From: an uncultured Brachyspira sp.
GTDB lineage: Bacteria > Spirochaetota > Brachyspiria > Brachyspirales > Brachyspiraceae
DNA length: 64,000 nt
Reading direction: 5' to 3'
Assembly (NCBI RefSeq): GCF_944390845.1
Contig: NZ_CALXRM010000001.1
Coordinates: forward strand, 62,001-126,000
In this document: piece by piece, positions 1 through 64,000 of the stretch
How positions within the stretch are numbered: position 1 is the stretch's first letter
How the letters are laid out: each line of letters begins with the position of its first letter
Position numbers and translations under genes: made by a program
Notes under the pieces: generated by a model
Database searches by the model: none
Told to the model about the DNA's origin: nothing
What the model saw: only the letters and a program-made list of their open reading frames with translations

Positions 1-1
1 A

Positions 2-103
2 GATAATATCATTAATAAAGAAATCGATTATGTAAGTGTATTTCTAGAAGCAAAAGAAATTAATGATGTAATAAGCAATAAATTTAAGAAAATATTTAAT
101 TAA
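2..103 (+). CDS. C-terminal fragment of a DUF3298 (RsiV)-like protein, cut by the window edge
   Basis: The window opens inside a reading frame that ends at TAA 101-103, leaving about 33 residues. Its end lines up with the end of the next gene: V-x5-KEI, then a lysine-rich helix finishing K-x-K-x-IF. The complete neighbour has the same arrangement (VLIPIKEI ... KYKTIF), so I infer two tandem paralogues of the DUF3298/RsiV-like family. Only 91 bases separate the two genes and I see no terminator between them, so they may be co-transcribed. The call rests on a short alignment made by eye. Confidence 0.5.
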   Translation, partial: DNIINKEIDYVSVFLEAKEINDVISNKFKKIFN

Positions 104-194
104 TAATTATAAATCTTTTTTACAAATGATAGTACAAATTGTTTTATAATAAATATATTTTGGGAAGTATATTATAATTTATAAGAGGGTAAAA

Positions 195-1322
195 ATGAAA
201 TCTAGTTTTTTAACTTTATTATTATGTTTATCAATATTAGTTTCATGTACTACTAATACAAATGATAATCAAAAAGAAGCTACTAATGATTCCAAAACTA
301 CGAAATTGGAACTTAGTGAAAATGAAAAAGCAAACAATTATGAAGTTGTATATTTGGTAGCTGATACTGGCGAATATATCAACTCAGAAGTAACACAAAA
401 TGAAAATGGCAATTTCGGTTATATATACTATAGAGATGCCAATCAAAATTTAACTACATTCAATATTACAAGAGCAGGGGAGCTTGATGAAGGAAGTGTA
501 TCAGCAACTTCTTATGACAATAAAACATTAGAAGGAAATTTCCCTAGCATAGCATATCCATTCGTAGCTACAATAGATGGTAAAGAAATGACTTTCAAAA
601 CTGGAAAAACATCTATAACTGGTGCTAGAATAATTGAATACACTTATTCTAATGTATCACCAAAAGCAGATGATCCTAGATATTTCCAATTCAAAAGTGC
701 AATATTTGCTTTGAATAATGAAAATCAAATTGAAGTAATAGACAAAATAAATTTAGATATAAATAAAGAGTTCAATATAACAAATGCAACTGTTTTCAAT
801 GATTTGACAAAATTATTAACAGCTCAAACTATAGTAAGCAATAAAATGACTCCTATCTATGATGAATGGGTAAAATCAGATTATATATCACATATAGAAA
901 ATTATTCTTCTCAATTTGGTATAGATTATTTAAGTAAAAAAGTTGTATCTATAAACAAATTAGTTTATGAATATACTGGCGGAGCACATGGAAATTATGC
1001 TACAGTAAATAGTGTATACTCATTAGAAGATGGAAGCAAATTAAAAATAGAAGATCTTATAATCGACTTAAAAAATCCAGAATTATTAAAATTAGTGAAA
1101 GATAAATTAGTAAATATTGAAGGCAGAGATGCTAATTCTTATATAGGTTTAGACGAGCTTACATTAGAAAATAACAATTTCTATTTGACATCAAAAGGTT
1201 TAGTATTTACTTGGGGCATTTATGAAATAGGACCTTATGCAATAGGTGAAACTAGAGTATTAATACCTATAAAAGAAATAACACCTTATTTAAAAGACAA
1301 ATACAAAACAATCTTTGAATAA
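195..1322 (+). CDS. DUF4163/DUF3298 (RsiV-like) lipoprotein
   Basis: A 375-residue predicted lipoprotein. The signal peptide ends in the lipobox-like LVSC, putting the lipidated cysteine at residue 18, followed by an Asn/Thr/Lys-rich linker. The C-terminal half has the hallmarks of the DUF3298 fold found in RsiV anti-sigma factors and PdaC-type proteins: the EYTGGAHGNY motif near residue 260, then S-L-E-D-G-S-K-L-x-I-x-D-L, and a closing GPYAIGE segment before the last helix. In RsiV this domain binds lysozyme, but a lipoprotein without an anti-sigma helix need not act that way, so the ligand is unknown. GAGGG at 185-189 precedes the ATG at good spacing. A strong hairpin follows the stop. The partial upstream gene appears to be a paralogue. 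Confidence 0.75.
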   Translation: MKSSFLTLLLCLSILVSCTTNTNDNQKEATNDSKTTKLELSENEKANNYEVVYLVADTGEYINSEVTQNENGNFGYIYYRDANQNLTTFNITRAGELDEGSVSATSYDNKTLEGNFPSIAYPFVATIDGKEMTFKTGKTSITGARIIEYTYSNVSPKADDPRYFQFKSAIFALNNENQIEVIDKINLDINKEFNITNATVFNDLTKLLTAQTIVSNKMTPIYDEWVKSDYISHIENYSSQFGIDYLSKKVVSINKLVYEYTGGAHGNYATVNSVYSLEDGSKLKIEDLIIDLKNPELLKLVKDKLVNIEGRDANSYIGLDELTLENNNFYLTSKGLVFTWGIYEIGPYAIGETRVLIPIKEITPYLKDKYKTIFE

Positions 1323-1346
1323 TAAAAATATCTATTTATAAAGTGT

Positions 1347-1384
1347 AAAAGAGGGTAGTTATTAATTTAACTATCCTCTTTTAA
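1347..1384 (+). terminator. Intrinsic terminator of the DUF3298 lipoprotein
   Basis: Stem arms at 1347-1360 and 1369-1382 (AAGAGGGTAGTT against AACTATCCTCTT, with one G-U pair), a short AT loop and a T-rich tail. It sits 25 bases after the stop codon. Confidence 0.75.
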
Positions 1385-1740
1385 GTTCAAATTAGTAATT
1401 GAAATTTATAAAACATAAATTATATAAAATATTAGACAATAAACAAATATTATACTTCCAAAGAAATCAAAAAATATTATTAGTTATTATTGGTATTATC
1501 TTTCTTTATTAAACCAGCTTATACAATGCTTATTCAATGTAATAATAGAAAATAATTTGCTTACTGATGAGCAATTCAGAAGCGATGAATTCTAATATAA
1601 TATTTTTATAAAGGTATTAATTATTTTTTTAATTAATACCTTTATATTAAACTTGCTCCAAAAATAGTTTACAATATTAAATATAACATTTTGTAATTTA
1701 CCAATTATAAAAATAGCCTTTTATATGTTCTATAAAAAAT
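1385..1740. other. AT-rich spacer with a possible gene remnant and a second hairpin
   Basis: No convincing gene. A reading frame of about 45 codons without a start (about 1450-1593, plus strand) ends in LLTDEQFRSDEF, which reads like the tail of a decayed protein, but I cannot name it. A strong hairpin follows at 1608-1645. Confidence 0.3.
1608..1645. terminator. AT-rich palindromic hairpin, possible bidirectional terminator
   Basis: Arms 1608-1622 and 1631-1645 (ATAAAGGTATTAATT and its complement) are separated by a T-run loop. It could end the remnant frame on the plus strand or distal uvrA transcripts on the minus strand, but the T tails are short. Confidence 0.5.
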
Positions 1741-1744
1741 ATTT

Positions 1745-1900
1745 TAGTATATAAATATGAAGTCCTTTTGCTTCTCGCCAAAGGCGTACTTCGTATGGGT
1801 CACCACCGAGTAGGTGCCTAATCTGCAAAAGAAGTGGGTGTGGGTGGCTAGTCCCCACAATTAATAAATAAAATTAATTTTGAAACCAAGAATGTTATTT
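1745..1900 (-). repeat. Partial copy of the GC-rich intergenic repeat (copy A)
   Basis: Read on the minus strand, this stretch contains TGTGGGGACTA and GGCGAGAAGCAAAAGG, both shared with the element at 7839-8108. The region is conspicuously richer in G+C than its surroundings. It lacks the distal half of the element (the TTCTTTGACGAAGTCCGC palindrome), so it is truncated. It lies just past the end of uvrA. Confidence 0.6.
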
Positions 1901-1903
1901 TAA

Positions 1904-4900
1904 TTAAATATACTTCCAAGTGTAGCCTTTTTTCATCTCTAGAATTTCATCAACAGTACCTTTAGCAATGATTTCTCCTCCATTAGTACCACCTTCTAAT
2001 CCTAAATCAATTATATAGTCAGCAGCTTTTATAACATCAGGATTATGCTCTATTATTATAACGCTATGTCCTTTTTCTACTAATTTGTTTAAAGCTATAA
2101 GAAGTTTATTAACATCATCAAAATGAAGCCCTGTAGTAGGCTCATCTAAAATATATACTATATGCTCATCGCCTTGTTTTTTAGCTAACTCTGTAGCAAG
2201 TTTCAAACGCTGTAATTCACCGCCAGAGAAAGTATCAAGCCTTTGAGAAAGTTTTATATAACCGAGTCCAACCTCGCTCATTATAGAAAGTGTTTTTACG
2301 ATTGATTTGTCGAAATCAAAAAACTCTATTGCCTCATCAACTGTTAATTCTAATACTTCGGCTATATTTAAAGATTTGAATCTTACGGATAAAGTTTCGT
2401 CATTGTATCTTTTACCTCCGCAAGCCTCGCAAACTATTTCCATGTCGGATAAGAAGTGCATTGCTATTTTTCTTATTCCTTTACCTTCGCATATATTGCA
2501 CCTTCCTTCTTTGCCGTTATATGAGAATCTTCCTGGTGCGAATGCCTTTGCCTTTGCTGTAGGAGTTTTAGCAAATATATTTCTTATTTTATCGAACACT
2601 TTACTATAGCTTACTAATGTACTTCTAATAGAACCAACTATTGAAATTTGATCAACTAATATAGTATCTGAAACAATGCTAGGTATTTCAACACTTTCAA
2701 ATTTTGAATATTGATTTAGTCTGCGTTTTTTTAGAGCAGGGTAGAGTGTGTCTATTATCAATGATGACTTACCGCTTCCAGATACTCCAGTAACAACTAC
2801 TATCTTTTTTAATGGTATATCAACATCAATATTTTTTAAATTGTTTGTTGAAACATTTTTTAATTTTATGCATTCAGTTTCCTCATTTCTTACAGCAGTT
2901 TTTTCAAATACTTTTTTTCTCTCGCTTAAATAATTTCCTGTAAGTGAATTATCATCTTTTAATATATCATCGTATTTACCTTGGAAAACTACTTCTCCTC
3001 CAAAAGCACCAGCATAAGGTCCCATATCAACAATATTATCAGCAGCCTTCATAGTATCTCTGTCATGCTCTACTATTACAAGAGTATTTTTTAAATCTCT
3101 CAATTCTTTTAATGTATCAAGCAAATGATTTGTATCTCTTGGGTGAAGTCCTACAGTAGGTTCATCTAATACATAAAGTACGCCTGTAAGTTTAGAGCCT
3201 AATTGACTAGCAAGTCTTATTCTCTGTGCCTCACCGCCTGAAAGTGTTGCATATTTTCTGCTTAAGAATAAATATCCAAGTCCAACTTTATCTAAGAAAC
3301 TTAATCTTGTTCTTATTTCTTTTATAGCTTCCTTTGATATAGTATTTTCTCTCTCGCTTAAAACATTTGGAAGTTCATCAAAGAAATGAATATTTTCTTC
3401 AACTGTCATAGCACATACTTGGCTGATATTTTTATTTTGTATAGTATAAGATCTCATTATTTCATTTAATCTTTCTCCATGACAAGAACTGCATTCCTCA
3501 TCAATAAAGAATTTACCAAGGGATTGATCCTTCCACTCTGAATAATCTTCACTTGTAACATCATTATTGGAATGCCATGCAGTTATTACATTACCTATAG
3601 AATAATCGCCTCCAAAAAATACTGTGTCTATAACTTTTTTATCTAATTCATTGAAAGGAGTTTCATATAAATCTTTTTTTGTTATCCCGCTTCTTCTTAA
3701 AAATCTCATTAAAGAATCAGTATAATGCTTTCCCGGGGTAGAAAACATATTATGAATAGCTATATCCAATGCACCGTCAAATAAAGGTTTTGTACTGTCT
3801 TTTATTGCTAAATCTATACTGAATGTAGGCTTACTTCCAAGTCCTTTACATTCTTCACAATATCCCCAATGTGAATTAAATGAAAAATGTCTTGGTGTAA
3901 CTTCAAAATCAAATAAAATTCCATGAAGCAAGCAAGCAGGGAATTTCGTATGGAAACTTTCTTTTACTATTATTCCATGAGAGGCTTTTATATGTGCTAC
4001 TCCGTTTGATAAATCCATTGCTCTATCAATAGCATCTGCAATTCTAGCTCTTTTATCCTTTCCAACAACAATCCTATCGATTACTATACCTACAGAATAT
4101 ATTTCTTCTTTAGATAATTCTTTAATATCTTCTTCTGTAATATCATCTATAACATAATCATTATTATTGATCTGCATTCTTACATATCCAGCTTCTCTGG
4201 TTTTTTCTATAATCTTTTTAATATCTTTTGCATCATTATCATCAAAAGTAAATCTATGATTAAATGAACTATGATACAAAGGTGATATTATAACAAGTTT
4301 ATGAAGATCCATAGTATCAACAATTTCAGTTGCAAGTATAGAAGGAGTTTCAGCTTTTAAAGTATATTTATCAGAACAATGCGGACAATGAGGCTTGGAT
4401 AATCTTGCAAAAATTAATCTGAAATAGTCATAAATTTCTGTAACAGTTGCCACAGTAGAACGAGGATTCCTACTTACATTTTTCTGATCAATTGCAATTG
4501 CAGGAGCTAATCCTTCTATTTTTTCAACGTTAGCATCTTCAAATCTTCCTAAAAATCTTCTGGCATAAGTAGAAAGCGATTCAACAAATCTTCTTTGACC
4601 TTCTTTAAATATAGTATCAAATGCAAGAGAAGTTTTTCCGCTTCCTGATACTCCTGTTATAACATTGATTTGATTTTTAGGAAGTGTCAAGCTTATATTT
4701 TTAAGATTATGTTTATTGGCACCTTTTATTATTAATGAAGTATTTTCTTCTTTTTTTGTTTCTTCTGTCTTGATATTTTCTTTTTTCTTTTTTGAAGGTT
4801 TTAATATTTCTTTAAGTTCTTTTGCTGTGAGAGATTCTTTTACATTAATTATATCTTCCGGCTTACCCTCAGCAACGACTCTGCCTCCTTTATCTCCGCT

Positions 4901-7720
4901 TAAAGGCCCCATATCTATAATATGATCGGCACATTTAATAACGTCCAAATTATGCTCTACAACTAAAACAGTATTACCTTTATCAACAAGTCCGTCCAAT
5001 GCTTTTAATAATTTCTTTATATCCTCAAAATGAAGTCCTGTAGTAGGCTCATCTAATATATAGAGAGTATTTCCAGTAGATATTTTATGAAGCTCGCTTG
5101 CAAGTTTTATTCTTTGAGCTTCTCCTCCTGAAAGTGTAGTTGAAGGCTGCCCTAATTTTATATATCCAAGTCCTATATCTTCCATTATTTTTAATATTCT
5201 TGTAATAGAAGTTATACCGTCAAAAAATGTAATCGCCTCTGAAACACTCATTTCAAGAACATCATAAATAGTTTTGTCTTTATATTTAACATCTAAAGTT
5301 TCTGCATTGAATCTCTTTCCTCCGCATTCTTCACATGGCACTAATACATTAGAAAGAAACTGCATTTCTAATTCTATAACTCCAGCACCTTCGCAAGTAG
5401 GACATCTTCCGGTTTTTACATTGAATGAAAATCTTCCTTTATCGTATCCTCTCATTTTAGCAAGTTTAGTAGCTGCAAATAAATCCCTTATAGGCGATAA
5501 AACTTTTGTATAAGTTGCTGGGTTGCTTCTTGGTGTTCTTCCTATAGGTGACTGATCAACTTCTATAACTTTGTCAATATTTTCAAGTCCTTCTATTCTT
5601 TCATGGCTTCCAGGATTTAAACTTTTACCATAAAAATGATTATGCAATGCACGCATTAAAATATTTTCAACTAAAGTAGATTTACCGCTTCCTGAAAGTC
5701 CTGTAACTACAATAAATAAACCCAAAGGAAATTGAACATCTATATTCTTAAGATTAAATTGATTAGCTCCAATTACTTTTAAAAACTTTCCATTTCCTTC
5801 ACGTCTTTGTTTTGGAATTTCTATGTCATCATCGCCGCGTAAATATTTAGCAGTATATGATCTATCAGATTTTATAAACTCTTCATAATCACCAATACCT
5901 ACAACCTCACCGCCATTAACACCAGCATTAGGGCCTATATCGATTAAATAATCTGATTCCTCCATAGTTTCTTTATCATGCTCTACAACTATGACAGTAT
6001 TATTTTTATCTCTTAATGTTTTTAATGATTCAATTAATTTTTTATTATCTGATTGATGCAAACCTATTGAAGGCTCGTCAAGTACATATAATACGCCTTC
6101 AAGTCCGCTTCCTATTTGTGAAGCTAATCTTATTCTTTGAGATTCTCCGCCTGAAAGAGTAGGGGAGGAACGCTCTATTGTTAAATAAGTTAATCCCACC
6201 TTTACCAAAAATGTTAATCTATAAATAATTTCTTTTACTATAGGAGCACCGATTACTTCTTCATTTGGTTTTAATTTTAATTTAGTGAAATAATCATATA
6301 AATCTTCTATAGTCATTGAAGAAAAATCAGCTATAGTTTTTCCATTAAATTTTACTGACAAAGCGTCATCATTAATTCTTTTACCTTTACATTTAGGGCA
6401 TTCAACTTCGTCCATAAAATTGGCATAATAACTATTTTTATAAGTTTCATAATCATATTTTAATCTGTCTAAAATTCCGGGTACTCTTTCTTCAACAAGT
6501 TTGCTATGATACCAAAATCTTTTTCTCCATTTTACTTCTTTATCAGTACCATATAATAAATATTTCTTTTCAGTTTTAGTTAAATCTTTCCAAGGCTTTT
6601 TTAAATCTATTTTATAAGTCTTAGCAATAACTTCAAGTTCATCAGTACCATATTCCATATCAAAACCGATATGATCATCTACAAAACAAGATAAAGCCCC
6701 TTCATAAATATTTAAATTTTCATCTTTTACAATATGTTTTTCAGTAAATACATGTTCGACCCCAAGTCCTCCGCAAACAGTGCATGCTCCCATAGGGTTA
6801 TTAAATGAAAATAAATTAGGCTCAATATCAGCAATAGAGTGTCCGCAATTTGCACAAGATCTTTCAGTTGTATACAATTTATAATATTTATCTATTTCAA
6901 ACTGCTTACTCATTTTGATTTTTTTCTTTTTTGTTTTTGTATCTTCTTCAGCATTTTCTGGAGTTTGTGTTTCTAATACTTCTTCGCTTTTTTCATGTTC
7001 TTCATAGAATGCTACTAAGCCTTTTGTTATTCTTATGGCTCTTTCAATATCATCAGTGATTCTTGATAAGTATTTATCTTCAACTTTTATTCTATCTATA
7101 ACTATTTCTAAAGTGTGCTTCTCATATCTTTTAAGTTCTGGTATTTCATCTTCATCAAATTTATAAACTATATTATCAATTCTTATTCTAGGATAACCTG
7201 CAAGTTTAACTTCTTCAATTTCTTTTCTATACTCTCCCTTTCTATCTCTTACAATAGGGGCTAGAACTAAAATTCTTTTTTCTGCGAACTCTCTTAAAAC
7301 ACTTTGTGCGATTTGGTCTTCACTCTGCTTAGAAATTTTATGTCCGCATTTAGAGCAATAAGGAACTCCAAGTCTTGCAAATAATAATCTAAAAAAGTCA
7401 TAAATTTCTGTAACAGTACCTACAGTAGAACGAGGATTTTTATTTACGCTTTTTTGGTCTATAGAAATAGTAGGGGATAGTCCTTCTATATGTTCAACAT
7501 CAGCCTTAGCCATAACTCCTAAAAACTGTCTGGCATAAGCTGACAATGATTCTAAATATCTTCTCTGTCCCTCTTTAAAAATAGTATCAAATGCAAGCGA
7601 ACTTTTTCCGCTTCCTGATACTCCTGTTAAAGTAGTTAGTGTTTTATGAGGTATTGAAAGTGATACATTTTTAAGGTTATGCTCTTTAGCACCTCTTATT
7701 TCTATAGAATTATTAGCCAT
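1904..7720 (-). CDS. uvrA: Tandem-fused (double-length) UvrA excinuclease ATPase
   Basis: UvrA recognises bulky DNA lesions and loads UvrB in nucleotide excision repair. Ordinary UvrA is about 940 residues and works as a dimer. This protein is 1,938 residues and holds two UvrA units in one chain. Unit 1 (1 to about 965) has Walker A GVSGSGKS at 33-40, CSKCGHK near 120, a zinc pair CANC/CTVC near 290-315, LSGGESQR near 523, a second Walker A near 676, CPTC/CEEC near 773 and LSGGEAQR near 863. A lysine/glutamate-rich linker (about 965-993) leads to unit 2, which repeats the order. Unit 2 has diverged: one zinc pair reads CLLH, the last Q-loop region has lost the VDQSPIGRTPRS consensus, and the last signature is FSGGE. 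Chlamydial UvrA is a known tandem form. AGAAGG precedes the ATG. No other gene shares the transcript visibly. Confidence 0.95.
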   Translation of the reverse strand: MANNSIEIRGAKEHNLKNVSLSIPHKTLTTLTGVSGSGKSSLAFDTIFKEGQRRYLESLSAYARQFLGVMAKADVEHIEGLSPTISIDQKSVNKNPRSTVGTVTEIYDFFRLLFARLGVPYCSKCGHKISKQSEDQIAQSVLREFAEKRILVLAPIVRDRKGEYRKEIEEVKLAGYPRIRIDNIVYKFDEDEIPELKRYEKHTLEIVIDRIKVEDKYLSRITDDIERAIRITKGLVAFYEEHEKSEEVLETQTPENAEEDTKTKKKKIKMSKQFEIDKYYKLYTTERSCANCGHSIADIEPNLFSFNNPMGACTVCGGLGVEHVFTEKHIVKDENLNIYEGALSCFVDDHIGFDMEYGTDELEVIAKTYKIDLKKPWKDLTKTEKKYLLYGTDKEVKWRKRFWYHSKLVEERVPGILDRLKYDYETYKNSYYANFMDEVECPKCKGKRINDDALSVKFNGKTIADFSSMTIEDLYDYFTKLKLKPNEEVIGAPIVKEIIYRLTFLVKVGLTYLTIERSSPTLSGGESQRIRLASQIGSGLEGVLYVLDEPSIGLHQSDNKKLIESLKTLRDKNNTVIVVEHDKETMEESDYLIDIGPNAGVNGGEVVGIGDYEEFIKSDRSYTAKYLRGDDDIEIPKQRREGNGKFLKVIGANQFNLKNIDVQFPLGLFIVVTGLSGSGKSTLVENILMRALHNHFYGKSLNPGSHERIEGLENIDKVIEVDQSPIGRTPRSNPATYTKVLSPIRDLFAATKLAKMRGYDKGRFSFNVKTGRCPTCEGAGVIELEMQFLSNVLVPCEECGGKRFNAETLDVKYKDKTIYDVLEMSVSEAITFFDGITSITRILKIMEDIGLGYIKLGQPSTTLSGGEAQRIKLASELHKISTGNTLYILDEPTTGLHFEDIKKLLKALDGLVDKGNTVLVVEHNLDVIKCADHIIDMGPLSGDKGGRVVAEGKPEDIINVKESLTAKELKEILKPSKKKKENIKTEETKKEENTSLIIKGANKHNLKNISLTLPKNQINVITGVSGSGKTSLAFDTIFKEGQRRFVESLSTYARRFLGRFEDANVEKIEGLAPAIAIDQKNVSRNPRSTVATVTEIYDYFRLIFARLSKPHCPHCSDKYTLKAETPSILATEIVDTMDLHKLVIISPLYHSSFNHRFTFDDNDAKDIKKIIEKTREAGYVRMQINNNDYVIDDITEEDIKELSKEEIYSVGIVIDRIVVGKDKRARIADAIDRAMDLSNGVAHIKASHGIIVKESFHTKFPACLLHGILFDFEVTPRHFSFNSHWGYCEECKGLGSKPTFSIDLAIKDSTKPLFDGALDIAIHNMFSTPGKHYTDSLMRFLRRSGITKKDLYETPFNELDKKVIDTVFFGGDYSIGNVITAWHSNNDVTSEDYSEWKDQSLGKFFIDEECSSCHGERLNEIMRSYTIQNKNISQVCAMTVEENIHFFDELPNVLSERENTISKEAIKEIRTRLSFLDKVGLGYLFLSRKYATLSGGEAQRIRLASQLGSKLTGVLYVLDEPTVGLHPRDTNHLLDTLKELRDLKNTLVIVEHDRDTMKAADNIVDMGPYAGAFGGEVVFQGKYDDILKDDNSLTGNYLSERKKVFEKTAVRNEETECIKLKNVSTNNLKNIDVDIPLKKIVVVTGVSGSGKSSLIIDTLYPALKKRRLNQYSKFESVEIPSIVSDTILVDQISIVGSIRSTLVSYSKVFDKIRNIFAKTPTAKAKAFAPGRFSYNGKEGRCNICEGKGIRKIAMHFLSDMEIVCEACGGKRYNDETLSVRFKSLNIAEVLELTVDEAIEFFDFDKSIVKTLSIMSEVGLGYIKLSQRLDTFSGGELQRLKLATELAKKQGDEHIVYILDEPTTGLHFDDVNKLLIALNKLVEKGHSVIIIEHNPDVIKAADYIIDLGLEGGTNGGEIIAKGTVDEILEMKKGYTWKYI

Positions 7721-7838
7721 AAAAAATCCTTCTAAAAAAGTTAAATTATTATAACATAAATTCTATATAAAAAAAGGTTTTACTGGTATTAAATATTAAT
7801 AAATAAATAATATTAAAAAAGATACTGCAGATTATACG

Positions 7839-8108
7839 ATATACCTAAACAAATATATTTTGTCAAAAATTATTTTATTATTTGTGGGGACTACCCCCCC
7901 CGCTGTGCGTGCCTTCGGCAGGCGAGAAGCAAAAAGGCTATATTTTAGTTTAAAATTAATATTTTATCTTACATATAAAACAAAATTAGTATTATTTAGT
8001 ACTAATTTTATACTTGCACTTTTTAGTTCTTTGACGAAGTCCGCCTGTGGCGTGCGGCGGGAAAAAGAACAAGAAAAAAATTGACAAACTTAAAAATTTT
8101 CAGTATAT
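7839..8108 (+). repeat. GC-rich intergenic repeat with degenerate terminal inverted repeats (copy B)
   Basis: This fills the spacer between the starts of uvrA and the end of the GTPase-like module. The left end reads ATACCTAAACAAATATATTT then TTGTCAAAAA. The right end reads TTGACAAAC, TTAAAAATTTT, CAGTATAT, which is a loose inverted copy of the left. Inside are TGTGGGGACTA, GGCGAGAAGCAAAAAGG and a palindromic TTCTTTGACGAAGTCCGC ... GCGGGAAAAAGAAC block. Related copies lie at 1745-1900, 12684-13045, 19268-19599 and 63364-63690. Short reading frames inside it are not genes. Confidence 0.8.
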
Positions 8109-8117
8109 CTTTATTCA

Positions 8118-8948
8118 TTAAAAATTAATATTGATTTTTAAAGATTTAGAATATTTTATTTCTCTGCTTGCATTAGAACTAAATTTTAAATTCATAGAAG
8201 AATTTAAAACATTAATTAAAAACTTAGGTATATGGGCACCGCTTACTTTTACTGCAATATCTACATATCTTTCTAAACTAGAAACTACATGGTCTAATTT
8301 AAATTCTTCTATTTTTATATTACCAGCTATCTTACCATGAAGCATATATTCATCAATTTTGGATTTTATTTGCATTAAAGCATATATATTAATATTTTCA
8401 TCTTCTATCATTTTTTTAAAATCTTCTTTAGGTAGAGAATGTATTTCTGTTATATCTTCCTCATACCTAGATTCTTTTTTTTCGGTATGCTCTAATTTAG
8501 ATATTATACTAGTATTTGATCCAGCACCAATTTTTAATTTCCCTATTATAAAACTTGATTTAGATGACATTTTTTTTTCCAATTCTTCTATATTTATTTT
8601 TTCTTCCTGAATAATAATTTCTATATACTTTGCTCCAATATTTTTGGATAAATGAGATAATAAATATTTAAAATCATGTTCGTAACATTCATAATAAGTA
8701 TCTATTGGATAATAAACATTATTGAATAATTTACTTTCAACTAAATATAAGGATTTATGATTTGAACTAGCTAAGTTTATTGGTTCCTTATATAATTCTT
8801 TTACATAATATTTATTGAGTTTTTCTGCATCTTCATCTGGAGTATATATATCTAAATCTCCAAAAATTTTTTTACGTTCTGAATATTCATTTTCTATATC
8901 AAATTTAGTTTGACTATCAGCAACTATTAATATTTCTGAATCTTTCAT
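8118..8948 (-). CDS. Unknown soluble protein, third gene of the GTPase-like module
   Basis: A 276-residue protein I do not recognise. There is no signal peptide or membrane segment. The N-terminal part is acidic and aromatic-rich. The middle carries a helical KMSSKSSFIIGKLKIGAGSN segment. After a charged linker (about 165-195) the rest is Ile/Lys/Ser-rich and ends in alternating hydrophobic residues, as in beta strands. It follows the tail-anchored membrane protein by 9 bases, with AAGGAT in the gap as its ribosome site, so the two are surely co-transcribed. Base composition is typical of the window. Being last in a GTPase-led operon suggests an effector or partner, but nothing in the sequence shows an activity. 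Confidence 0.65.
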   Translation of the reverse strand: MKDSEILIVADSQTKFDIENEYSERKKIFGDLDIYTPDEDAEKLNKYYVKELYKEPINLASSNHKSLYLVESKLFNNVYYPIDTYYECYEHDFKYLLSHLSKNIGAKYIEIIIQEEKINIEELEKKMSSKSSFIIGKLKIGAGSNTSIISKLEHTEKKESRYEEDITEIHSLPKEDFKKMIEDENINIYALMQIKSKIDEYMLHGKIAGNIKIEEFKLDHVVSSLERYVDIAVKVSGAHIPKFLINVLNSSMNLKFSSNASREIKYSKSLKININF

Positions 8949-8957
8949 AAAATATCC

Positions 8958-9377
8958 TTATTTATTAATAAAATAAAATATTATAAATGCAATAACTATT
9001 GCAGCAAATATTGATGTTATAGTTTTTACATTTGTAGTTGTTTTATATTTAGAATGAAGTTCTTTCCACTTTTCATAATCTAATCCCATTAACTTCAATG
9101 TTTTTTGTATTTCATCATTTGTAACCTCATTATTGTAAATTATCAAAGCCGTTCTTCTTCTATTTGAAATATCTTTTTTTTCATGCTTCATATAGCATAA
9201 TGTATAACCATTTTTTGCTTTTATGACACCTTCATCATCATTAATATTAAGTCTTGGAAGCATTTCATATAATTTATTTATTGCTTCATTTTCTTCTTTA
9301 CCTTTAACTAATTTACCATTAATTACTGTGGTATGTTCAAAACCTTCTTCAGCACCCTGAATTGTAGCAATTATCAT
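8958..9377 (-). CDS. Small C-terminally membrane-anchored protein, second gene of the GTPase-like module
   Basis: 139 residues. The first about 115 form a soluble domain (an MIIATIQGAEEGFEHTTVING beta-rich start, then helices). It ends in one hydrophobic segment of about 20 residues (SIFAAIVIAFIIFYFI) followed by NK. With no signal peptide this predicts a tail-anchored protein with the soluble domain in the cytoplasm. An AAGGAG site (around 9385-9390) lies in the 13-base gap after the GTPase-like gene and fixes the ATG at 9377. I know no family for the soluble domain. In context it could recruit the GTPase-like protein or the downstream protein to the inner membrane. Confidence 0.7.
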   Translation of the reverse strand: MIIATIQGAEEGFEHTTVINGKLVKGKEENEAINKLYEMLPRLNINDDEGVIKAKNGYTLCYMKHEKKDISNRRRTALIIYNNEVTNDEIQKTLKLMGLDYEKWKELHSKYKTTTNVKTITSIFAAIVIAFIIFYFINK

Positions 9378-9390
9378 ATTATTTCTCCTT

Positions 9391-10068
9391 TTAATCTAAA
9401 ATAAAATTTATAATTTCATCTTGAGGACTTTCAGATAATTCAAATATCTTACATCTAACTCCTAAATCCGATATTTTTTTCTCTACTTCTATTTTATTCT
9501 GTAACTCATTACCATGAGTTCCTATAGCAAAACATTTGATATTTTCATTTTCTAGTGAAAAATTAACCATATTAATTATTCCACGTTCTATATTTTTTCT
9601 TACCATAATTTTTTTTATATTATCAAATAAATAAAATATATTATCTGTAGTATTATAATATCTACAGTCAAAAATATAACATCTCATAGAATGAGGTATC
9701 TTTCTAGCTGTACCAATAGTTTGTTTTTTTCTAGAATTATTACTTCCAGGTGTATTTATGAAATAATATGGTTTCTTTTTATCATTACCTATTTTTTTTG
9801 ATTTTATAATTTCATAAATAAAGGTTTCATCTGTACCTAATTTCCGTCTATCTTTTATACGAAAAACTCTTCTAAAAAAAGTTTTTACTTTGCCTTCTTT
9901 TTTTGGTAAATCTTCAAACTTTAAACCTAATAATATTTTTATAAATGTATCTTTTCCAGCCCTACTTTCACCAAAAACTAAAACCGTCCTATCTTTAAAT
10001 AATCCATGCTTAAGACGTTCGCATATTTCACCAATCTTTGTCTTAAAATCTTGTAATTTATTAAACAT
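9391..10068 (-). CDS. P-loop GTPase-like protein, first gene of an unrecognised three-gene module
   Basis: About 225 residues. After an N-terminal helix comes a P-loop, GESRAGKD (33-40, then T41), resembling TRAFAC-type GTPases but with Asp where Ser/Thr is usual before the Thr. The G3 motif reads INTPG instead of DTPG. A likely G4 position reads GTHGNE instead of T/NKxD. The fold is therefore GTPase-like while all three motifs deviate, so nucleotide specificity and hydrolysis are uncertain. A basic stretch (KVKTFFRRVFRIKDRRK) lies in the switch I region. I choose ATG 10066-10068 because AAAGGTG sits just upstream; a TTG at 10116 would extend it 16 residues but lies at the predicted transcription start. 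It heads a tightly spaced operon (gaps 13 and 9 bases). Confidence 0.7.
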   Translation of the reverse strand: MFNKLQDFKTKIGEICERLKHGLFKDRTVLVFGESRAGKDTFIKILLGLKFEDLPKKEGKVKTFFRRVFRIKDRRKLGTDETFIYEIIKSKKIGNDKKKPYYFINTPGSNNSRKKQTIGTARKIPHSMRCYIFDCRYYNTTDNIFYLFDNIKKIMVRKNIERGIINMVNFSLENENIKCFAIGTHGNELQNKIEVEKKISDLGVRCKIFELSESPQDEIINFILD

Positions 10069-10107
10069 AAATACACCTTTATTATTTAAATTAACAATAC
10101 TCAATAT

Positions 10108-10136
10108 ATTATACAAAAAAAAAAAAAAAAAATCAA
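10108..10136 (-). promoter_or_regulatory. Promoter with homopolymeric 17-nt spacer, candidate phase-variable switch
   Basis: On the minus strand: TTGATT (-35, 10136-10131), a spacer of T16 plus G (10130-10114), and TATAAT (-10, 10113-10108). The plus strand shows A18 at 10115-10132. The spacer is exactly 17 nt, the sigma-70 optimum, so gain or loss of bases in the tract would weaken the promoter. The start site would fall near 10101, leaving a leader of about 33 nt with AAAGGTG before ATG 10068. Confidence 0.65.
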
Positions 10137-10194
10137 GTATTTTAACAAAGATAATATGTTTTTATACATTAAAAAATATTTTTTTATAATTTTT

Positions 10195-10545
10195 CTTACA
10201 TTCCCCGCCCTTTAAAATTTACTGCTTAAATTTGAACATAAAATCTCTTATTCTTTGAAGCTATAAAAGAAAAAGCATGCCCGCCCAAGCGATTTTTAAA
10301 TTTAGAATTTTTACTAGAAAATCAAATTAAAAACTTTATTCACCGCACGCAGAATGAAGCTAAAAAACAAAGCTTATTTAGAATTCAAAATTCATAAAAT
10401 ATAATATCCTATTTACCGTGCGTTAAGGAGATTATAAATTTAATAAAAACTAGGGTGGGGTTGCTTTTTCTAATTCAGCAATAAGAATAATTAAATTAAA
10501 AATACAGAATAAAATAGTAGACTTAACAGGGTGGGCATGTAAATA
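10195..10545. repeat. Second type of GC-blocked intergenic repeat-like sequence
   Basis: This AT-rich spacer is punctuated by short GC blocks: CCCCGCCC at 10203-10210, GCATGCCCGCCC at 10275-10286, CCGCACGC near 10342, CCGTGCG near 10415, GGGTGGGGTTGC near 10454 and GGGTGGGCATG at 10529-10539. The last is close to the reverse complement of the block at 10277-10286, giving an imperfect inverted pair about 250 bases apart. It differs from the repeat family at 7839-8108. I see no gene here. Confidence 0.4.
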
Positions 10546-10560
10546 AATTCTAAATATAAA

Positions 10561-10600
10561 TAAAAAAGGCTTTATAATATATTGCTATACTATAAAGCCA
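10561..10600 (-). terminator. Intrinsic terminator of the enoate-reductase-like gene
   Basis: On the minus strand GGCTTTATA (10599-10591) pairs with TATAAAGCC (10576-10568) and is followed by TTTTTTA. It lies 31 bases past the stop codon at 10631. Confidence 0.75.
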
Positions 10601-10630
10601 TGGAAAATTATGAATCTATATGTTTAACTA

Positions 10631-12577
10631 TTATATGTCTAAAGCAGCATGATAGCCCCAATAAACAGCATTTGTTATTGTTGCTACTTTTGCAGCATCT
10701 CCTATTACTCTTACAAATGGAGCAGTATCTCTTAATTTTTCAACAGTATCAGTGCAAGATCTTTGTCCTAATGCACATATAACTGTAGTTCCTTCAACTA
10801 ATACTTCTTTATTGTCTTTATCAACACATAATATTCCGTCTTTTCTTACTTCTATACCTTTATATCCAGTATGAACAGTAACATATTTATCAACTTCTTT
10901 TAAAAGTAAAGGTCTATGTCTTACATTAGCATCAGGAGCAAGTTCATCTCTCATTTCTACAAGATGTACTTTTTTACCTTCCATTCCTAAATGTATAGCA
11001 CATTCACAGCCTGCCAATCCTCCACCAAATACAACTACATTATCAGTTACTTTATCTTTTTCTTTGTAGTAGTTATTTACTATTACAACATTATCACCAT
11101 CTAAACCTTTTATAGGAGGAACTAAAGGAGTTGAACCTACTGCAATTATTAATGCATAAGGATTTTCTTTTTCCACTAATTCTTTTGTTACTTCTGTATT
11201 TGTACGAATTTCAACGCCAGCTTTTTTAGCAAGCAATGCATAAGTATTAGATAAATCATACATTTCTTTTTTGAAAGGTATTGCCTGCTCACTTTTTAAT
11301 ATACCTCCCACTTCTGATTCTTTCTCACATAATATAACTTTATGTCCTCTTCTAGCAGCAGTATAAGCAGCATATAAACCTCCAGGGCCTGCACCTGCAA
11401 CTAAAACTTTTTTACTTTCTCTTGCAGGCATAACTTCAATTCTGTCAAGTTCTCTTCCTATTAAAGGATTAACTGTACATCTTCTAGTAGCAGTAGCAGC
11501 ACGTTCAGCCATACAAGTAAAGCATCTTAAACAATGCACTATTTCTTCATCTCTATTTTCCATTACCTTTCTAGGCAATTGATGATCAGCAAGTAAAGCA
11601 CGTGCCATATAAACAATATCTGCCTTTCCTGAGGCAATAATATCGTCCATTTGTTCTGGGCTATTTAAAGCCCCTATAGTTGATACTGGTACAGAAACAT
11701 GTTTTTTTATAGCCTCTGCTAAATATACATTACATCCATGCTCTTTAAATATAGAAGGGTGAGTGTCTCCGAAACCTCTTTGATAAGTACCAGCAGAAAC
11801 ATGAAGCAAATCAACATAAGGAGATATCTGTTTAGCTATTTCTATTCCTTCATCTAAATCATAACCTCCATCAAATAATTCAGAACCGCTGAATCTAAAC
11901 TCTATTGGAAATCTTTCTCCAACAGCTTTACGTACAGATGTTAATACCTCTATTGCTAAACGGCATCTATTCTCTAAACTTCCGCCGTATTCATCTTTTC
12001 TTTTATTAAAATAAGGAGAGAAAAATTGATTTAACAACCAACCATGACCTCCATGTATTAAAAGCATTTCAAAACCAGCTCTTTTAGCAAGTGCTGCAAC
12101 ATTTCCGTAAGCATCAACAATATCTTTTATCATTTCTTTTGTTAATGATTTTACTTCTACACCATCAGGACGTACTGTATCAGAAGGCCCCCATTGAGCC
12201 ATGCTTTGTTTTTTACTTTTATCTGTCATATATGTACCTGCATACATACCAGAATGTGATAATTCCAAGCTAGCTATTGAACCATGTCTTCTTATAGCAT
12301 CTGCAGTATAAGTAGCTGCGGCAAGAGAGTTTAATATTTTTGTATCCAAATGATAAGCATGAGAACCGTCTGTCTCAGGATGCACCATACATTCACTTAC
12401 TGTAACAGCACCTGCACCGCCTCTTGCTCTTAATTCATAGAATGCAGTTGATTTTGGTCCTATACAGCCATCATTAGTTATATCAGTTCCGCCCATTGGA
12501 GCTGAAAACATTCTATTTTGAAATGTAACGCCTGCTATTGTTATAGGCTTACATAGATTAGGATATTTATGTTTCAT
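10631..12577 (-). CDS. Old-Yellow-Enzyme family FMN/Fe-S/FAD oxidoreductase (2,4-dienoyl-CoA/enoate reductase type)
   Basis: 648 residues in the FadH/enoate reductase/BaiCD-BaiH architecture. These enzymes reduce activated C=C bonds, passing electrons from NAD(P)H through FAD and a 4Fe-4S cluster to FMN. The N-terminal TIM barrel (about 1-335) has the family signature HGGHGWLLNQFFSPYFN followed by R-x-D-E-Y-G-G-S. A cysteine cluster CLRCFTC, then C eleven residues later (about 346-365), binds the cluster; the spacing is x2-x2-x11 rather than the x2-x3-x11 of E. coli FadH. The FAD site GAGPGG is near 392 and a second dinucleotide site GGGLAG near 515. The substrate is unknown. GGAG precedes the ATG. 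It lies 471 bases downstream of the transporter pseudogene on the same strand, with a repeat element between. Confidence 0.9.
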   Translation of the reverse strand: MKHKYPNLCKPITIAGVTFQNRMFSAPMGGTDITNDGCIGPKSTAFYELRARGGAGAVTVSECMVHPETDGSHAYHLDTKILNSLAAATYTADAIRRHGSIASLELSHSGMYAGTYMTDKSKKQSMAQWGPSDTVRPDGVEVKSLTKEMIKDIVDAYGNVAALAKRAGFEMLLIHGGHGWLLNQFFSPYFNKRKDEYGGSLENRCRLAIEVLTSVRKAVGERFPIEFRFSGSELFDGGYDLDEGIEIAKQISPYVDLLHVSAGTYQRGFGDTHPSIFKEHGCNVYLAEAIKKHVSVPVSTIGALNSPEQMDDIIASGKADIVYMARALLADHQLPRKVMENRDEEIVHCLRCFTCMAERAATATRRCTVNPLIGRELDRIEVMPARESKKVLVAGAGPGGLYAAYTAARRGHKVILCEKESEVGGILKSEQAIPFKKEMYDLSNTYALLAKKAGVEIRTNTEVTKELVEKENPYALIIAVGSTPLVPPIKGLDGDNVVIVNNYYKEKDKVTDNVVVFGGGLAGCECAIHLGMEGKKVHLVEMRDELAPDANVRHRPLLLKEVDKYVTVHTGYKGIEVRKDGILCVDKDNKEVLVEGTTVICALGQRSCTDTVEKLRDTAPFVRVIGDAAKVATITNAVYWGYHAALDI

Positions 12578-12683
12578 ATTGTACTCCTTTATTTATTTTT
12601 TATTATTATCAATTTTTTAGGTACATACATTCATTATGTGTATTTTTTCAAATCTATGCTATGTAATAAATAATAATGTAATG

Positions 12684-13045
12684 TATACTAAAAATTTTTA
12701 AGTTTATCATTTTTTATTGTTCTTTTTCCCGCCGCGTACGCTCTGCGGACTTCGTCAAAGAACCAAAAAGTGCAATTATAAAATTAATATCAAATCATAA
12801 TAATCATGTTTTTCATATAAGATAAATTACTAAATTTAAGCTAAAATATAGCCTTTCGCGAAGCGTATCCGAGTCTATTGAAAATATAAGCTTCTTTATA
12901 GCAATACCATCCTAAAGGACTTCCTATGGTCGCAGTACTTCATTCGTCCAAAAGAAGTATGGTGCCTAAGCATGCAGAGCTGTAAGCAAAGCTCCGCAAT
13001 TTTTTAAAACTAATTTTTTAGAAAATATATTTTACTTTAATATAT
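12684..13045 (-). repeat. GC-rich intergenic repeat (copy C), inverted relative to copy B
   Basis: Begins TATACTAAAAATTTTTAAG and contains the palindromic block GTTCTTTTTCCCGCC ... GCGGACTTCGTCAAAGAAC, then CCTTTCGCGAAGCGTATCCGAG (split here by eye) and a GGACTTCCTATGGTCG region, matching copy D at 19268-19599 read in reverse. The far end is degenerate (TTTTTAGAAAATATATTTT). It sits between the transporter pseudogene and the reductase gene and so may have separated a former operon. Apart from the element, the 12578-13048 spacer holds nothing I can name. Confidence 0.75.
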
Positions 13046-13048
13046 TAA

Positions 13049-14296
13049 TTAAGAATTAGCTTTCTTTTCTCTTTTGTCTAAAATAGAATAAATTATTGTT
13101 AATACTATTCCAAAAATATTTAAAGCACATGCCACTAAAAATGCATTCTGATAACTTCCGTATTGACGGTACATACTTCCCATAACAGTAGGGCCGAAAT
13201 ATCCAGCTATAGCAACACCAATAAACATTATTCCATAATTAACACTGTTATTTAATGTTCCAAATTTTGAAGCTGTAAATCCTGGAAAAACTCCCATAAA
13301 AGAACCGAAACAAAGTCCTACTATAGATATGCCAATATAGAAGATAACATTAGTTCCTTCTCCTGATTTATAAAGACATAATAATCCTATTGCACCAAGA
13401 ACACATGAAAAAGCTAATGTTAATATTCTTCCTATTTTATCTGAAGAATAACCTGCTACAATTCTTCCAAATACATTAAATAATGCTAGAACTGAAACTG
13501 CGGTACTTGCAGCAATAGCACTCATACCAACTAAATTTCTTGCAACTGCTGAAGCTTGAGAAGTAATCATCATTCCTGTAAAAGCTCCGCAAGTAAAAAG
13601 AAGTATCATTACATAGAAATGCTGGAGTTTTAAGCATTCCTTTCCAATCTTTATTAATAGTGACCGAATTTGAATTCTTCTTTTCTGGAGGAGTCCAACC
13701 ATCTGGTATAAAGTTTGGAGGACATTTTTCTATAGTGAAAGAACAAAATGCAAGTATAATACAAAAAACTACACCAACAATTTTAAATGCTGTAGGGGCA
13801 TCAAATTTATTAACAATCATTGTAACTATAGGAGGAAGTGCTACAGAACCAAAACCATATACTGCAGTTATAATACCTCCTACCAATCCGCTTTTATCTG
13901 GAAAAAATTTTATACAGCTGCTTATTGCTGTACCATAAGCCATGCCTAATCCAAGTCCTCCTATTAAAGCATAAGATACAATTAAAAATCCAACACTTGT
14001 AGCAAATCCTGAAAGAAGCATTCCAAGTCCCCACATCATACCGCCTACAAATAAAACTTTTTTAGGTCCGAATTTATCATTAACCCAGCCTCCGCTTATC
14101 ATTGTTATAGGGCCAACACTATTAGCTATTGTATATACTATAGCTAAATCTGCTGAAGTTAATGTTTTTCCTAATATTCCAGACAAATATTCAGCCATAG
14201 GTGCAGCAAATACACTCCAAGTATAAATTGAACCTAAACATAAATTGGCTAAACATACTACAAAAAGTATAAACCATCTCTTTTTGTATAATTCAT
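13049..14296 (-). pseudogene. Frameshifted OFA-family (oxalate/formate antiporter-like) MFS transporter
   Basis: Read across two frames this is a 12-helix major facilitator of the OFA type, with WFILF ... NLCLGSIYTWSVF at the start and GGWVNDKFGPKK in the 2-3 loop. The first frame runs correctly to MLKTPAF, then fails; YVMILLFTCGAF continues in the next frame. One extra base at about 13616 explains this. There is a second problem at the start: GGGAG (14303-14307) is ideally spaced for ATG 14294-14296, but that ATG is one base out of frame through the A5 run at 14281-14285; restoring A6 gives MNYTKKRWFILF, the usual family start. Otherwise only a GTG at 14309 without a ribosome site is in frame. 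Likely a decaying or switchable importer for the reductase's substrate. Confidence 0.75.
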
Positions 14297-14327
14297 AATA
14301 TACTCCCACGATTTATTATTATATGTA

Positions 14328-14344
14328 AACATTTATAAAATGTT
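14328..14344. promoter_or_regulatory. Palindrome AACATTT-ATA-AAATGTT, candidate PadR operator
   Basis: A 17-base palindrome with perfect 7-base arms, about 32 bases before the transporter ATG and between the transporter and the divergent padR gene. PadR regulators bind ACAT/ATGT inverted repeats. A looser ACATA ... TATGT pair lies nearer padR (about 14427-14446), so both genes could be controlled. Confidence 0.5.
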
Positions 14345-14526
14345 ATATTCTTATCCTTTATTTAAAGGTTAAACAGTTTTCATGTATACAAATAATAACA
14401 TATAGATATAAACGTGTCAATATATACATATTAGTTTTTATATGTTTTACACTATAGATTTTATATATTAATAATGATATAATGCTAAAATATAAACATA
14501 TAGAACAAATAATTGGAGCGATTTTT

Positions 14527-15066
14527 ATGGGAGTGTTAAAATATGCCATTTTAGGACTTTTAAATCAAAAAAGTATGACAGGATATGACATAACAAAAGA
14601 ATTTGAAGAAACATTATGCGAATTTTGGAGTGCGAAACATAGTCAAATATATCCGGAATTAAAATCACTCAATGAACAAGGTATGGTAGAATATAAAATA
14701 GAAATATCCGGAACTGTTTTAGAAAAAAAATTATATTCTATTACTGAACTTGGAAAAAAAGATTTTATGAAGTGGCTTGAGTCAGAAATAGAGATTCCTC
14801 CTACATTTAAAGATGAATTTAGGCTGCAGTTATTTTTCTCAGATTGTTTATCAGAAGAAATGAGAATAAATCTTATAACTAATCATTTAAATCAGCATAA
14901 AGAAAGACTAGAGCATTTAAAAAATAATCAAAAAAAATTTTCATCTGTTATTCCTGAAAAAAACACAAATAGTTTCAGCGATTATTTAGTATTAATGGGA
15001 GCTATTATGCGTGAAGAAAATACTTGTAAATGGCTTGAAAAATGTTTAGAATTATGCAGTAAATAA
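14527..15066 (+). CDS. PadR-family transcriptional repressor
   Basis: 179 residues. The N-terminal winged helix has the PadR hallmarks: LKYAILGLL near the start, MTGYDI, then a recognition-helix region SQIYPELKSLNEQGMV and a beta wing ending K-K-L-Y-S-I-T-x-x-G. The C-terminal half is the helical dimerisation domain (Vir_act_alpha_C type). PadR proteins are usually ligand-released repressors of phenolic acid or xenobiotic genes. I start at ATG 14527 because TTGGAGC lies 7-13 bases upstream; an ATG at 14482 overlaps the -10 sequence TATAAT (14478-14483) and is unlikely. Divergence from the transporter and reductase suggests it senses the reductase's substrate. Confidence 0.88.
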   Translation: MGVLKYAILGLLNQKSMTGYDITKEFEETLCEFWSAKHSQIYPELKSLNEQGMVEYKIEISGTVLEKKLYSITELGKKDFMKWLESEIEIPPTFKDEFRLQLFFSDCLSEEMRINLITNHLNQHKERLEHLKNNQKKFSSVIPEKNTNSFSDYLVLMGAIMREENTCKWLEKCLELCSK

Positions 15067-15211
15067 ATATTGTTCTAAATATTTAATTAATAAAAAGTAT
15101 AATAAAAAACTAAAAAATATAAAGTTCATATAATAGTGACTTATTATTTCTTATATAAGAACATATAAAGTTAGTTATTTTTTAAACTATGTTTATTATA
15201 GAATAAATATA

Positions 15212-15240
15212 TTGAAAAACAAATAAAAATATACTATACT
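15212..15240 (+). promoter_or_regulatory. Promoter of the HPr gene
   Basis: TTGAAA (15212-15217), a 17-base spacer, and TATACT (15235-15240), giving a start near 15247 and a leader of about 25 bases before the ATG at 15272. GGAT lies upstream of the start codon. Confidence 0.65.
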
Positions 15241-15271
15241 TAATATATAAAATAAATTCTCAGGATATCTA

Positions 15272-15583
15272 ATGACTTTAACAAATGTAGTTACAATCAA
15301 AAGCAAAAACGGTATGCATCTTAGACCTGCAGGCGTTTTATCACAAATTTCAAGCAAAACTGACTATGCCAATATAGGAATATTTCTATTATATAACGGC
15401 GTTAGAGCAGATGCTAAAAGTGTATTCAATATTATGGGACTTGGAGCATTTCAAGGTGCAAATCTTATACTAGAAATTGAATATGAAGATGGTATGGAAG
15501 AAATAGCAAAAGAAGCTGAAAAAGAATTAGTAGAATTCTTTGAAGAAGGCTATATACATGCTGAAGTTCCAGAGGAAGATTAA
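15272..15583 (+). CDS. HPr-like phosphocarrier protein
   Basis: 103 residues of the HPr family, which carry phosphate from enzyme I to sugar-specific EII proteins or act in regulation. The phosphorylatable histidine is His16 in GMHLRPA (canonical GLHARPA), with Arg18 in the expected place. ADAKSVFNIM carries Ser50, equivalent to the regulatory Ser46 of Gram-positive HPr. An acidic C-terminal tail makes it about 15 residues longer than typical HPr. No enzyme I or EII gene lies nearby, so it could be the general HPr or a regulatory paralogue. It shares GGATATCTAATG around its start with the next gene, 44 bases downstream. Confidence 0.88.
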   Translation: MTLTNVVTIKSKNGMHLRPAGVLSQISSKTDYANIGIFLLYNGVRADAKSVFNIMGLGAFQGANLILEIEYEDGMEEIAKEAEKELVEFFEEGYIHAEVPEED

Positions 15584-15627
15584 AAACTATAAATTTATAT
15601 AAAGATAAATACTAAAAAGGATATCTA

Positions 15628-17010
15628 ATGATTAGTTATTTTGTAATAGCTATGTTGGCGATATCAATTATTGTTGTAATGGTTTTGACTATTAAATTTA
15701 AAGTGCATCCATTTATAGCAATGTTGTTAGTTGCCATATTTTTAGCATTTACCCTGCATGTTCCCTCGAGTAAGGGCAGTAATTATATAACAGAAATATC
15801 AGCATTAATAGGTAAAGGTTTCGGTAACGCATTAGCAAATGTTGGTATATTGATAGTACTAGGAAGTATCATTGGTAATATATTAGAAATGTCTGGTGCC
15901 GCCTTAAAATTAGGTGAGATAGTACTAAAAATAGTTGGAAAATCTCACCCTGCTTTAGCTATGAATATATTAGGATTCATAGTTTCAATACCTGTCTTTT
16001 GTGATTCTGGTTATTTAATATTAACACCTCTAAGAAAAGCTGTAGCTAAAAAAAGCGGAGCATCTCCTGTAGCATTATCAGTTGCATTGTCTACTGGACT
16101 TTATGCCTCTCATGCTTTGATTCCTCCAACTCCTGGGCCGGCTGCAGTTGTAAATCTATTCGGACTTGAAGCTCATTTATTAACTATAATTATAGTTGGT
16201 TTAATAGTAGCTATACCAACATCATTAGTTGGGGCAATATATGGTATATTTATATCAAAATATATAAAAAAGCCAAAGTATCCAGATAAATCACCTACTT
16301 ATGAAACTTTAATTAGCGATATAGGCGAACTTCCTTCTGCTTGGAAGGCATTAGCCCCTATAATTGTACCTATATTATTAATGGCTATAGGAAGTATAGT
16401 AAGATTCGATTCATTACATTTAGGTGAAGGTTTCATAGTTAATGTATTAATTTTCTTAGGTGAACCTACTATGGCATTATTTATAGGCTTTTTATTCTCA
16501 CTTCTATTAACTCATAGATTTAACAGAGAAGAAATAGCGATGTGGATAGGCGATGGTATAAGATCTTCAGGAAGCATATTAGCTATAGTTGGAGCCAGCG
16601 GTGCTTTTGCGGAAGTTTTGAAATCTACTGAACTTGCAAAAATCATACCTGAACTAGGTCATATATTTGCTTCAGTTAATTTAGGTTTAATATTACCTTT
16701 TATAATGGCATCTGCTTTAAAAATAATGTTAGGTTCTTCTACAATAGCAGTCGTTACAGTTGCTAGTTTATTTGCTCCTTTGCTTGATACTTTAGGATTT
16801 GTAACTCCTATATCTCAAATATTAGTATTAATGTCAATAGGTGCCGGATCTATGATAGCTTCACATGCTAATGATAGTTATTTCTGGATTGTTGTTGAAT
16901 TATCCGGATTAAAAATCAATGATGCATATAAAGCAAGAACTTTAGCAACATTTGTACAAGGAATTACAGCATTAATTATAATAATGATACTTGCTTTCTT
17001 ACTAAGATAG
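15628..17010 (+). CDS. GntP-family gluconate/organic acid:H+ symporter
   Basis: A 460-residue inner-membrane permease with about 12-14 hydrophobic segments throughout. Family features include the early FKVHPFIAMLLVAIFLAF segment, an internal GSIIGNILEMSGAA re-entrant region, PVFCDSGYLIL, the ALIPPTPGPAA motif, and SIGAGSMIASHANDSYFW near the C-terminus. GntP proteins import gluconate or related sugar acids, but the substrate cannot be read from the sequence and no gluconate kinase is nearby. GGAT precedes the ATG. It is probably expressed with the HPr-like gene. The dUTPase gene follows after about 50 bases without an obvious terminator. Confidence 0.9.
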   Translation: MISYFVIAMLAISIIVVMVLTIKFKVHPFIAMLLVAIFLAFTLHVPSSKGSNYITEISALIGKGFGNALANVGILIVLGSIIGNILEMSGAALKLGEIVLKIVGKSHPALAMNILGFIVSIPVFCDSGYLILTPLRKAVAKKSGASPVALSVALSTGLYASHALIPPTPGPAAVVNLFGLEAHLLTIIIVGLIVAIPTSLVGAIYGIFISKYIKKPKYPDKSPTYETLISDIGELPSAWKALAPIIVPILLMAIGSIVRFDSLHLGEGFIVNVLIFLGEPTMALFIGFLFSLLLTHRFNREEIAMWIGDGIRSSGSILAIVGASGAFAEVLKSTELAKIIPELGHIFASVNLGLILPFIMASALKIMLGSSTIAVVTVASLFAPLLDTLGFVTPISQILVLMSIGAGSMIASHANDSYFWIVVELSGLKINDAYKARTLATFVQGITALIIIMILAFLLR

Positions 17011-17061
17011 TAATATAATCCTTTTCAATCTACAAAATGATACAAATAATTGGAGAAAATG

Positions 17062-17496
17062 ATGCTTAAAATAAAAATTATAAATAAATCAAATAATCCA
17101 TTACCAAAATATCAAACCCCAGGCTCTTCTGGTCTAGATTTGCATGCTAATTTAGATGCACCAATTACATTAAATAAAAATGATATTGTATTAGTACCTA
17201 CAGGTCTTTTTATTGAGATTCCAGAAGGTTATGAAGCACAGATTAGAAGCAGAAGTTCATTAGCTTTAAAAAATGGTATATTTTGCTTAAACTCTCCCGC
17301 TACCATAGACAGTGATTACAGAGGAGAATTAAAAATTATATTAGCTTCTTTAACAGATAAACCTTTTACTATAAATAATGGTGATAGAATAGCTCAAATG
17401 GTATTTGCTAAAGTAGAAAAAATAGATTTTGAAGAAGTAGATTCTATTTCTAATACGCAAAGAGGGGAGGGCGGATTTGGAAGTACAAATAAATAA
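17062..17496 (+). CDS. dut: dUTP diphosphatase (trimeric dUTPase)
   Basis: Hydrolyses dUTP to dUMP and pyrophosphate, keeping uracil out of DNA and feeding dTMP synthesis. 144 residues, normal for the trimeric family. All five motifs are present in order: PGSSGLDL (1), RSRSSLA (2), CLNSPATIDSDYRGEL (3, with the catalytic Asp in the DSDYRGE region), NGDRIAQMVF (4) and RGEGGFGST (5). Two ATGs and an upstream TTG compete; GGAG at 17052-17055 is best spaced for ATG 17062. Confidence 0.95.
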   Translation: MLKIKIINKSNNPLPKYQTPGSSGLDLHANLDAPITLNKNDIVLVPTGLFIEIPEGYEAQIRSRSSLALKNGIFCLNSPATIDSDYRGELKIILASLTDKPFTINNGDRIAQMVFAKVEKIDFEEVDSISNTQRGEGGFGSTNK

Positions 17497-17499
17497 CTA

Positions 17500-17527
17500 T
17501 TGATAAATTATATTTTTTATATATAAT
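17500..17527 (+). promoter_or_regulatory. Promoter placed for a leaderless lipoprotein mRNA
   Basis: TTGATA (17500-17505), a 16-base spacer and TATAAT (17522-17527). The ATG of the following gene lies 6 bases later, at the expected transcription start, and no Shine-Dalgarno sequence is present. Confidence 0.6.
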
Positions 17528-17533
17528 ATACTT

Positions 17534-18352
17534 ATGAATAATAAATTAAAAATGTTTTTATGTTTCATATTTTCAATTTTAATGTTATCATGCGGTTTAC
17601 CGGATGTTACAGGAGTAACTCTAGAATTAAACCAGCCATATATAACAAAAGTTATACCTGGCAATAATAAACTAACAGTTGAATTTGAAGCACAAAATAA
17701 TGAGCCGTCATTTAGCGGATATAATATATATTTTGGAGATAAAACTAATCCAAGAAAATATAGATTATATAATCAGCAAAAAGCTCGCCCAACTATGTCT
17801 GAAACTAAATCAGAAACTCCACGTAAATTTACTTTCACTATTGAAATAGGAAGTTATTATTCCACCAATAATAATGATGTAGATACATTAAAAAATACTG
17901 ATCTAAATAATGGAATACCAGTATATATTTGGGTATCAGCATATCAAATAACCCCTCAATTAGAAAGTTATTATTATTATGATAATTTTGTACAAATGGG
18001 TACTCCAAGACCAGAGGCTTTGAATCAAACAATATCATCTGGAGATAAACTTAATATAGAGGGACGAGATCTTGCTGTTGTAACAACTGTTAATGGTAAA
18101 TTGTATTTTCAAAATGCTGCTAATGGAAGTATGATGGTTATGTCAGGAAATTCCCTTGAAGATATTGTTGTTCCTCCAGAAAATGGATATGGTAATATAG
18201 ATTTGGAAGTAAAAGCTAATAGGTTATACCTTATAAAAATAACAGAAAACAATAATGCATATTATGGAAAAATATATGTAAGGAGTGTAAGCGGTACGAG
18301 TGCTACAGTTGATTATTGCCGTCAAACTGCTGCTAACATACTTAGCTATTAA
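17534..18352 (+). CDS. Lipoprotein with fibronectin-III-like domain, first of a pair
   Basis: 272 residues. The signal peptide ends MLSC, giving a lipobox. The first about 110 mature residues look like a beta-sandwich: TKVIPGNNKLTVEFEAQ ... FSGYNIYFGD, the pattern of fibronectin-III modules (a V-x-P-G-x-x-x-L-x-V-x-F strand pair followed by G-Y-x-I-Y). The C-terminal part is another beta-rich region of unknown type. The next gene repeats this layout after only 2 bases, so the pair arose by duplication and is co-transcribed. The start ATG has no ribosome site and coincides with the predicted transcription start. Probably exposed on the cell envelope; ligand unknown. Confidence 0.75.
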   Translation: MNNKLKMFLCFIFSILMLSCGLPDVTGVTLELNQPYITKVIPGNNKLTVEFEAQNNEPSFSGYNIYFGDKTNPRKYRLYNQQKARPTMSETKSETPRKFTFTIEIGSYYSTNNNDVDTLKNTDLNNGIPVYIWVSAYQITPQLESYYYYDNFVQMGTPRPEALNQTISSGDKLNIEGRDLAVVTTVNGKLYFQNAANGSMMVMSGNSLEDIVVPPENGYGNIDLEVKANRLYLIKITENNNAYYGKIYVRSVSGTSATVDYCRQTAANILSY

Positions 18353-18354
18353 TT

Positions 18355-19095
18355 ATGAAAAAAATTTATATATTTATTATATTAATAATATTTACATTTA
18401 TTTCATGTAATGAAGAATTAATTACAGTAGTAGATGAATATAATCCGCCTTATGATATTCAAGCCATACCAGGTGATGGTAAAGTAAGTATAAGTTTTTG
18501 GTCAGGAGTTATAGCTTCGGACTTTTCTGGATTTAATATATATGCCAAAGATTCTGATTCATTTACACAGCCTGATGATGCAATACAAAATTCTAAAAAG
18601 GCATATCCAACAGTAAATAGGGCAAAACATACAAGAACAAATTTTGTAATACAAATTCCAACTTATACATTTAATAATAATACATTATACTATGTATCAG
18701 TTACTGCTTATGGTACAAATGATTTAGTAGATAAAAAATATATAGAAACTCCAATAAGTACTATATGCCCAGTAATACCTAGACCAGAAGGAACAGGAAG
18801 CGGTACAACATTAACAGCTAGTTCGGCAAATGTTGGAACAATGGATCCAACTACAGAAAAAGTTACTGCTAGTTCTGGATGGGGAGTTCAGTATTTCGGA
18901 TATCAAACTAATTTTAATGCTGTAGTTATACTAACTAACAATACTGATGCTTCATTTGATACTGAAACAGTATATGCTGTAAATGGACTTTATATATTTA
19001 AAAGTGGAAATCAATTAGCTAAAATTTGGATAAAAAGTGCTAGCTCATATCAATGGGCGTACCAACAAGATGCTTCTCAATGGTGGGGCATTTGA
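18355..19095 (+). CDS. Lipoprotein with fibronectin-III-like domain, second of a pair
   Basis: 246 residues, paralogous to the gene before it. The signal peptide ends FISC. The mature N-terminus has PYDIQAIPGDGKVSISFWSG and then FSGFNIYAKD, aligning with the same strands in the upstream protein. A Gly/Thr/Ser-rich stretch near 150-165 links to a C-terminal beta-rich domain with several Trp and Tyr residues. Only 2 bases separate the genes and there is no separate ribosome site, so translation is probably coupled to the upstream stop. Function unknown; likely surface or periplasmic. Confidence 0.75.
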   Translation: MKKIYIFIILIIFTFISCNEELITVVDEYNPPYDIQAIPGDGKVSISFWSGVIASDFSGFNIYAKDSDSFTQPDDAIQNSKKAYPTVNRAKHTRTNFVIQIPTYTFNNNTLYYVSVTAYGTNDLVDKKYIETPISTICPVIPRPEGTGSGTTLTASSANVGTMDPTTEKVTASSGWGVQYFGYQTNFNAVVILTNNTDASFDTETVYAVNGLYIFKSGNQLAKIWIKSASSYQWAYQQDASQWWGI

Positions 19096-19267
19096 TTTTA
19101 AATATAAAAATATATTTAATTATATAAAAATCTGTTTTTATTTTATACTTAATAATTGCAATTTTTTTATCTAAAAATATTTAATTATATAAACAAAAAC
19201 TATAAAATACTATACTCAATAAAAAATTTATATTCTATAAAGTTTGTTATACATAATCAAAAATATT

Positions 19268-19599
19268 ATATATCTAAACAAATATACTTTGTCAAAAATA
19301 AATTTATGTTTTGGTTTTATATTTTTGGCTTTGCACCACCCCCCACTCTTTTGCGACTGAAGAAGTACCTGTGGTATTGCCACAAAGAAGCTATATCCTC
19401 GACAAGCTCGGATACGTTTCGCGAAAGGCTGCATTTCAACTTAAATTTAGTAATTTATCTTACATGTAAAACATAATTAGTATGATTTAATACTAATTTT
19501 ATATTTGCACTTTTTGGTTCTTTGACGAAGTCCGCAGAGCGTACGCGGCTGGAAAAAGAACAACAAAAAATTGACAAAGTTAAAAATTTTTAGTATATA
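19268..19599 (+). repeat. GC-rich intergenic repeat (copy D), the most complete copy
   Basis: The left end TATATCTAAACAAATATACT then TTGTCAAAAA is loosely inverted at the right end (TTGACAAAGTT, AAAAATTTTTAGTATATA). Internal blocks include CACCCCCCACT, GAAGAAGTACCTGTGG, CCTCGACAAGCTCGGATACG, TTTCGCGAAAGG and the palindrome GTTCTTTGACGAAGTCCGC ... GCGTACGCGGC ... AAAAAGAAC. It lies between the convergent ends of the lipoprotein pair and the giant coiled-coil gene. Frames within it are not protein-like. The rest of the 19096-19829 spacer is AT-rich with no gene. Confidence 0.8.
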
Positions 19600-19756
19600 C
19601 AAATACTCACACTATAAAAAAATCAAAGCATTTTTTTACTGACATAAACTTTAAATCATTACAAAATATAATAATATACAAAAACAATTTTACATTCAAA
19701 AAAATTATAAGATATTATAACTAAAAATAGGGTAATAAATAGACAAACTTTCATAA

Positions 19757-19798
19757 ATAAAAATAGAGCCTATAGCATAAAACTATAAGCTCTATTTC
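19757..19798 (-). terminator. Intrinsic terminator of the giant coiled-coil gene
   Basis: Arms 19761-19775 and 19783-19797 (AAATAGAGCCTATAG against CTATAAGCTCTATTT) have one wobble pair. On the minus strand the hairpin is followed by TTTTTATTT. It starts 33 bases past the stop codon. Confidence 0.85.
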
Positions 19799-19829
19799 CA
19801 AAGGAGAACAATAAACCTATCTAATTTAA

Positions 19830-22800
19830 TTATCCTCTTGATTGTTTGTCTTTCCAAGATTTGATAGTCTTTTCAACCTCATCTCTTGAATATGAAGTAT
19901 TCTTAACTATATCATCAGGTTTCCAACCTTGTTTGTACATTTTTATTATAAGCTCTTCTCTTTTACTGTCTACTTTTTCAGATTTATCTCTCTTGCTTCC
20001 TTTTCCTGGTTTATCTGGCATATACTTATCAGCATTATCAAGCAAAGTTTCTAAATATCTTACGAAATATTCAGCTCTTTCAAGATTTTTAATTATGTTC
20101 TTATCATAATCGTCATACTGATTTTTCATACGAACAAGATTTTCTCTCTGATCTTGTATAGCCTGTATTATATCATCTATTTCCTCTAATTTAGAAATAA
20201 ACAACTGAACTTTTTTATCGTTCTTTTCTATCTTAGCAAAATCTCTCTCTAAAGAGTAAATCTTATCCATAAAGTTCTTTCTGGTATCTTCAACATCAAC
20301 CATAGCAGCTTTTATACTATCAACTCTTTCAAGTATAACCTCTGTTTCAATTTCTGCCTTTCTTACCTGTTGTAATATATCATCAGCATATTCTTCCTTA
20401 TCTTTGATAAATGAAAGTTTATTTTCTATTTGTGATGCTATATCAATAACAAGCTGTATACCTTCTTCAGTATGCTCTATCATAGCATTATTTTCTGCTA
20501 TATGAACAAATCTTTCCTGTATTTCTCCAGACATATCCATAAGCATATTAACTTTTTCTTGAGTATCTTTCAAGCTGTCTTTTTCTTTCTTGATACTGCT
20601 AGCATAATCCAATATTTCATGATGCATTTTCTTCAAGTTTTCAAACTCAGACATAGTTTTATTCATCTCAGTTGTTGTAACTTTAGTATCTTTTACTAAT
20701 TCATTTAATTTAGATACATCACCTTTGATAGATTCTGCCATTTCTTTAGCATTATCGAACACTTTTACAGTATTCATATATTTTGCTATATCCTGGCCTA
20801 TGCCATCTATTTTTACTTTCATAGCATCATATTCTAATGAAATATCATTAGTTTTTGATTCAAGCATCTTATCTATAGAAGAAACAGCATCAGCCAATTT
20901 TACTTTCAAATCTTCTGTTTGACTATCAAAATCTTTAAGTATTACATTTGTTTTTTCTTCATAGCTCAAATTAATACTTTCAAGTCTAGCTTCTATTTCA
21001 GAAGAATATTTAGTAATATCTTCTTCTAAAGCAGATACAATATCCTTCATATTAGTAATTCTTTTATCATATTCATCTAAGTTATCAGCATGTGATTTTA
21101 TTATTTCTTCCTTAGCAGTTTGAATATGAGCTTTAGCATCGTTCATAAGAAGTGATAATGTCTGCTCTAAATTAGAATTAAGTCTGGCTATATATTTTTC
21201 ATATTTCTCATTAGCATTTTCTTCTATAGCATTAACATTTTCTTCTATAATATTATTAGCTTCAGCTATTCTAACATTAACAGCTTCAGATATGGAGTCT
21301 TGTAAAGCTGTCAAAGATTCAGAAAGACCTTCATAATGAGCTTTTAATGCATCAAACTCAGAATTCTTTTCTTCTAATAAGCTATCCATTTTATTAGAAA
21401 CTTCTTCTATTACAGAATCAAATTCTGAAATTTTAGCTTCTATAGTTATCTTAGCATCACTAGATAATTCCTCAAGTCTGATATTGAATTTCTCACCTTG
21501 AGATTCTATATCTTTAGAGTATACATTTATTTTTTCTTGTAACTCTAAAGCTTTTTCTTCTATAAGAGCTTTTAATTTATCCATAGAAGGGGCAAACTCA
21601 TTTTGTAAGTTATTCATCTGCTCTTCAACTTCTTTAAGTTTTTCTTTATTAGCTTCTGCTGAAGTAATAAATTCATCTTTTATACTTAAAGCCTGTTTCA
21701 AATCAGTAACAACATCTTCTACAGAAGAAGTTATATTGAGTTTAGTATCATCTAATTCAGCATGTAATGCTTCTATTCTTTCATTGTATTCTTTATAAGC
21801 CTCCTCAAACAATTTTGAGAATTCCTCTTGGTTCTTCTGATGTCTGTCAGTATAGAATTTTTCAGAAGACAAATACATTTCTTTTAACTTAGCAACTTCT
21901 TCATCATGCATAGTTTTTATTTCATCAACTGCTTTTTCACCTTCAGTACCTATAGACATCTTTAATTCACTCATAAATTCTTCTTGATATGTGTCTATCT
22001 TTTTCTTGAAGCTAGTAATATTATCTTCAAGCTGTTTGTTCATATTATTGAAGGCAGCTGTAATTTTATTATTAATATCGTTTTCTATGCCTTCTATAGC
22101 ACTCTTAACATCAGAGAATTTATCAAACTTCTTCATCTCATTTTCAATGAATGTTTGTACCGTATCAAGTATATGAGGACTAAGCTCATCTGTTTCTTTA
22201 AGTACAGCCTCATTAAATGAAGCAACTAAGCTATTGATAGCCTCTTTAGCTTTAGATACATTTTCAGAAGCAAGTTTATTTTCTAAGGATTTAATATATT
22301 CCTCAGCTTCTTTAATCTTAGTACTGAATGCAGCTTCTTTCTCAGATATCTTCAATGAAGCAACATCAGCAGCCTCAAGTACTGCACTTGTTAAGCTGTC
22401 AATCTTATTACGTATATTAATATCAGAATTCTTAACCATATCCATTAGAGCTTCTCTTTCTCTGCGTACAGTTTCAACTTCCTGAGATATATGTTTTTGA
22501 GACTGACTTAACATTCTAAGTTCATTTTCTTGCTCTTTAATATTAGCTTTTATAGTACCAACCAAAGAAGTAATATCACTTTGAGCTTCATCTATTCTAT
22601 TTATGATGCCTTTAACTTTATCATTTTCTAATGCATCTATCTGTTCTTTAGCTGTTTCAACTTTATCATTGATATCTGCAAGCATTTCAACTGCAGCATC
22701 TCTTAAGTTATCTACTTCAGAAACTATAGCATCTTTATAGAATTCTTTTATTCTTTCTGGAGAAGCATAAGCATCTTCAAAATGAACTATTCTAGCTTCT

Positions 22801-25800
22801 ATACGTTTTCTGAACTCTTCATTTGATTCCTCAAATACTTTTATAATATCATCTCTAAATGAGTCTGTTAGATATCTTAAATCTGTACCTATAGAATCAC
22901 TCTGTATACTTTCGAACATTTCAACTATTTGTTTTCTCTCATCTTCAATCATAGCAGCAACATCTTCTCTGTTCAATACATCGAATGATATTTTGTTCTT
23001 CAAAGCCTCTATGCTGTCAATTATATTGAGCTTTTCTTGATTGAACATACTCATAGTTTCATCTTGTTCTTTTATAAGTTCAACTATAGATTTTCTAAAG
23101 TTTATAAACTCATTAACAAGTCTATCTCTGTCACCTTCAATAGAAGTCAAAGCTTCACCAGAATAAATAGCTCCGCTTTCATATTTAATTCTAAGATTAT
23201 CTATCTCGGCCATTAATCTGTTTCTTTCTTCTTGTAAGGCTTCAGCTAAATCTTTAATATTAGCTATTCTGTCATTGAATTCATTTCTAAATTCACCCAT
23301 TTCTTTAGCTAAAGTATCTTTATATCTCTTAATACTTTCTGAGAAGTCCTGCTCTAATATTTGGAAATCATCTTTAATACGAGCATTATACTCTTGAGCC
23401 ATATTAGCTAAATCATTATTAGTTGGAACAGAACCTAATATCTCATCTCTTAAAGATACGAACTCATCTCTAAGTTCATCTTTTAATGTTTCTTTCTCAT
23501 CTACAAATATTTGACTGATACTATCTAAAGTAGGAACATCTTTGAGCATTTCTTCTTTCATCTCTAACAATTTAGCCTCAACTGCTTCTTGTTCCTTAGA
23601 TAATACTTCAGCAACTGCTTCAACAGTAGAGTAGTTGTCCTCTATATTTTTCTTAAATGATTCTAATGTATCATTTATTCTTACTCTTTCAGCTTCTATA
23701 ATTTTTTCTACATAAGAAGTATCTAATTTACCAGCCTCTATATTTTTAGCAACTTCTGCTTTTGTATTTTCAATATCAGCTGTTACATTTTCCTTATAAG
23801 TATTTATAAGTTTTTCAACTTCTTCTCTTGATATAGATTTATCATTTAAGCTGCTTATCTCTTTTCTTATCTCATCAAATGATGTTTCTAAATTAGCTCT
23901 TTCTACATCTAAAAGATTGTTCAAATTATCTAAATAATCTTTCTTAAGATTTTCAAATCTTTCTTCTGCAGATATATATTCAACTCTTACTGCTGATTTG
24001 AAATGATCTAATTCATTAATCAATTTTGCTTTTTCTTCTTCAAACATCTTAGCAAAATTTCTATTGTCTATTTGAGTATTTATTATCTCATTTCTAAACT
24101 CTTCAAGTTCATTTGCTCTGTCTTCTCTTTCAGATACAAATAAGTCAGCAAGTTCGTCCATATTAGGTACAGAGTCTATTATTTTATTTTTAAACTCTTC
24201 AAGCTCATCTAAAATGCTAACATCTTTTTGAGATATTTCACTAGCTATTCTATCATAAACTTCTTTTTTGAACTCATCTATAGCAGTAAGTAAATCTTTT
24301 TTATCCTTAGCTAATTCATTAGAAAGTTTTAATGTATTTGTATTAAGTTCATTATTTATTCTGCTTATATAAGATTCTAATGCCTTAATTTTTACATCAA
24401 CACCTTTATTAGAACTGCTAATATCTTCTTTAATAGACATTATATTATTTTCTAGGTAATCTATAGTTTGTTTACCTTCTGTTTTTAATGCATCCTGAAG
24501 ATTTATAACTTTAGATTTTACTTTATCTTCATATTCATTTAACATAGAATCTAATTTTTCTTTGTACTTAGCTACTTCAGCACTTAAAGAACCTTGATTA
24601 TATTCTAAGTCTTTTATTCTATCATCAAATGCATTTATATGTCCTTCAATATTAGATATACCTTCTTCCAATCTTGAATCTAAGCTATCTTGTAATTCTA
24701 ATTGTTTATTAGCTATATCTTCCTTCAATGCTTCTATCATAGACATAATTTCAGAATAATTTTCATTATCTAATAAGTTATCCTTAGCATTTTCTAAAGT
24801 ATCATTAATAGCATTAAGATTAGTATCCTTCCAAGAATTCAAATCTCTTTCCATTCCCTCTATCTTGTCTTTAAATTCAGTGAATGAACCATTAAATTGA
24901 TTTTCTAATTCTTGTTTCAATACTGCAAAACTAGATGCTATAGTATCACCGTATAATTCTACAACTCTATTTTCATTAGACCAAACGTCTTCAAAATAAT
25001 TTACACGTTTATCTAATCTATCTTTAAATTCTTTAGAATCTTTTTCTATACTTTCTACTAAATCATTCTTAATAGCTACAACACTATCATTGAAGTTATT
25101 GAATATGCTATCCAATTTTCCTTCTAATCTAGCAAGCTCATCTCTGCTTATATAAGATTTAGGTAAAGAATTCATAACATTATTTAAGTCTTTGTAAATC
25201 TCTTCTTTACTGTCTAATATCTTATCTTCTAGTTTACTGAAGCTTGATATTTGAGGAATTATACTTTCCTTAAATTGTTCTAAGCTATCGCTAAGCTGTT
25301 TGAAGTTTTCATAAATAGCAGCAATTTCCTCTTGAGTTACATTAGTTTCATTGCTTTCTTCTTCCTCTTCTTCATATTCATCAACTTCTTCAGAATCCTC
25401 AGTTTCATCAGCAACTTCTTCTTCCTCTTCTTCATAGTACTCTTCTGCATCTTCTGTTTCATATTCTTCTTCATCTTCAACAGCAGCTAAACTATTCTTC
25501 AATTCTTCCAATTCATTAGAAAGTCTTATAACTTCATCATTCAAACTTGTATCAACACCTTTAACTTTATCTTTTATTGTTGATAAGTCTTTTTCCAAAT
25601 CTTCTATTTTTGAGAAATCCTCTTTAAGTGTATTGAATGATTCTTCTAATCTGTTTCTTTCAGCAATCAAATCACTATAGTCATGATTATCTTTTATAGA
25701 TGTAACTTCTTTCTTGAATTCATCTATAGCATTTGATATCATATTTTTATATTCTATCAAAGTAGATTCTAAATTAGAAACATTATCATCGCTGCTATTC

Positions 25801-28800
25801 ATTCTAGCTGTTAATGTTTCCATTACATCATCTATAGCAGCCTGTATATGTGCTTTTTCAGAATCGAATATAGCAGGTATTCTCTCATCAGCAGCACTTA
25901 AGATATCATCTTTTAATGAAGCAAATGAAGCTCTTAAACCTTCAACTTCTTTTATCAATAGCTCTTTCTCATTTATATAGTACTGAAGCATATTGTTCTT
26001 ATCTAATACTGCATCTTTTATCTCATCAATAGATTTATCAAAATCTTTACTCAAGCTTGAATACTTGTTATCTATTTCTTCTTTTACATTATTTATTTCT
26101 TCAATAAGAGAAGTTTTTACGCTTTCTATATCTTCTAATATATCAGTTACAGAAGAAATTTTCTCACTGTATTCGCCAAACAATGACAATATATGTTCAT
26201 TATTAGATATAAAGTCATTAACTTGAGCTTTAAATCTATCGTCTATATTAGATTTGAAATAGTCAAATTCAGCTGATAATTTAGATATAGAATTATATAA
26301 TTCTTCTTTCTCTAAATCCATTCTATCAGAAACAAATCTAGCCTGAGTTTCTAATTGATTATTTACTTCAGTTACAGAATTTTCTATAGTTTCTAATTTA
26401 TCAGCAATATCCATCAAGCCGTTATAATCAATTTTATCTTTAAATTCATTATATAAGCCCATTAATTCATTTTTAATATTTTCAAATGAAGTTGTTTGCT
26501 TGTCTCTCAATTCTGATTCGTAAGAACTTATTCTATTAACAATTTCTTCTTCTTTATTGACAAGTAAATCATTAATTTGTACTTCTAAATTCTCAACAAC
26601 ATCTCTTAATTTAGCATCAGAATCTTCTAACATTTTAGATACTGCATTATTTATGCTTTGATTCAAGTTATTGAATGAATCATTAAGCATAATATCTAAA
26701 TTATACTTATTCTTTTCAAGTTCTTCTAATTTTTCCTGTATATCAGCATCTACTTTAGAAGAATACTCGTTCAAATAATCATCTATATAAGCTTTATTAG
26801 TATCAACTCTAGCTTTTTCTATTTCTATTTTTAAACTGTCTGAATATTCGTCTAATGCTTTTTTGTTTCCTTCATAAACAGATTCTAACATTTCTGAATA
26901 TTCTTCATAATTAGATATAATGTTTCTTCCAACATCTTCTAATTTAGACATTATAGATTCTGTTTCATCTAATCTATAAGACTCTATGTTCTTCAACTCT
27001 TCTTCATATTTACTAACTGCATCTGATATCATATTATTAAATCTATTAACATCAGAAGTTAATCTTTCTTCTAAGTTAGAAATTCTATCATTAACAGTAG
27101 ATAATTTTTCTTCCAAGCGAGTATTGATTTCGCTTTCTTTGCCAAGTATTTCTTCTTTAATAGAAGCTATCATTTTAGCAATAATTCCATTCTTCTTATC
27201 TTTAGAACTTTCTATAAAGCTGTCAATATTTTCTTTAGCCTCTTTTAATTGCTCTAAAAGAAGAGATAAATTACCATCTTTCCAAATAGAAAGATTGCTT
27301 TCTATTTCATTTACTTGACCTTGTATATTAGACATAATCTCTGACTTAAAGCTGTCAACTTCAGGTCTTATAGCACTTTCATAAAGTTTTAAAGTTTTAT
27401 TAGGATCTGACCAAGTATCTTCAAAATAAGAAATTCTCTTATCCATCAAATCTTTAAATTCTTTAGTACCTGATTCTAATTCATCATATAAAGAATATAA
27501 TTTTTCTCTGTCATCATCAAATAAATCTCTTGAAACTGTATTATCTTCAAGTGAATCTAATTTTTCTTCTAAGCTAAATTTGAAGTCTGCTAATTCATCA
27601 AACAATTTATCAACATCGCTTCTTAAATTAGAATCAACTCCATCTAAATTGCTCTTTAATGTATAAACTTCACTTTCTAAATCGTATAATCTTTCAAAGT
27701 CTTCTCTTAAAGAATTAAATGCATCCTCTAATCTAGCTTTTTCTGCTTCTAATATCTCTATAGAATCATTGTTTTTAAGTTCATCTAATTCATATCTAAA
27801 TGTTTCAATATTTTCTAATATAGTATCCTTTTCATCTGATATAGCATTTTTAAATTCTTCTATATCAGCACTAGAACTATCCATTTTTTCTAATATATCA
27901 TTTGTAAATGAATTAAATTCAGCTTCAATTTTTTCTTTCTCTCTTTCAAATATAGAGTTAATATCTTCTTTGTTAGCATTTAATACTTCTTCTTTGAATG
28001 CTGTGAAGTCTTCTCTTAATTTCTGCATCTGTTCATTATTCAACACTGCACTTTCTAAGCTTACTATCTTTTCATTAAAGAAGTTTCTTAAATTATCATA
28101 TCTTTCATTAACAGCAGCTATTCTTGTGTCTATCTTCTCATGTAAATCTCTGATTCTATCTTCAAATATATTGATATAGCTTTGATTTTTCTCTAAATCA
28201 TATACTTTTTTCTCTAAGATTTCATACTTATCTTCAACAGTAAGAAGTTTACTATCTATTTTTCCATAGAAATCTTTAACTCTGTCTTCTATTTTCTGAA
28301 TATAGTTTTCACCATAAACAACTTCATCAACTTTTTTCTCTATGTTTTCTATAGTTTGAGAAACTTTTTCATTTGATGATTCTTCAAACTTACTCATAGA
28401 TTCATTAAATTTAGCTTCTAAATCTTCAACAGATATTTTTACAATATTATCTAATTCTTCTTTAGCAGAATCTAATATGTTCATCTTATCTGAAACTTGA
28501 GATTCTAATTTCTCTATGCCTTCTATAGTTTGAGAAACTTTTTCATTTGATGATTCCTCAAACTTACTCATAGATTCATTAAATCTATTTTGTAAATCTT
28601 CAAAAGATGATTGTAATATTTTATCTAAATCTTCTTTAGTAGAATCTAATATATTCATCTTATCTAATATCAAAGAATCTAATCTTGAAGAATAATCTTT
28701 TAAGTATTCATCAATACGTTCTCTTTCATTAGCTAGATGCTTATCTTCAATTCCTTTTATAGCACTATCTATCTCATCTTTAATAGAATCTGAATAATCT

Positions 28801-31800
28801 TTCAATGAATTGAGTGAATTATCATAAACTTCATTTATAAGTTTAGAATAATTTTCATAAGTAGATCTTATTTCTTTACCTACATTATCAATATCATCTA
28901 ATATTTTATTATTTTCATCTAATCTGTAATGCTCCATATTTTTTATCTCATCATCATACTTAGATACAGCTTCATTTACCATATTGTAAAGATTTTCTAA
29001 ATTACCGCTTATATCATTATTCAATTTAGAATCCATAGCAGCTAATCTATTTTCTATATCTTGTACTCTGATCTCTAAAGTTTCATTGATATATTTTTCT
29101 TTCTCATCAATTGTTGATAATAAGTTATCTACTATTTTTTTGCCTTTTACTTCTGATTCATTTAAATAATTAGATATACTTTCTCTAGCTTCATCTAATT
29201 GCTGAACTAACTCATCAACATGACCTTCTTTCCAAGTAGAGATATCATTATCCAATGATTCTATTTTACTTTTCAAATAGTTGATAGAATTTTCAAATTT
29301 AATCTCATTGTCATTTCTGATATCATCTAATTGTTCTCTTATATCTGAAGCAAATATGTTTTTCAATTTTCTGCTGTCAGCCCAAGTATCTTCAAAGAAA
29401 CTTACACGTTTTTCAAGTCTGTATCTAAATTCTTTATTATCATCTTTTATTTGATTAAATAAATCATTTAATTTTTCTCTTTCCTGAGTTAATAATTCTT
29501 CTATAGCCTCATTATTATTAGAATTTGTCATTAATTCTTCTTTTATAGAAGCTAATTTATTATCTAATTCTTCTTTTTCAGTATATATTATACTTTCTAA
29601 CTCAGAAGATTTATTGATATTATCTTCTATTTGAGTTTTTACATCATCTATTCTTGAAGTCAATTTATTAACATGTGAAGTAAGATTTCCTAATTCAATA
29701 GAATATTCATCTAAATCTCTTACTATATCATCTTTCATTCTTCCTTCAAAATCAGACAATTTATCAGATAATGCTTTAACCTCATCTTTTAAGAATACAT
29801 CAACATCAGACATATTTTCTTTTAATTGGTATAAGTTACTTTCTAATCTTTCTAATTTAGAGAAATCAGATTTTATAGCATTAAATGAATCTTCTAAAGC
29901 TTTTTTCTCTAAAGCTAATTGCTCTATAGTATTATCTTTCTTAACGCTTTCTAATTCAAGCTCTAAATTATCCAATTTTTCTAATAAATCTAACTTATCA
30001 GAAGAAATAATATCTTTTAATCTATTAACTTCATCATCTGAAGCATCAACTCTTTCTACAACAGCTCTTGTAAATTCTTCAAATACATGCTCTATTTCAT
30101 TTTTCTTATCTTCAAATAAAGTAGGTACATTGTCATTGAATTTTAATGTAGATTCTCTGAAAGATTCAAAATCATTTTTAATACTTTCCAATCTTTCTAC
30201 CAAAGCATTCTTTTCATCATTATGTAATGAGATAAGCTCATCTCTGTCTATTATAGAATTCTTGATAATCTCAACTGCTTCATCAAAATCACTGCTTAAA
30301 GAGTCATATTTATTTCTTAAATCAACAGTTTCACTATTTAATTTTTCAGTTATAGCTTCAATATCTTTACTCAAAGTAGCCATATATTTATTGAATAATA
30401 CAGATTCAGTATCTCTCTCTAATTGTTCAATAACTTCTAAGACTTTATCATTAGTTTCATCACTAAATTTAGCTATAGCCTCATTAAAGCTATTTTCCAA
30501 ATTATCAAATGATTCTTTAACCATATTATCTAATTCTTCTTTAGCTTCATTGAGTACAGACATTTTTTCAGCTATCTGATTATCAATTTTCTCTGAATAC
30601 TCTCTCAAATATTCATCAATATAGTTTTTCTCATTAGATAAATGCTTAGATTCTGATTCTTCTCTTGATTTCTCTATTTCTTCTTTTATAGTATTAGAAT
30701 AATCTGTCAAAGAATTAACAGAATTGTTATAAGCTTCATTTATTAAGTTAGAATAATTTTCATAATTTGATTTGATATCCTCAATAAGTTTTTGAGAATC
30801 TTCCATTAACTTATTGTTTTCATCTAATCTATAATGCTCAATATTTTTAATATCTTCATCATATTTAGCTATGGCATTATTCAACATAGTATGTAAATTA
30901 TCTAAATTAGAACTTATATCTTCATTAATCTTAGAATCTGTTTCTGATAATCTATTTTCTATATCAGCAATCTTTTCATCTAATTTATTATAGATAGTAT
31001 TTTCTTTTTCTTCTATCTTAGATAAGATATCTGTTAATAATTTTTCAGCTTTAACATCTGAATTATCTATGTAATTAGAAATATTGTTTTTAGCTTCTTC
31101 TAATTGAGATAATAATTCATTAATTCTTCCATCTTTCCAAGTTAAGATATCACTATCCATAGAATCTATTTTTGATTTCAATTCATTTAGATATTCTTCT
31201 TTGAAAGTATTCAAATCTGAATTCATAGATTCCATTTTAGCATTCATACTGTTAATATGTTCTTCTTTCCAAACAGCGATATCGTCGTTCATAGAATCCA
31301 TTTTTTCTCTTAATTCATTGATAGAATTTTCAAATTTCAATTCAGTATCTGATTTAACATTTTCTATTTCATCTCTTATATCAGATGAGAATAAATTTCT
31401 TATTCTAGAACTGTCAGCCCAAGAATCTTCAAAATATTCTATGCGTTTTTCAAGTCTATCCCTAAACTCTAAATTATCATTACGAACTTTTTCAAATAGA
31501 ATGTCTAATTTTTTTACTTCTTCATTAAATAATGATTCTATACCATCATTTTGACCAGAAACAGAAAGTAAATTATCCTTTATAGCAGACAATCTATTTT
31601 CTAATTCTTCTCTGTCTTTTGATATAGTTTCTTCCAACTGTGAAGATTTATCTAAAGAATCCTGTATATTAGCTTTTATTGATTCTATATATTCATTTAA
31701 AGTATTTACATTAGAATTAAGAGCACTTAAATCATTAGAATAATCTTCTAAATCTCTTGAAACATCTTCTCTGATTTTTGAATCAAGTTCTTCTATTTTT

Positions 31801-34800
31801 GAAGATAATTCTTTAACCTCATCTTGTAAATTTACATCAACATCTGACATATTATCTTTTAATTGATATAAACTGCTTTCAAGCTCTTCTAATTTAGCAA
31901 AATCATCTTTAATAGCATTGAATGATTCTTCTAATGCATCTTTCTCCAAAGTTAATTGAGTAATGGCATCATCATCTCTCACAGAAGCAAGTTCATCTCT
32001 TAAGTTTTCAATTTGTTCTAGTATAAATGTCTTATCTTCATAAAGTAAATCTTTAATATAATTAATATCACTTTCTGAAGTATTTACTCTGTCTAATAAT
32101 GTAGAACTGAATTCCTCAAATGCATTTTCTATTTTTTGTTTTTCTTCTTCAAATATAGTAGGTATAGCTTCTTTAGTAGAGCTTAAAATTTCATCTTTGA
32201 AACTGTCAAATTCTTTTTTAAGTTCATCAACTTTTGAAACTAAAACTTCTTTTTCTGAAGCATGCATTTCTAATAATTCATTTCTATCAAGTATAGAATT
32301 TTTAAGAACATCTAATGATTCATCTAAATCTTTGCTTAATGCTTCATATTTTTCTATAATAGAAGTAATATCATCTGATACCTTAGTATTAAATGTATCT
32401 ATATCAAAATCAACTTTTGATACATTACTGTCTATTTTTTCATTAACTTTTGATATTTCATCTTCTATTTTCTTGTATATGATACCAAGCTGTTCTGTTA
32501 GATAAATGCTATATTCATTTTTATCGAATATAACTGTTTTAGCATCTTCTTCTAATCTAGCAATAACTTCTAAAATCTTACTGTTAGATTCTCTTTCAAA
32601 ATTAGATATAACATTCTGCATATTAGCTTCTAAATTACCAAATGCATCTTTTATCATTTTATCTAATTCTTCTTTGGTATTATTTAGAGTATTTATTTTT
32701 TCTGATATTTGACTATCAACCTTATTAGAATAGTCTTTCAAATAATCATCTATATAATTTTTCTCATTAGATACATGTTTAGCTTCTGATTCTTCTCTTG
32801 ATTTTTCTATTTCTTCTCTTACCAATTTAGAATAATCTGTCAAAGAATTTAAAGAGTTATTATATGTTTCATTTATTAAGTTAGAATAATTATCATAACT
32901 TGCTTTTAACTCATCAATAAGTTTTTTAGAGTCTTCTGCCAACTTATCTGATTCTGCGGTTCTATAATTTTCTATATTCTTAATATCCTCATCATATTTA
33001 GCTATAGCATTATTCAACATAGTATAAAGATTATCTAAGTTAGAACCTATATCATTATTAAGTTTAGAGTCTGTTTCTGATAATCTATTTTCTATATCTG
33101 CTATTTTTTCATCTAACTTAGTATAGATACTATTTTCTTTTTCTTCTATTTTAGATAATACTTCAGCTACAAGTTTATTCTTATTATCTTCTGTAGTATC
33201 TAAATAAGCAGCTATATCCTGTTTAGCATTTTCCAACTGACCTAATAGTTCATTGATATTGCTTTCTTTCCAAACAGATATATCTTCATTTATAGAGTCT
33301 ATTTTGTTATTCAAATCGTTAAGATAGTTTTCAAATTTAAGAGCAGTTTCTTTCTTAACTTCTTCTAACTCATTTCTCATTTCTGAAGCATATAAACTTC
33401 TTATTCTAGTACTGTCTGACCAAGTATCCTCAAAATATGTTATGCGTTTTTCAAGTCTATCTCTAAACTCTATACTACCATTTTTAAAGTTATTGAATAA
33501 TTCATCTAACTTTTTAACTTCATTAGCAAATAAGCCTTCAACTGTACCGCTATCACCTAATATATTAACTAGATTATCTTTCATTGAAGATATTTTATTT
33601 TCTAATTCTTCTTTATCTCTCAATATATTATTTTCTAACTCTGCAGCTCTTTCTATAGAAGCTCTGATATCATCTTTTATACTGTCTCTGTCATCATTTA
33701 TTGTATTTTCTAATTCTTCAAATTTATTAGATAAAGTAGCAACCTCATCTTTTAAATTGATATCAACATCTTCCATATTATCTTTTAATTCATATAAACG
33801 ATTCTCTAAATCTTCCAATTTAGCAAAATCATCTTTTATTGAATTAAATGATTCTTCTAAAGCTTGTTTTTCTAATGTTAATTGAGTTATAGCATCATCT
33901 TCTCTTAAATTATTTACTTCCTCTCTTAAACCATCAATTTGTTCTAATAATGTTAATTTATCTTCTGATAAAATGTCTTTAATATAATTGATATCGCTTT
34001 CTGAAGTATTTACTCTTTCTAATAAATTGCTTGTAAACTCTTCAAATGCATTCTCTATTTTTTGTTTTTCTTCTTCAAATAGAGTAGGTATATTTTCTTT
34101 ATTAGTATTTAATACCTCAGATTTAAAGTTATTGAATTCTTCTTTAAGCTCATCTATTCTGCTTACTAATAACTCTTTCTCTGAAGCCTGAAGTTCTAAT
34201 AACTCATCTCTATCAAGTATAGAGCTTTTTACCATGTCTAATGTTTCTTCAAAATCGATATTCAATGATTTATATTTATCTTGAAGTTCTGATACTTCTT
34301 TATCTAATCTTGAAACAACATTATATATTTCGCTATCTACTTTAGAACTAATAGAAGATAAATGATTTTCTAATTCTGATATATATTCATTATGATTGAA
34401 TAGTCTATCTGAAACTTCTTGTTCTAATTTAGAAACAACACTATTTATTTTGCTGTCTGCTTCTTCATTCAATTTTAATATAGCATCATTCAAATTAGTA
34501 TTTAATGTATTGAATGATTCTCTTATCATATCATCTAATTGATTTTTGCTGTCATTCAATATATTAATTTTTTCTGATATTTGGCTGTCTAATTTATCAG
34601 CATATTCTTTCAAATAATCATCTATATAGTTTTTCTCACCTTTAAGATGTTTATCTTCTGCTTCTTTTCTAGCATTCTCTATTTCAGCTTTTACTCTGTT
34701 TGTATATTCTGATAATGAAGATAATGAATCTTTATAAGTAGTATTGATTAATTTAGAGTAATAATCATATCCTGTTTTTATATCCTCTAATAACTTATTA

Positions 34801-37800
34801 CCTTCTTCTGTACGGTAATGTTCTATATTCTTAATATCTTCATCATATTTAGATACAGCAGAGTTTACCATACCTTGAACTTCTTCCAAGTTTCTAGCTA
34901 TGTCATCTGATACTTTATCATCTAAAACTGATAATCTGCTTTCTATATCTGCTATTTTTGTATCTATTCTATTATAGATGCTGTTTTCTTTCTCCTCAAT
35001 TTTTGCCAATACATCTGATACAAGCTCATCTTTTTTACCTTCAGTAGTATCTAAGTAATTAGCTATATCTTGTTTAGCATTTTCTAATTGCTGTAATAAT
35101 TCATTGATACGAGTATCTTTCCAGCTAGATATATCTTTGTCGATAAGATCTATTTTGTTATTTAACTCATTAAGATAATTTTCATATTTGAGTTCTGTTT
35201 CTTTTTGTACTTCTTCTAACTCATTTCTTATTTCAGAAGCATATAAACTTCTTATTCTAGTACTGTCTGACCAAGTGTCCTCAAAATATGTTATACGTTT
35301 TTCGAGTCTATCTCTAAACTCTAAATTATCGTTCTTGAAGTTATTGAATAATTCATCTAGCTTTTTAACTTCATTAGTAAATAAGCCTTCGATATTTTCA
35401 TTATCACCTAACATATTAATTAGATTATCTTTCATTGAAGCTATTTTTTGTTCCAATTCTTCTTTATCTTTTAATATGTTATTCTCTAACTCTGAAGATT
35501 TAACTAAAGAATCATTAATAAGATTTCTAACATAATCTATATTAGTATTGGCATTAGCAATATTATTGTTCAAATTATCTATATTAGAATATATATTGTT
35601 AATGTTATTATTTTGTTCATTTATAGTATTATCAAAATATTCTTTAGTTTCTTTTGCTTTATTTTCAAATTCATTGAACTTATCAGCTAAACTAGAAACT
35701 TTATCTTTTAATACTATATCAACATCTTCCATATTATCTTTTAATTCATATAAACGATTCTCTAAATCTTCCAATTTAGCAAAATCATTCTTGATTGAAT
35801 TAAATGATTCTTCTAAAGCCTGTTTTTCTGATGCTAACTGAGCAACTATATCATCTTCTCTTATAGAATTAACTTCAGCTCTTAAATTATCAATTTGCTC
35901 TAATAATGTTAATTTATCTTCTGATAAAACATCTTTAATATAATTGATGTCGCTTTCTGAAGTATTTACTCTGTCTATTAAATTATTAGTGAAGTCTTCA
36001 AATGCTGCTTCTATTCTTTGTTTTTCTTCTTCAAATAGAGTAGGTATATCCTCTTTATTAGCATTTAATACTTCTTCTTTGAAATTATCAAATTCATTTC
36101 TAAGTTCATCTATTCTGCTTGCTAATAACTCTTTCTCTGAAGATTGAAGTTCTAATAATTCATCTCTATCAAGTATAGAGCTTTTTACCATGTCTAATGT
36201 TTCTTCAAAATCTATACTTAAAGAATCACATTTTTCATGAAGTTCTGATACTTCTTTATCTAATTTTGAAGACATATTAAATATTTCATTATCTATCTTA
36301 GAATTAATAGAAGCTAAATGATTTTCTAATTCTGATATATAACCATTATAATTAAATAGTCTATCTGATACTTCCTGTTCTAATTTAGAAACAACACTAT
36401 TTATTTTGCTGTCTGCTTCTTCATTCAATTTTAATATAGCATCATTCAAATTAGTATTTAATGTATTGAATGATTCTCTTATCATATCATCTAATTGATT
36501 TTTGCTGTCATTCAATATATTAATTTTTTCTGATATTTGGCTGTCTAATTTATCAGCATATTCTTTCAAATAATCATCTATATAGTTTTTCTCACCTTTA
36601 AGATGTTTATCTTCTGCTTCTTTTCTAGCATTCTCTATTTCAGTTTTGATTCTATTTGTATAATCTGATAATGAAGATAATGAATCTTTATAAGTGTTAT
36701 TGATTAATTTAGAATAATATTCATATCCTGTTTTTATATCTTCTAACAACTTATTACCTTCTTCTGTACGGTAAGTTTCTATATTTCTAATATCTTCATC
36801 ATATTTATTTACAGCTTCATTTACCATAGCTTGAACTTCTTCCAAGTTTCTAGCTATATCGTCTGATACTTTATCATCTAAAACTGATAATCTATTTTCT
36901 ATATCTTCAATTTTTGTATCTATTCTGCTGTAAATAGATGCCTCTTTATCTTCTATTTTTGCCAATACATCTGATACAAGTTCATCTTTTCTGCCTTCAG
37001 TAGTATCTAAGTAATTAGCTATATCTTGTTTAGCATTTTCTAATTGCTGTAATAATTCATTGATACGAGTATCTTTCCAACTAGTAATATCTTTGTCAAT
37101 AAGATCTATTTTGTTATTTAACTCATTAAGATAATTTTCATATTTGAGTTCTGTTTCTCTTTGTACTTCTTCTAATTCATTTCTCATTTCTGAAGCATAC
37201 AAACTTCTTATCTTAGTGCTGTCAGACCAAGTATCCTCAAAATATGTTATACGTTTTTCAAGTCTATCTCTGAACTCTATGCTGTCATTCTTAAAGTTAT
37301 TGAATAATTCATCTAACTTTTTAACTTCACTAGCAAATAATCCTTCAATATTTTCATTATCGCCTAAGATATTAACTAGATTATCTCTCATTGAAGATAT
37401 TTTTCTATCTAGTTCTTCTCTGTCTTTTAGTATATTGCTTTCTAATTCAACAGATCTGTCTATTGAAGCTCTGATATCATTTCTTATATTATCTCTATCT
37501 TCTTTCATAGAAGTTTCTAATTCTTCAAATTTATCAGCTAAACCAGAAACTTTATCTTTAAGATTAACATCAGCATCTTCCATATTATCTTTTAATTCAT
37601 ATAAACGATTCTCTAAATCTTCCAATTTAGCAAAATCTTCTTTGATTGAATTAAGTGATTCTTCTAAAGCTTGTTTTTCTAATGTTAATTGAGTTATAGC
37701 ATCATCTTCTCTTAAGCTGCTTAATTCTTCTTTCAAGTTATCAATATTTTCTAATAAAGCAGCTTTATCTTCTGATAATGCATCTTTGATATAATTAATA

Positions 37801-40800
37801 TCATTTTCAGATATGCTTACTCTTTCCAATACATTATTAGCAAACTCTTCAAATGCATTTTCTATTCTTTGTTTTTCTTGTTCAAATAGAGTAGGTATAT
37901 CTGCTCTATTAGCATTTAATACTTCAGTTTTAAAATTGTTGAATTCTTCTTTAAGTTCATCTATTTTACCAACTAAAGATTCTCTTTCTGAAGCTTGTAA
38001 ATCTAATAATTCATCTCTATCAAGTATAGAGCTTTTTACCATATCTAAAGATTCTTCAAAATCTATATTCAATGATTTATATTGATTTTTGAGTTCTGAT
38101 ACATCTTTATCTAATCTTGAAACAACATTGTATATTTCACTATCAACTTTAGAATTGATAGAAGCTAAATGTGTTTCTAACTCTGACATATATTCATTAT
38201 AATTGAATAATTTATCAGATACTTCTTGTTCCAATTTAGACACAACATTATTAATTTTGCTGTCTGCTTCTTCATTAAACTTAGATATAGCTTCATTCAA
38301 ATTAGTATTTAATGTCTCAAATGATTGTTTGATCATATCATCTAATTGATTTTTACTGTCATTTAATACATTAATTTTCTCTGATATTTGATTATCTAAA
38401 TTATCAGCATATTCTTTCAAATAATCATCTATATAGTTTTTCTCACCTTTAAGATGTTTATCTTCTGCTTCTTTTCTAGCATTCTCTATTTCAGCTTTTA
38501 CTCTATTTGTATACTCTGATAATGAGAATAAAGAATCTTTATAAGTAGTATTGATTAATTTAGAATAATAATCATATCCTGCTTTAATATCTTCTAATAA
38601 TTTAGCACTTTCTTCATCACGGTAATGTTCTATATTTCTAATATCTTCATCATATTTAGATACAGCAGCACTTACCATACCTTGAACTTCTTCCAAGTTT
38701 CTAGCTATATCATCTGATACTTTATCATTTAAAGAAGACAATCTATTTTCTATATCTTCAATTTTTGAATCTATTCTAGTATAGATATCATTTTCTTTTT
38801 CTTCTATTTTAGAAAGTATATCTGAAAGCAATTCTTCTTTTTTATCATCAGTGAATTCCAAGTATTCATTAATGCTTTCTTTAGCATTTTCTAATTGCTC
38901 TAACAAGTCATTAATACGTCCGTCTTTCCAGCTAGATATATCTTTATCTATAGAATCTATTTTGCTGCCTAAATCATTAAGATAATTTTCAAATTTAAGT
39001 TCTGTTTCTTTCTGAACTTCTTCTAACTCATTTCTCATTTCAGAAATATACAAACTTCTTATCTTAGTATTATCAGACCAAGTATCTTCGAAATATGTTA
39101 TGCGTTTTTCTAATCTTTCTCTGAAGTCTATACTGTCATTTTTGAAGTTATTGAATAATTCATCTAATTTTTTAACTTCTTCAGCAAATAAACCTTCAAG
39201 AGTTCCATTTCCGCCTAATATATTGATGATATTATCTTTCATTGAAGATATTTTATTTTCTAATTCTTCTTTATCTTTTAATAAATTATCTTCTAATTCT
39301 GAAGATTTATCTAAAGATTCATTGATAGCATTTCTAACTAAATCAATATCTTCATTTAGATTATTCATATTAGATAATATAGCACTTATATTGTCCTCAT
39401 GATTATTGATGCTATTTTCAAATTCTTCAAATTTTTCTGACAAATTAGCAACTTTATCTTTCAAATTAACATCAACATTTTGCATATTATCTTTTAATTC
39501 ATATAAACGACTCTCTAAATCTCCTAATTTAGCAAAATCATTTTTGATTGAATTAAATGATTCTTCCAAAGTTTGTTTTTCTAAAGCTAATTGAGCAACT
39601 ATATCATCTTGTCTTATAGAATTAACTTCAGCTCTTAAATTATCAATTTTTTCTAATAATGTTAATTTATCCTCTGATAAGATATCTTTTATATAATTGA
39701 TATCGCTTTCTGAATTATTTACTCTATCTAATAAATGATTAGTAAAGTCTTCAAAAGCAGCTTCTATTCTCTGCTTTTCTTCTTCAAATAGAGCAGACAT
39801 ATCTTCTCCGCTTGCATTGAAGGCATCGTTTTTGAAGCTGTCAAATTCATTTTTAAGTTCATCTAATCTATTGATTAATAAATCTTTTTCTGAAGTTTGA
39901 AGTTCTAATAATTCATCTCTATCAAGTATAGAGCTTTTTACCATATCTAAAGATTCTTCAAAATCTATACTTAACTCTTTATATTTGTTTTTCATATCAG
40001 ATATTTCACTATCTAATCTTGAAGAAACATTATAAATTTCATTATCTATTTTAGCATTGATATCTCTTAAGCTGTCTTCCAATTCACCTATGTAATTTTG
40101 ATAATTAGATAATCTTTCAGATGCATCTCTTTCCAATCTTTCAATAGTATCGTTTATTCTGATATCAGCATCTTCATTGAATCTCATTATAGCTTCGTTT
40201 AAGTTATCATTCAAAGTATTAAATGATTCTCTTATCATGTCATCTAACTGATCTTTACTTTCATTTAATATATTGATTTTTTCATTAACTCTTTCATCTA
40301 ATCTTGATTCATATTCTTTTAAATAATTATCAATATAATTTTTCTCATTATTTAAATGTTTGTCTTCTGTTTCTTTTCTAGCTTTTTCTATTTCAGCTTT
40401 TATTCTATTAGTGTAGTCAGATAAAGAAGATAATGAATCTTTGTATGTATTATTTATCAATTTAGAATAATAATTATAACCAGATTGTATTTCTTCTAAT
40501 AATTTGCTATTTTCTTCAGCTCTATGATGTTCAATATTTTTTATCTCTTCATCATATTTATTTATAGCTTTATTAACTATAGATTGTACTTCTTCCAATC
40601 CTCTAGCCATATCATCTGATACTTTACTATCTACATTAGATAATCTATTTTCTATTTCTTCGATTTTTGAATCTATTTTAGTATAGATATCATTTTCTTT
40701 TTCTTCTATTTTAGAAAGTATATCTGAAAGCAATTCTTCTTTTTTACCTTCAGATGATTCTAAATAATCGTTGATACTGTTTTTAGCATCTTCTAACTGC

Positions 40801-43800
40801 TGAAGCAATTCATTAATACGTCCGTCTTTCCAGCTAGCTATATCTTTATCAAGAGAATCTATTTTTTCTTTAAACTCATTAATATATTCATCTCTCCAAG
40901 AAGAAGCGTCATTATTAATAGAATCTATTTTTGATTTTAATTCATCAATATAATTCTCTAATTTTATATCAGTTTCAGCTTTTATGCTTTCTAATTCTTC
41001 TCTTAAATCAGCTGCATATAAGCTTCTTAATCTGCTGCTGTCTGACCAAGTATCTTCAAAGTAATCTATACGTTTTTCAAGTCTATTTCTAAACTCAAAG
41101 TTATCTGTTTTGAAGCTATTAAATAATTCATCTAATTTTTTAGCTTCTTCAGCAAATAGATTTTCTATATTCTCATTTTTACCTAATACAGTAAATAAAT
41201 TTTCTTTTATTGATGAAAATTTATCTTCTAATTCTGAAGATTTAGTTAAAGAATCTTTTATATGATTTTTTATTATTTCTAAATTATCATATAAGTTGTC
41301 ATATCTATTATCATTGTCAGCAACAACTTTTCCTTCAAAGTCCTCAAATCTTTCATTTAATTCATATAAACCGCTTTCTAAATCGCCTAATTTTTCAAAA
41401 TCAGCTTTGATAGTATTAAATGAATCTTCTAAAGTTTGTTTATCTAAAGCTAATTGAGCTATAGTATTATCTTCTTTTATTGATTCTACATCTTTTTTGA
41501 TATCATCAATTTTTTCTAAAAGTGAAGATTTATTTTCTGCTACAACTTCTTTTACTTTATTAATATCAGTTTCAGAAATACTGATTCTATCTAATAAATT
41601 AGCACTAAATTCTTCAAATGCACTTTCTATTCTCTGTTTTTCTTCTTCAAATAGAGTAGGAATATCTTCTCTGTTAGCATTGATTAATTCTTCTTTGAAA
41701 GAATTGAAATCTGTTTTCAAAGTTTCCATTTCTTCAGCTAACATTTCTTTTTCAGAATTTTGCAATTCCATCAATTCATCTCTATCAAGAAGAGAACCTT
41801 TTATCATATCTATTGCTTCATCGAAATCATTACTTAAATCTTTATATTTAGATTTAACATCTGATATTTCAGCATCTAATTTTGAAGAAATTTTATAAAG
41901 CTCATTATCTACTTTTACGCTAATAGCTCTTAACTGCTCCTCTAAATCAGACATATATTTCTGTTCATTGAATAATCTAACAGCTGCCTCATTTTCCAAT
42001 CTTTCAACAACAGAATGTATCTGAGTATTAGCTTCTTCATTAAACTTATTCATTACATCTTGTAAATTAGCATTAAGAGTATCGAATGAGTCTTTTATCA
42101 TATTATCCAACTCGACTTTACTGTCAGTTAATATGTTTAATTTATCATTAACCTGAGACTCCAATTTTGCTGAATAATCCAACAAATAGTCATCTATATA
42201 ATTTTTCTCATTAGATAAATGTTTTGCTTCTGATTCTTCTCTTGTTCTTTCTATCTCTTTCTTTATAGTTTCAAGATGAGTTTCTAATTCTGTAACAGCA
42301 TCTTCATAGATTTTGTCTATCATTATAGAATATTCTTCATAGTCTTCACGTATGCTATTACCTAATTCTTCAATATCTGCTATTAAATCTTCTGTTTCAT
42401 TAGCTCTATGATGCTCTATTCTCTTTATTTCTTCATCATATTTAGCTACAGATTCATTGATTCTGTTATGGATTTCTTCTAAGCTGTTTCCTATAGCATT
42501 ATTTAATTTTTCATTTATAGTAGAAAGTTTATTTTCAGCATCTGCAATTCTTTCATCTATGCGTGAATAAACTTCATTTTCTTTAGTTTCTATACGGTTA
42601 AGCATATCAATAAGAAGCTGATTTTTCTTACCTTCTGAAGTATCGATAAAGCTTTCTATTCCTTTTCTAGCTTCTTCTAATTGAGCAAGTAAAACATTTA
42701 AATTACCATTCTTCCAATCGTATATATCTTGCTCTATTAACTTCATTTTTTCTTTTAATTCATTCAAATGATTATCATATTTGATATCAGCTTCTTTTCT
42801 TATATTTTCAACTTCTTCTCTTATATCAGCAGCATACATGCTTTTGATTTTAGTATTATCAGACCACATATCTTCAAAATAAGAGATACGTTTTTCAAGT
42901 CTGTCTTTGAAGTCTTCATTGTTTGAAGCTAAATTTTCAAATATAGAATTTAATCTTTCTTTTTCACCATTTATTAATGATTCAAAATAGTTTTTATCTA
43001 CTAGACTAGATATATTATTTTTTACAGATTCAAAATTTCTATTAAGATTTTCCATATCTCTATATAGACCATCTGAATCTTTTTCTATTCTATCTTCTAA
43101 ATTATCTTTAAAATCTTTTAATTTTTTAGTTAAATCACTAACATCATCTTTTAATCCGCTGTCGATTCCTTCCATTCTGTTTCTGAGTTCAACAAAATCT
43201 TTTTCTAAATTCATTATTTTGTCAAAATCATCTCTCAAAGCAGTTAATGAATTTTCTAATACAGCTTTTTCTTCTGATAAAACTTCAACTGTATTATCAT
43301 CTTTCATATCATCAACGTCTTTTCTTAAAAGCTCTATTTGATATATCAAATGACTTCTTTCTTCTGATAAAACATCTTTGATATAATGTATATCGCTTTC
43401 ATTGTCTGTAAGTCTCATAAGTAAATTCTTACTGAACTCATCAAACATATTTTCTACTCTTGCTTTTTCTTCATCAAATAATGCTGGTATTTCTAATTCA
43501 TTAGTTCTTGCAATTTGATCTTTGAATAATTCAAATTCTTCTTTTATATCATCTATTTGATTTTTAAGTAATTCTTTTTCACTATTTTGAAGATTAATTA
43601 ATTCTTCTCTGTCTATTATAGAAGATTTTATCTGTTCTATTCTGCTATTAAAGTCTTCATTACTATCTGATATATTAGAACTTAATTCATCTATTTTTTC
43701 AGATAAAGCTGATTTCACTTCTTCTATCATATTAGAAAGTTCATTAACTTTATCTAATCTATTATCATGATCATCTAATATAGCAAGAATGTTTTCATTA

Positions 43801-46800
43801 TTAGATATTAATTTATCTGCCTGATCTTGTAATCTTTCATCAACATTATCTTTTAAAGAAACAAATTCATTTCTCAAATCCTCTAATGTTAAGCCAAGAG
43901 TATCTCTAACTTCTGCTGCTGTATTAGATATAACTTTTTCAGCATATTTTTTGATTTTAGCAATAGAACGCAAAGCCTTTTTAGTATTAGCTTTTCTTAT
44001 TTTAGCTAATATTTTAGAGAATCCGTTATATAAAGTATTAAATGAATCATTTAAATTTTCATTCAAACGATTAACTTCTTCATCTATTTTTGAAGATGTT
44101 TTATTCAAATAATCATCTATATAGTTTGCCTCATTAGTAAGGTGTTTAGCTTCTGATTCTTCTCTAGCTTTTTCTATTTCATCTTTTAATGCATTAACAT
44201 GCTCGCTTAAAGAATTCTTTTCATTTTGATAAAGTTCTTCAAGCATATTAGTGTACTGTTCATAATCTTTTCTTATTCCAGCACCTATATTTTCAACATC
44301 TTTTATTATATTATCATGTTCTTCTAATCTATAAGTTTCTATTTCTTCTATTTCGCCTTTATATTTCTCTATAGCACCATCAATTAATGCTTTTAACTCT
44401 TCTAATTTTCCTAAAGCACTTTCTTCTACATTAGAGAATATACCTTCTGTTTTCTTAGCAATTTCATCTTTTTTATCTGCTATATAAGAATCAATTTCAT
44501 TTGCTTTAGAATCAACAATAGACTGCATATTATTAGCATTATCAATTATTTCGTTGATTCTTTCGCCCAAATTTTCTATACGCATTTTATATTCATCTGT
44601 CATTAAAGAAGCATGATGTTTTAATTCTTCATAATCTTCTTTTAAGTTATTAGAATACTTTTCAAGCATTGCATGATATTCAGCACTTATAGCATTCAAA
44701 TCAGATCTTCTTTCATCTAATACGCCGTCTATTTTTTTGTCCAAAGAATTATATTTATCCTCTATATCAGACATTAATTCTTTTTCTTTATCTTCTGCAT
44801 TTTCATAAACTTTATTTATAGTACGCTCAAATGCATCTCTGCCGTTTTCAACTCTATGCATGATATCTTCTATTTCATCTTTTATTTTATTCATGCTGTC
44901 TCTTTTTTCGTTTAGAAGTATATCAAATGAGTCTGTAGCCTGACGAAGCTCATCATGAAGCATATCAACAACTTCTTTTTTGTTTTCTTCATTGAATCTT
45001 ACATTTTCGTCTATTGCTTCATCTATTTTATTTTTAAACTCGCCTAAAGAATTTTCTATATCACTGATTAAAGCATCATGTCTTTTTTCACTTTCATCAA
45101 CTTGGTTCATAACAGAATCAATACTGTCTGTAATAGCTTTCATTTTAGTTTGTTCATAATCATCTAAAACGTTTTTCAAATGAGCTTTCAAACTTTCTAT
45201 ATAAGCATCACTGTAATCAGATATTTCTTTTTTAATGCCTTCCATTTTATCTTCAGCATCTTTTATACCAGTATCTAATTTTTCATTAGCTCTGCTTATT
45301 AAGCCATTAACTTCAACAGAAGATTTTTCTAATAATTCTATACGTTTTTCTATATTTTCTCTTATGTTAGCTTCAGTTTCTTTGCTTAAAGTATCTATAT
45401 CTGTTGTAGCTTTGTCGTACTGTTCTTTTAATCCAGATAATTTTTCATCTATAGCACTTAAATCAGATGAAGTATTTTTGATATATGTATTAATATTTTC
45501 TTCTAATTCATCTTTAACACTAGCAAGTAATGTTTCTATTTCATTTATTCTTTCATTAGCCTGAGCTTCTAAATCTTTATACAAATATTCTTTCTGCAAG
45601 CTCAAAGAATCAAGTATTTCTTCCTGTTTATTATTAAGTATAGATATTATCTCAGAAGTTTGATAATGAGTTTCATCTATTTTGTCTTTCAAAAGATTAG
45701 TTTCAGTTTCAACATCGTTTCTAAGCTCATTGATTTCAGCTATTAAAGAACTTCTAGCATTATCTATAGAGTATTCCATATCATCTTGAGCTCTAGTTAA
45801 TATATCATTTTTCAATTTATCTATATCATTAACTATATCTTCAAATCTGCTTTCAGCTTTAAGCATGGTTTCTTCGCTCATACCATCTATAGATATGATT
45901 AAATCATTAAGTTCTTTAGTTTTATTTCTATAAAGAGTTATTACGCCGTCATCTTCATTTTCAAGTACATTCTTGATATGATTAGAAAAATTCTCTACTT
46001 CAACTATAAATCTATTATTAATATCTTCTTTTAATGAAGAGAACTCTGTTTCTAACTGATGAGCTTTATCAGCATAATCTTTAGTTATATAATCAGCTTT
46101 ATCTTTTATATCATCTATAGACTTCTCTAAAGAATGGGCTTTTTGTTCTATAGAATCTAAGAATTCCTCTCTATCCTGGCTTATTTTCTCAAGTCCTTCT
46201 TTTAGGGTAGAGTAGAGCATCTCTTTAGTTTTTTCCATTTCGTCTTTAAACTCTAATACGCTAGATTCTGTTATAGAGTTTAATCTATCATGTATAGTAT
46301 CTCTTAAACTGTTCAACTCAGTTTCTAAGCCTTCTTTAGACTGACTTAAAGTTTCATAGCGGTTTTCTATATCTTTAGATTTAACATCAATTTCATCGGC
46401 GAATGACGAATATTTACTAATAAGCTCATCTCTTCCTTTCTCAAATAATTCTGCCAATTGTTCTATATTGTGACGGGCTGTTCTTTCAGCAAGCTGAGTA
46501 AGCTGATTTGTAAATAATTCTTCTTTTTTAGCAACATGAAGCTTAAATTCTTCAGTAAGAGCAGATATTTTCTCTTTTTCTTGTTCTGCCATAGTGCTAT
46601 AATGAGCATCACGGGCGAGTAGGTTAGTGGTAAGAGCATCAAATCTCTTATAAAGCTCACTTTCAAACTCATTTAACTTAGAATTATAAGACTCTATTAA
46701 TTTATCCTGTATAGAACCAACATTCTTTTCTAATTCTGTCATTTTGGCTTTAACATCAGATATTCTTTTATAGGTCTTTTCTATAGTGTTACGCTCTTTT

Positions 46801-47171
46801 AATACAGTATCAACCTTATTCAATATTTCCAAATAAGCTTCTTCTAAGGAATCAACCTGTTCTTGGTACTGTGATACAGCGGCCTTATAGTCTTTATATG
46901 ACTCTATCCTTTTATTAAGTTTAGCTAGATCCTCTTCCATAGACTTACTTATAAATCCAGCCTTTTTAACTGCTATTTCCAAATCTATGGCATTGTCTCT
47001 AACTTCAGATATCTTTTCCTCTACAATACCTTCCAAAGCTGCTTTTTCTTCAGCAAACATTTGATTAAAATTATTATCATTATAGTTTTTTTTCCTATTG
47101 ATTACACTATAAATACCGATAAATAATAGAGGTACAACAAAAGTTAGTATTAATTGAAGAACAGGGTTCAT
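19830..47171 (-). CDS. Giant membrane-anchored coiled-coil repeat protein (SpiroCoCo-type), about 9,113 residues
   Basis: One uninterrupted frame of 27.3 kb. An N-terminal hydrophobic segment (about 5-22, LQLILTFVVPLLFIGIYSV) followed by NRKKN predicts a single anchor with the body in the cytoplasm. Almost all the rest is Glu/Lys/Asp/Ile/Leu heptad coiled coil. About 11 diverged units repeat every 600-800 residues, each with markers such as YFEDTWSD, SWKDxRINELLxQLxxAK and NYIDDYLxEY. An acidic segment (about 7227-7273) interrupts the coil. The last about 45 residues (REELIIKMYKQGW ... SRDEVEKTIKSW) look like a small helix-turn-helix-type bundle. I noticed only one cysteine (EKCDSL). The start is ATG 47169-47171, with GGAG at 47180-47183; an ATG at 47204 overlaps the promoter. 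RefSeq uses the name SpiroCoCo for such spirochaete proteins, as I recall. Role unknown; a scaffold or ruler is possible. Confidence 0.9.
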   Translation of the reverse strand: MNPVLQLILTFVVPLLFIGIYSVINRKKNYNDNNFNQMFAEEKAALEGIVEEKISEVRDNAIDLEIAVKKAGFISKSMEEDLAKLNKRIESYKDYKAAVSQYQEQVDSLEEAYLEILNKVDTVLKERNTIEKTYKRISDVKAKMTELEKNVGSIQDKLIESYNSKLNEFESELYKRFDALTTNLLARDAHYSTMAEQEKEKISALTEEFKLHVAKKEELFTNQLTQLAERTARHNIEQLAELFEKGRDELISKYSSFADEIDVKSKDIENRYETLSQSKEGLETELNSLRDTIHDRLNSITESSVLEFKDEMEKTKEMLYSTLKEGLEKISQDREEFLDSIEQKAHSLEKSIDDIKDKADYITKDYADKAHQLETEFSSLKEDINNRFIVEVENFSNHIKNVLENEDDGVITLYRNKTKELNDLIISIDGMSEETMLKAESRFEDIVNDIDKLKNDILTRAQDDMEYSIDNARSSLIAEINELRNDVETETNLLKDKIDETHYQTSEIISILNNKQEEILDSLSLQKEYLYKDLEAQANERINEIETLLASVKDELEENINTYIKNTSSDLSAIDEKLSGLKEQYDKATTDIDTLSKETEANIRENIEKRIELLEKSSVEVNGLISRANEKLDTGIKDAEDKMEGIKKEISDYSDAYIESLKAHLKNVLDDYEQTKMKAITDSIDSVMNQVDESEKRHDALISDIENSLGEFKNKIDEAIDENVRFNEENKKEVVDMLHDELRQATDSFDILLNEKRDSMNKIKDEIEDIMHRVENGRDAFERTINKVYENAEDKEKELMSDIEDKYNSLDKKIDGVLDERRSDLNAISAEYHAMLEKYSNNLKEDYEELKHHASLMTDEYKMRIENLGERINEIIDNANNMQSIVDSKANEIDSYIADKKDEIAKKTEGIFSNVEESALGKLEELKALIDGAIEKYKGEIEEIETYRLEEHDNIIKDVENIGAGIRKDYEQYTNMLEELYQNEKNSLSEHVNALKDEIEKAREESEAKHLTNEANYIDDYLNKTSSKIDEEVNRLNENLNDSFNTLYNGFSKILAKIRKANTKKALRSIAKIKKYAEKVISNTAAEVRDTLGLTLEDLRNEFVSLKDNVDERLQDQADKLISNNENILAILDDHDNRLDKVNELSNMIEEVKSALSEKIDELSSNISDSNEDFNSRIEQIKSSIIDREELINLQNSEKELLKNQIDDIKEEFELFKDQIARTNELEIPALFDEEKARVENMFDEFSKNLLMRLTDNESDIHYIKDVLSEERSHLIYQIELLRKDVDDMKDDNTVEVLSEEKAVLENSLTALRDDFDKIMNLEKDFVELRNRMEGIDSGLKDDVSDLTKKLKDFKDNLEDRIEKDSDGLYRDMENLNRNFESVKNNISSLVDKNYFESLINGEKERLNSIFENLASNNEDFKDRLEKRISYFEDMWSDNTKIKSMYAADIREEVENIRKEADIKYDNHLNELKEKMKLIEQDIYDWKNGNLNVLLAQLEEARKGIESFIDTSEGKKNQLLIDMLNRIETKENEVYSRIDERIADAENKLSTINEKLNNAIGNSLEEIHNRINESVAKYDEEIKRIEHHRANETEDLIADIEELGNSIREDYEEYSIMIDKIYEDAVTELETHLETIKKEIERTREESEAKHLSNEKNYIDDYLLDYSAKLESQVNDKLNILTDSKVELDNMIKDSFDTLNANLQDVMNKFNEEANTQIHSVVERLENEAAVRLFNEQKYMSDLEEQLRAISVKVDNELYKISSKLDAEISDVKSKYKDLSNDFDEAIDMIKGSLLDRDELMELQNSEKEMLAEEMETLKTDFNSFKEELINANREDIPTLFEEEKQRIESAFEEFSANLLDRISISETDINKVKEVVAENKSSLLEKIDDIKKDVESIKEDNTIAQLALDKQTLEDSFNTIKADFEKLGDLESGLYELNERFEDFEGKVVADNDNRYDNLYDNLEIIKNHIKDSLTKSSELEDKFSSIKENLFTVLGKNENIENLFAEEAKKLDELFNSFKTDNFEFRNRLEKRIDYFEDTWSDSSRLRSLYAADLREELESIKAETDIKLENYIDELKSKIDSINNDASSWRDEYINEFKEKIDSLDKDIASWKDGRINELLQQLEDAKNSINDYLESSEGKKEELLSDILSKIEEKENDIYTKIDSKIEEIENRLSNVDSKVSDDMARGLEEVQSIVNKAINKYDEEIKNIEHHRAEENSKLLEEIQSGYNYYSKLINNTYKDSLSSLSDYTNRIKAEIEKARKETEDKHLNNEKNYIDNYLKEYESRLDERVNEKINILNESKDQLDDMIRESFNTLNDNLNEAIMRFNEDADIRINDTIERLERDASERLSNYQNYIGELEDSLRDINAKIDNEIYNVSSRLDSEISDMKNKYKELSIDFEESLDMVKSSILDRDELLELQTSEKDLLINRLDELKNEFDSFKNDAFNASGEDMSALFEEEKQRIEAAFEDFTNHLLDRVNNSESDINYIKDILSEDKLTLLEKIDNLRAEVNSIRQDDIVAQLALEKQTLEESFNSIKNDFAKLGDLESRLYELKDNMQNVDVNLKDKVANLSEKFEEFENSINNHEDNISAILSNMNNLNEDIDLVRNAINESLDKSSELEDNLLKDKEELENKISSMKDNIINILGGNGTLEGLFAEEVKKLDELFNNFKNDSIDFRERLEKRITYFEDTWSDNTKIRSLYISEMRNELEEVQKETELKFENYLNDLGSKIDSIDKDISSWKDGRINDLLEQLENAKESINEYLEFTDDKKEELLSDILSKIEEKENDIYTRIDSKIEDIENRLSSLNDKVSDDIARNLEEVQGMVSAAVSKYDEDIRNIEHYRDEESAKLLEDIKAGYDYYSKLINTTYKDSLFSLSEYTNRVKAEIENARKEAEDKHLKGEKNYIDDYLKEYADNLDNQISEKINVLNDSKNQLDDMIKQSFETLNTNLNEAISKFNEEADSKINNVVSKLEQEVSDKLFNYNEYMSELETHLASINSKVDSEIYNVVSRLDKDVSELKNQYKSLNIDFEESLDMVKSSILDRDELLDLQASERESLVGKIDELKEEFNNFKTEVLNANRADIPTLFEQEKQRIENAFEEFANNVLERVSISENDINYIKDALSEDKAALLENIDNLKEELSSLREDDAITQLTLEKQALEESLNSIKEDFAKLEDLENRLYELKDNMEDADVNLKDKVSGLADKFEELETSMKEDRDNIRNDIRASIDRSVELESNILKDREELDRKISSMRDNLVNILGDNENIEGLFASEVKKLDELFNNFKNDSIEFRDRLEKRITYFEDTWSDSTKIRSLYASEMRNELEEVQRETELKYENYLNELNNKIDLIDKDITSWKDTRINELLQQLENAKQDIANYLDTTEGRKDELVSDVLAKIEDKEASIYSRIDTKIEDIENRLSVLDDKVSDDIARNLEEVQAMVNEAVNKYDEDIRNIETYRTEEGNKLLEDIKTGYEYYSKLINNTYKDSLSSLSDYTNRIKTEIENARKEAEDKHLKGEKNYIDDYLKEYADKLDSQISEKINILNDSKNQLDDMIRESFNTLNTNLNDAILKLNEEADSKINSVVSKLEQEVSDRLFNYNGYISELENHLASINSKIDNEIFNMSSKLDKEVSELHEKCDSLSIDFEETLDMVKSSILDRDELLELQSSEKELLASRIDELRNEFDNFKEEVLNANKEDIPTLFEEEKQRIEAAFEDFTNNLIDRVNTSESDINYIKDVLSEDKLTLLEQIDNLRAEVNSIREDDIVAQLASEKQALEESFNSIKNDFAKLEDLENRLYELKDNMEDVDIVLKDKVSSLADKFNEFENKAKETKEYFDNTINEQNNNINNIYSNIDNLNNNIANANTNIDYVRNLINDSLVKSSELENNILKDKEELEQKIASMKDNLINMLGDNENIEGLFTNEVKKLDELFNNFKNDNLEFRDRLEKRITYFEDTWSDSTRIRSLYASEIRNELEEVQKETELKYENYLNELNNKIDLIDKDISSWKDTRINELLQQLENAKQDIANYLDTTEGKKDELVSDVLAKIEEKENSIYNRIDTKIADIESRLSVLDDKVSDDIARNLEEVQGMVNSAVSKYDEDIKNIEHYRTEEGNKLLEDIKTGYDYYSKLINTTYKDSLSSLSEYTNRVKAEIENARKEAEDKHLKGEKNYIDDYLKEYADKLDSQISEKINILNDSKNQLDDMIRESFNTLNTNLNDAILKLNEEADSKINSVVSKLEQEVSDRLFNHNEYISELENHLSSISSKVDSEIYNVVSRLDKEVSELQDKYKSLNIDFEETLDMVKSSILDRDELLELQASEKELLVSRIDELKEEFNNFKSEVLNTNKENIPTLFEEEKQKIENAFEEFTSNLLERVNTSESDINYIKDILSEDKLTLLEQIDGLREEVNNLREDDAITQLTLEKQALEESFNSIKDDFAKLEDLENRLYELKDNMEDVDINLKDEVATLSNKFEELENTINDDRDSIKDDIRASIERAAELENNILRDKEELENKISSMKDNLVNILGDSGTVEGLFANEVKKLDELFNNFKNGSIEFRDRLEKRITYFEDTWSDSTRIRSLYASEMRNELEEVKKETALKFENYLNDLNNKIDSINEDISVWKESNINELLGQLENAKQDIAAYLDTTEDNKNKLVAEVLSKIEEKENSIYTKLDEKIADIENRLSETDSKLNNDIGSNLDNLYTMLNNAIAKYDEDIKNIENYRTAESDKLAEDSKKLIDELKASYDNYSNLINETYNNSLNSLTDYSKLVREEIEKSREESEAKHVSNEKNYIDDYLKDYSNKVDSQISEKINTLNNTKEELDKMIKDAFGNLEANMQNVISNFERESNSKILEVIARLEEDAKTVIFDKNEYSIYLTEQLGIIYKKIEDEISKVNEKIDSNVSKVDFDIDTFNTKVSDDITSIIEKYEALSKDLDESLDVLKNSILDRNELLEMHASEKEVLVSKVDELKKEFDSFKDEILSSTKEAIPTIFEEEKQKIENAFEEFSSTLLDRVNTSESDINYIKDLLYEDKTFILEQIENLRDELASVRDDDAITQLTLEKDALEESFNAIKDDFAKLEELESSLYQLKDNMSDVDVNLQDEVKELSSKIEELDSKIREDVSRDLEDYSNDLSALNSNVNTLNEYIESIKANIQDSLDKSSQLEETISKDREELENRLSAIKDNLLSVSGQNDGIESLFNEEVKKLDILFEKVRNDNLEFRDRLEKRIEYFEDSWADSSRIRNLFSSDIRDEIENVKSDTELKFENSINELREKMDSMNDDIAVWKEEHINSMNAKMESMNSDLNTFKEEYLNELKSKIDSMDSDILTWKDGRINELLSQLEEAKNNISNYIDNSDVKAEKLLTDILSKIEEKENTIYNKLDEKIADIENRLSETDSKINEDISSNLDNLHTMLNNAIAKYDEDIKNIEHYRLDENNKLMEDSQKLIEDIKSNYENYSNLINEAYNNSVNSLTDYSNTIKEEIEKSREESESKHLSNEKNYIDEYLREYSEKIDNQIAEKMSVLNEAKEELDNMVKESFDNLENSFNEAIAKFSDETNDKVLEVIEQLERDTESVLFNKYMATLSKDIEAITEKLNSETVDLRNKYDSLSSDFDEAVEIIKNSIIDRDELISLHNDEKNALVERLESIKNDFESFRESTLKFNDNVPTLFEDKKNEIEHVFEEFTRAVVERVDASDDEVNRLKDIISSDKLDLLEKLDNLELELESVKKDNTIEQLALEKKALEDSFNAIKSDFSKLERLESNLYQLKENMSDVDVFLKDEVKALSDKLSDFEGRMKDDIVRDLDEYSIELGNLTSHVNKLTSRIDDVKTQIEDNINKSSELESIIYTEKEELDNKLASIKEELMTNSNNNEAIEELLTQEREKLNDLFNQIKDDNKEFRYRLEKRVSFFEDTWADSRKLKNIFASDIREQLDDIRNDNEIKFENSINYLKSKIESLDNDISTWKEGHVDELVQQLDEARESISNYLNESEVKGKKIVDNLLSTIDEKEKYINETLEIRVQDIENRLAAMDSKLNNDISGNLENLYNMVNEAVSKYDDEIKNMEHYRLDENNKILDDIDNVGKEIRSTYENYSKLINEVYDNSLNSLKDYSDSIKDEIDSAIKGIEDKHLANERERIDEYLKDYSSRLDSLILDKMNILDSTKEDLDKILQSSFEDLQNRFNESMSKFEESSNEKVSQTIEGIEKLESQVSDKMNILDSAKEELDNIVKISVEDLEAKFNESMSKFEESSNEKVSQTIENIEKKVDEVVYGENYIQKIEDRVKDFYGKIDSKLLTVEDKYEILEKKVYDLEKNQSYINIFEDRIRDLHEKIDTRIAAVNERYDNLRNFFNEKIVSLESAVLNNEQMQKLREDFTAFKEEVLNANKEDINSIFEREKEKIEAEFNSFTNDILEKMDSSSADIEEFKNAISDEKDTILENIETFRYELDELKNNDSIEILEAEKARLEDAFNSLREDFERLYDLESEVYTLKSNLDGVDSNLRSDVDKLFDELADFKFSLEEKLDSLEDNTVSRDLFDDDREKLYSLYDELESGTKEFKDLMDKRISYFEDTWSDPNKTLKLYESAIRPEVDSFKSEIMSNIQGQVNEIESNLSIWKDGNLSLLLEQLKEAKENIDSFIESSKDKKNGIIAKMIASIKEEILGKESEINTRLEEKLSTVNDRISNLEERLTSDVNRFNNMISDAVSKYEEELKNIESYRLDETESIMSKLEDVGRNIISNYEEYSEMLESVYEGNKKALDEYSDSLKIEIEKARVDTNKAYIDDYLNEYSSKVDADIQEKLEELEKNKYNLDIMLNDSFNNLNQSINNAVSKMLEDSDAKLRDVVENLEVQINDLLVNKEEEIVNRISSYESELRDKQTTSFENIKNELMGLYNEFKDKIDYNGLMDIADKLETIENSVTEVNNQLETQARFVSDRMDLEKEELYNSISKLSAEFDYFKSNIDDRFKAQVNDFISNNEHILSLFGEYSEKISSVTDILEDIESVKTSLIEEINNVKEEIDNKYSSLSKDFDKSIDEIKDAVLDKNNMLQYYINEKELLIKEVEGLRASFASLKDDILSAADERIPAIFDSEKAHIQAAIDDVMETLTARMNSSDDNVSNLESTLIEYKNMISNAIDEFKKEVTSIKDNHDYSDLIAERNRLEESFNTLKEDFSKIEDLEKDLSTIKDKVKGVDTSLNDEVIRLSNELEELKNSLAAVEDEEEYETEDAEEYYEEEEEEVADETEDSEEVDEYEEEEEESNETNVTQEEIAAIYENFKQLSDSLEQFKESIIPQISSFSKLEDKILDSKEEIYKDLNNVMNSLPKSYISRDELARLEGKLDSIFNNFNDSVVAIKNDLVESIEKDSKEFKDRLDKRVNYFEDVWSNENRVVELYGDTIASSFAVLKQELENQFNGSFTEFKDKIEGMERDLNSWKDTNLNAINDTLENAKDNLLDNENYSEIMSMIEALKEDIANKQLELQDSLDSRLEEGISNIEGHINAFDDRIKDLEYNQGSLSAEVAKYKEKLDSMLNEYEDKVKSKVINLQDALKTEGKQTIDYLENNIMSIKEDISSSNKGVDVKIKALESYISRINNELNTNTLKLSNELAKDKKDLLTAIDEFKKEVYDRIASEISQKDVSILDELEEFKNKIIDSVPNMDELADLFVSEREDRANELEEFRNEIINTQIDNRNFAKMFEEEKAKLINELDHFKSAVRVEYISAEERFENLKKDYLDNLNNLLDVERANLETSFDEIRKEISSLNDKSISREEVEKLINTYKENVTADIENTKAEVAKNIEAGKLDTSYVEKIIEAERVRINDTLESFKKNIEDNYSTVEAVAEVLSKEQEAVEAKLLEMKEEMLKDVPTLDSISQIFVDEKETLKDELRDEFVSLRDEILGSVPTNNDLANMAQEYNARIKDDFQILEQDFSESIKRYKDTLAKEMGEFRNEFNDRIANIKDLAEALQEERNRLMAEIDNLRIKYESGAIYSGEALTSIEGDRDRLVNEFINFRKSIVELIKEQDETMSMFNQEKLNIIDSIEALKNKISFDVLNREDVAAMIEDERKQIVEMFESIQSDSIGTDLRYLTDSFRDDIIKVFEESNEEFRKRIEARIVHFEDAYASPERIKEFYKDAIVSEVDNLRDAAVEMLADINDKVETAKEQIDALENDKVKGIINRIDEAQSDITSLVGTIKANIKEQENELRMLSQSQKHISQEVETVRREREALMDMVKNSDINIRNKIDSLTSAVLEAADVASLKISEKEAAFSTKIKEAEEYIKSLENKLASENVSKAKEAINSLVASFNEAVLKETDELSPHILDTVQTFIENEMKKFDKFSDVKSAIEGIENDINNKITAAFNNMNKQLEDNITSFKKKIDTYQEEFMSELKMSIGTEGEKAVDEIKTMHDEEVAKLKEMYLSSEKFYTDRHQKNQEEFSKLFEEAYKEYNERIEALHAELDDTKLNITSSVEDVVTDLKQALSIKDEFITSAEANKEKLKEVEEQMNNLQNEFAPSMDKLKALIEEKALELQEKINVYSKDIESQGEKFNIRLEELSSDAKITIEAKISEFDSVIEEVSNKMDSLLEEKNSEFDALKAHYEGLSESLTALQDSISEAVNVRIAEANNIIEENVNAIEENANEKYEKYIARLNSNLEQTLSLLMNDAKAHIQTAKEEIIKSHADNLDEYDKRITNMKDIVSALEEDITKYSSEIEARLESINLSYEEKTNVILKDFDSQTEDLKVKLADAVSSIDKMLESKTNDISLEYDAMKVKIDGIGQDIAKYMNTVKVFDNAKEMAESIKGDVSKLNELVKDTKVTTTEMNKTMSEFENLKKMHHEILDYASSIKKEKDSLKDTQEKVNMLMDMSGEIQERFVHIAENNAMIEHTEEGIQLVIDIASQIENKLSFIKDKEEYADDILQQVRKAEIETEVILERVDSIKAAMVDVEDTRKNFMDKIYSLERDFAKIEKNDKKVQLFISKLEEIDDIIQAIQDQRENLVRMKNQYDDYDKNIIKNLERAEYFVRYLETLLDNADKYMPDKPGKGSKRDKSEKVDSKREELIIKMYKQGWKPDDIVKNTSYSRDEVEKTIKSWKDKQSRG
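22770..42900 (-). repeat. Internal repeat array of the giant gene, about 11 units
   Basis: The codons for the FEDxW(S/A)D marker fall near 42.86, 41.04, 39.08, 37.22, 35.27, 33.42, 31.42, 29.38, 27.41, 24.98 and 22.77 kb (residues about 1430, 2035, 2695, 3310, 3963, 4580, 5247, 5925, 6585, 7393 and 8130). Spacing is 607-677 residues for the first nine and 735-809 for the last. The units between 33.4 and 39.1 kb are closest. About 265 bases around 34.42-34.69 kb and 36.38-36.64 kb are identical by eye, and a near-copy lies at 38.2-38.5 kb. The outer units are much more diverged, implying repeated duplication in the middle. Confidence 0.85.
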
Positions 47172-47205
47172 AGAAAAAACTCCGCAAATATAGTATATTA
47201 ACATA

Positions 47206-47234
47206 ATTCTATATTATGTTAATGTATATGTCAA
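47206..47234 (-). promoter_or_regulatory. Strong sigma-70-type promoter of the giant gene
   Basis: On the minus strand: TTGACA (47234-47229), a 17-base spacer, TAGAAT (47211-47206). The start would be near 47199, about 28 bases before ATG 47171. This excludes the upstream ATG at 47204 and supports the chosen start. Confidence 0.75.
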
Positions 47235-47598
47235 TAGTATTTGCATGTTTTAATTTCTATGCATAGTAAAATTCAGTCAAAAATAAAGCTTTTTTATAAA
47301 TTATTTCACTATTTTCATAGCTAAATATATACAAATACAAATTTTTTTACTATAATTAAAAGGCAATTTAAAAATAAATAATTATACAAACATAGAATTT
47401 TAACAGCAAAAATAAATATCATCATAATATTTATACATCATTAAACACTATATAAATTAACATATATTTATTTTCACATAATAATACAAACAACAGATAA
47501 ACAACTATAACATCTCAATTATTACAAATATATTTATACAAACAATATATTAATATCATACTATAAATAAACATAGAAATATTAAATTAAAATATTAT
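47235..47598. other. AT-rich divergent spacer without recognisable genes
   Basis: Lies between the promoters of the giant gene and the radical SAM gene. It is almost pure A/T with scattered A- and T-tracts. I see no reading frame, hairpin with a tail, or repeat-family copy. Confidence 0.5.
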
Positions 47599-47626
47599 TT
47601 GAAATGTATGCCAAATATGATAAAAT
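47599..47626 (+). promoter_or_regulatory. Probable promoter of the radical SAM gene
   Basis: TTGAAA (47599-47604), a 16-base spacer, TAAAAT (47621-47626), about 30 bases before the ATG. No clear Shine-Dalgarno sequence precedes that ATG. Confidence 0.45.
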
Positions 47627-47657
47627 AAACTAAATAAAATATACAGTAAAAAAATAT

Positions 47658-48761
47658 ATGAATCAATTATTTATATTAATAAAGCCGGCATCTTCATTAT
47701 GTAATATGCATTGTAAATATTGCTTTTATGAAGACATAGCAAATATAAGAGAAATAAAAAATTACGGTTTTATGTCTGAAAGCACTATGAAAAATATAAT
47801 AGACAATGCCTTCAGTATAATAAAACAAGGAAGCATACATTTTGCATTTCAAGGCGGAGAACCAACCTTAATAGGGATAGAGCATTTTTATTCATTTATA
47901 GAATACGTAAATAAAAATAAAAATCAGTATATAAATATATCTTATTCAATACAGACTAATGGATTTTTTATAAATGAAGAATGGGTACAATTATTCCTTA
48001 ATAACAATTTTTTAGTAGGGCTTTCATTTGACATATTAGAGTCTATACACAATAAGTACAGAGTACAAAACGATAATGGAACTTATAATATAGTACTTGA
48101 TACAAAAAACTTATTTGATAAATATAATGTTCAATATAATATACTTACTGTATTAACAAATGAATTATCAAATTATCCAAATGAAATATATAATGAGTTA
48201 AAAATAAACAATATAAAATATATACAATTTATACCATGTTTATCTGGATTAGAAAATAATGAAAATAAAGAGTTTAGTATAAGTCCTAAAGGATTTTCAT
48301 ATTTTTATAATAATATATTTCCTAGATGGAAAGATGATATCATTAAAGGAGATTATATTAGTATATCTTTTTTTGATAATATATCAGAGTTACTTGCAGG
48401 ATACATTCCAACGACATGCGGAATAAATGGAATATGCCATAATCATATAGTTATAGAAAGCAACGGCAATATATATCCTTGCGATTTTTACTGTATAGAT
48501 AAATACCTATGCGGAAATATTAATAATGACAGTATAATTGATATAATCAAAAATCAAAATAAGATAAATTTCACAAACGATTTAAAAGAAACAAAAGATA
48601 AATGTCAACAATGCCAATTTTATAATATATGTCATGGCGGCTGCAAGAGAATGTACAGTAATATATATGTAGATAACGATAATTTCTGCGGAATGGAAGA
48701 TTTTTTATCTAAGAACTTAGATTCATTAATACAAATTCTAAAGCTTAAAAATATACTATAA
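47658..48761 (+). CDS. Radical SAM/SPASM protein, anaerobic sulfatase-maturating enzyme type
   Basis: 367 residues. The anSME family converts a Cys or Ser in sulfatases to formylglycine without oxygen. CNMHCKYC (Cys15, 19, 22; CX3CX2C) binds the SAM cluster. FQGGEPTL is the GGEP motif. The C-terminal SPASM part has many cysteines: CGINGICHNH, then NIYPCDFYC, where the Asp after Cys matches the proposed catalytic Asp of clostridial anSME, then CQQCQFYNICHGGC for the auxiliary clusters. The length fits the family (about 370). No sulfatase lies in the window, so the target is elsewhere, or the enzyme modifies another protein or peptide. Flanked by AT-rich spacers, it appears monocistronic. Confidence 0.85.
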   Translation: MNQLFILIKPASSLCNMHCKYCFYEDIANIREIKNYGFMSESTMKNIIDNAFSIIKQGSIHFAFQGGEPTLIGIEHFYSFIEYVNKNKNQYINISYSIQTNGFFINEEWVQLFLNNNFLVGLSFDILESIHNKYRVQNDNGTYNIVLDTKNLFDKYNVQYNILTVLTNELSNYPNEIYNELKINNIKYIQFIPCLSGLENNENKEFSISPKGFSYFYNNIFPRWKDDIIKGDYISISFFDNISELLAGYIPTTCGINGICHNHIVIESNGNIYPCDFYCIDKYLCGNINNDSIIDIIKNQNKINFTNDLKETKDKCQQCQFYNICHGGCKRMYSNIYVDNDNFCGMEDFLSKNLDSLIQILKLKNIL

Positions 48762-49083
48762 AAAATTTACAAATATGCTATATTATAAACAGAATACTTA
48801 AAATAGCTAAAAATCATATATTTAATAGTTATTCACAAATAGGCAATATAGCAAAGACCCAGAAAAACAATAAATTCATATTCCGATAATGTATATTATG
48901 TTAACTTATACATGTTATTTTTTATATAATGTGAATATCCTAGTATAATGGTAAGTTTAGCTAATATAGATATTACTAAATATATAAAATATGGTTGTAG
49001 AATATTATAAAGCTAAATATTGTGAGCATCTGGCAAGTTTACTTGAAAGACTCATTATGCGAACAATTTTTATTAACAATAAA
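48762..49083 (+). other. Spacer with a 44-codon frame of doubtful status
   Basis: The spacer is mostly featureless. ATG 48991 opens a 44-codon frame ending TAA 49123-49125 (MVVEYYKAKYCEHL ...), with a moderately hydrophobic end, but it has no ribosome site and overlaps the next gene's promoter. GACCCAGAAAAAC and TTCCGATAATG near 48855-48890 stand out slightly from the A/T background. I support no gene here. Confidence 0.25.
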
Positions 49084-49112
49084 TTGAAGTTTTTTGTATT
49101 ATATAGTATAAT
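49084..49112 (+). promoter_or_regulatory. Promoter of the 49156 lipoprotein
   Basis: TTGAAG (49084-49089), a 17-base spacer, TATAAT (49107-49112), giving a leader of about 37 bases. Confidence 0.6.
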
Positions 49113-49155
49113 AGCTCACTATTAAATAAAAATTCAATTTGTACGGAAATATCTA

Positions 49156-49686
49156 ATGAAAAAAATAATACTTTTAATATTAAGTTTAACTATAATAATT
49201 ATATCATGCAAAAATGACGGCGGTTCTATATACGCTATGGAGCAAAGATATAAAAACTTTCTAAATATATTGCCAAATGATGTTAAGAATGATTATACAT
49301 TAAATTCTGATAAGTACGGTAATATGTATAAAGAATGGATTAATGAGTTCAATACTTGGACTGATGAAATACTTAAAACTGAAGCACAAAGAGAACAAGA
49401 AATATCAGCTAGAATAACACCTGATAAAATTGAGTATGCTCTTGAAACTTTAACAAGTAAAGATTATGAGAGAAATCTCCCTGTAGAACTTATGACTAAG
49501 GTAAAAGCTCATACAGATACATTATCATTAAAAATTGAAGAATTACAGAAAGATGAAGCTTTTTCTAATTCTATGGTTAAATTAAAAAAAGATGAGGCTG
49601 TAGAGAACTTCACAACTGAAGAAACAATATTCTACTATGTTTGGAACTATTTAATAACAATAGAAAGACCAAGACGTTTCCAATAA
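49156..49686 (+). CDS. Small lipoprotein of unknown function
   Basis: 176 residues. The signal peptide ends IISC, a lipobox-like site. The mature part is mostly helical, charged and low in glycine, with two Trp in WINEFNTWTDEIL near residue 60 and a closing FYYVWNYLITIERPRRF. I do not recognise a family. It is monocistronic: its own promoter lies upstream and a hairpin follows the stop. Likely anchored on the periplasmic or outer-membrane face. Confidence 0.7.
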   Translation: MKKIILLILSLTIIIISCKNDGGSIYAMEQRYKNFLNILPNDVKNDYTLNSDKYGNMYKEWINEFNTWTDEILKTEAQREQEISARITPDKIEYALETLTSKDYERNLPVELMTKVKAHTDTLSLKIEELQKDEAFSNSMVKLKKDEAVENFTTEETIFYYVWNYLITIERPRRFQ

Positions 49687-49707
49687 TAAATAATATACTT
49701 AATTTTA

Positions 49708-49746
49708 AGCTTAAAAATATTCATATATAATATTTTTAAGTTTATT
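49708..49746 (+). terminator. Terminator after the 49156 lipoprotein
   Basis: CTTAAAAATATT (49710-49721) pairs with AATATTTTTAAG (49729-49740), followed by TTTATTATT. It is A/T-only apart from the base pairs at the foot, so it would be weak. Confidence 0.55.
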
Positions 49747-50015
49747 ATTCAGTATATTAAATTATCTATATTGAACATATTTTAATATACAAAACTACAA
49801 ATATATTTTATCAAATTCTTTGCTATACAAAAAATCGATAATACATATATAAAAACACGGTAACAGAAAAAATATAATTATTCAATATGGTTTAATGAAA
49901 GAACTTTATTAAACATATATAAGTTCAAATAATTAACAAACAAAATAATATTTTACTATAAAAAAATATAATAAAAATAAATACATTTATATATATTTAC
50001 AACTATTGAAAAATA
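49747..50015. other. AT-rich convergent spacer
   Basis: Lies between convergent lipoprotein genes. I see no reading frame, structured RNA or repeat copy. Confidence 0.5.
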
Positions 50016-50645
50016 TTATTCCAAAACAGTTTCTACAACAACATTATATTCATTTGAACTATAACTTTCTTCTAATATATAAGCTTCATTAGTTAAACGA
50101 ACAGCTTCATTAACTTCTATATTATTGTTTCTTAATACTCTAAATAATGATTCATAAGCTCTTTTTAATGCATTTCTTGTAAGCATCTGTCTTGTATAGG
50201 CATTTAATTTGGCATTTTCTGATATTTCTATTGAGGCATTAGCTCTAAAAAATTTCTCCCCTACACTACCCTCTTTCTTTATTGTATTTAACACCTCTAT
50301 TGTTCTATCATATATTGTATCATCTTTAACTTTTATTTCTGTATAAAAATTATCATCTTTTTTATATTCTTTTAATGTTACTATATCTTTATTATCAAAA
50401 TCTATTAAGTTATTATCTTTTAAGGAAACAGCAACTATATTAAAATCATTTCTATTAATTAATCCGGCAGTTTCTTTTGCTATATTATAGTAAATATCAT
50501 CTATTGCCTTCATTTTACTTGCTTCAAAGCTAACATCAGTGTATACTTTAGAATACAATTTACCTTTTTGTATGTTATTATTTGAACATGAAATAATAAC
50601 TAATAATAAAAAAATAATAAAAATATATAGCTTGTTTTTTTCCAT
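50016..50645 (-). CDS. Lipoprotein of unknown function
   Basis: 209 residues. The signal peptide ends VIISC. The mature protein begins SNNNIQKGKLYSKVYTDVSFEASKMKAIDDIYYNIAKETAG, then alternates strands and helices. A segment ISENAKLNAYTRQMLTRNALKRAYESLFRVL near 150-180 recalls the helix-plus-strand repeats of LPP20- or FlgT-like lipoproteins, but that is only a resemblance. It diverges from the next gene with an 88-base spacer that must hold both promoters. Confidence 0.65.
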   Translation of the reverse strand: MEKNKLYIFIIFLLLVIISCSNNNIQKGKLYSKVYTDVSFEASKMKAIDDIYYNIAKETAGLINRNDFNIVAVSLKDNNLIDFDNKDIVTLKEYKKDDNFYTEIKVKDDTIYDRTIEVLNTIKKEGSVGEKFFRANASIEISENAKLNAYTRQMLTRNALKRAYESLFRVLRNNNIEVNEAVRLTNEAYILEESYSSNEYNVVVETVLE

Positions 50646-50733
50646 AATTTATAATAAATTATCCCCTAATAATATTAACTATTTTAACTTTATTATACAT
50701 ATAATTGTAAAATAATGATTTGGAGATTTTACA

Positions 50734-51477
50734 TTGAATATTAAAATATTTACTTTGTTTATAACATTAATTATATTAGCATCATGTCAGAAAAAACCTG
50801 ATAATTTTCTGGAAGATATGGCTTCATTAGATAAATCATATATGGATACCCTATTAATAATAAGAGATAATAATAATCCAAACAGAAAAGAAGCCATAGA
50901 AAAATTTATTGTTGTATGGAATGATTTTAAGAAAAAATATTATAGTATTAACACAGAAGACCCTCAATGGAAAACTGATTTTGACAGTTTGCAGGATATA
51001 TTAATACGTTCACATTATTACATATCAAGCGGAGAAGATGAAAGTGCAGGATATTCAATACTGCATGATATAAAATATGTATTATCCGATTTAAGAAAAA
51101 GAAATAATGTCAATTGGTTTTTTGATAATTTAAACTCAATATACAAAATAGCGTACAGAGTTGGAGAACTTTCAAAAATATATGCAGGTGCTAATACAGC
51201 TCTTACACCTGAAGAAGAAGAAAAATTGGTAGCAGTTTATTATTTATTAGATGAAGCTACAAAAACAACAATAGCAGAGTTTGATAAAAGTAATATACAT
51301 CTACTCCATCTTTCTCAACAGCAATTAGGAACTTTGAAGCATAATATAGAAACAATAGATGATTTAGTAAAATCTATAGGAAATGATTTATTTTCAAAGA
51401 AATATAATAATCTTTCAAATATATCAGAAAACATATTAAATATATATTTTAACTCTTTACAAATAATAAGGGGATAA
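50734..51477 (+). CDS. Helical lipoprotein, upstream of truB
   Basis: 247 residues starting with TTG at 50734; TGGAG lies 8 bases upstream. The signal peptide ends ILASC. The mature protein is nearly all helical, with many Asp/Lys and an LLHLSQQQLGTLKHNIETIDDLVKSIG segment near 190-215, and may be a four-helix bundle. I recognise no family. It ends 2 bases before the truB ATG, with AAGGGG inside its last codons serving truB, so the genes are transcriptionally and probably translationally coupled. Confidence 0.7.
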   Translation: MNIKIFTLFITLIILASCQKKPDNFLEDMASLDKSYMDTLLIIRDNNNPNRKEAIEKFIVVWNDFKKKYYSINTEDPQWKTDFDSLQDILIRSHYYISSGEDESAGYSILHDIKYVLSDLRKRNNVNWFFDNLNSIYKIAYRVGELSKIYAGANTALTPEEEEKLVAVYYLLDEATKTTIAEFDKSNIHLLHLSQQQLGTLKHNIETIDDLVKSIGNDLFSKKYNNLSNISENILNIYFNSLQIIRG

Positions 51478-51479
51478 AA

Positions 51480-52349
51480 ATGAAAGGTTTTTGTATTTTA
51501 AATAAACCTATAGGAATAACTTCTTTTGATGCTATAAAAAAAACAAAACAAGTATTAAGAGAAAAAGAAAATATTATAGAAAAAAGAATAGGACATGTTG
51601 GAACATTGGATCCATTTGCCAATGGAGTTTTAATACTTGCTTTTGGAAGATATACAAAATTATTCTTTCTATTTGATGATTTACCAAAAGAATATATTGC
51701 TGTTGGTGTTTTTGGAGAGAGCAGAGATACCGACGATATAGAAGGAAATGTGATAAAAAAGTCAGATAAAACTAATAAATTAACATTTGATGAATTAAAA
51801 AATATAATAGAAACAAATTTTAAGGGAAATATAGTACAAAAACCTCCTATATATAGTGCTAAAAAAATTAACGGCAAAAGAGCTTATGATTTAGCCAGAG
51901 AAAATAAAAGTTTTGAATTAAAAAGTGTAAATGTATGCATAAACAATATAGAATTATTAGAATATAATTACCCATATTTCAAAATAAAAACTTCTGTAAG
52001 CAAAGGCACTTATATAAGATCTATAATTAGAGATATTGGAGAAATTACAGAGAATCTAGCATATACTAAAGAATTAAGCAGAATATCCATTGGAAATTAT
52101 AATATAAATATGGCTTCTAATATAGAAGATTTAAACTCAAATAGCATATTATCATTCTTTGATATGTTTAAAAATTTTGATAAGAAAGTCATAGAAGACA
52201 AAGAAATGATAAAACAAATACTATGCGGTAATACAAAAATGATAGATAATATAGAAATAAAAAATAAATATTTAGCATTAATTGATAATGATGAAAATTT
52301 ACTTGCTATTATTGAAAAAGGCAACAGTTATTCTTTTATAGATGTATAA
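51480..52349 (+). CDS. truB: tRNA pseudouridine(55) synthase TruB
   Basis: Converts U55 of the tRNA T-loop to pseudouridine. 289 residues, normal for bacterial TruB. The N-terminus GFCILNKPIGITSFDAI and the motif GHVGTLDPFANGVL are diagnostic; Asp44 in GTLD is the catalytic residue. KPPIYSAKKINGKRAYDLAR (the second family motif) and the later SKGTYIRSIIRDIG match. The C-terminal part is a short PUA-like segment. It sits directly after a lipoprotein gene rather than in the common rbfA/rpsO neighbourhood. Confidence 0.95.
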   Translation: MKGFCILNKPIGITSFDAIKKTKQVLREKENIIEKRIGHVGTLDPFANGVLILAFGRYTKLFFLFDDLPKEYIAVGVFGESRDTDDIEGNVIKKSDKTNKLTFDELKNIIETNFKGNIVQKPPIYSAKKINGKRAYDLARENKSFELKSVNVCINNIELLEYNYPYFKIKTSVSKGTYIRSIIRDIGEITENLAYTKELSRISIGNYNINMASNIEDLNSNSILSFFDMFKNFDKKVIEDKEMIKQILCGNTKMIDNIEIKNKYLALIDNDENLLAIIEKGNSYSFIDV

Positions 52350-52371
52350 TAAAAATATATACATCTATAAA
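52335..52371. terminator. Shared hairpin between convergent truB and csaA
   Basis: TTTATAGATGTATA (52335-52348) pairs with TATACATCTATAAA (52358-52371). The left arm overlaps the end of truB. It can form on both strands, with T-rich flanks on each side. Confidence 0.6.
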
Positions 52372-52399
52372 TTTAACTATTTAAAAAAATTTATACACA

Positions 52400-52750
52400 C
52401 TACCCTATTGCAACACCATTTTCGCATTCTTCATTTGTTGTTAATAAAACCACCTCTCCATTATCCTTAACAGCACCCAATACAAGGCATTCTGAAAAGA
52501 AATTAGCTATTTGTTTTTTAGGAAAATTTACCACAGCAATAATACGTTTTCCTATTAAATCTTCTTTTTTATATAATTTTGTTATCTGTGCTGATGAAAC
52601 TTTTGTTCCTAAAGGCCCAAAATCTATTTTTAATTTGTATGCTGGTCTTTTAGCTTTAGGAAAATCTTCAGCTTCTATTATAGTACCTGTTCTAATATCC
52701 AATGCTAAAAAATCATCAAAACTAGCTTCTGTTTTTATATTAGTATCCAT
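52400..52750 (-). CDS. csaA: CsaA-type tRNA-binding domain protein
   Basis: 116 residues, the length of CsaA, an OB-fold homodimer related to the C-terminal domain of methionyl-tRNA synthetase and reported to bind tRNA and to show chaperone activity in export. Diagnostic stretches are FLALDIRTGTIIEAEDFPKA, AYKLKIDFGPLGTKVSSAQIT, GKRIIAVVNFPKKQIANFFSE and LVLGA. GGAG precedes the ATG by about 9 bases. It is convergent with truB and alone on its strand. Confidence 0.88.
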   Translation of the reverse strand: MDTNIKTEASFDDFLALDIRTGTIIEAEDFPKAKRPAYKLKIDFGPLGTKVSSAQITKLYKKEDLIGKRIIAVVNFPKKQIANFFSECLVLGAVKDNGEVVLLTTNEECENGVAIG

Positions 52751-52940
52751 TATTACAAATCTCCGTATTTTTTTATTATATTCTATTTATAATGTGATAA
52801 TTGTCAATTAAATTTTTATATGCATAACTATAAATAGTTTTATAATAATTACATATATAAATAAAATTCTTTAGTTTAGTATTAAAATTTCGATATTAAC
52901 AACACTATAAGGGAATATTTTAAAAAAAGGCAATATTAAT

Positions 52941-55088
52941 ATGAAAGGTAAACGCATAATAATAATAGGTGCTGGTCTATTACAGGTACCTGCTATACAA
53001 ATAGCTAAAGAAATGGGACTTTATACAATAGTTTTTGATTATAACAAAGATGCTCCAGGTATGCAGATAGCAGATTATCCTATGATAGTGTCCACTAGAG
53101 ACGTTGATGGAAGTGTAAGGGCTGCTAGAGATTTAAGCCAAAAAATGGAAATACATGGAGTTATTACTGTAGGTACTGATGCTTCTACAACGGTTGCAGC
53201 AGTAGCAAATGCTTTAGGATTACCAGGTAATAGATTTGAAGATGCTTATGCTGCTTCTAACAAAATAAGAATGCGTGAAAGATTCAAAAAAAACAATGTT
53301 CCTCAGCCAAATTTTTTCCCTGTATGGAATTACGAAGAAGCAATGGAGGCATTTAAGAATTTAAATAAGCCTGTTGTAGTGAAACCAGCAGATAATATGG
53401 GTGCTAGGGGTGTAATGAAGGTATCAAAAGAAAATGATATCTTAGCAGCATTTAATAGAGCAAAAAGTGCATCTCCTTCCGGTGAAGTTATAGTAGAAGA
53501 ATTTATGGATGGTCCGGAACTTTCTATTGATATGCTTATATATAATAATGAAATTTATGTAACTGGAGTTGCTGACAGAATAATAGAATCTCCTCCATTT
53601 TTTATAGAAACAGGTCATATTATGCCGTCTGCTTTAGAGAAAGAAAAACTAGATGATGCTATTAATGTAATGAAAGCAGGCATAAAAGCATTAAATTTGA
53701 AAATTGGTGCTGCTAAAGGCGATATAAAAGTAACAAAAAATGGTGCTATGGTTGGGGAAATTGCTGCTAGACTTTCAGGCGGATTCATGAGTGCTTATAC
53801 CTACCCTCTTGCTACAGGCGTAAATTTAATAAAAAATGCAATAGAAATAGCTTTGGGAAATCCTCCTAGTGATTTACAGCCGAAATGGGATAAAGTATCA
53901 GTTGAAAAAGCATTTATTCCTGGTACAGGTATAATAGAATCTATTGATGGTGTTGAAAATGCAAAAAAAGTAGAAGGTGTTAAAGAAATATTTATCAAAA
54001 CCAAACCTGGAGATATATTAGTTACACCTACAAACAACTTGGAAAAAGCTGGTAATATAATAGCTGTAGGAGATACAAGAGATGAAGCTATAGCTATAGC
54101 AAATAAAGCTATGAGCTATGTACATTTCAAATTAACAGATGAAAAAAGTATAACCATAGATGAAATAAAAAAAATCGCGAAAGAAAAATTATCATCTAAT
54201 TCAAATACTTCATATTTGTTTATTGAAGATAATGAAGATAAAACAGGACTTTCTGAATATAATTTCAGCCCTAGTATAATTCACAAAGAACCAGAAGCAA
54301 ATATAGGAACTAATCTATTTAATATGCATCTATCTCAGCCTACTATAATAGATACAATTCATAATTTAAGAGAAGCAATAGACGGAATTATGGATATAAA
54401 AGAATATTATGAAACAATCATAGATGTAGCTTCTAATTGTGAAGTTCTTGCAATATTTAATGATTTTAATGATGAGGAAATATTTGAATTATCATTAAAA
54501 ACTATAAAAGGAAGAAAAAGAGGTATTATTATGATAGATGGTAATAATACCCAAGAAATAGTAACACAAAAATTACAAACAGCAGAAAAAAATGGTGCCT
54601 GTGCTGTTGGTATAGATTTTTCTTACTGCTATAATATAAATGAATTAAATAAAATACATTTCAAATCTGAAAAGGATTTAGCTAAAATAGCCAAACAATT
54701 AGATATACCTTTAATTATAAAAGGCATATCAAGTAATAAAGATTTAGACAATATAAAATTATCTCATATAAATAATGTTTATTTTTCAAATAATAATAAG
54801 TATGCATTAAAAGGTATGGAAAAAGTTGCCGATACTGTAAATAAAGTAGATTTTAATTCAAATCACTACTTTAATATACTTGCAGAATCTCCTAAATATG
54901 GAGTTGATGTATTTAAATATTTAGTATTGGGAGCAAATGCTGTTTGTGTTACAGAAGAAAGTTTTATCTCTATTATAGGAAAAGGCAGAAAGGGTCTTGA
55001 ATATTTATTATATTCAAACAAAGATAAACTAGAAAAGATGATAAAGCTATTTGGACAAACAGGTGACGTTAATTATATTAAATATTAA
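52941..55088 (+). CDS. ATP-grasp ligase fused to a degenerate FMN-hydroxyacid-dehydrogenase-like barrel
   Basis: 715 residues. Residues 1-105 form a Rossmann-like pre-ATP-grasp domain (GKRIIIIGAGLLQVPAI). About 106-300 is an ATP-grasp fold like PurT, CarB or L-amino-acid ligases, with KPADNMGARGV as the glycine-rich loop, VEEFMDGPELSID, and GEIAARLSGGFMS at the metal/phosphate site. About 310-395 resembles the C-terminal subdomain of L-amino-acid ligases. From about 440 the chain follows FMN-dependent alpha-hydroxyacid dehydrogenases: LDIPLIIKGISS, YFSNNNKYAL, then GVDVFKYLVLGANAV and a final EKMIKLFGQTGD. The catalytic SNHGGRQ is replaced by SNNNKYA, so the barrel is probably not an oxidase. 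It heads a three-gene operon (gaps 23 and 20 bases). Confidence 0.8.
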   Translation: MKGKRIIIIGAGLLQVPAIQIAKEMGLYTIVFDYNKDAPGMQIADYPMIVSTRDVDGSVRAARDLSQKMEIHGVITVGTDASTTVAAVANALGLPGNRFEDAYAASNKIRMRERFKKNNVPQPNFFPVWNYEEAMEAFKNLNKPVVVKPADNMGARGVMKVSKENDILAAFNRAKSASPSGEVIVEEFMDGPELSIDMLIYNNEIYVTGVADRIIESPPFFIETGHIMPSALEKEKLDDAINVMKAGIKALNLKIGAAKGDIKVTKNGAMVGEIAARLSGGFMSAYTYPLATGVNLIKNAIEIALGNPPSDLQPKWDKVSVEKAFIPGTGIIESIDGVENAKKVEGVKEIFIKTKPGDILVTPTNNLEKAGNIIAVGDTRDEAIAIANKAMSYVHFKLTDEKSITIDEIKKIAKEKLSSNSNTSYLFIEDNEDKTGLSEYNFSPSIIHKEPEANIGTNLFNMHLSQPTIIDTIHNLREAIDGIMDIKEYYETIIDVASNCEVLAIFNDFNDEEIFELSLKTIKGRKRGIIMIDGNNTQEIVTQKLQTAEKNGACAVGIDFSYCYNINELNKIHFKSEKDLAKIAKQLDIPLIIKGISSNKDLDNIKLSHINNVYFSNNNKYALKGMEKVADTVNKVDFNSNHYFNILAESPKYGVDVFKYLVLGANAVCVTEESFISIIGKGRKGLEYLLYSNKDKLEKMIKLFGQTGDVNYIKY

Positions 55089-55111
55089 TTAGTACAAATT
55101 AGGTAACTATT

Positions 55112-56161
55112 ATGGAAGATAAACAAATAAACTTATCTAAATCATATATATACGGATTTTTTGCCGCTATGATATGCACTTTAATATACAGTGCAGTTAT
55201 CATTCCTATTTATATACTATTAATATCATCAAATCCGCAGAATTTCTTTGTTTATTTATTATATACTCTTGATGTTTGGGTATGGATATGGATTGGTATA
55301 TCTATATTGTATGCTTTCATTATAGTAATAATGCAGCCTACTAGGAACTATACTCCCCTATCTAAAACTATAGAAAATTTACTTTTCTTTGTAGTTACTT
55401 CTGTGATCATAATATTATCTCTTAGTTATGTTCCAGAAATACAAAAATTATTATACAGAAAAGATTATAATACATTTTATAGCACAATATTAGCTGTTGG
55501 ATTATTTTTAATATCAATACAATTATCATACAATGTAAAAAAGCTTACAATTTTTATGTACAAAACTATATTATTCAATTTAGGTTATAACGTAGAAGCT
55601 GAAGTAATAGACGAATATGATGATAATGAGGAAGCAAATAAAACAGATGATTATGAAGTTATAAGAATAGATAAATCAGAGTATGAAATATTTTCAAGCA
55701 CTATAAAAAATATAATAGCATTCTCACAAAGATATAAACATGCTATAGGTATAATAGCTTTTAAAATATCTAATAAAGAATCTATTATAAATGAATATGG
55801 TAATAATGCTTACAAAAAATTACAAGAAGAACTTATAAAAGCAATAAAGAAAAATGCTAGAATAGGAGAAAATCAATGTTTACTTTATGAAAACATTATA
55901 TATTCTGTGATTTTTGCAAATGAAGAAGAGGCTTGGAAAGCTACTAAGAGATATTTTAAAGCATTAAAAAACTATAATTTTGAATATAACAATGAAAGCG
56001 TAGATATTAATGTATCTATGGCAATAAGCGGCTTTGATTTTTCTAATAATAGATCAAATAAAATGTCTGTCTTTGCTGTAAAAGACAGCATGATGAGAAA
56101 AATAAAAGATGCTTTAGTTGAATCAGAAGAAACTGGAAGTCCAGTTATATATTATGAATAA
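55112..56161 (+). CDS. Four-helix membrane protein with a degenerate GGDEF-like domain
   Basis: 349 residues. Four membrane segments lie at about 11-38, 45-75, 87-110 and 121-143. After an acidic linker (DEYDDNEEANKTDDYE) the C-terminal part follows the secondary structure of a GGDEF/adenylyl-cyclase fold: AIGIIAFKISNKESIINEYGNNAYKKLQEELIKAI, then NQCLLYENIIYSVIFANEEEAWKATKRYF and INVSMAISGFD. The GG(D/E)EF loop itself is missing (YENIIYSVI stands in its place), so diguanylate cyclase activity is unlikely and a regulatory or dimerising role is more plausible. Second gene of the ATP-grasp operon. Confidence 0.65.
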   Translation: MEDKQINLSKSYIYGFFAAMICTLIYSAVIIPIYILLISSNPQNFFVYLLYTLDVWVWIWIGISILYAFIIVIMQPTRNYTPLSKTIENLLFFVVTSVIIILSLSYVPEIQKLLYRKDYNTFYSTILAVGLFLISIQLSYNVKKLTIFMYKTILFNLGYNVEAEVIDEYDDNEEANKTDDYEVIRIDKSEYEIFSSTIKNIIAFSQRYKHAIGIIAFKISNKESIINEYGNNAYKKLQEELIKAIKKNARIGENQCLLYENIIYSVIFANEEEAWKATKRYFKALKNYNFEYNNESVDINVSMAISGFDFSNNRSNKMSVFAVKDSMMRKIKDALVESEETGSPVIYYE

Positions 56162-56181
56162 TAATAAAAGGGATAAGAACT

Positions 56182-57543
56182 GTGGAAGCTTCATTAATTG
56201 TAATACTAGTTTTAATTGTTTTATTAGGTTTTGCCACTCAGTATGTTATAAAGAGCGGATCATACCCTATTAAACTAAAAAAAATCGTTCAGGCCTACAA
56301 TGAACAAAATTATGATGTAGCTATGAGAGAGATTAATACCTTAGACCCTAAATATAAAAAAGATGCTAATATATTGTGGATGTGTGCAAATATGTACTAT
56401 AAACAACAGCAGTATATACTTGCTATGGCTTCACTTCAAAATATGATAGACGGTGCATATTTTACTAAAGAATTAACAGAATTAAATGTTAGAGAATTTT
56501 TAGCTAAAATATACGAACAAACAGGAAACACTAAAAAAGCTATAGACGAATATGATATGATAACAAAAATAAGGGATCAAGATTATGATTCTTTATATAA
56601 AGCAGGTTCAATTTGTTATAAATATGGTGAATGGGTATTAGCACAAAAATATCTTTCATCAGCAGCTGCACAAAATGATAGCAATCCTGAATTATTATAT
56701 ATGTTAGCTTACTGTTTTTATAAGATTCGTTCTTATCATGCAGCTCAGCAGCAAATAGAAAAAGCTCTTGCATTAGATAGTACAAATGCTGAATATCACT
56801 TATTACTTGGTGAAATATTATCTTCAAGCAGAGACTTCCAAAATGCTATTAAAGAATTAGAAATAGCTTATGAAAGTAATGAAGTATCAGATAAAGATGC
56901 TATTTCATTGAATCTTGCTAATTCATATTATGAACTTGGAAATTATTCTAAAGCAAAAGAATATTACGGACAGGTATTAACTAAAGAAAATATACCAAAT
57001 GAAAAAGTTGTTGATGAGCGATACAGATATGCTGAAACTTTAGTTAAAAACAAACAGTTTGAGGCAGCAGTTAAACAATGGGAAATAATAAAATCTATAA
57101 GAAATATATACTTAGATGTTGACCAAAAATTGAAAACTTATAGTTCTATTATTGCCAATAATGCATTTAGAACTGCATTAGAAATGGATATTATAGAATA
57201 TTTGGAAAAGTATTTCTACAGAATATTAACTTTGAATGGATATGTAGTTACTGAACATACTAAAAAATCTGATACATTAGTATTCTTTGTAACTATTAAG
57301 AAATTTGGTTCTGAAGGTCAGTCATATAAGAGTACATTTGCTTTAGATACTTCTGGATATCCTATGAGACAGGATACTGTTGATCAGTTTATGGAATATG
57401 CAAGACAGTACAAGAGTGCCCACTCTTTCTTAATAAGTATAGGTGATTTCGCTCCTAACTTGAAAGTAGATGATACAGTAATGATCATTGAACCTGAAAG
57501 ATTTGAGGCTATTATTGAAGGTGTTATATCATTCAGCGATTAA
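56182..57543 (+). CDS. Membrane-anchored TPR protein with a possible Mrr-like C-terminal domain
   Basis: 453 residues from GTG 56182 (AAGGGAT upstream). A single N-terminal membrane segment (about 4-20) is followed by about six to seven tetratricopeptide repeats, e.g. AKIYEQTGNTKKAIDEYD, AYCFYKIRSYHAAQQQIEKALALD, ANSYYELGNYSKAKEYYGQVL. From about 340 the fold changes: MDIIEYLEKYFYRILTLNGYVVTEH, then VTIKK, YKSTFALDT, QFMEYARQYKSAHSFLISI and a final VMIIEPERFEAIIEGV. That order resembles the Mrr-type endonuclease-like fold without an obvious D-x-(E/Q)xK active site. Last gene of the operon, closed by a strong terminator. Probably a scaffold for the upstream proteins. Confidence 0.75.
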   Translation: MEASLIVILVLIVLLGFATQYVIKSGSYPIKLKKIVQAYNEQNYDVAMREINTLDPKYKKDANILWMCANMYYKQQQYILAMASLQNMIDGAYFTKELTELNVREFLAKIYEQTGNTKKAIDEYDMITKIRDQDYDSLYKAGSICYKYGEWVLAQKYLSSAAAQNDSNPELLYMLAYCFYKIRSYHAAQQQIEKALALDSTNAEYHLLLGEILSSSRDFQNAIKELEIAYESNEVSDKDAISLNLANSYYELGNYSKAKEYYGQVLTKENIPNEKVVDERYRYAETLVKNKQFEAAVKQWEIIKSIRNIYLDVDQKLKTYSSIIANNAFRTALEMDIIEYLEKYFYRILTLNGYVVTEHTKKSDTLVFFVTIKKFGSEGQSYKSTFALDTSGYPMRQDTVDQFMEYARQYKSAHSFLISIGDFAPNLKVDDTVMIIEPERFEAIIEGVISFSD

Positions 57544-57574
57544 TGAACTAATAACTCATTTATTATACTCTATT

Positions 57575-57608
57575 AAAAAAGGTTATGATTTTTGTCATAA
57601 CCTTTTTT
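57575..57608 (+). terminator. Strong intrinsic terminator of the ATP-grasp operon
   Basis: AAAAAAGGTTATGA (57575-57588) and its perfect complement (57595-57608) around a 6-base loop; the right arm ends in TTTTTT. Confidence 0.9.
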
Positions 57609-57697
57609 ATTATTAATATAAAAATATCATTTGACATAAATAATAAAAAAATATATACTATCATAATTATTAGTATTTAATGATTGGATAAAAATAT

Positions 57698-57728
57698 GCA
57701 TCAAGCATCAAGCATCAAGCATCAAGCA
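57698..57728. repeat. Heptanucleotide tandem repeat (GCATCAA)x4 plus GCA
   Basis: Four perfect copies at 57698-57725 and a partial fifth, in an otherwise A/T spacer between the operon terminator and the next lipoprotein gene, 170 bases before that gene's start. It is not in a coding frame that I can see. Apart from this, the 57609-57897 spacer shows nothing I can name. Confidence 0.9.
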
Positions 57729-57897
57729 ATAATATATTAATACTTTTCACAAATAATACATTCATAAAAAATTTATCAATAAAAAAATATTATGATAATA
57801 TAAATACATTTTCATATTGTATTCCAAAACTTTTATTTTTTAAAATGATAAGAAAGCACTCTTTGCTTTATTATAAAATATTATACGGAGTTAAGTT

Positions 57898-58773
57898 ATG
57901 AAAAGACTTTACAAACCTATTTTTTTAACGCTTTTATTGCTTATATTTGTATTTTCCTGCAATAAAAAAACAACAGACCCTACTTCAAATAACGGAGGAA
58001 ATGATAACGGTAATATAACCTCAAAATTTGATCCGTCAGAAGTAGAGATATTAATACCTGTTACATATTATTTAAATAGCAGAGTATCTGGAAATCTTAC
58101 ATCATTCAAAAGCGTACAGTCTGAAACCGGAAAAACAGTATATGAAATCCCTATAACATTCAATGATGAAAGAGTAAGAGATGAAATTGACTATATAAGG
58201 GTTTCATATAAAGGAGTTAATGTAAGAGATACTGCATTAACAGAATACAGAAAAGAAGATTTAGGCGATTATCTAAAAACTTATTTGGTATCATTAACTA
58301 ATGAAAGCAGCGGAGAAGTAAACGAATTATATTTAGGGCTATATACAGAATTACAGTTCTCAAAATATATGGTAAAAAATGCTGGAAATTATAGTACTAT
58401 GTTTAAGCTAGTTTATAATGATACATTAAATTGCTATACTAATAGTGATTATGGATATATTGGATTAAGTGAATTTGAAAATTATGATAAAGAACAGCTG
58501 AAAAAAGATACAATATCAGCTTTAAATGAATCTGTTATGAGACCTAACCTTGTTATGCCTTATTATTATCCAAGATATGATTATGAATTTATAGGAGATT
58601 TTCTTGTAGAAGATAATGTTAGCAAAGATGAAATATTAGAATGGATGAATCCAGCAGACTATAAAAGATTAACTTTCAAAGTAAAGCCTAGAGCATTTAA
58701 AGGCTACAGATTTACTGACAAAGAAAATCTTAAAGAATATTCTGTTTTAGTATATTTAAAAAAAGATGAATAG
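57898..58773 (+). CDS. Lipoprotein of unknown function, first of a pair
   Basis: 291 residues. The signal peptide ends FVFSC, followed by a Thr/Asn/Gly-rich linker typical of surface lipoproteins here. The mature part has mixed strands and helices with many Tyr, e.g. PYYYPRYDYEFIGDFLVEDN near 220-245. CGGAG precedes the ATG. The next lipoprotein gene begins 9 bases after the stop, so the two form an operon. No family recognised. Confidence 0.72.
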   Translation: MKRLYKPIFLTLLLLIFVFSCNKKTTDPTSNNGGNDNGNITSKFDPSEVEILIPVTYYLNSRVSGNLTSFKSVQSETGKTVYEIPITFNDERVRDEIDYIRVSYKGVNVRDTALTEYRKEDLGDYLKTYLVSLTNESSGEVNELYLGLYTELQFSKYMVKNAGNYSTMFKLVYNDTLNCYTNSDYGYIGLSEFENYDKEQLKKDTISALNESVMRPNLVMPYYYPRYDYEFIGDFLVEDNVSKDEILEWMNPADYKRLTFKVKPRAFKGYRFTDKENLKEYSVLVYLKKDE

Positions 58774-58782
58774 GAGTAAAGA

Positions 58783-59349
58783 ATGTTAAAAAAATTAATG
58801 ATTATAATATTGAGTTTATTATTCATAATATCATGTAATAATAATGTATCAAATCCAAATGACAGCTCTTCAAACGGCAATAACAACAATAACGACGGAA
58901 ACGAAGATGTTTTTGATGTAAATAATTATACAAATGCTTATGACAGCAAATTCAATGAAACATTTAATCAAATAAGGGATTTTGAAGGAACAAGTTTTAT
59001 GTTTGGTCCTCCTGCAAGTATCAATAAAACAGATAATATTTTGATTATGCCTTATGTAGGTATTAATAATGGTGCTTCAACAATAGAGTATTTATTTATA
59101 GAAGCTATAGTAGATGATACAGGTACTCCTAAAATAATAGAAACTTCTGAACTAAGGAAAGTAATTTATGGATTACACCAAAGAGAAGACGGAAGTTATG
59201 CCCCTGATACTAGAGAAATATATATGGATTTTCCTGATTATAAATATAAAGATTATGGTAATTACAAACCCACAAGATATCTTATGATAACATCTTGGAA
59301 AATAGTTGGAGGTTCAGGCGGAAATTATCCTATATATTATAAATTTTAA
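58783..59349 (+). CDS. Lipoprotein of unknown function, second of a pair
   Basis: 188 residues. The signal peptide ends FIISC, followed by an Asn/Ser/Asp-rich linker. The mature domain has strands and several Gly/Tyr turns (FMFGPPASINKTDNILIMPYVG, YKDYGNYKPTRYLMIT). TAGGAG lies just before the ATG. It closes the two-gene lipoprotein operon. Ligand and role unknown; no family recognised. Confidence 0.72.
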   Translation: MLKKLMIIILSLLFIISCNNNVSNPNDSSSNGNNNNNDGNEDVFDVNNYTNAYDSKFNETFNQIRDFEGTSFMFGPPASINKTDNILIMPYVGINNGASTIEYLFIEAIVDDTGTPKIIETSELRKVIYGLHQREDGSYAPDTREIYMDFPDYKYKDYGNYKPTRYLMITSWKIVGGSGGNYPIYYKF

Positions 59350-59387
59350 TATATTTTATTATTATATAATTATTTTATAACGAGCAT

Positions 59388-59420
59388 AAAAAAGCGGACT
59401 GCCAAAATGACAATCCGCTT
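59388..59420. terminator. Bidirectional terminator between a lipoprotein gene and tsf
   Basis: AAGCGGA and TCCGCTT arms, with inner TG/CA pairing, flanked by A-rich sequence on the left and AATTTTT on the right, so it can end transcripts from both converging sides. Confidence 0.8.
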
Positions 59421-59446
59421 AATTTTTATTTTCAGTAATTATTTAA

Positions 59447-60301
59447 TTATAAACCTAATGAAACAATTACGAAGTTTTTAATAGTTGCAGTAGAACCTGC
59501 TTCTTTAGAAACCTCATCTATTAAACTTTTAATAGATATTTTGTTGTCAGTAAATAATTTTTGGTCTATAAGAACAGACTCAGAGTACCAAGCACCCATT
59601 TTACCTTCAACAATTTTTTCTACCATATTTTCTGGTTTGCCAGCTTCTCTAACTTGTTTTTCAAATATTTCTCTTTGTTCTTTTACAGCTTCAGGATCTA
59701 TACCTTCTCTGTTTAAAGCTAAAGGTTTTTCACTAGCAACATGCATAGCTATTTGATCTGCTATTTCTTGACATTTACCTTGTGGTTTAACATCAAATTC
59801 AACAATAGCAACAAGTTTGTTATTGAAGTGAGCATAAGTGCCGAAGAAGCCATCAGTTTTCATAATTTTAGCTTCAGCAAGAACTGTTTTTTCACCCCAT
59901 TTTTGTATACCTTCATTGATCATACCTTGAATAGTATCACCATTAGGGCCTTTAGCATTTAAAAGATCATCAACTGAAACTTCATCAAATCCCATAGCTA
60001 CAGAAGAAATAACTTTTGCTAAATTTACAAATAATTCATTTTTAGCAACGAAGTCAGTTTCACATTGAAGTTCTACACAAGCAAGTTTATTTTTCTCATC
60101 ATTAACACAAAAACCTATAGAACCTTCTTTAACTGTACGTTCATTCTTTTTAGCTGCAACAGCTGCACCTTTTTCTTTAAGAAGGCGGATAGCCTTATCC
60201 ATATCACCATCTGTTTCTTGAAGAGCTTTTTTACAGTCCATAATACCTACGCCTGTACGTTCTCTAAGCTCTTTAATTACATCCATATTAATATTTGCCA
60301 T
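59447..60301 (-). CDS. tsf: Translation elongation factor Ts
   Basis: Nucleotide exchange factor that recharges EF-Tu with GTP. 284 residues, typical. The N-terminal UBA-like domain carries VIKELRERTGVGIMDCKKAL, one of the two family signatures; the core contains CVELQCETDFVAKNELF, with the TDFV motif that contacts EF-Tu. AAGGAT precedes the ATG. It lies 43 bases after rpsB on the same strand, the classic rpsB-tsf operon. Confidence 0.97.
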   Translation of the reverse strand: MANINMDVIKELRERTGVGIMDCKKALQETDGDMDKAIRLLKEKGAAVAAKKNERTVKEGSIGFCVNDEKNKLACVELQCETDFVAKNELFVNLAKVISSVAMGFDEVSVDDLLNAKGPNGDTIQGMINEGIQKWGEKTVLAEAKIMKTDGFFGTYAHFNNKLVAIVEFDVKPQGKCQEIADQIAMHVASEKPLALNREGIDPEAVKEQREIFEKQVREAGKPENMVEKIVEGKMGAWYSESVLIDQKLFTDNKISIKSLIDEVSKEAGSTATIKNFVIVSLGL

Positions 60302-60344
60302 TAAAATTATCCTTATATATTATTTTATTTATTAGCTAATCAAA

Positions 60345-61160
60345 TTATTCATCATCTTCTTGAGAAACACCATATTTTTCAGCAACAGCTTCAGCAGCTT
60401 CTGTAGCACTGTTGTCATAAACTTCTTCTTCTGGAACATCGCTAGAAGAATCATGTTTAGATAATGTTTCTTTACCTGCTTCGTTTTGACCTTCTATAAC
60501 AGCAGAAGCAACAACACCAGCGAATAAGCTTATAGCTCTTATAGCATCATCGTTACCAGGTATTGGGTGATCAATAACTTCTGGGTTACAGTTTGTATCT
60601 ACAACTGCTACAACTGGTATTCCTAATTTTCTAGCTTCACTTACTGCTATAGCCTCTTGCATTGGGTCTATTACAAAAAGCATATCTGGTAAATTTTCCA
60701 TATCTTTAATACCAGCAAAGTTTTTCTCTAATCTTTCTTTTTCTTTCAAAAGAAGAATAACTTCTTTTTTAGGTAATTTATCAAAAGTACCATCAACTTC
60801 TTCTTTTTCTATTCTTTTAAGTCTAGCAATACTTTTTTTAATAGTAGCGAAATTTGTAAGCATACCGCCTAACCAACGGTTATTAACGTAGTACATATCA
60901 CATTTTTCAGCTGCTTCTTTGATGCTTTGTGAAGCTTGTTTTTTAGTTCCAACGAAAAGAACATTTCCGCCGTTTCTGGCCATTTCTTTAACAGCATCAT
61001 AAGCTTTTTTAACATAAGTTAAAGTTTTCATAAGGTCAATGATATAGATATCATTTCTCTCTTGGAAAATAAATGGTTTCATTCTTGGGTCCCATTTTCT
61101 AGTTGGGTGTCCAAAATGTACGCCTGCCTCTAAAAGGTCTTTCATAACTGGTAATGACAT
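60345..61160 (-). CDS. rpsB: Ribosomal protein S2
   Basis: Small-subunit protein of the 30S head/body junction. 271 residues with the S2 signatures: [27 protein letters not shown] at the N-terminus, [21 protein letters not shown] and [14 protein letters not shown]. An acidic Ser/Glu-rich tail (about 30 residues) extends past the globular part. Two ATGs compete at 61166 and 61160; AAAGGA (61168-61173) is too close to the first and well spaced (7) for the second. The leader contains a terminator-like hairpin. Confidence 0.96.
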
Positions 61161-61182
61161 AATCATATCCTTTAAAATAAAA

Positions 61183-61208
61183 ATAGAGTACCGACTACGG
61201 CACCCTAT
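61183..61208 (-). promoter_or_regulatory. Terminator-like hairpin in the rpsB leader, candidate attenuator
   Basis: On the minus strand ATAGGGTGCCG (61208-61198) pairs with CGGTACTCTAT (61193-61183) over a TAGT loop, giving 11 pairs with two or three G-U, followed directly by TTTTTATTTTA. This ends about 10 bases before the rpsB ribosome site, so it lies inside the leader. It could be an attenuator, or a protein-binding hairpin for feedback by S2. Confidence 0.6.
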
Positions 61209-61365
61209 CCATAAATTTCATATATTAAAAACATTAGTATTATAAAAATCATAATGCTTTGATTACTTAATTTAAGTAACAACGTCTTTTATGTATTCTA
61301 AAAATAGAATAACTAAGATCATTTTGCTATTATGGAAAAGTTTACCAATATAATCGGTTTATAGT

Positions 61366-61393
61366 ATAATAACATACTATAAAAAAAAGTCAA
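61366..61393 (-). promoter_or_regulatory. Promoter of rpsB-tsf
   Basis: TTGACT (61393-61388), then TATTAT (61371-61366) after 16 bases; TATACT (61368-61363) at a 19-base spacing is an alternative. The leader is about 195 bases. It also contains ATTCTATTTTTAGAAT and GTTACTTAAATTAAGTAAT, which can form small hairpins. Confidence 0.55.
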
Positions 61394-61459
61394 TTATTTT
61401 TATTAGATGTAATTATATTAAAAATTTATTATGATAACTTAGTATAAAATAATTCTATA

Positions 61460-61657
61460 TTACTCACCTGATAATACAATTAAGAGTACAAAACTAATTA
61501 GTAGTATAAATGTGTTTACTAAAGCTAATATAAACAATATACGTTTAATATAACAAATTATTTTTTTATTTATACCATTGTCCTTAATACTGTTTTGTAC
61601 AATATGCAATATTCCAGACAATAGAAACAATATAATTATAAAAATAATAAAAAACAT
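61460..61657 (-). CDS. Small two-helix membrane protein, doubtful
   Basis: 65 residues with two hydrophobic segments (about 2-20 and 40-62) separated by a basic, Asn-containing loop (QNSIKDNGINKKIICYIKR), a plausible hairpin membrane protein. No clear ribosome site precedes the ATG at 61657. It is divergent from the NADAR gene, whose promoter lies 41 bases away. It might be a small-protein partner, but sequence support is limited to hydrophobicity. Confidence 0.4.
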   Translation of the reverse strand: MFFIIFIIILFLLSGILHIVQNSIKDNGINKKIICYIKRILFILALVNTFILLISFVLLIVLSGE

Positions 61658-61697
61658 AAATTCATTATATTACAAGTAGAATAAATATTCAATTATT

Positions 61698-61726
61698 TTG
61701 ACAAAAGGTATTTATTTTAGTATAAT
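61698..61726 (+). promoter_or_regulatory. Consensus sigma-70 promoter of the NADAR gene
   Basis: TTGACA (61698-61703), 17 bases, TATAAT (61721-61726): a perfect match to the consensus at ideal spacing, the best in this window. The predicted start is near 61733. Confidence 0.8.
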
Positions 61727-61751
61727 GAAAAATATTAATACGGATTTCATT

Positions 61752-62579
61752 ATGCAAAATATTATCCCCCCTATTTGGTTTATTAACAACAATTCTTATA
61801 ATAAAATTTTTAATAACTATTTTAATCAATTATCAAGTGATGATAAAGAAGAATATAAAAATCTTTTTGAAGAACCAATTATATACAAAGGATTTTATAA
61901 TAATAATTTTATTAATGAGAATGTATTTTCAAACAATGATTATAAAATTGAATATTGGAACGAAGAAGGAAAACAAAAATATTCTTTAAGTAAATTAAAA
62001 ACAGATTTCAACAAAGGAAAGAAAATAGATTTTTTATTTTTCTACGGACATACTAATGATAAAAATGAAATAACAAAATCTTCATTAAGCCAATGGTATA
62101 TTAAAGATTTTAAAGAGAATAATTTAACATTTAACTGTATGGAAAAGTATATGATGTACAATAAGGCTTTGTTGTTTGATGATAAAAAAATAGCTGAAGA
62201 AATTCTAAATAATAATCAGCCTAAAGCTATAAAAGAATTAGGAAGAAAAGTAAGCAATTTTAAAGATGAAATATGGGATAAAGTAAAATACACTATAATA
62301 CTTAAAGGAAACTATTATAAATTTTCACAAAATAATGATTTAAGAAATTTCTTATTAAATACAAAAAACAAAGTATTGGTTGAAGCAAGCCCTTATGATA
62401 AAGTATGGGGAATAAAAATGAAATATGATAATGAAAATATAGAAAATCCTTTCTTCTGGCAGGGTGAAAACTTATTAGGTTTTGCTTTAATGGAAGTAAG
62501 AGACGAAATAAAAAGAGTATATAAAAATTATGATATAATAGATTGGAACTCATTTAATAATAAATACAATTTTTCTTAA
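61752..62579 (+). CDS. NADAR-domain (YbiA/DUF1768-like) protein
   Basis: 275 residues from ATG 61752. The N-terminal 95 residues are an unfamiliar, Asn/Tyr-rich region. The rest matches the NADAR family: FFYGHTN, LSQWYIKDF, FNCMEKYMMYNKALLFDD, a helical ALGRKV-like stretch (KELGRKVSNF), LLNTKNKVLVEASPYDKVWGI and FWQGENLLGFALMEVRDEI. YbiA-like members are N-glycosidases on riboflavin-pathway intermediates, and other NADAR proteins remove ADP-ribose from nucleic acids. An upstream TTG at 61698 and ATG at 61725 fall inside the promoter, so I place the start at 61752 with CGGAT upstream. Confidence 0.88.
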   Translation: MQNIIPPIWFINNNSYNKIFNNYFNQLSSDDKEEYKNLFEEPIIYKGFYNNNFINENVFSNNDYKIEYWNEEGKQKYSLSKLKTDFNKGKKIDFLFFYGHTNDKNEITKSSLSQWYIKDFKENNLTFNCMEKYMMYNKALLFDDKKIAEEILNNNQPKAIKELGRKVSNFKDEIWDKVKYTIILKGNYYKFSQNNDLRNFLLNTKNKVLVEASPYDKVWGIKMKYDNENIENPFFWQGENLLGFALMEVRDEIKRVYKNYDIIDWNSFNNKYNFS

Positions 62580-62726
62580 CTATATAAATACATTATTCAT
62601 CAATAATCAATATTATAGTAAACATAATATTAAAAATATTATCATTTTATATCTTTACAAAGTTAAATATTTTTGTATAATAGTACCGTTTAATAACAAT
62701 AAATAAAAAATAATAGAGGTAAATAA

Positions 62727-63017
62727 ATGTCTGTAAAATGTGTTTGGTGCGGTAAGGAAATAGAAGAAGTACAAGGTCAAGCAACTATGGACACTTGTGA
62801 TGAATGTGAAGATTTTTTTGAAGAACATATTGATGATATATCAGAATCTTTAAATGAACTTCTTAAAAAAAATGAATCTTCATCATCAAAACCTACAGAA
62901 AAAAAGGCATGGATAAGCTACTCTCTTATAACTGCAATTCATATGTTAAGCTCCAAACCATATATAGAGTTTAAAGATTCTAAATATAAAGATTTACTTT
63001 CGGATGATAAAAAATGA
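62727..63017 (+). CDS. Small zinc-ribbon protein
   Basis: 96 residues. The start CVWCGKEIEEVQGQ ... DTCDEC places four cysteines as two CxxC knuckles (residues about 5-8 and 23-26), typical of a zinc ribbon. An acidic helix (DFFEEHIDDISESLNELLKKNES) follows, then a Ser/Lys linker and a C-terminal helix and strand (AWISYSLITAIHML). No DNA-binding or enzymatic domain is evident. AGAGG precedes the ATG. The stop overlaps the next start (ATGA), so expression of the secreted neighbour is coupled. Confidence 0.65.
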   Translation: MSVKCVWCGKEIEEVQGQATMDTCDECEDFFEEHIDDISESLNELLKKNESSSSKPTEKKAWISYSLITAIHMLSSKPYIEFKDSKYKDLLSDDKK

Positions 63018-63331
63018 GAAAATTATATATAATTACTTTAATATTTTTATGCTTCACTGTAAGTTTAACACCAAAAACAAATGAGAATTTTTACTGTGAA
63101 TATTGCGGAAATAAATTTAATTCTGTAAAAACATTAACATCTCAAAACTGTATGCGTCACCCTGATGGTAATTATAAAGGAAAGCATAAACTTTATGAAG
63201 GAAGCGAAAAAGATGAATATACATGCAAATACTGCGGTAACAAATACAAAACTCTAAAACAATTAACTTCTTCAAAATGTATGCATCACCCTGATGGTAA
63301 TTATAAAGGATATCATTCTCCAGCACTATAA
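63014..63331 (+). CDS. Secreted protein with two Cys/His zinc-finger-like repeats
   Basis: 105 residues. An N-terminal signal sequence (MRKLYIITLIFLCFTVSL) leads into two copies of a module of about 40 residues: F/Y-x-C-x-Y-C-G-N-K-(F/Y)-x9-C-M-x-H-P-D-G-N-Y-K-G-x-H. Each has CxxC ... CxxH ligands plus a second His, a likely zinc site. The second copy is so close at DNA level that CACCCTGATGGTAATTATAA plus AGGA recurs unchanged. No membrane segment follows the signal, so the product is periplasmic or exported. A cytoplasm-type finger outside the cytoplasm is unusual; the role is unknown. Its frame overlaps the zinc-ribbon gene by 4 bases. Confidence 0.7.
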   Translation: MRKLYIITLIFLCFTVSLTPKTNENFYCEYCGNKFNSVKTLTSQNCMRHPDGNYKGKHKLYEGSEKDEYTCKYCGNKYKTLKQLTSSKCMHHPDGNYKGYHSPAL

Positions 63332-63363
63332 AAATATAATTCTATATATCTAATCTTATTTTA

Positions 63364-63690
63364 GTATATACCTAAATAAATATACTTTGTCATAAATAAT
63401 TTTTTTTAAATTTAAAATATCTGCAGGGCTTTGCCCACCGCTCTGCGTGCTTACGCAAGCCCCACTTCTTTTTACGACCGAAGGAAGTACTGTAAGTATT
63501 GGTATAAAAGAACCTATATCCTCAACAGGCTCGAATACGCTTCTCGAACAACTGCATTTTTAGTATCAATTTAGGTTATATTCTATATGTATATTTTTAA
63601 TATAAAGTTATAGTAATTGCGTTTTTTGCTACTTTGAAGAAGTTCGCATAGCATGTGTAACAAAAAAGTAGATAAAATTTATATAAAGAG
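63364..63690 (+). repeat. GC-rich intergenic repeat (copy E), the most diverged copy
   Basis: The left end TATACCTAAATAAATATACT then TTGTCATAAA matches copies B and D. GGGCTTTGCCCACCG, CACTTCTTTTTACGACC, GAAGTACTGTAAGTATTGG and CCTCAACAGGCTCGAATACG match copy D with substitutions. The distal palindrome is degraded (ACTTTGAAGAAGTTCGC). The spacer 63332-63892 otherwise holds only a terminator. Confidence 0.7.
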
Positions 63691-63798
63691 CATCAGTTGA
63701 GAAACTTAATTTTTTTTAATTTTATCAAAATTATTTTTTATATTGTTATTATTTTTGGAGAATAGCTATAAAATACAAAATATAAATTACTATAAAAA

Positions 63799-63843
63799 AC
63801 AAAAGACAGAAGAATTAATTCTATTAACTCTCCTGTCTTTTTT
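63799..63843. terminator. Terminator of ftsK (also usable from the plus strand)
   Basis: AAAAGACAG (63801-63809) pairs with CTGTCTTTT (63833-63841), with an AT-rich apical part containing AGAATTAATTCT. T-runs flank it in both directions. Confidence 0.7.
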
Positions 63844-63892
63844 GTAGATAGGTATAAACATGTATATAAATATTTGATAGCTTCTAATTTAT

Positions 63893-64000
63893 TTATTCAT
63901 CTAAAGTTATTAAAACCTCTCTAGGCTTACTGCCGTTTTCTGGTCCAACTATTCCCTGACGCTCCATTATCTCTACTATTCTAGCAGCTCTGTTATAACC
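63893..64000 (-). CDS. ftsK: C-terminal end of DNA translocase FtsK, cut by the window edge
   Basis: The last 35 residues of a minus-strand gene: [20 protein letters not shown] followed by [15 protein letters not shown]. This is the gamma winged-helix domain of FtsK/SpoIIIE, the part that reads the KOPS/SRS orientation sequences and activates XerD; RAARIV and GSKPREVL are its recognition-helix and wing motifs. The rest of the gene lies outside the window. Confidence 0.88.

Follow-up and report, generated by a model that had tools for sequence, protein, structure and literature searches.

An uninterrupted run of 18 T residues fills most of the space between a −35-like and a −10-like hexamer in front of a three-gene GTPase module of an uncultured Brachyspira species. 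This run is likely, though some way from certain, to be a hypermutable promoter spacer and one case of a poly-T habit found throughout the genus. On this reading, the module is probably phase-variable and ON when the spacing is 17 bases. The locus is found at positions 10108–10136, on the minus strand, of the 64,000-nucleotide stretch of DNA that was analyzed (the window).

The −35-like element TTGATT is located at 10131–10136 and the −10-like element TATAAT, which matches the consensus at six of six positions, at 10108–10113. The preliminary description had these two hexamers separated by exactly 17 bases, 16 of them T, and direct reading and measurement bear this out, since the spacer (10114–10130) consists of one G and 16 T. 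The T18 homopolymer, the candidate slippage tract, spans 10115–10132 (A18 on the plus strand) and has two T in common with the end of TTGATT. It lies between two hexamers that are assigned as consensus matches only, and its length is taken from the assembly and may be wrong by at least one base. The ATG of the GTPase gene at 10068 appears 40 bases past TATAAT and is preceded at a distance of 5 bases by AAGGTG (10074–10079), a plausible ribosome-binding site on the minus strand. The list of open reading frames starts the gene at a TTG at 10116, between the tract and the −10 element; this codon adjoins the −10 element and is an unlikely start.

The upstream co-directional gene (10631–12577, minus strand) is followed directly by a terminator-like hairpin at 10568–10599 on the same strand, and the GTPase module therefore probably needs its own promoter. 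A dispersed Brachyspira intergenic repeat (10174–10560, no strand assigned) with several matches per genome is positioned 5′ of the T18 promoter; it is matched in all 26 Brachyspira genomes, at most 32 times in each. A role for T18 as part of a terminator was rejected because no hairpin precedes the run, and the sole terminator-like site within 9900–10640 is the one at 10599–10568. An RNA element at the promoter was likewise rejected, with no Rfam match within 9900–10640. Farther along the window, a transporter-like protein at 13049–14309 reads by eye as two overlapping open reading frames in different frames (13049–13702 and 13476–14309), which suggests a frameshift, and a 1938-residue open reading frame at 1904–7720 seems by eye to join two UvrA-like halves in a single protein.

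The hexamer pair alone is unremarkable and does not exceed chance in this AT-rich region. The genome contains TTGATT-N15–19-TATAAT 103 times and its reversed form 44 times. A consensus scan of the local sequence gave 9 promoter-like sites versus 5.6 ± 2.4 in shuffled sequences. The T18 run itself is more than chance provides. The A/T runs of 4, 5, 6, 7, 8, and 9 bases in the window number 905, 425, 175, 52, 15, and 1, respectively, and the next length present is 18. Five overlapping matches to an A 14-mer are found in the window versus 0.15 expected, and none of 100 shuffles reaches five. Only two runs of at least 12 T are present in the 3.43-Mb genome, both strands counted, versus approximately 24 expected from base composition alone; for runs of at least 18 T, the same composition predicts approximately 0.06 genome-wide. 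The pattern TTGR-T9-N1–12-TATAAT has a single occurrence in the genome, which is the T18 locus. The second long run is a T12 at G000:C7:14178–14189, the final T of which begins a TATAAT, and it is located 36 bases 5′ of the ATG of a 169-residue lipoprotein-like gene.

Three genes follow the T18 promoter on the minus strand. Gene 1 (9391–10068) encodes a 225-residue predicted small GTPase with the P-loop GESRAGKD, gene 2 (8958–9377) a 139-residue protein with a C-terminal hydrophobic segment, and gene 3 (8118–8948) a 276-residue protein of unknown function. Relative to GxxxxGK[ST], the P-loop keeps both G residues and the K, and D replaces S/T; GKD is invariant in all seven GTPase sequences aligned. 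The predicted fold of gene 1 resembles those of small GTPases. Its AlphaFold model is of modest confidence (pLDDT 65, pTM 0.67), the best Foldseek matches to this model are Rab GTPases (E 1.3e-6, with modest TM values of 0.42–0.58 for the first two), and Pfam gave sub-threshold matches only, to Dynamin_N for the GTPase and to Ras for one relative.

The GTPase is present in 7 of the 26 Brachyspira genomes, including that of the window, and the six relatives are 30–34% identical over the alignment. The gene order GTPase, protein of approximately 140 residues with a C-terminal hydrophobic segment, and protein of approximately 270 residues is found in G018, G008, and G001. The module also occurs in G006, where the open reading frame listed as the third gene is shorter, in G004, where the order differs, and in G021, for which only the first and third genes are listed. 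Counterparts of gene 2 are located 3′ of the GTPase at four loci (L050, L051, L052, and L054) and adjoining at L053; none of at least 80 residues is listed at L049. Gene 3 is 23–32% identical to its five counterparts in the module loci. A known defence module was rejected, as PADLOC matched neither the GTPase nor the third protein; for the small protein of gene 2 there is one weak match to part of the PDC-M20B profile (E 3.2e-4). A plasmid origin was rejected in the absence of a plasmid DNA match, and a phage origin because a search with the GTPase alignment found no relative in viral contigs; a single-sequence scan of genome contigs likewise found none.

The homologous module promoters from G021, G018, and G008 were aligned, and none contains a long T run; no run longer than 10 appears at the other module loci retrieved. 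These three promoters rule out a tract that is conserved together with the module. At the nearest locus, in G021, the upstream intergenic DNA is 87% identical up to approximately the −35 element, the GTPase is 30% identical, and the promoter spacer is of mixed sequence. The G018 promoter reads TTGACT-TTTATGTTTTTTTCC-TATAAT with a T-rich spacer, and the G018 and G008 promoters together conform to TTGACT-TTTATGTTTTTTT(C/T)C-TATAAT. The lack of a long run in these relatives indicates that T18 is probably recent in the lineage of the window, and a T-rich spacer may have been its origin. Homopolymers grow by chance, and the same distribution would suit a neutral accident, namely a recent expansion within one lineage that happened to fall in a promoter and has little effect on expression or is a passing mutation. 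This explanation is improbable: both of the two long runs in the window genome adjoin a −10 element, and it does not anticipate the association with promoter flanks found across the genus.

That association was measured in a census of one genome per species. Runs of at least T12 were located at 69 places in 21 of the 26 genomes, and all 69 sequences were retrieved. Of these runs, 41 are held by the 21 better assemblies (completeness at least 90, contamination at most 5) and 28 by the five poorer ones. A run was scored for a TTG no more than 3 bases 5′ and for a match to at least five of six positions of TATAAT no more than 5 bases 3′. In the better assemblies, the TTG flank is present at 21 of 41 runs, the TATAAT-like flank at 20, and both at 15, leaving 26 runs without the pair. 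Both flanks are found at 5 of 153 control runs of T7–9 from the same loci (Fisher 5e-8) and, when each gene family is counted once, at 9 of 31 long runs (4e-5); the rule was framed after inspection of the 69 contexts, so the Fisher values are descriptive, and the species belong to one genus and are not independent. When the long runs are read as A on the opposite strand, both flanks appear at 3 of 41. For the T6, T7, and T8 runs of the window, the corresponding counts are 5 of 175, 4 of 52, and 1 of 15, respectively. The association is stronger with length, both flanks being present at 11 of 16 runs of at least T15 and at 4 of 25 runs of T12–14 in the better assemblies, which also argues against neutral growth of the tract at the GTPase promoter.

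In the five poorer assemblies, 3 of the 28 runs have both flanks. Many runs in these assemblies are inside genes, with G020 and G021 showing many, and assembly error is probable there. Short-read assemblies misjudge homopolymers, and the T18 run could in principle be an artefact of this kind, with a shorter true length. Such an error is very improbable. The genome of the window is listed as 99.99% complete and contains only two such runs, which indicates that it is not noisy in homopolymers, and a like architecture (T18 before a Vsp gene) is present in the single-contig assembly G004.

Twelve of the 16 runs of at least T15 in the better assemblies precede surface proteins, as a raw count. Five of the genes are Vsp genes (G002, G004, G016, G018, and G022) and seven encode lipoproteins (two each in G001 and G022, one each in G008, G013, and G017). 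The twelve labels were assigned mostly from N-termini read by eye; two of the proteins (L064 and L069) are truncated to 33 residues by the end of the contig or locus. Pfam was run on three of the twelve (L077, L060, and L087, the last without a match) and on four other proteins. The Vsp of G002 was identified as Serpulina_VSP (PF05540, E 2.7e-101), the lipoprotein of G008 as a BspA-type leucine-rich repeat protein, and the G009 copy of the lipoprotein shared by G009 and G022 as an NMT1-like binding protein. The other four runs precede the GTPase of the window, a 53-residue open reading frame in G019, a contig end (G022:C46, where the sequence is like that of a substrate-binding lipoprotein promoter), and a region in which no open reading frame was found. 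A conserved open reading frame of 53–55 residues that ends in KDIKILSVR has promoter runs at L070 1502–1523 (G019, T22) and at L081 (G008, T13). The best Vsp match in the genome of the window has no poly-T promoter. It had been proposed beforehand that phase variation would suit a costly or surface-linked system. The T18 module comprises a predicted small GTPase and two further proteins, is not a demonstrated surface system, and has no obvious surface exposure.

The length of the run differs between species at two promoters with conserved flanks. The vsp promoter contains T20, T18, T19, T19, T19, T18, and T7 in seven genomes, the T7 promoter being that of G025, which is 78% identical to the query. 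In these vsp-type promoters (L119 1420–1720 and the relatives L154–L160), the T18–20 of six genomes and the T7 of the seventh are placed between TTG and TACAAT and are followed by a leader of approximately 120 bases; the inverted repeat GCCGGACAA...TTGTCCGG is present in several. For the lipoprotein promoter at G000:C7, identity across the aligned DNA is 97% to the counterpart in G022, 98% to that in G017, and 93% to that in G021. The runs of G000, G022, G017, and G021 are T12, T17, T10, and T10, which gives spacers of 16, 21, 15, and 17 bases, respectively, from a TTGTTT taken as the −35 element.

A constitutive strong promoter would offer another account of the T18 spacer, as a rigid, curved A-tract or as an extreme of the T-rich spacers common in low-GC bacteria, with a length kept near 17 and no switching. 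The homologous spacers of G018 and G008 are already T-rich, and the vsp tracts cluster at 18–20 in six of seven genomes, as this account would have it. It is nevertheless unlikely, as the window is depleted in runs longer than 8 T, curvature could be had without instability from a spacer of mixed, T-rich sequence, and the lengths at other promoters of this class extend from 7 to 23, beyond the tolerance for spacing.

A switch driven by slippage is more in keeping with these data. The run is located between the two halves of a promoter, and the longest runs of the relatives are mostly in promoters of surface proteins and vary in length, so T18 is probably such a switch. The replication polymerase would slip on T18 and gain or lose T. 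The run fills nearly all of the gap between the −35 and −10 elements, and each slip would therefore change the spacing by one base. A spacing of 17 bases is the optimum for sigma-70. T18 gives this spacing, and the sequenced state is accordingly predicted to be ON. With T17 or T19, the three-gene GTPase module would be expected to be transcribed less, and a greater change in length would be expected to shut it off; switching would be reversible and beneficial. The same arrangement would operate across Brachyspira through long T runs in the promoter spacers of lipoproteins and of the variable surface proteins (Vsp). The rarity of long T runs, their position in promoter-like spacers, their location mostly before surface proteins, and the variation in length from species to species at two promoters make the mechanism plausible. 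The proposal in the preliminary description that the tract is an ON/OFF switch is partly supported, by the geometry and by the logic of slippage, and it is weakened by the lack of a long run in the three homologous promoters.

A second class of homopolymer was found in the genus. The 26 genomes (77 Mb) contain 69 runs of at least 9 G, versus approximately 2 expected from composition; these runs are distributed over 20 of the 26, and none is in the genome of the window. The sequences of 19 stretches, which hold 21 of the 69 runs, were inspected. Runs of G9–G13 are found inside methyltransferase-like genes in G018:C2, G004:C1, and G006:C3 (L190, L191, L196, and L198), and the two poly-G genes tested match Methyltransf_23 (E 1.1e-22). 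The reading frame stays open for 288 residues in the copy with G13 and for 297 in that with G12, and neighboring copies with G10 stop 7–20 bases past the run. This pattern resembles that typical of translational phase variation, and the occurrence of in-frame and cut-off copies suggests that Brachyspira uses homopolymers as switches. A broader scheme is possible, at slightly less than even odds, in which poly-T spacer switches control a membrane-linked GTPase module as well as Vsp proteins and lipoproteins across the genus and are joined by a poly-G layer inside methyltransferase genes.

A promoter-spacer switch is a known kind of mechanism. Retention of a variable tract by orthologous promoters and surface exposure of the controlled gene are common in this class but are not obligatory. 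In opc and porA of Neisseria meningitidis, a homopolymer fills the spacer between −35 and −10, and its length sets the spacing and the strength of the promoter. The opc and porA tracts are poly-C or poly-G and drive outer-membrane proteins. T18 occupies the same position in the spacer, and the Brachyspira tract differs in being poly-T. The T run of the vsp promoter (PF05540 family) is placed as in the T18 locus, with a different gene behind it. The vlp genes of Mycoplasma hyorhinis are turned ON and OFF by insertions and deletions in a poly-A tract of their promoters (Citti and Wise 1995, summarized in PMC10502178). The parallel extends to an A/T homopolymer in the promoters of surface lipoprotein genes of an AT-rich host; switching is reported in M. 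hyorhinis, whereas it is inferred in Brachyspira, a spirochaete, in which the genes behind T18 form a GTPase module.

The available portion of PMC5415613 describes Vsp proteins as Brachyspira antigens whose detection depends on the strain, brings up phase variation through a comparison with Mycoplasma, and mentions no promoter tract. According to PMC2897892, differences in vsp expression may help the bacteria to evade the immune response. PMC8845278, in its accessible part, reports many long homopolymers in Brachyspira genomes, whereas few T runs of at least 12 were found in the 26 genomes of the census. No promoter tract is mentioned in the accessible part of PMC2650404, and Brachyspira is absent from that of a review of phase variation (PMC11868660). 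No report of a homopolymer promoter, poly-T or other, in Brachyspira was recognized in the literature searched, which consisted mostly of papers open without subscription, and within that literature a switch of this kind appears to be unreported for the genus.

The poly-T promoter spacer provides a concrete candidate mechanism for the differences in Vsp from strain to strain. If the broader genus-wide scheme is correct, slippage would be the mechanism of strain-dependent Vsp expression in the species pathogenic to pigs, and the same stochastic control would extend to a GTPase system that is apparently intracellular. If the module is switched, its function is probably costly enough for populations to hedge.

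Follow-up and report, generated by a model that had tools for sequence, protein, structure and literature searches.

One coding sequence on the minus strand takes up 43% of the stretch of DNA from the gut spirochaete Brachyspira analysed here (64 kb as a whole, referred to as the window). This raises the question whether a frame of such a size is genuine and, if so, what its product does in a cell that bends its thin body by internal flagella, a mechanism whose cytoplasmic side is poorly known.

A reading frame of 27 kb

An uninterrupted ORF spans positions 19830..47204 of the minus strand and from its first ATG would yield 9,124 aa. Most likely ATG 47171 is a better start than ATG 47204, as a GGAG lies 8 nt upstream of it, homology with relatives starts at this codon, and the promoter ends at 47206, directly adjoining ATG 47204, which places the latter at or before the expected start of the transcript. 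From ATG 47171 the product comprises 9,113 aa (1.06 MDa, pI 4.5, net charge -977) and its composition is helix-forming, with 0.3% Pro, Cys near zero, and Glu plus Asp far above Lys plus Arg. The promoter is sigma-70-like and not of the flagellar type. The following features were assigned:

47206..47234, minus strand: sigma-70-like promoter, TTGACA-N17-TAGAAT, 11/12 consensus positions
47180..47183, minus strand: Shine-Dalgarno-like GGAG, 8 nt 5' of ATG 47171
19830..47171, minus strand: giant SpiroCoCo coding sequence, 9,113 aa, likeliest start ATG 47171 (alternative ATG 47204)
47100..47165, minus strand: transmembrane (TM) anchor followed by NRKKN, from sequence; orientation predicted by the positive-inside rule
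46491..47150, minus strand: SpiroCoCo_N domain (NF047514)
22785..42881, minus strand: tandem array with 11 copies of a YFEDxW-type motif, spaced 606-810 aa, mean about 670
25341..25478, minus strand: acidic stretch, residues 7243-7288, private to this genome among the Brachyspira compared
19863..20843, minus strand: SpiroCoCo_C domain (NF047515)
19839..19976, minus strand: HTH-like tail of three helices; a DUF6115 protein encoded in the same genome has a homologous tail

The second big ORF of the window (1904-7720, minus strand) encodes 1,938 aa.

The single open frame, which a preliminary description had read from the DNA, is real and was confirmed from end to end. Intact orthologues of 7,089-7,877 aa are present in other Brachyspira, several of which have single-contig or near-finished genomes, and dN/dS against close relatives was 0.09-0.16 in the three parts compared (N terminus, repeats and C terminus), indicating purifying selection. 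Almost all Brachyspira tested harbor one SpiroCoCo copy per genome. That repeats were mis-assembled into a giant frame is extremely improbable: although the genome is a draft of 133 contigs, the gene contains an exact repeat of 268 nt, and the frame is split in a few relatives, the repeat copies within the gene are 77-89% identical in DNA and hence not false duplications, frames of more than 7,000 aa are unbroken in several single-contig or near-finished genomes, and purifying selection is strong. In the relatives concerned (G007, G012 and G024) the frame is split once, by either sequencing error or true disruption.

The product belongs to the SpiroCoCo family

In the NCBIfam scan the protein matched SpiroCoCo_N (NF047514) at residues 19-238 with 154.5 bits (cut-off 75) and SpiroCoCo_C (NF047515) at residues about 8788-9114 with 207 bits (cut-off 125), and between the two domains lies a long helical body with a period of 3.650. 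By both domain models the giant protein is thus a SpiroCoCo member, a strikingly large variant of an already named spirochaete family. Neither this membership across the phylum nor the internal repeat that explains the length (see below) was part of the preliminary description. In the literature searched, no functional paper was found for "SpiroCoCo" or for BB0512, TP0408 or LA3659. NF047514 and NF047516 (LA_3659_fam) returned identical scores and are seemingly one model with two cut-offs, so that short and long members may carry different names. A contig profile search with an alignment narrower than the phylum gave named matches in Brachyspira and two spirochaete MAGs only, and no relatives were found in viral contigs. 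Matches to SMC, Rad50 and ZorA were far under the cut-off and were rejected as generic coiled-coil noise.

Members share an N-terminal TM helix, a basic stretch of the type (F/Y)RxxDKxNRSxEK, a long coil and, at the C terminus, a tail of the form QGWxxxDIxKxTxxSxxEVELII. The single N-terminal membrane anchor, the nearly all-helical body and the small C-terminal domain of the earlier reading were all upheld. At the N terminus of the giant protein no signal-peptide n-region was detected; based on the uncharged N-terminal flank and the basic residues following the TM helix (positive-inside rule), an N-out orientation with the coil in the cytoplasm is predicted. The acidic hinge that had been listed among the design elements did not stand: with 29 of 40 residues acidic, against at most 16 of 40 in the other Brachyspira proteins compared, the stretch is missing from all of these and was ruled out as a conserved element.

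The giant protein resembles its relatives in TM anchor, coil, HTH-like tail and a hydrophobic period of 3.64. It differs from them in size, as members outside Brachyspira mostly have about 800-3,400 aa, and in its 11 marked units of ~665 aa and the private acidic insert; the marked unit was not detected in the other relatives tested outside its own family. Tandem pairs of SpiroCoCo paralogues were observed in two families, one of 2,786 and 1,304 aa (L044:1936-14232) and one of 3,014 and 1,377 aa with an overlapping junction (L049:3057-16225).

A tandem repeat accounts for the variation in length

Eleven YFEDxW-type markers are distributed between residues 1442 and 8141 of the giant protein. 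Among ten Brachyspira proteins, length followed the number of markers (length = 665 x markers + 1,804, r = 0.998). Its intercept corresponds to the size of relatives without markers in the neighboring family (1,765 and 1,935 aa). Other Brachyspira genomes have 3-9 copies; the count of 11 in the present draft is provisional because of the exact 268-nt repeat. The simplest account is that tandem duplications lengthened the rod within the lineage of Brachyspira. In the sister genus G057 a member of 3,597 aa (L125) carries two markers 871 aa apart. The two copies look closely alike, and this tandem duplication of 871 aa seems to be an independent expansion.

The helical body has a period of 3.65 residues

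The body had been described as a near-continuous heptad coil. This was rejected, since the hydrophobic period of the giant protein peaked at 3.65 (power 10.2) and not at 3.50 (power 2.9). A period of 3.63-3.65 was detected in every member tested, from 807 to 9,124 aa, with a power of 7-17 as compared to at most 2.6 in shuffled sequences, and two unrelated proteins encoded at the same loci had no such peak. One turn of an undistorted alpha-helix takes 3.63 residues, and hendecad coils are almost free of supercoil (PMC9858780). The match to this value suggests a near-straight rod with little supercoil, and with its conserved period of 3.64 the family may serve as a model for coiled coils that are straight and not built on heptads. 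Dimeric hendecad coils require small residues such as Ala (PMC9858780). In the giant protein the core positions make up ~27% of residues and are 58% ILVMF and 4% Ala; this low Ala content favours a higher oligomer, and the rod is probably an assembly of more than two chains.

The micrometre scale proposed earlier also holds for the contour, which would measure ~1.37 µm as one extended helix. Structure prediction, which had been suggested as a check, agreed in part: AlphaFold modelled one repeat as an almost continuous helix, but with short breaks and at low confidence (pLDDT 63), and a single straight rod of the full contour length is therefore not established.

The C-terminal tail is related to DUF6115 proteins

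For the last ~46 residues AlphaFold predicted a three-helix HTH (pLDDT 85-89), and structure and profile searches with this tail returned DNA-binding HTHs, e.g. RcsB (profile E 7e-4) and resolvases. The tail also aligned with that of a DUF6115 membrane protein encoded in the same genome (hhalign E 2e-7). The latter is a protein of 296 aa (L085:2677-3564, minus strand) composed of TM helix, coil and HTH-like tail. Across the family the charge of the tail ranges from -4 to +3 and is not conserved, a feature that speaks more for a protein than for DNA as the partner; Brachyspira tails have a charge of +1 to +3 and are preceded by a Lys-rich linker.

SwrB of B. subtilis is, as we assume, the DUF6115 (PF19610) protein of that species. 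It crosses the membrane once and acts as an activator of flagellar export (PMC4526659). Like the giant protein, DUF6115 proteins combine an N-terminal TM helix, a cytoplasmic coil and a homologous HTH-like tail. However, the one example has a few hundred residues, neither SpiroCoCo_N nor the repeats are known from DUF6115 proteins, and Brachyspira encodes its DUF6115 protein separately, beside the giant one. PF19610 was not among the matches of the giant protein, which by the Pfam cut-off is not a DUF6115 protein, though its tail is related. One short SpiroCoCo relative barely passes this model (27.8 vs 27).

SpiroCoCo co-occurs with flagellar genes

SpiroCoCo_C matches were obtained in 274 of the 295 spirochaete genomes sampled. 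Family f43, with 26 genomes, contributed seven of these, all at chance level (E about 1e-4 to 1e-5), and nothing better. The remaining 267 come from the 269 genomes outside f43. FlhA was detected in 268 of 295 genomes, those without it being all from f43 among the genomes listed (seven are not listed), and FliG was missing in 26/26 f43 genomes and found in all others tested. After reconciliation of the lists, about 266 genomes have both SpiroCoCo and FlhA and 26, all f43, have neither. About three drafts, 92-94% complete, are discordant (FlhA only in G132 and G299, SpiroCoCo only in G284), G299 and G284 being assigned partly by elimination. In four genomes of genus g69 in family f39 (G131, G180, G208 and G260) FlhA is present, the FliG match is only weak, and the SpiroCoCo_C match has diverged strongly.

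Sphaerochaeta is the one spirochaete clade reported to be without flagella (PMC3739177), and on this basis f43 is probably Sphaerochaetaceae; f43 has probably lost the helical cell shape as well. The co-occurrence is suggestive of a tie between SpiroCoCo and the flagellated cell plan; as the absence from f43 may be a single loss, it amounts to one evolutionary contrast. A relation to periplasmic flagella, as raised in the preliminary description, gained support from the co-occurrence with FlhA, with one qualification: as the coil is predicted in the cytoplasm, any flagellar link would have to span the inner membrane or operate at it.

Gene neighborhood and expression

The gene stands alone in Brachyspira and no conserved flagellar neighbors were found. 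In 22 of the 27 Treponema/Borrelia/Spirochaeta-type genomes fetched, a gene for an HAD-IA hydrolase lies upstream of SpiroCoCo on the same strand (immediately adjacent in 21), and it does so in 4/4 others. Its product carries an FDIDGTLYP motif and the gene often overlaps that of SpiroCoCo (loci L086-L089, L090-L116). No comparable HAD-IA match was obtained in Brachyspira, nor in those deep families that were tested, and the hydrolase is kept in the flagella-less f43, which is without SpiroCoCo. This patchy pattern points to a lineage-specific operon, and the arrangement was set aside as weak evidence on function.

A protein of B. pilosicoli annotated as "Apolipoprotein A1/A4/E domain-containing protein" ranks third in abundance among the surfaceome-specific proteins (306 PSM), in a list where RNase Y, YajC and AtpF stand close to it (PMC4955376). 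Since Apolipoprotein matches in both B. pilosicoli-type genomes that were scanned are confined to the SpiroCoCo gene, this protein is probably the SpiroCoCo orthologue.

Proposed role and alternative explanations

Because SpiroCoCo was found in virtually every flagellated spirochaete sampled and not in the relatives that lack flagella, we propose that it probably helps to organise or stiffen the moving, wave-shaped cell. The reading to which we give about an even chance is that of a cytoskeletal strut or tether, a near-straight SpiroCoCo rod in the cytoplasm that is anchored in the membrane and tied to the flagellated cell plan. It builds on the computed family membership, repeats, periodicity, purifying selection and distribution; the topology, oligomerisation, straightness in the cell, docking and mechanical role are what we infer from these. 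The single-pass anchor would fix the N terminus in the inner membrane, and the hydrophobic stripe, running almost parallel to the helix axis, would allow chains to assemble into a near-straight rod along the cytoplasmic face of the membrane. At the far end the SwrB/DUF6115-like tail may dock on a partner, so that the rod could help the thin cell body carry or place its periplasmic flagella. In Brachyspira it would have been lengthened in units of ~665 residues (~100 nm) by tandem duplication.

The tail could instead bind DNA, the coil then linking the chromosome to the inner membrane. The HTH fold, the DNA-binding proteins returned by the searches and the positive Brachyspira tail behind its Lys-rich linker speak for such a tether. 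We nevertheless regard it as distinctly unlikely, as the tail charge varies across the family, the last helix is acidic in most members outside Brachyspira (GEVELILE-type), the nearest tail homologues found are DUF6115-type membrane proteins, and the loss in the flagella-less family is left unexplained. Unlikely, but to a lesser degree, is an enlarged SwrB-like factor acting directly in flagellar assembly or placement, by activating basal bodies at the cell ends or giving them their position, with the rod as spacer or ruler. Its layout would be that of the Brachyspira DUF6115 protein, and the co-occurrence with FlhA and the flagellar numbers given below are in its favour; yet a separate DUF6115 protein is already present in the same genome, a flagellar operon context is lacking apart from loose proximity in one T. 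pallidum-like genome, and the trend in flagellar numbers comes from a handful of species, whose phylogeny confounds it.

An amphipathic helix of the apolipoprotein or perilipin type, coating the inner face of the inner membrane in place of a coiled coil, would account for the 11-residue-like periodicity, the weak but recurrent Apolipoprotein matches and the fact that what is probably the orthologue in B. pilosicoli fractionates like a membrane protein. We consider it improbable, given that the net charge and pI disfavour binding to an anionic membrane and that the core is that of a typical coil. For Apolipoprotein A1/A4/E (PF01442), one tile of 1,500 aa scored 96.5 (cut-off 90), the other two tiles tested were below, and the genome scan gave no match above the cut-off. 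The likeness, visible in Pfam and PDB matches, lies in the amphipathic periodicity and is read as a periodicity match. The giant protein is mostly below the cut-off, highly acidic and without a lipid-transport context. FilP and Scy of Streptomyces are likewise long cytoplasmic hendecad-rich coils with a scaffolding role near the membrane. They have a DivIVA-like N-terminal domain and an Ala-rich dimeric core, whereas the giant protein has a TM anchor and an Ile/Leu core poor in Ala, and Pfam and NCBIfam scans of its N-terminal 1,500 residues gave no DivIVA match.

The strut reading can be extended to a more specific one, which is tentative and, in our view, doubtful: a micrometre-scale, nearly supercoil-free, single-chain-type cytoplasmic strut, whose length would be set by the number of ~100-nm repeats and track the number of periplasmic flagella, as a spirochaete-specific cytoskeletal class that co-evolved with internal flagella. 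The B. pilosicoli-type protein has 6 markers (5,588 aa) and that of the murdochii-like G016, possibly B. murdochii itself, has 9 (7,673 aa). Flagella per cell end number 4-6 in B. pilosicoli and 7-14 in B. hyodysenteriae (PMC2897892), and 11-13 in B. murdochii (PMC3035287). That repeat number tracks flagella number is a lead from few species, confounded by shared ancestry. Near-universal in the flagellated spirochaetes sampled and missing together with flagella, SpiroCoCo is a direct target for studying the cytoplasmic side of spirochaete bending, and the natural Brachyspira variants with 3 to 11 repeats make the effect of length testable.

Follow-up and report, generated by a model that had tools for sequence, protein, structure and literature searches.

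SwrB of Bacillus subtilis is a single-pass membrane protein, which we take to belong to the DUF6115 family (PF19610). It activates flagellar type III export (PMC4526659). FipA, a DUF2802 (PF10975) protein built from a short N-terminal part, a membrane helix, a coil and a C-terminal module, recruits its partner FlhF, and FipA homologues have been reported to be absent from spirochetes (PMC11620751). SpiroCoCo is a curated name for a spirochete-wide family (NF047514 and NF047515; also the LA_3659 family, NF047516), whose members run from a membrane helix through a coiled coil to a C-terminal module; the literature that we searched for SpiroCoCo, BB0512 and LA3659 yielded no paper. The Brachyspira protein described here has the same layout, and the giant size of the Brachyspira forms compared with other members, most of which match in open frames of ~1,000-2,500 residues, comes largely from internal units of ~650 residues.

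The window is a 64-kb stretch of DNA from a 133-contig draft genome. A single open frame on its minus strand (19830-47204) encodes a SpiroCoCo protein of 9,124 residues; the true start could also be Met12, 11 codons in. Both family models score above their cut-offs: SpiroCoCo_N (NF047514) matches residues 19-238 (46491-47150, minus strand) with 149.3 bits against a cut-off of 75, and SpiroCoCo_C (NF047515) matches the C-terminus to within a few residues of the stop (19863-20843, minus strand; G000:C1:81863-82843) with 204.9 bits against 125. The SpiroCoCo_N match begins inside the one predicted membrane helix (approximately residues 12-35), which is followed by a basic stretch. Read from the sequence, the N-terminus would be a membrane anchor and the body of the protein cytoplasmic. 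We found no description of this gene or its length in the Brachyspira genome papers searched, and a search of the literature for the largest Brachyspira protein returned nothing relevant.

At its end, SpiroCoCo_C carries a module of three helices that resembles a helix-turn-helix and is related to DUF6115 and DUF2802; there the structure model has a pLDDT of 77-87, and the rest of the C-terminal model is of low confidence. The C-termini of many spirochete members exceed the DUF6115 gathering score of 27, a likeness to SwrB, but the window protein itself stays below it (15.4 bits, E 0.025). SwrB is also far smaller, and an export-activating role is putative here. The likeness to FipA is one of layout and also of sequence, the C-terminus of a relative matching DUF2802 at E 3.5e-7. 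The scores of relatives (28.6, 27.5 and 30.7 bits) fall below the DUF2802 gathering score of 33.5, and the matches listed for the C-terminus of the window protein include none to DUF2802.

The protein is acidic, with a net charge of -0.11 per residue. Its rod has a hendecad periodicity peak at 3.655; gap lengths of 11, 22, 44 and 55 occur, and 8 of the 30 gaps of at least 5 are multiples of 11 (p 0.004). The structure model of one repeat unit is all-helical, at low confidence (pLDDT 59). As one fully extended helix, the protein would measure ~1.4 μm. Matches to SMC, Rad50, ZorA and apolipoproteins were judged to be generic coiled-coil or amphipathic-helix similarity. That to ZorA, a membrane motor protein with a long tail, lies far below cut-off, and the likeness is at most in how the two might work, as membrane-anchored long helical rods.

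The repeat units u1 to u9, all on the minus strand, were delimited by YFED.W anchors and assigned with a unit tree. u1 (606 residues, 41064-42881) has a positional orthologue in all long-form relatives and is followed by u2 (656 residues, 39096-41063). The interval 33400-39100, in which the initial annotation saw nearly identical middle units, corresponds to three units, u3 (617 residues, 37245-39095), u4 (652 residues, 35289-37244, with an insert relative to its two neighbours) and u5 (617 residues, 33438-35288). u6 (31437-33437), u7 (29400-31436), u8 (27429-29399) and u9 (810 residues, 24999-27428) correspond to slots 4, 5, 6 and 7 of the relatives, u8 lacking an equivalent in the clade with 7 anchors to which B. 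hampsonii belongs. u9 contains a tandemly repetitive, acidic low-complexity stretch with a Glu/Asp-rich run (25356-25478, minus strand).

In a tree of units from 15 Brachyspira genes, u3, u4 and u5 form one cluster with SH-aLRT support of 99-100, whereas relatives possessing the slot have one u3 apiece. They are thus co-orthologues of one slot, which has gone from one copy to three in this lineage. The window gene counts 10 anchors where its nearest relatives have 8, and both of its additional units fall in the interval 33400-39100. Between Brachyspira species, at one genome per species, anchor counts of 10, 8, 7, 4, 3 and 1 were found, and the count is constant inside three clades of related species. 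Complete Brachyspira forms range from 3,906 to 9,127 residues, their sizes shifting by whole units and by hendecad steps. In one genome (G002), the contig ends share 439 bases with one mismatch, representing either one locus or a collapsed repeat.

Synonymous divergence of the units, lower in the middle than the ~0.8-1.0 taken for the outer part, bears out the predicted contrast between middle and outer parts of the gene. Most pairs of outer units share only 32-54% of their amino acids, with dS of ~0.8-1.3, compared with a whole-unit dS of 0.31-0.55 among u3-u5. Near identity of the middle units holds for exact tracts only: over their full length, u4 and u5 are 88.5% identical in nucleotides, u3 and u5 85.4%, and u3 and u4 82.2%, and the identity is patchy, 60-bp bins ranging from 62% to 100%. 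The dS between the duplicates is lower than that to the B. innocens orthologue (0.73-0.80) and much lower than that of the outer units. In our judgement, the whole-unit duplications are too old to account for differences at the level of strains.

The longest exact repeat is 268 bp (36376-36643 in u4 and 34420-34687 in u5, both minus strand), close to the ~265 bases estimated by eye, with an offset of 1956 bp, or 652 codons. Other exact pairs, measuring 104, 94, 86 and 73 bp, lie mostly within 33.4-39.1 kb. Chance does not explain the 268-bp pair: in 5000 shuffles of the u4/u5 codon columns the longest run averaged 55 bp and never exceeded 124 bp. In a run test on the sites variable among u3, u4 and u5, the longest observed u4=u5 run was reached in none of 10,000 shuffles, and the u3=u5 and u3=u4 runs in 9 and 20, respectively. 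Within the tract, the dS between u4 and u5 is 0; outside it the two units are 87% identical and have a dS of 0.37. Tracts of identity longer than chance would give, set in diverged surroundings, are the pattern of gene conversion between paralogous repeats. Exact tracts also occur in other genomes, namely the single-contig G011 (173, 164 and 137 bp), G018 (451 bp) and G016 (98 bp); none of at least 40 bp was found in eight relatives. Of the recent unequal recombination proposed in the initial annotation, recombination between the middle units is real, but the conversion tracts are the only very recent signal, and such patchy transfer changes no length.

We consider it probable that an older tandem expansion of slot 3 was overlaid by later gene conversion, in a membrane-anchored SpiroCoCo rod that is linked to the flagellar or polar apparatus. 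Most likely, unequal homologous exchange between unit repeats added in-frame copies some time ago, and short conversion events between neighbouring units later left exact tracts in surroundings of 62-95% identity. A gain or loss of units would make the rod longer or shorter without breaking it, since every unit comprises an integral number of codons and the rod is periodic in hendecads. The alternative that whole units were duplicated very recently by unequal crossing over, giving a VNTR-like locus of strain-variable unit number, appears unlikely. The in-frame offset of 1956 bp combined with 268 bp of exact homology would suit it, as would the differences in copy number between species. Also in its favour, both gene ends were found in 24 Brachyspira genomes and lie on different contigs in 10 of them, which is what middle repeats too difficult to assemble would produce. 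A recent copy of a whole unit should, however, be identical throughout, and u4 and u5 differ at 13% of sites outside the tract; the constant unit number in three groups of related species also argues against this alternative. Even less probable is that the 268-bp identity reflects an assembly artefact or a constraint at the DNA level. The exact unit count does depend on the assembly, given the draft state of the genome, and the repeat exceeds the length of many short reads. The units u3-u5 differ by 11-18% overall, so that they are not one collapsed copy, and independent tracts occur elsewhere, including in the single-contig genome. Against relatives the same tract has a dS of 0.62-1.21, like the rest of the unit, which rules out conservation of the DNA.

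In its distribution, the SpiroCoCo family tracks flagella. Matches above cut-off were found in 204 of 296 Spirochaetota genomes and in none of 14 control genomes, and nearly all near-complete FlhA-positive genomes contain the family; some FlhA-positive genomes have no SpiroCoCo_C, such as G161, or a weak match, such as G108 (1.7e-6). Neither SpiroCoCo_C nor FlhA occurs in any of the 12 genomes of f49, the only sampled family without FlhA. In addition, a small DUF6115 protein encoded in the flhA/flhF cluster of another genome (G071) matches SpiroCoCo_C at 3.7e-8.

A rival possibility is that the rod is a cytoskeletal scaffold, a structural coiled coil that serves the shape or the cytoplasm of spirochete cells, SMC-like in look only and with no specific flagellar link. 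This is a serious contender, if a less likely one. In its favour is the long, all-helical, acidic rod, and the matches to SMC, Rad50, ZorA and apolipoproteins are usual for coiled coils. No flagellar neighbours of the giant gene were found in the 64-kb window or in the neighbourhoods that we read. The co-loss in f49 concerns a single clade, which presumably lost its helical shape too, so that shape is confounded with flagella. What speaks for a flagellar link is the C-terminal module, which is common to the small protein of the flhA-flhF cluster and the SwrB/FipA-type families. The proposal that unit number sets a cell dimension, be it cell length or flagellar length, fared worse and is very doubtful. 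The great length of the extended protein and the in-frame, periodicity-keeping length changes are compatible with a ruler. The smaller, thinner species also tend to have shorter versions, a trend confounded by phylogeny. But B. suanatina (5.5 ± 1.0 μm) and B. intermedia (7.5-10 μm) have the same number of units, and B. murdochii (5-8 μm) likewise has 8 anchors. Borrelia cells are ~20 μm long, probably with SpiroCoCo proteins of only 2,165-2,523 residues, which we assume to be those of this genus. Moreover, the rod is predicted to lie in the cytoplasm, whereas flagellar filaments run in the periplasm.

In all likelihood the protein is a coiled rod in the cytoplasm, held by a single membrane-spanning anchor and tipped with a SwrB/FipA-like (DUF6115/DUF2802) module, and it probably tethers or organises some component of the flagella or the cell pole. 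A more specific version is speculative: SpiroCoCo proteins could be giant spirochete counterparts of SwrB and FipA, anchored at one site in the membrane and with a DUF6115-like tip that extends from there to the flagellar export or FlhF machinery, the reach in Brachyspira being tuned in evolution by gain and loss of ~650-residue units and 11-residue steps while conversion patches the middle units. The flagellar co-distribution and the link to the SwrB/FipA module provide a first testable guess at the function of a family so far known by a curated name. The Brachyspira genes, from ~3,900 to 9,127 residues, form a natural length series for studying what a giant bacterial rod does, and they illustrate how giant genes can grow, the middle recombining while the outer frame stays stable.

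The giant gene of the window, a single open frame of 9,124 codons on the minus strand (19830-47204), encodes a member of the SpiroCoCo family, matching the N-terminal NCBIfam model (SpiroCoCo_N, NF047514) with 149.3 bits (cut-off 75) and the C-terminal model (SpiroCoCo_C, NF047515) with 204.9 bits (cut-off 125). At the N-terminus a single hydrophobic stretch leads into basic residues; we read this as a predicted membrane anchor that would leave the rod in the cytoplasm. The protein body is acidic, contains almost no proline or cysteine, and is modelled as all-helical at low confidence. Hydrophobicity along it is periodic, at 3.655 residues (near 11/3), and the insertions and deletions that separate orthologous units tend to be multiples of 11 in length (8 among 30 gaps of at least 5; p = 0.004 against an expectation of 1/11). 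As a single helix at 0.15 nm per residue the protein would measure ~1.4 μm, an arithmetic value for full extension from which the actual extension may differ. We hold this architecture with high confidence.

The motif YFED.W recurs at ten anchor positions of the window protein and delimits nine repeat units (u1-u9); the intervals between anchors are 606-679 aa, except the last, which is 810. The initial annotation had described the middle units, u3 (37245-39095), u4 (35289-37244) and u5 (33438-35288, all minus strand), as near-identical in DNA sequence and sharing long identical tracts. The tracts are borne out: the longest stretch repeated exactly within the gene, at 34420-34687 and again at 36376-36643 (offset 1956 bp), measures 268 bp, compared with a mean of 55 bp and a maximum of 124 bp for the longest u4/u5 run when aligned codon columns are shuffled. 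Further exact pairs of 104, 94, 86 and 73 bp lie mostly within 33.4-39.1 kb. The units as wholes are closer to one another than the outer pairs, but they are not near-identical. u4 and u5 share 88.5% of nucleotides (dS 0.31), and dS is 0.51 for u3/u5 and 0.55 for u3/u4, below the 0.8-1.0 of most outer pairs. An antisense frame of 182 codons (37144-37692, plus strand) spans the u3/u4 boundary and is probably a by-product of composition.

Identity between u4 and u5 ranges from 62% to 100% per 60-bp bin, and dS is 0 within the 268-bp tract and 0.37 beyond it. Constraint at the DNA level does not explain this identity, since the tract differs from its equivalent in relatives by a dS of 0.62-1.21, like its surroundings. 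At sites variable among the three units, the longest uninterrupted u4=u5 run was matched by none of 10,000 shuffles, the longest u3=u5 run by 9 and the longest u3=u4 run by 20, and these runs fall at different places. Such a mosaic is the pattern that repeated short gene conversion over older duplications would leave. The proposal of recent unequal recombination thus holds for sequence exchange between middle units, but not for whole units, which are no fresh copies. Unequal crossover within an exact tract would add or remove 652 codons in frame, so that copy number could change; the tracts give no evidence of such change at present.

We compared 15 complete or nearly complete giant genes, the window's included; those of genomes G011 and G015 are each split over two frames. 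The window has ten anchors; eight are found in B. innocens, B. murdochii, Brachyspira sp. G79 (G015), B. suanatina, B. intermedia and genomes G007 and G022, seven in B. hampsonii, G004 and G005, four in G016 and G011, three in G012 and one in G001. The B. intermedia gene has a stop codon within its N-terminal match. In the unit tree, outer units group by position across species, and u3-u5 form one clade opposite each relative's single u3: a one-to-three expansion of this slot in the window lineage. The duplicates (dS 0.31-0.55) are less diverged than orthologues between the window and B. innocens (0.73-0.80). Outside the tract, slot-3 dS to B. innocens is ~1.1-1.25, higher than at every other slot, which suggests turnover at this position. 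Several middle units of the B. alvinipulli group (G002, G018, G020) cluster by group and not by position, a sign that units expanded or were homogenised separately there. The seven-anchor clade is without a slot-6 unit. Long exact tracts occur independently in G011 (173, 164 and 137 bp), G018 (451 bp) and G016 (98 bp); the same comparison found none of at least 40 bp in eight relatives. As to the predicted length variation between strains, unit number is unchanged within three groups of related species (one genome per species), and the gene's two ends lie on different contigs in 10 of 24 Brachyspira genomes. Taken as a whole, the initial interpretation is partly supported, and we regard expansion followed by conversion as very probable.

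Four other features of the window are recorded here. A 1,938-aa frame (1904-7720, minus) seemingly fuses two UvrA-type excinuclease halves in tandem, and in a 715-aa frame (52941-55088, plus) an ATP-grasp enzyme is apparently followed by a TrpC-like C-terminal region. A transporter-like protein is divided between two overlapping frames of 277 and 217 aa (13049-14309, minus), reflecting a frameshift, a pseudogene or a sequencing error. A lipoprotein-like gene is preceded by a perfect 7-bp tandem repeat, 4.4 copies of GCATCAA (57698-57728), which is a candidate variable-number site.

The suggestion that the protein is a ruler fares poorly for cell length. Smaller species tend to have shorter versions, a pattern that follows phylogeny. 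Cells measure 5.5 ± 1.0 μm in B. suanatina, 7.5-10 μm in B. intermedia and, depending on the study, 9.8 ± 1.9, 8-10 or 6-8.5 μm in B. hyodysenteriae (PMC4603578); those of B. murdochii measure 5-8 μm (PMC3035287). The genes of B. suanatina, B. intermedia and B. murdochii have eight anchors each. Borrelia burgdorferi cells are ~20 μm long, and SpiroCoCo_C-matching frames in genomes that we take to be Borrelia have 2,165-2,523 aa. Cell length is therefore no simple function of protein length.

The last ~45 residues of the window protein are modelled as three helices (pLDDT 77-87). DUF6115, the SwrB-type module, matches there weakly (E 0.025), but in other members of the family its C-terminal match exceeds the Pfam cut-off (e.g. 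genomes G054, G043, G026 and G031) and coincides with the SpiroCoCo_C matches. The FipA-type DUF2802 reaches E 3.5e-7 at SpiroCoCo C-termini, below its cut-off. In genome G071, a small protein whose gene clusters with flhA and flhF matches DUF6115 above cut-off and the end of SpiroCoCo_C with E 3.7e-8. The window's own genome also encodes a small DUF6115 protein (32.9 bits; 288 aa, a membrane helix plus coil; locus L073, G000:C33:2677-3540) beside a similar-looking short partner; its G071 counterpart is likely the flhA/flhF-cluster protein, which a similar partner adjoins. In Bacillus, SwrB is an activator of flagellar type III export (PMC4526659), and FipA, which brings FlhF to the pole, is reported absent from spirochetes (PMC11620751).

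Finally, FlhA and SpiroCoCo_C were searched in 296 Spirochaetota genomes, with counts taken by eye from both tables. FlhA is missing in 18 genomes, six of them incomplete (66-88%) and the other 12 comprising every sampled member of family f49 (95-99% complete). SpiroCoCo_C found no match better than E 1.7e-5 in these 12, and scored E <1e-17 in nearly all near-complete FlhA-positive genomes; the exceptions noted are G161 (no match) and G108 (1.7e-6). One f49 genome, a single contig of 2,227,296 bases, is presumably Sphaerochaeta coccoides, a coccoid spirochete without flagella. Because this is one loss event, in which shape was probably lost along with flagella, the co-absence speaks for a connection with motility or shape and does not single out flagella. 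A flagellar or polar role for the giant SpiroCoCo protein is a tentative proposal, which we rate somewhat below even chances.
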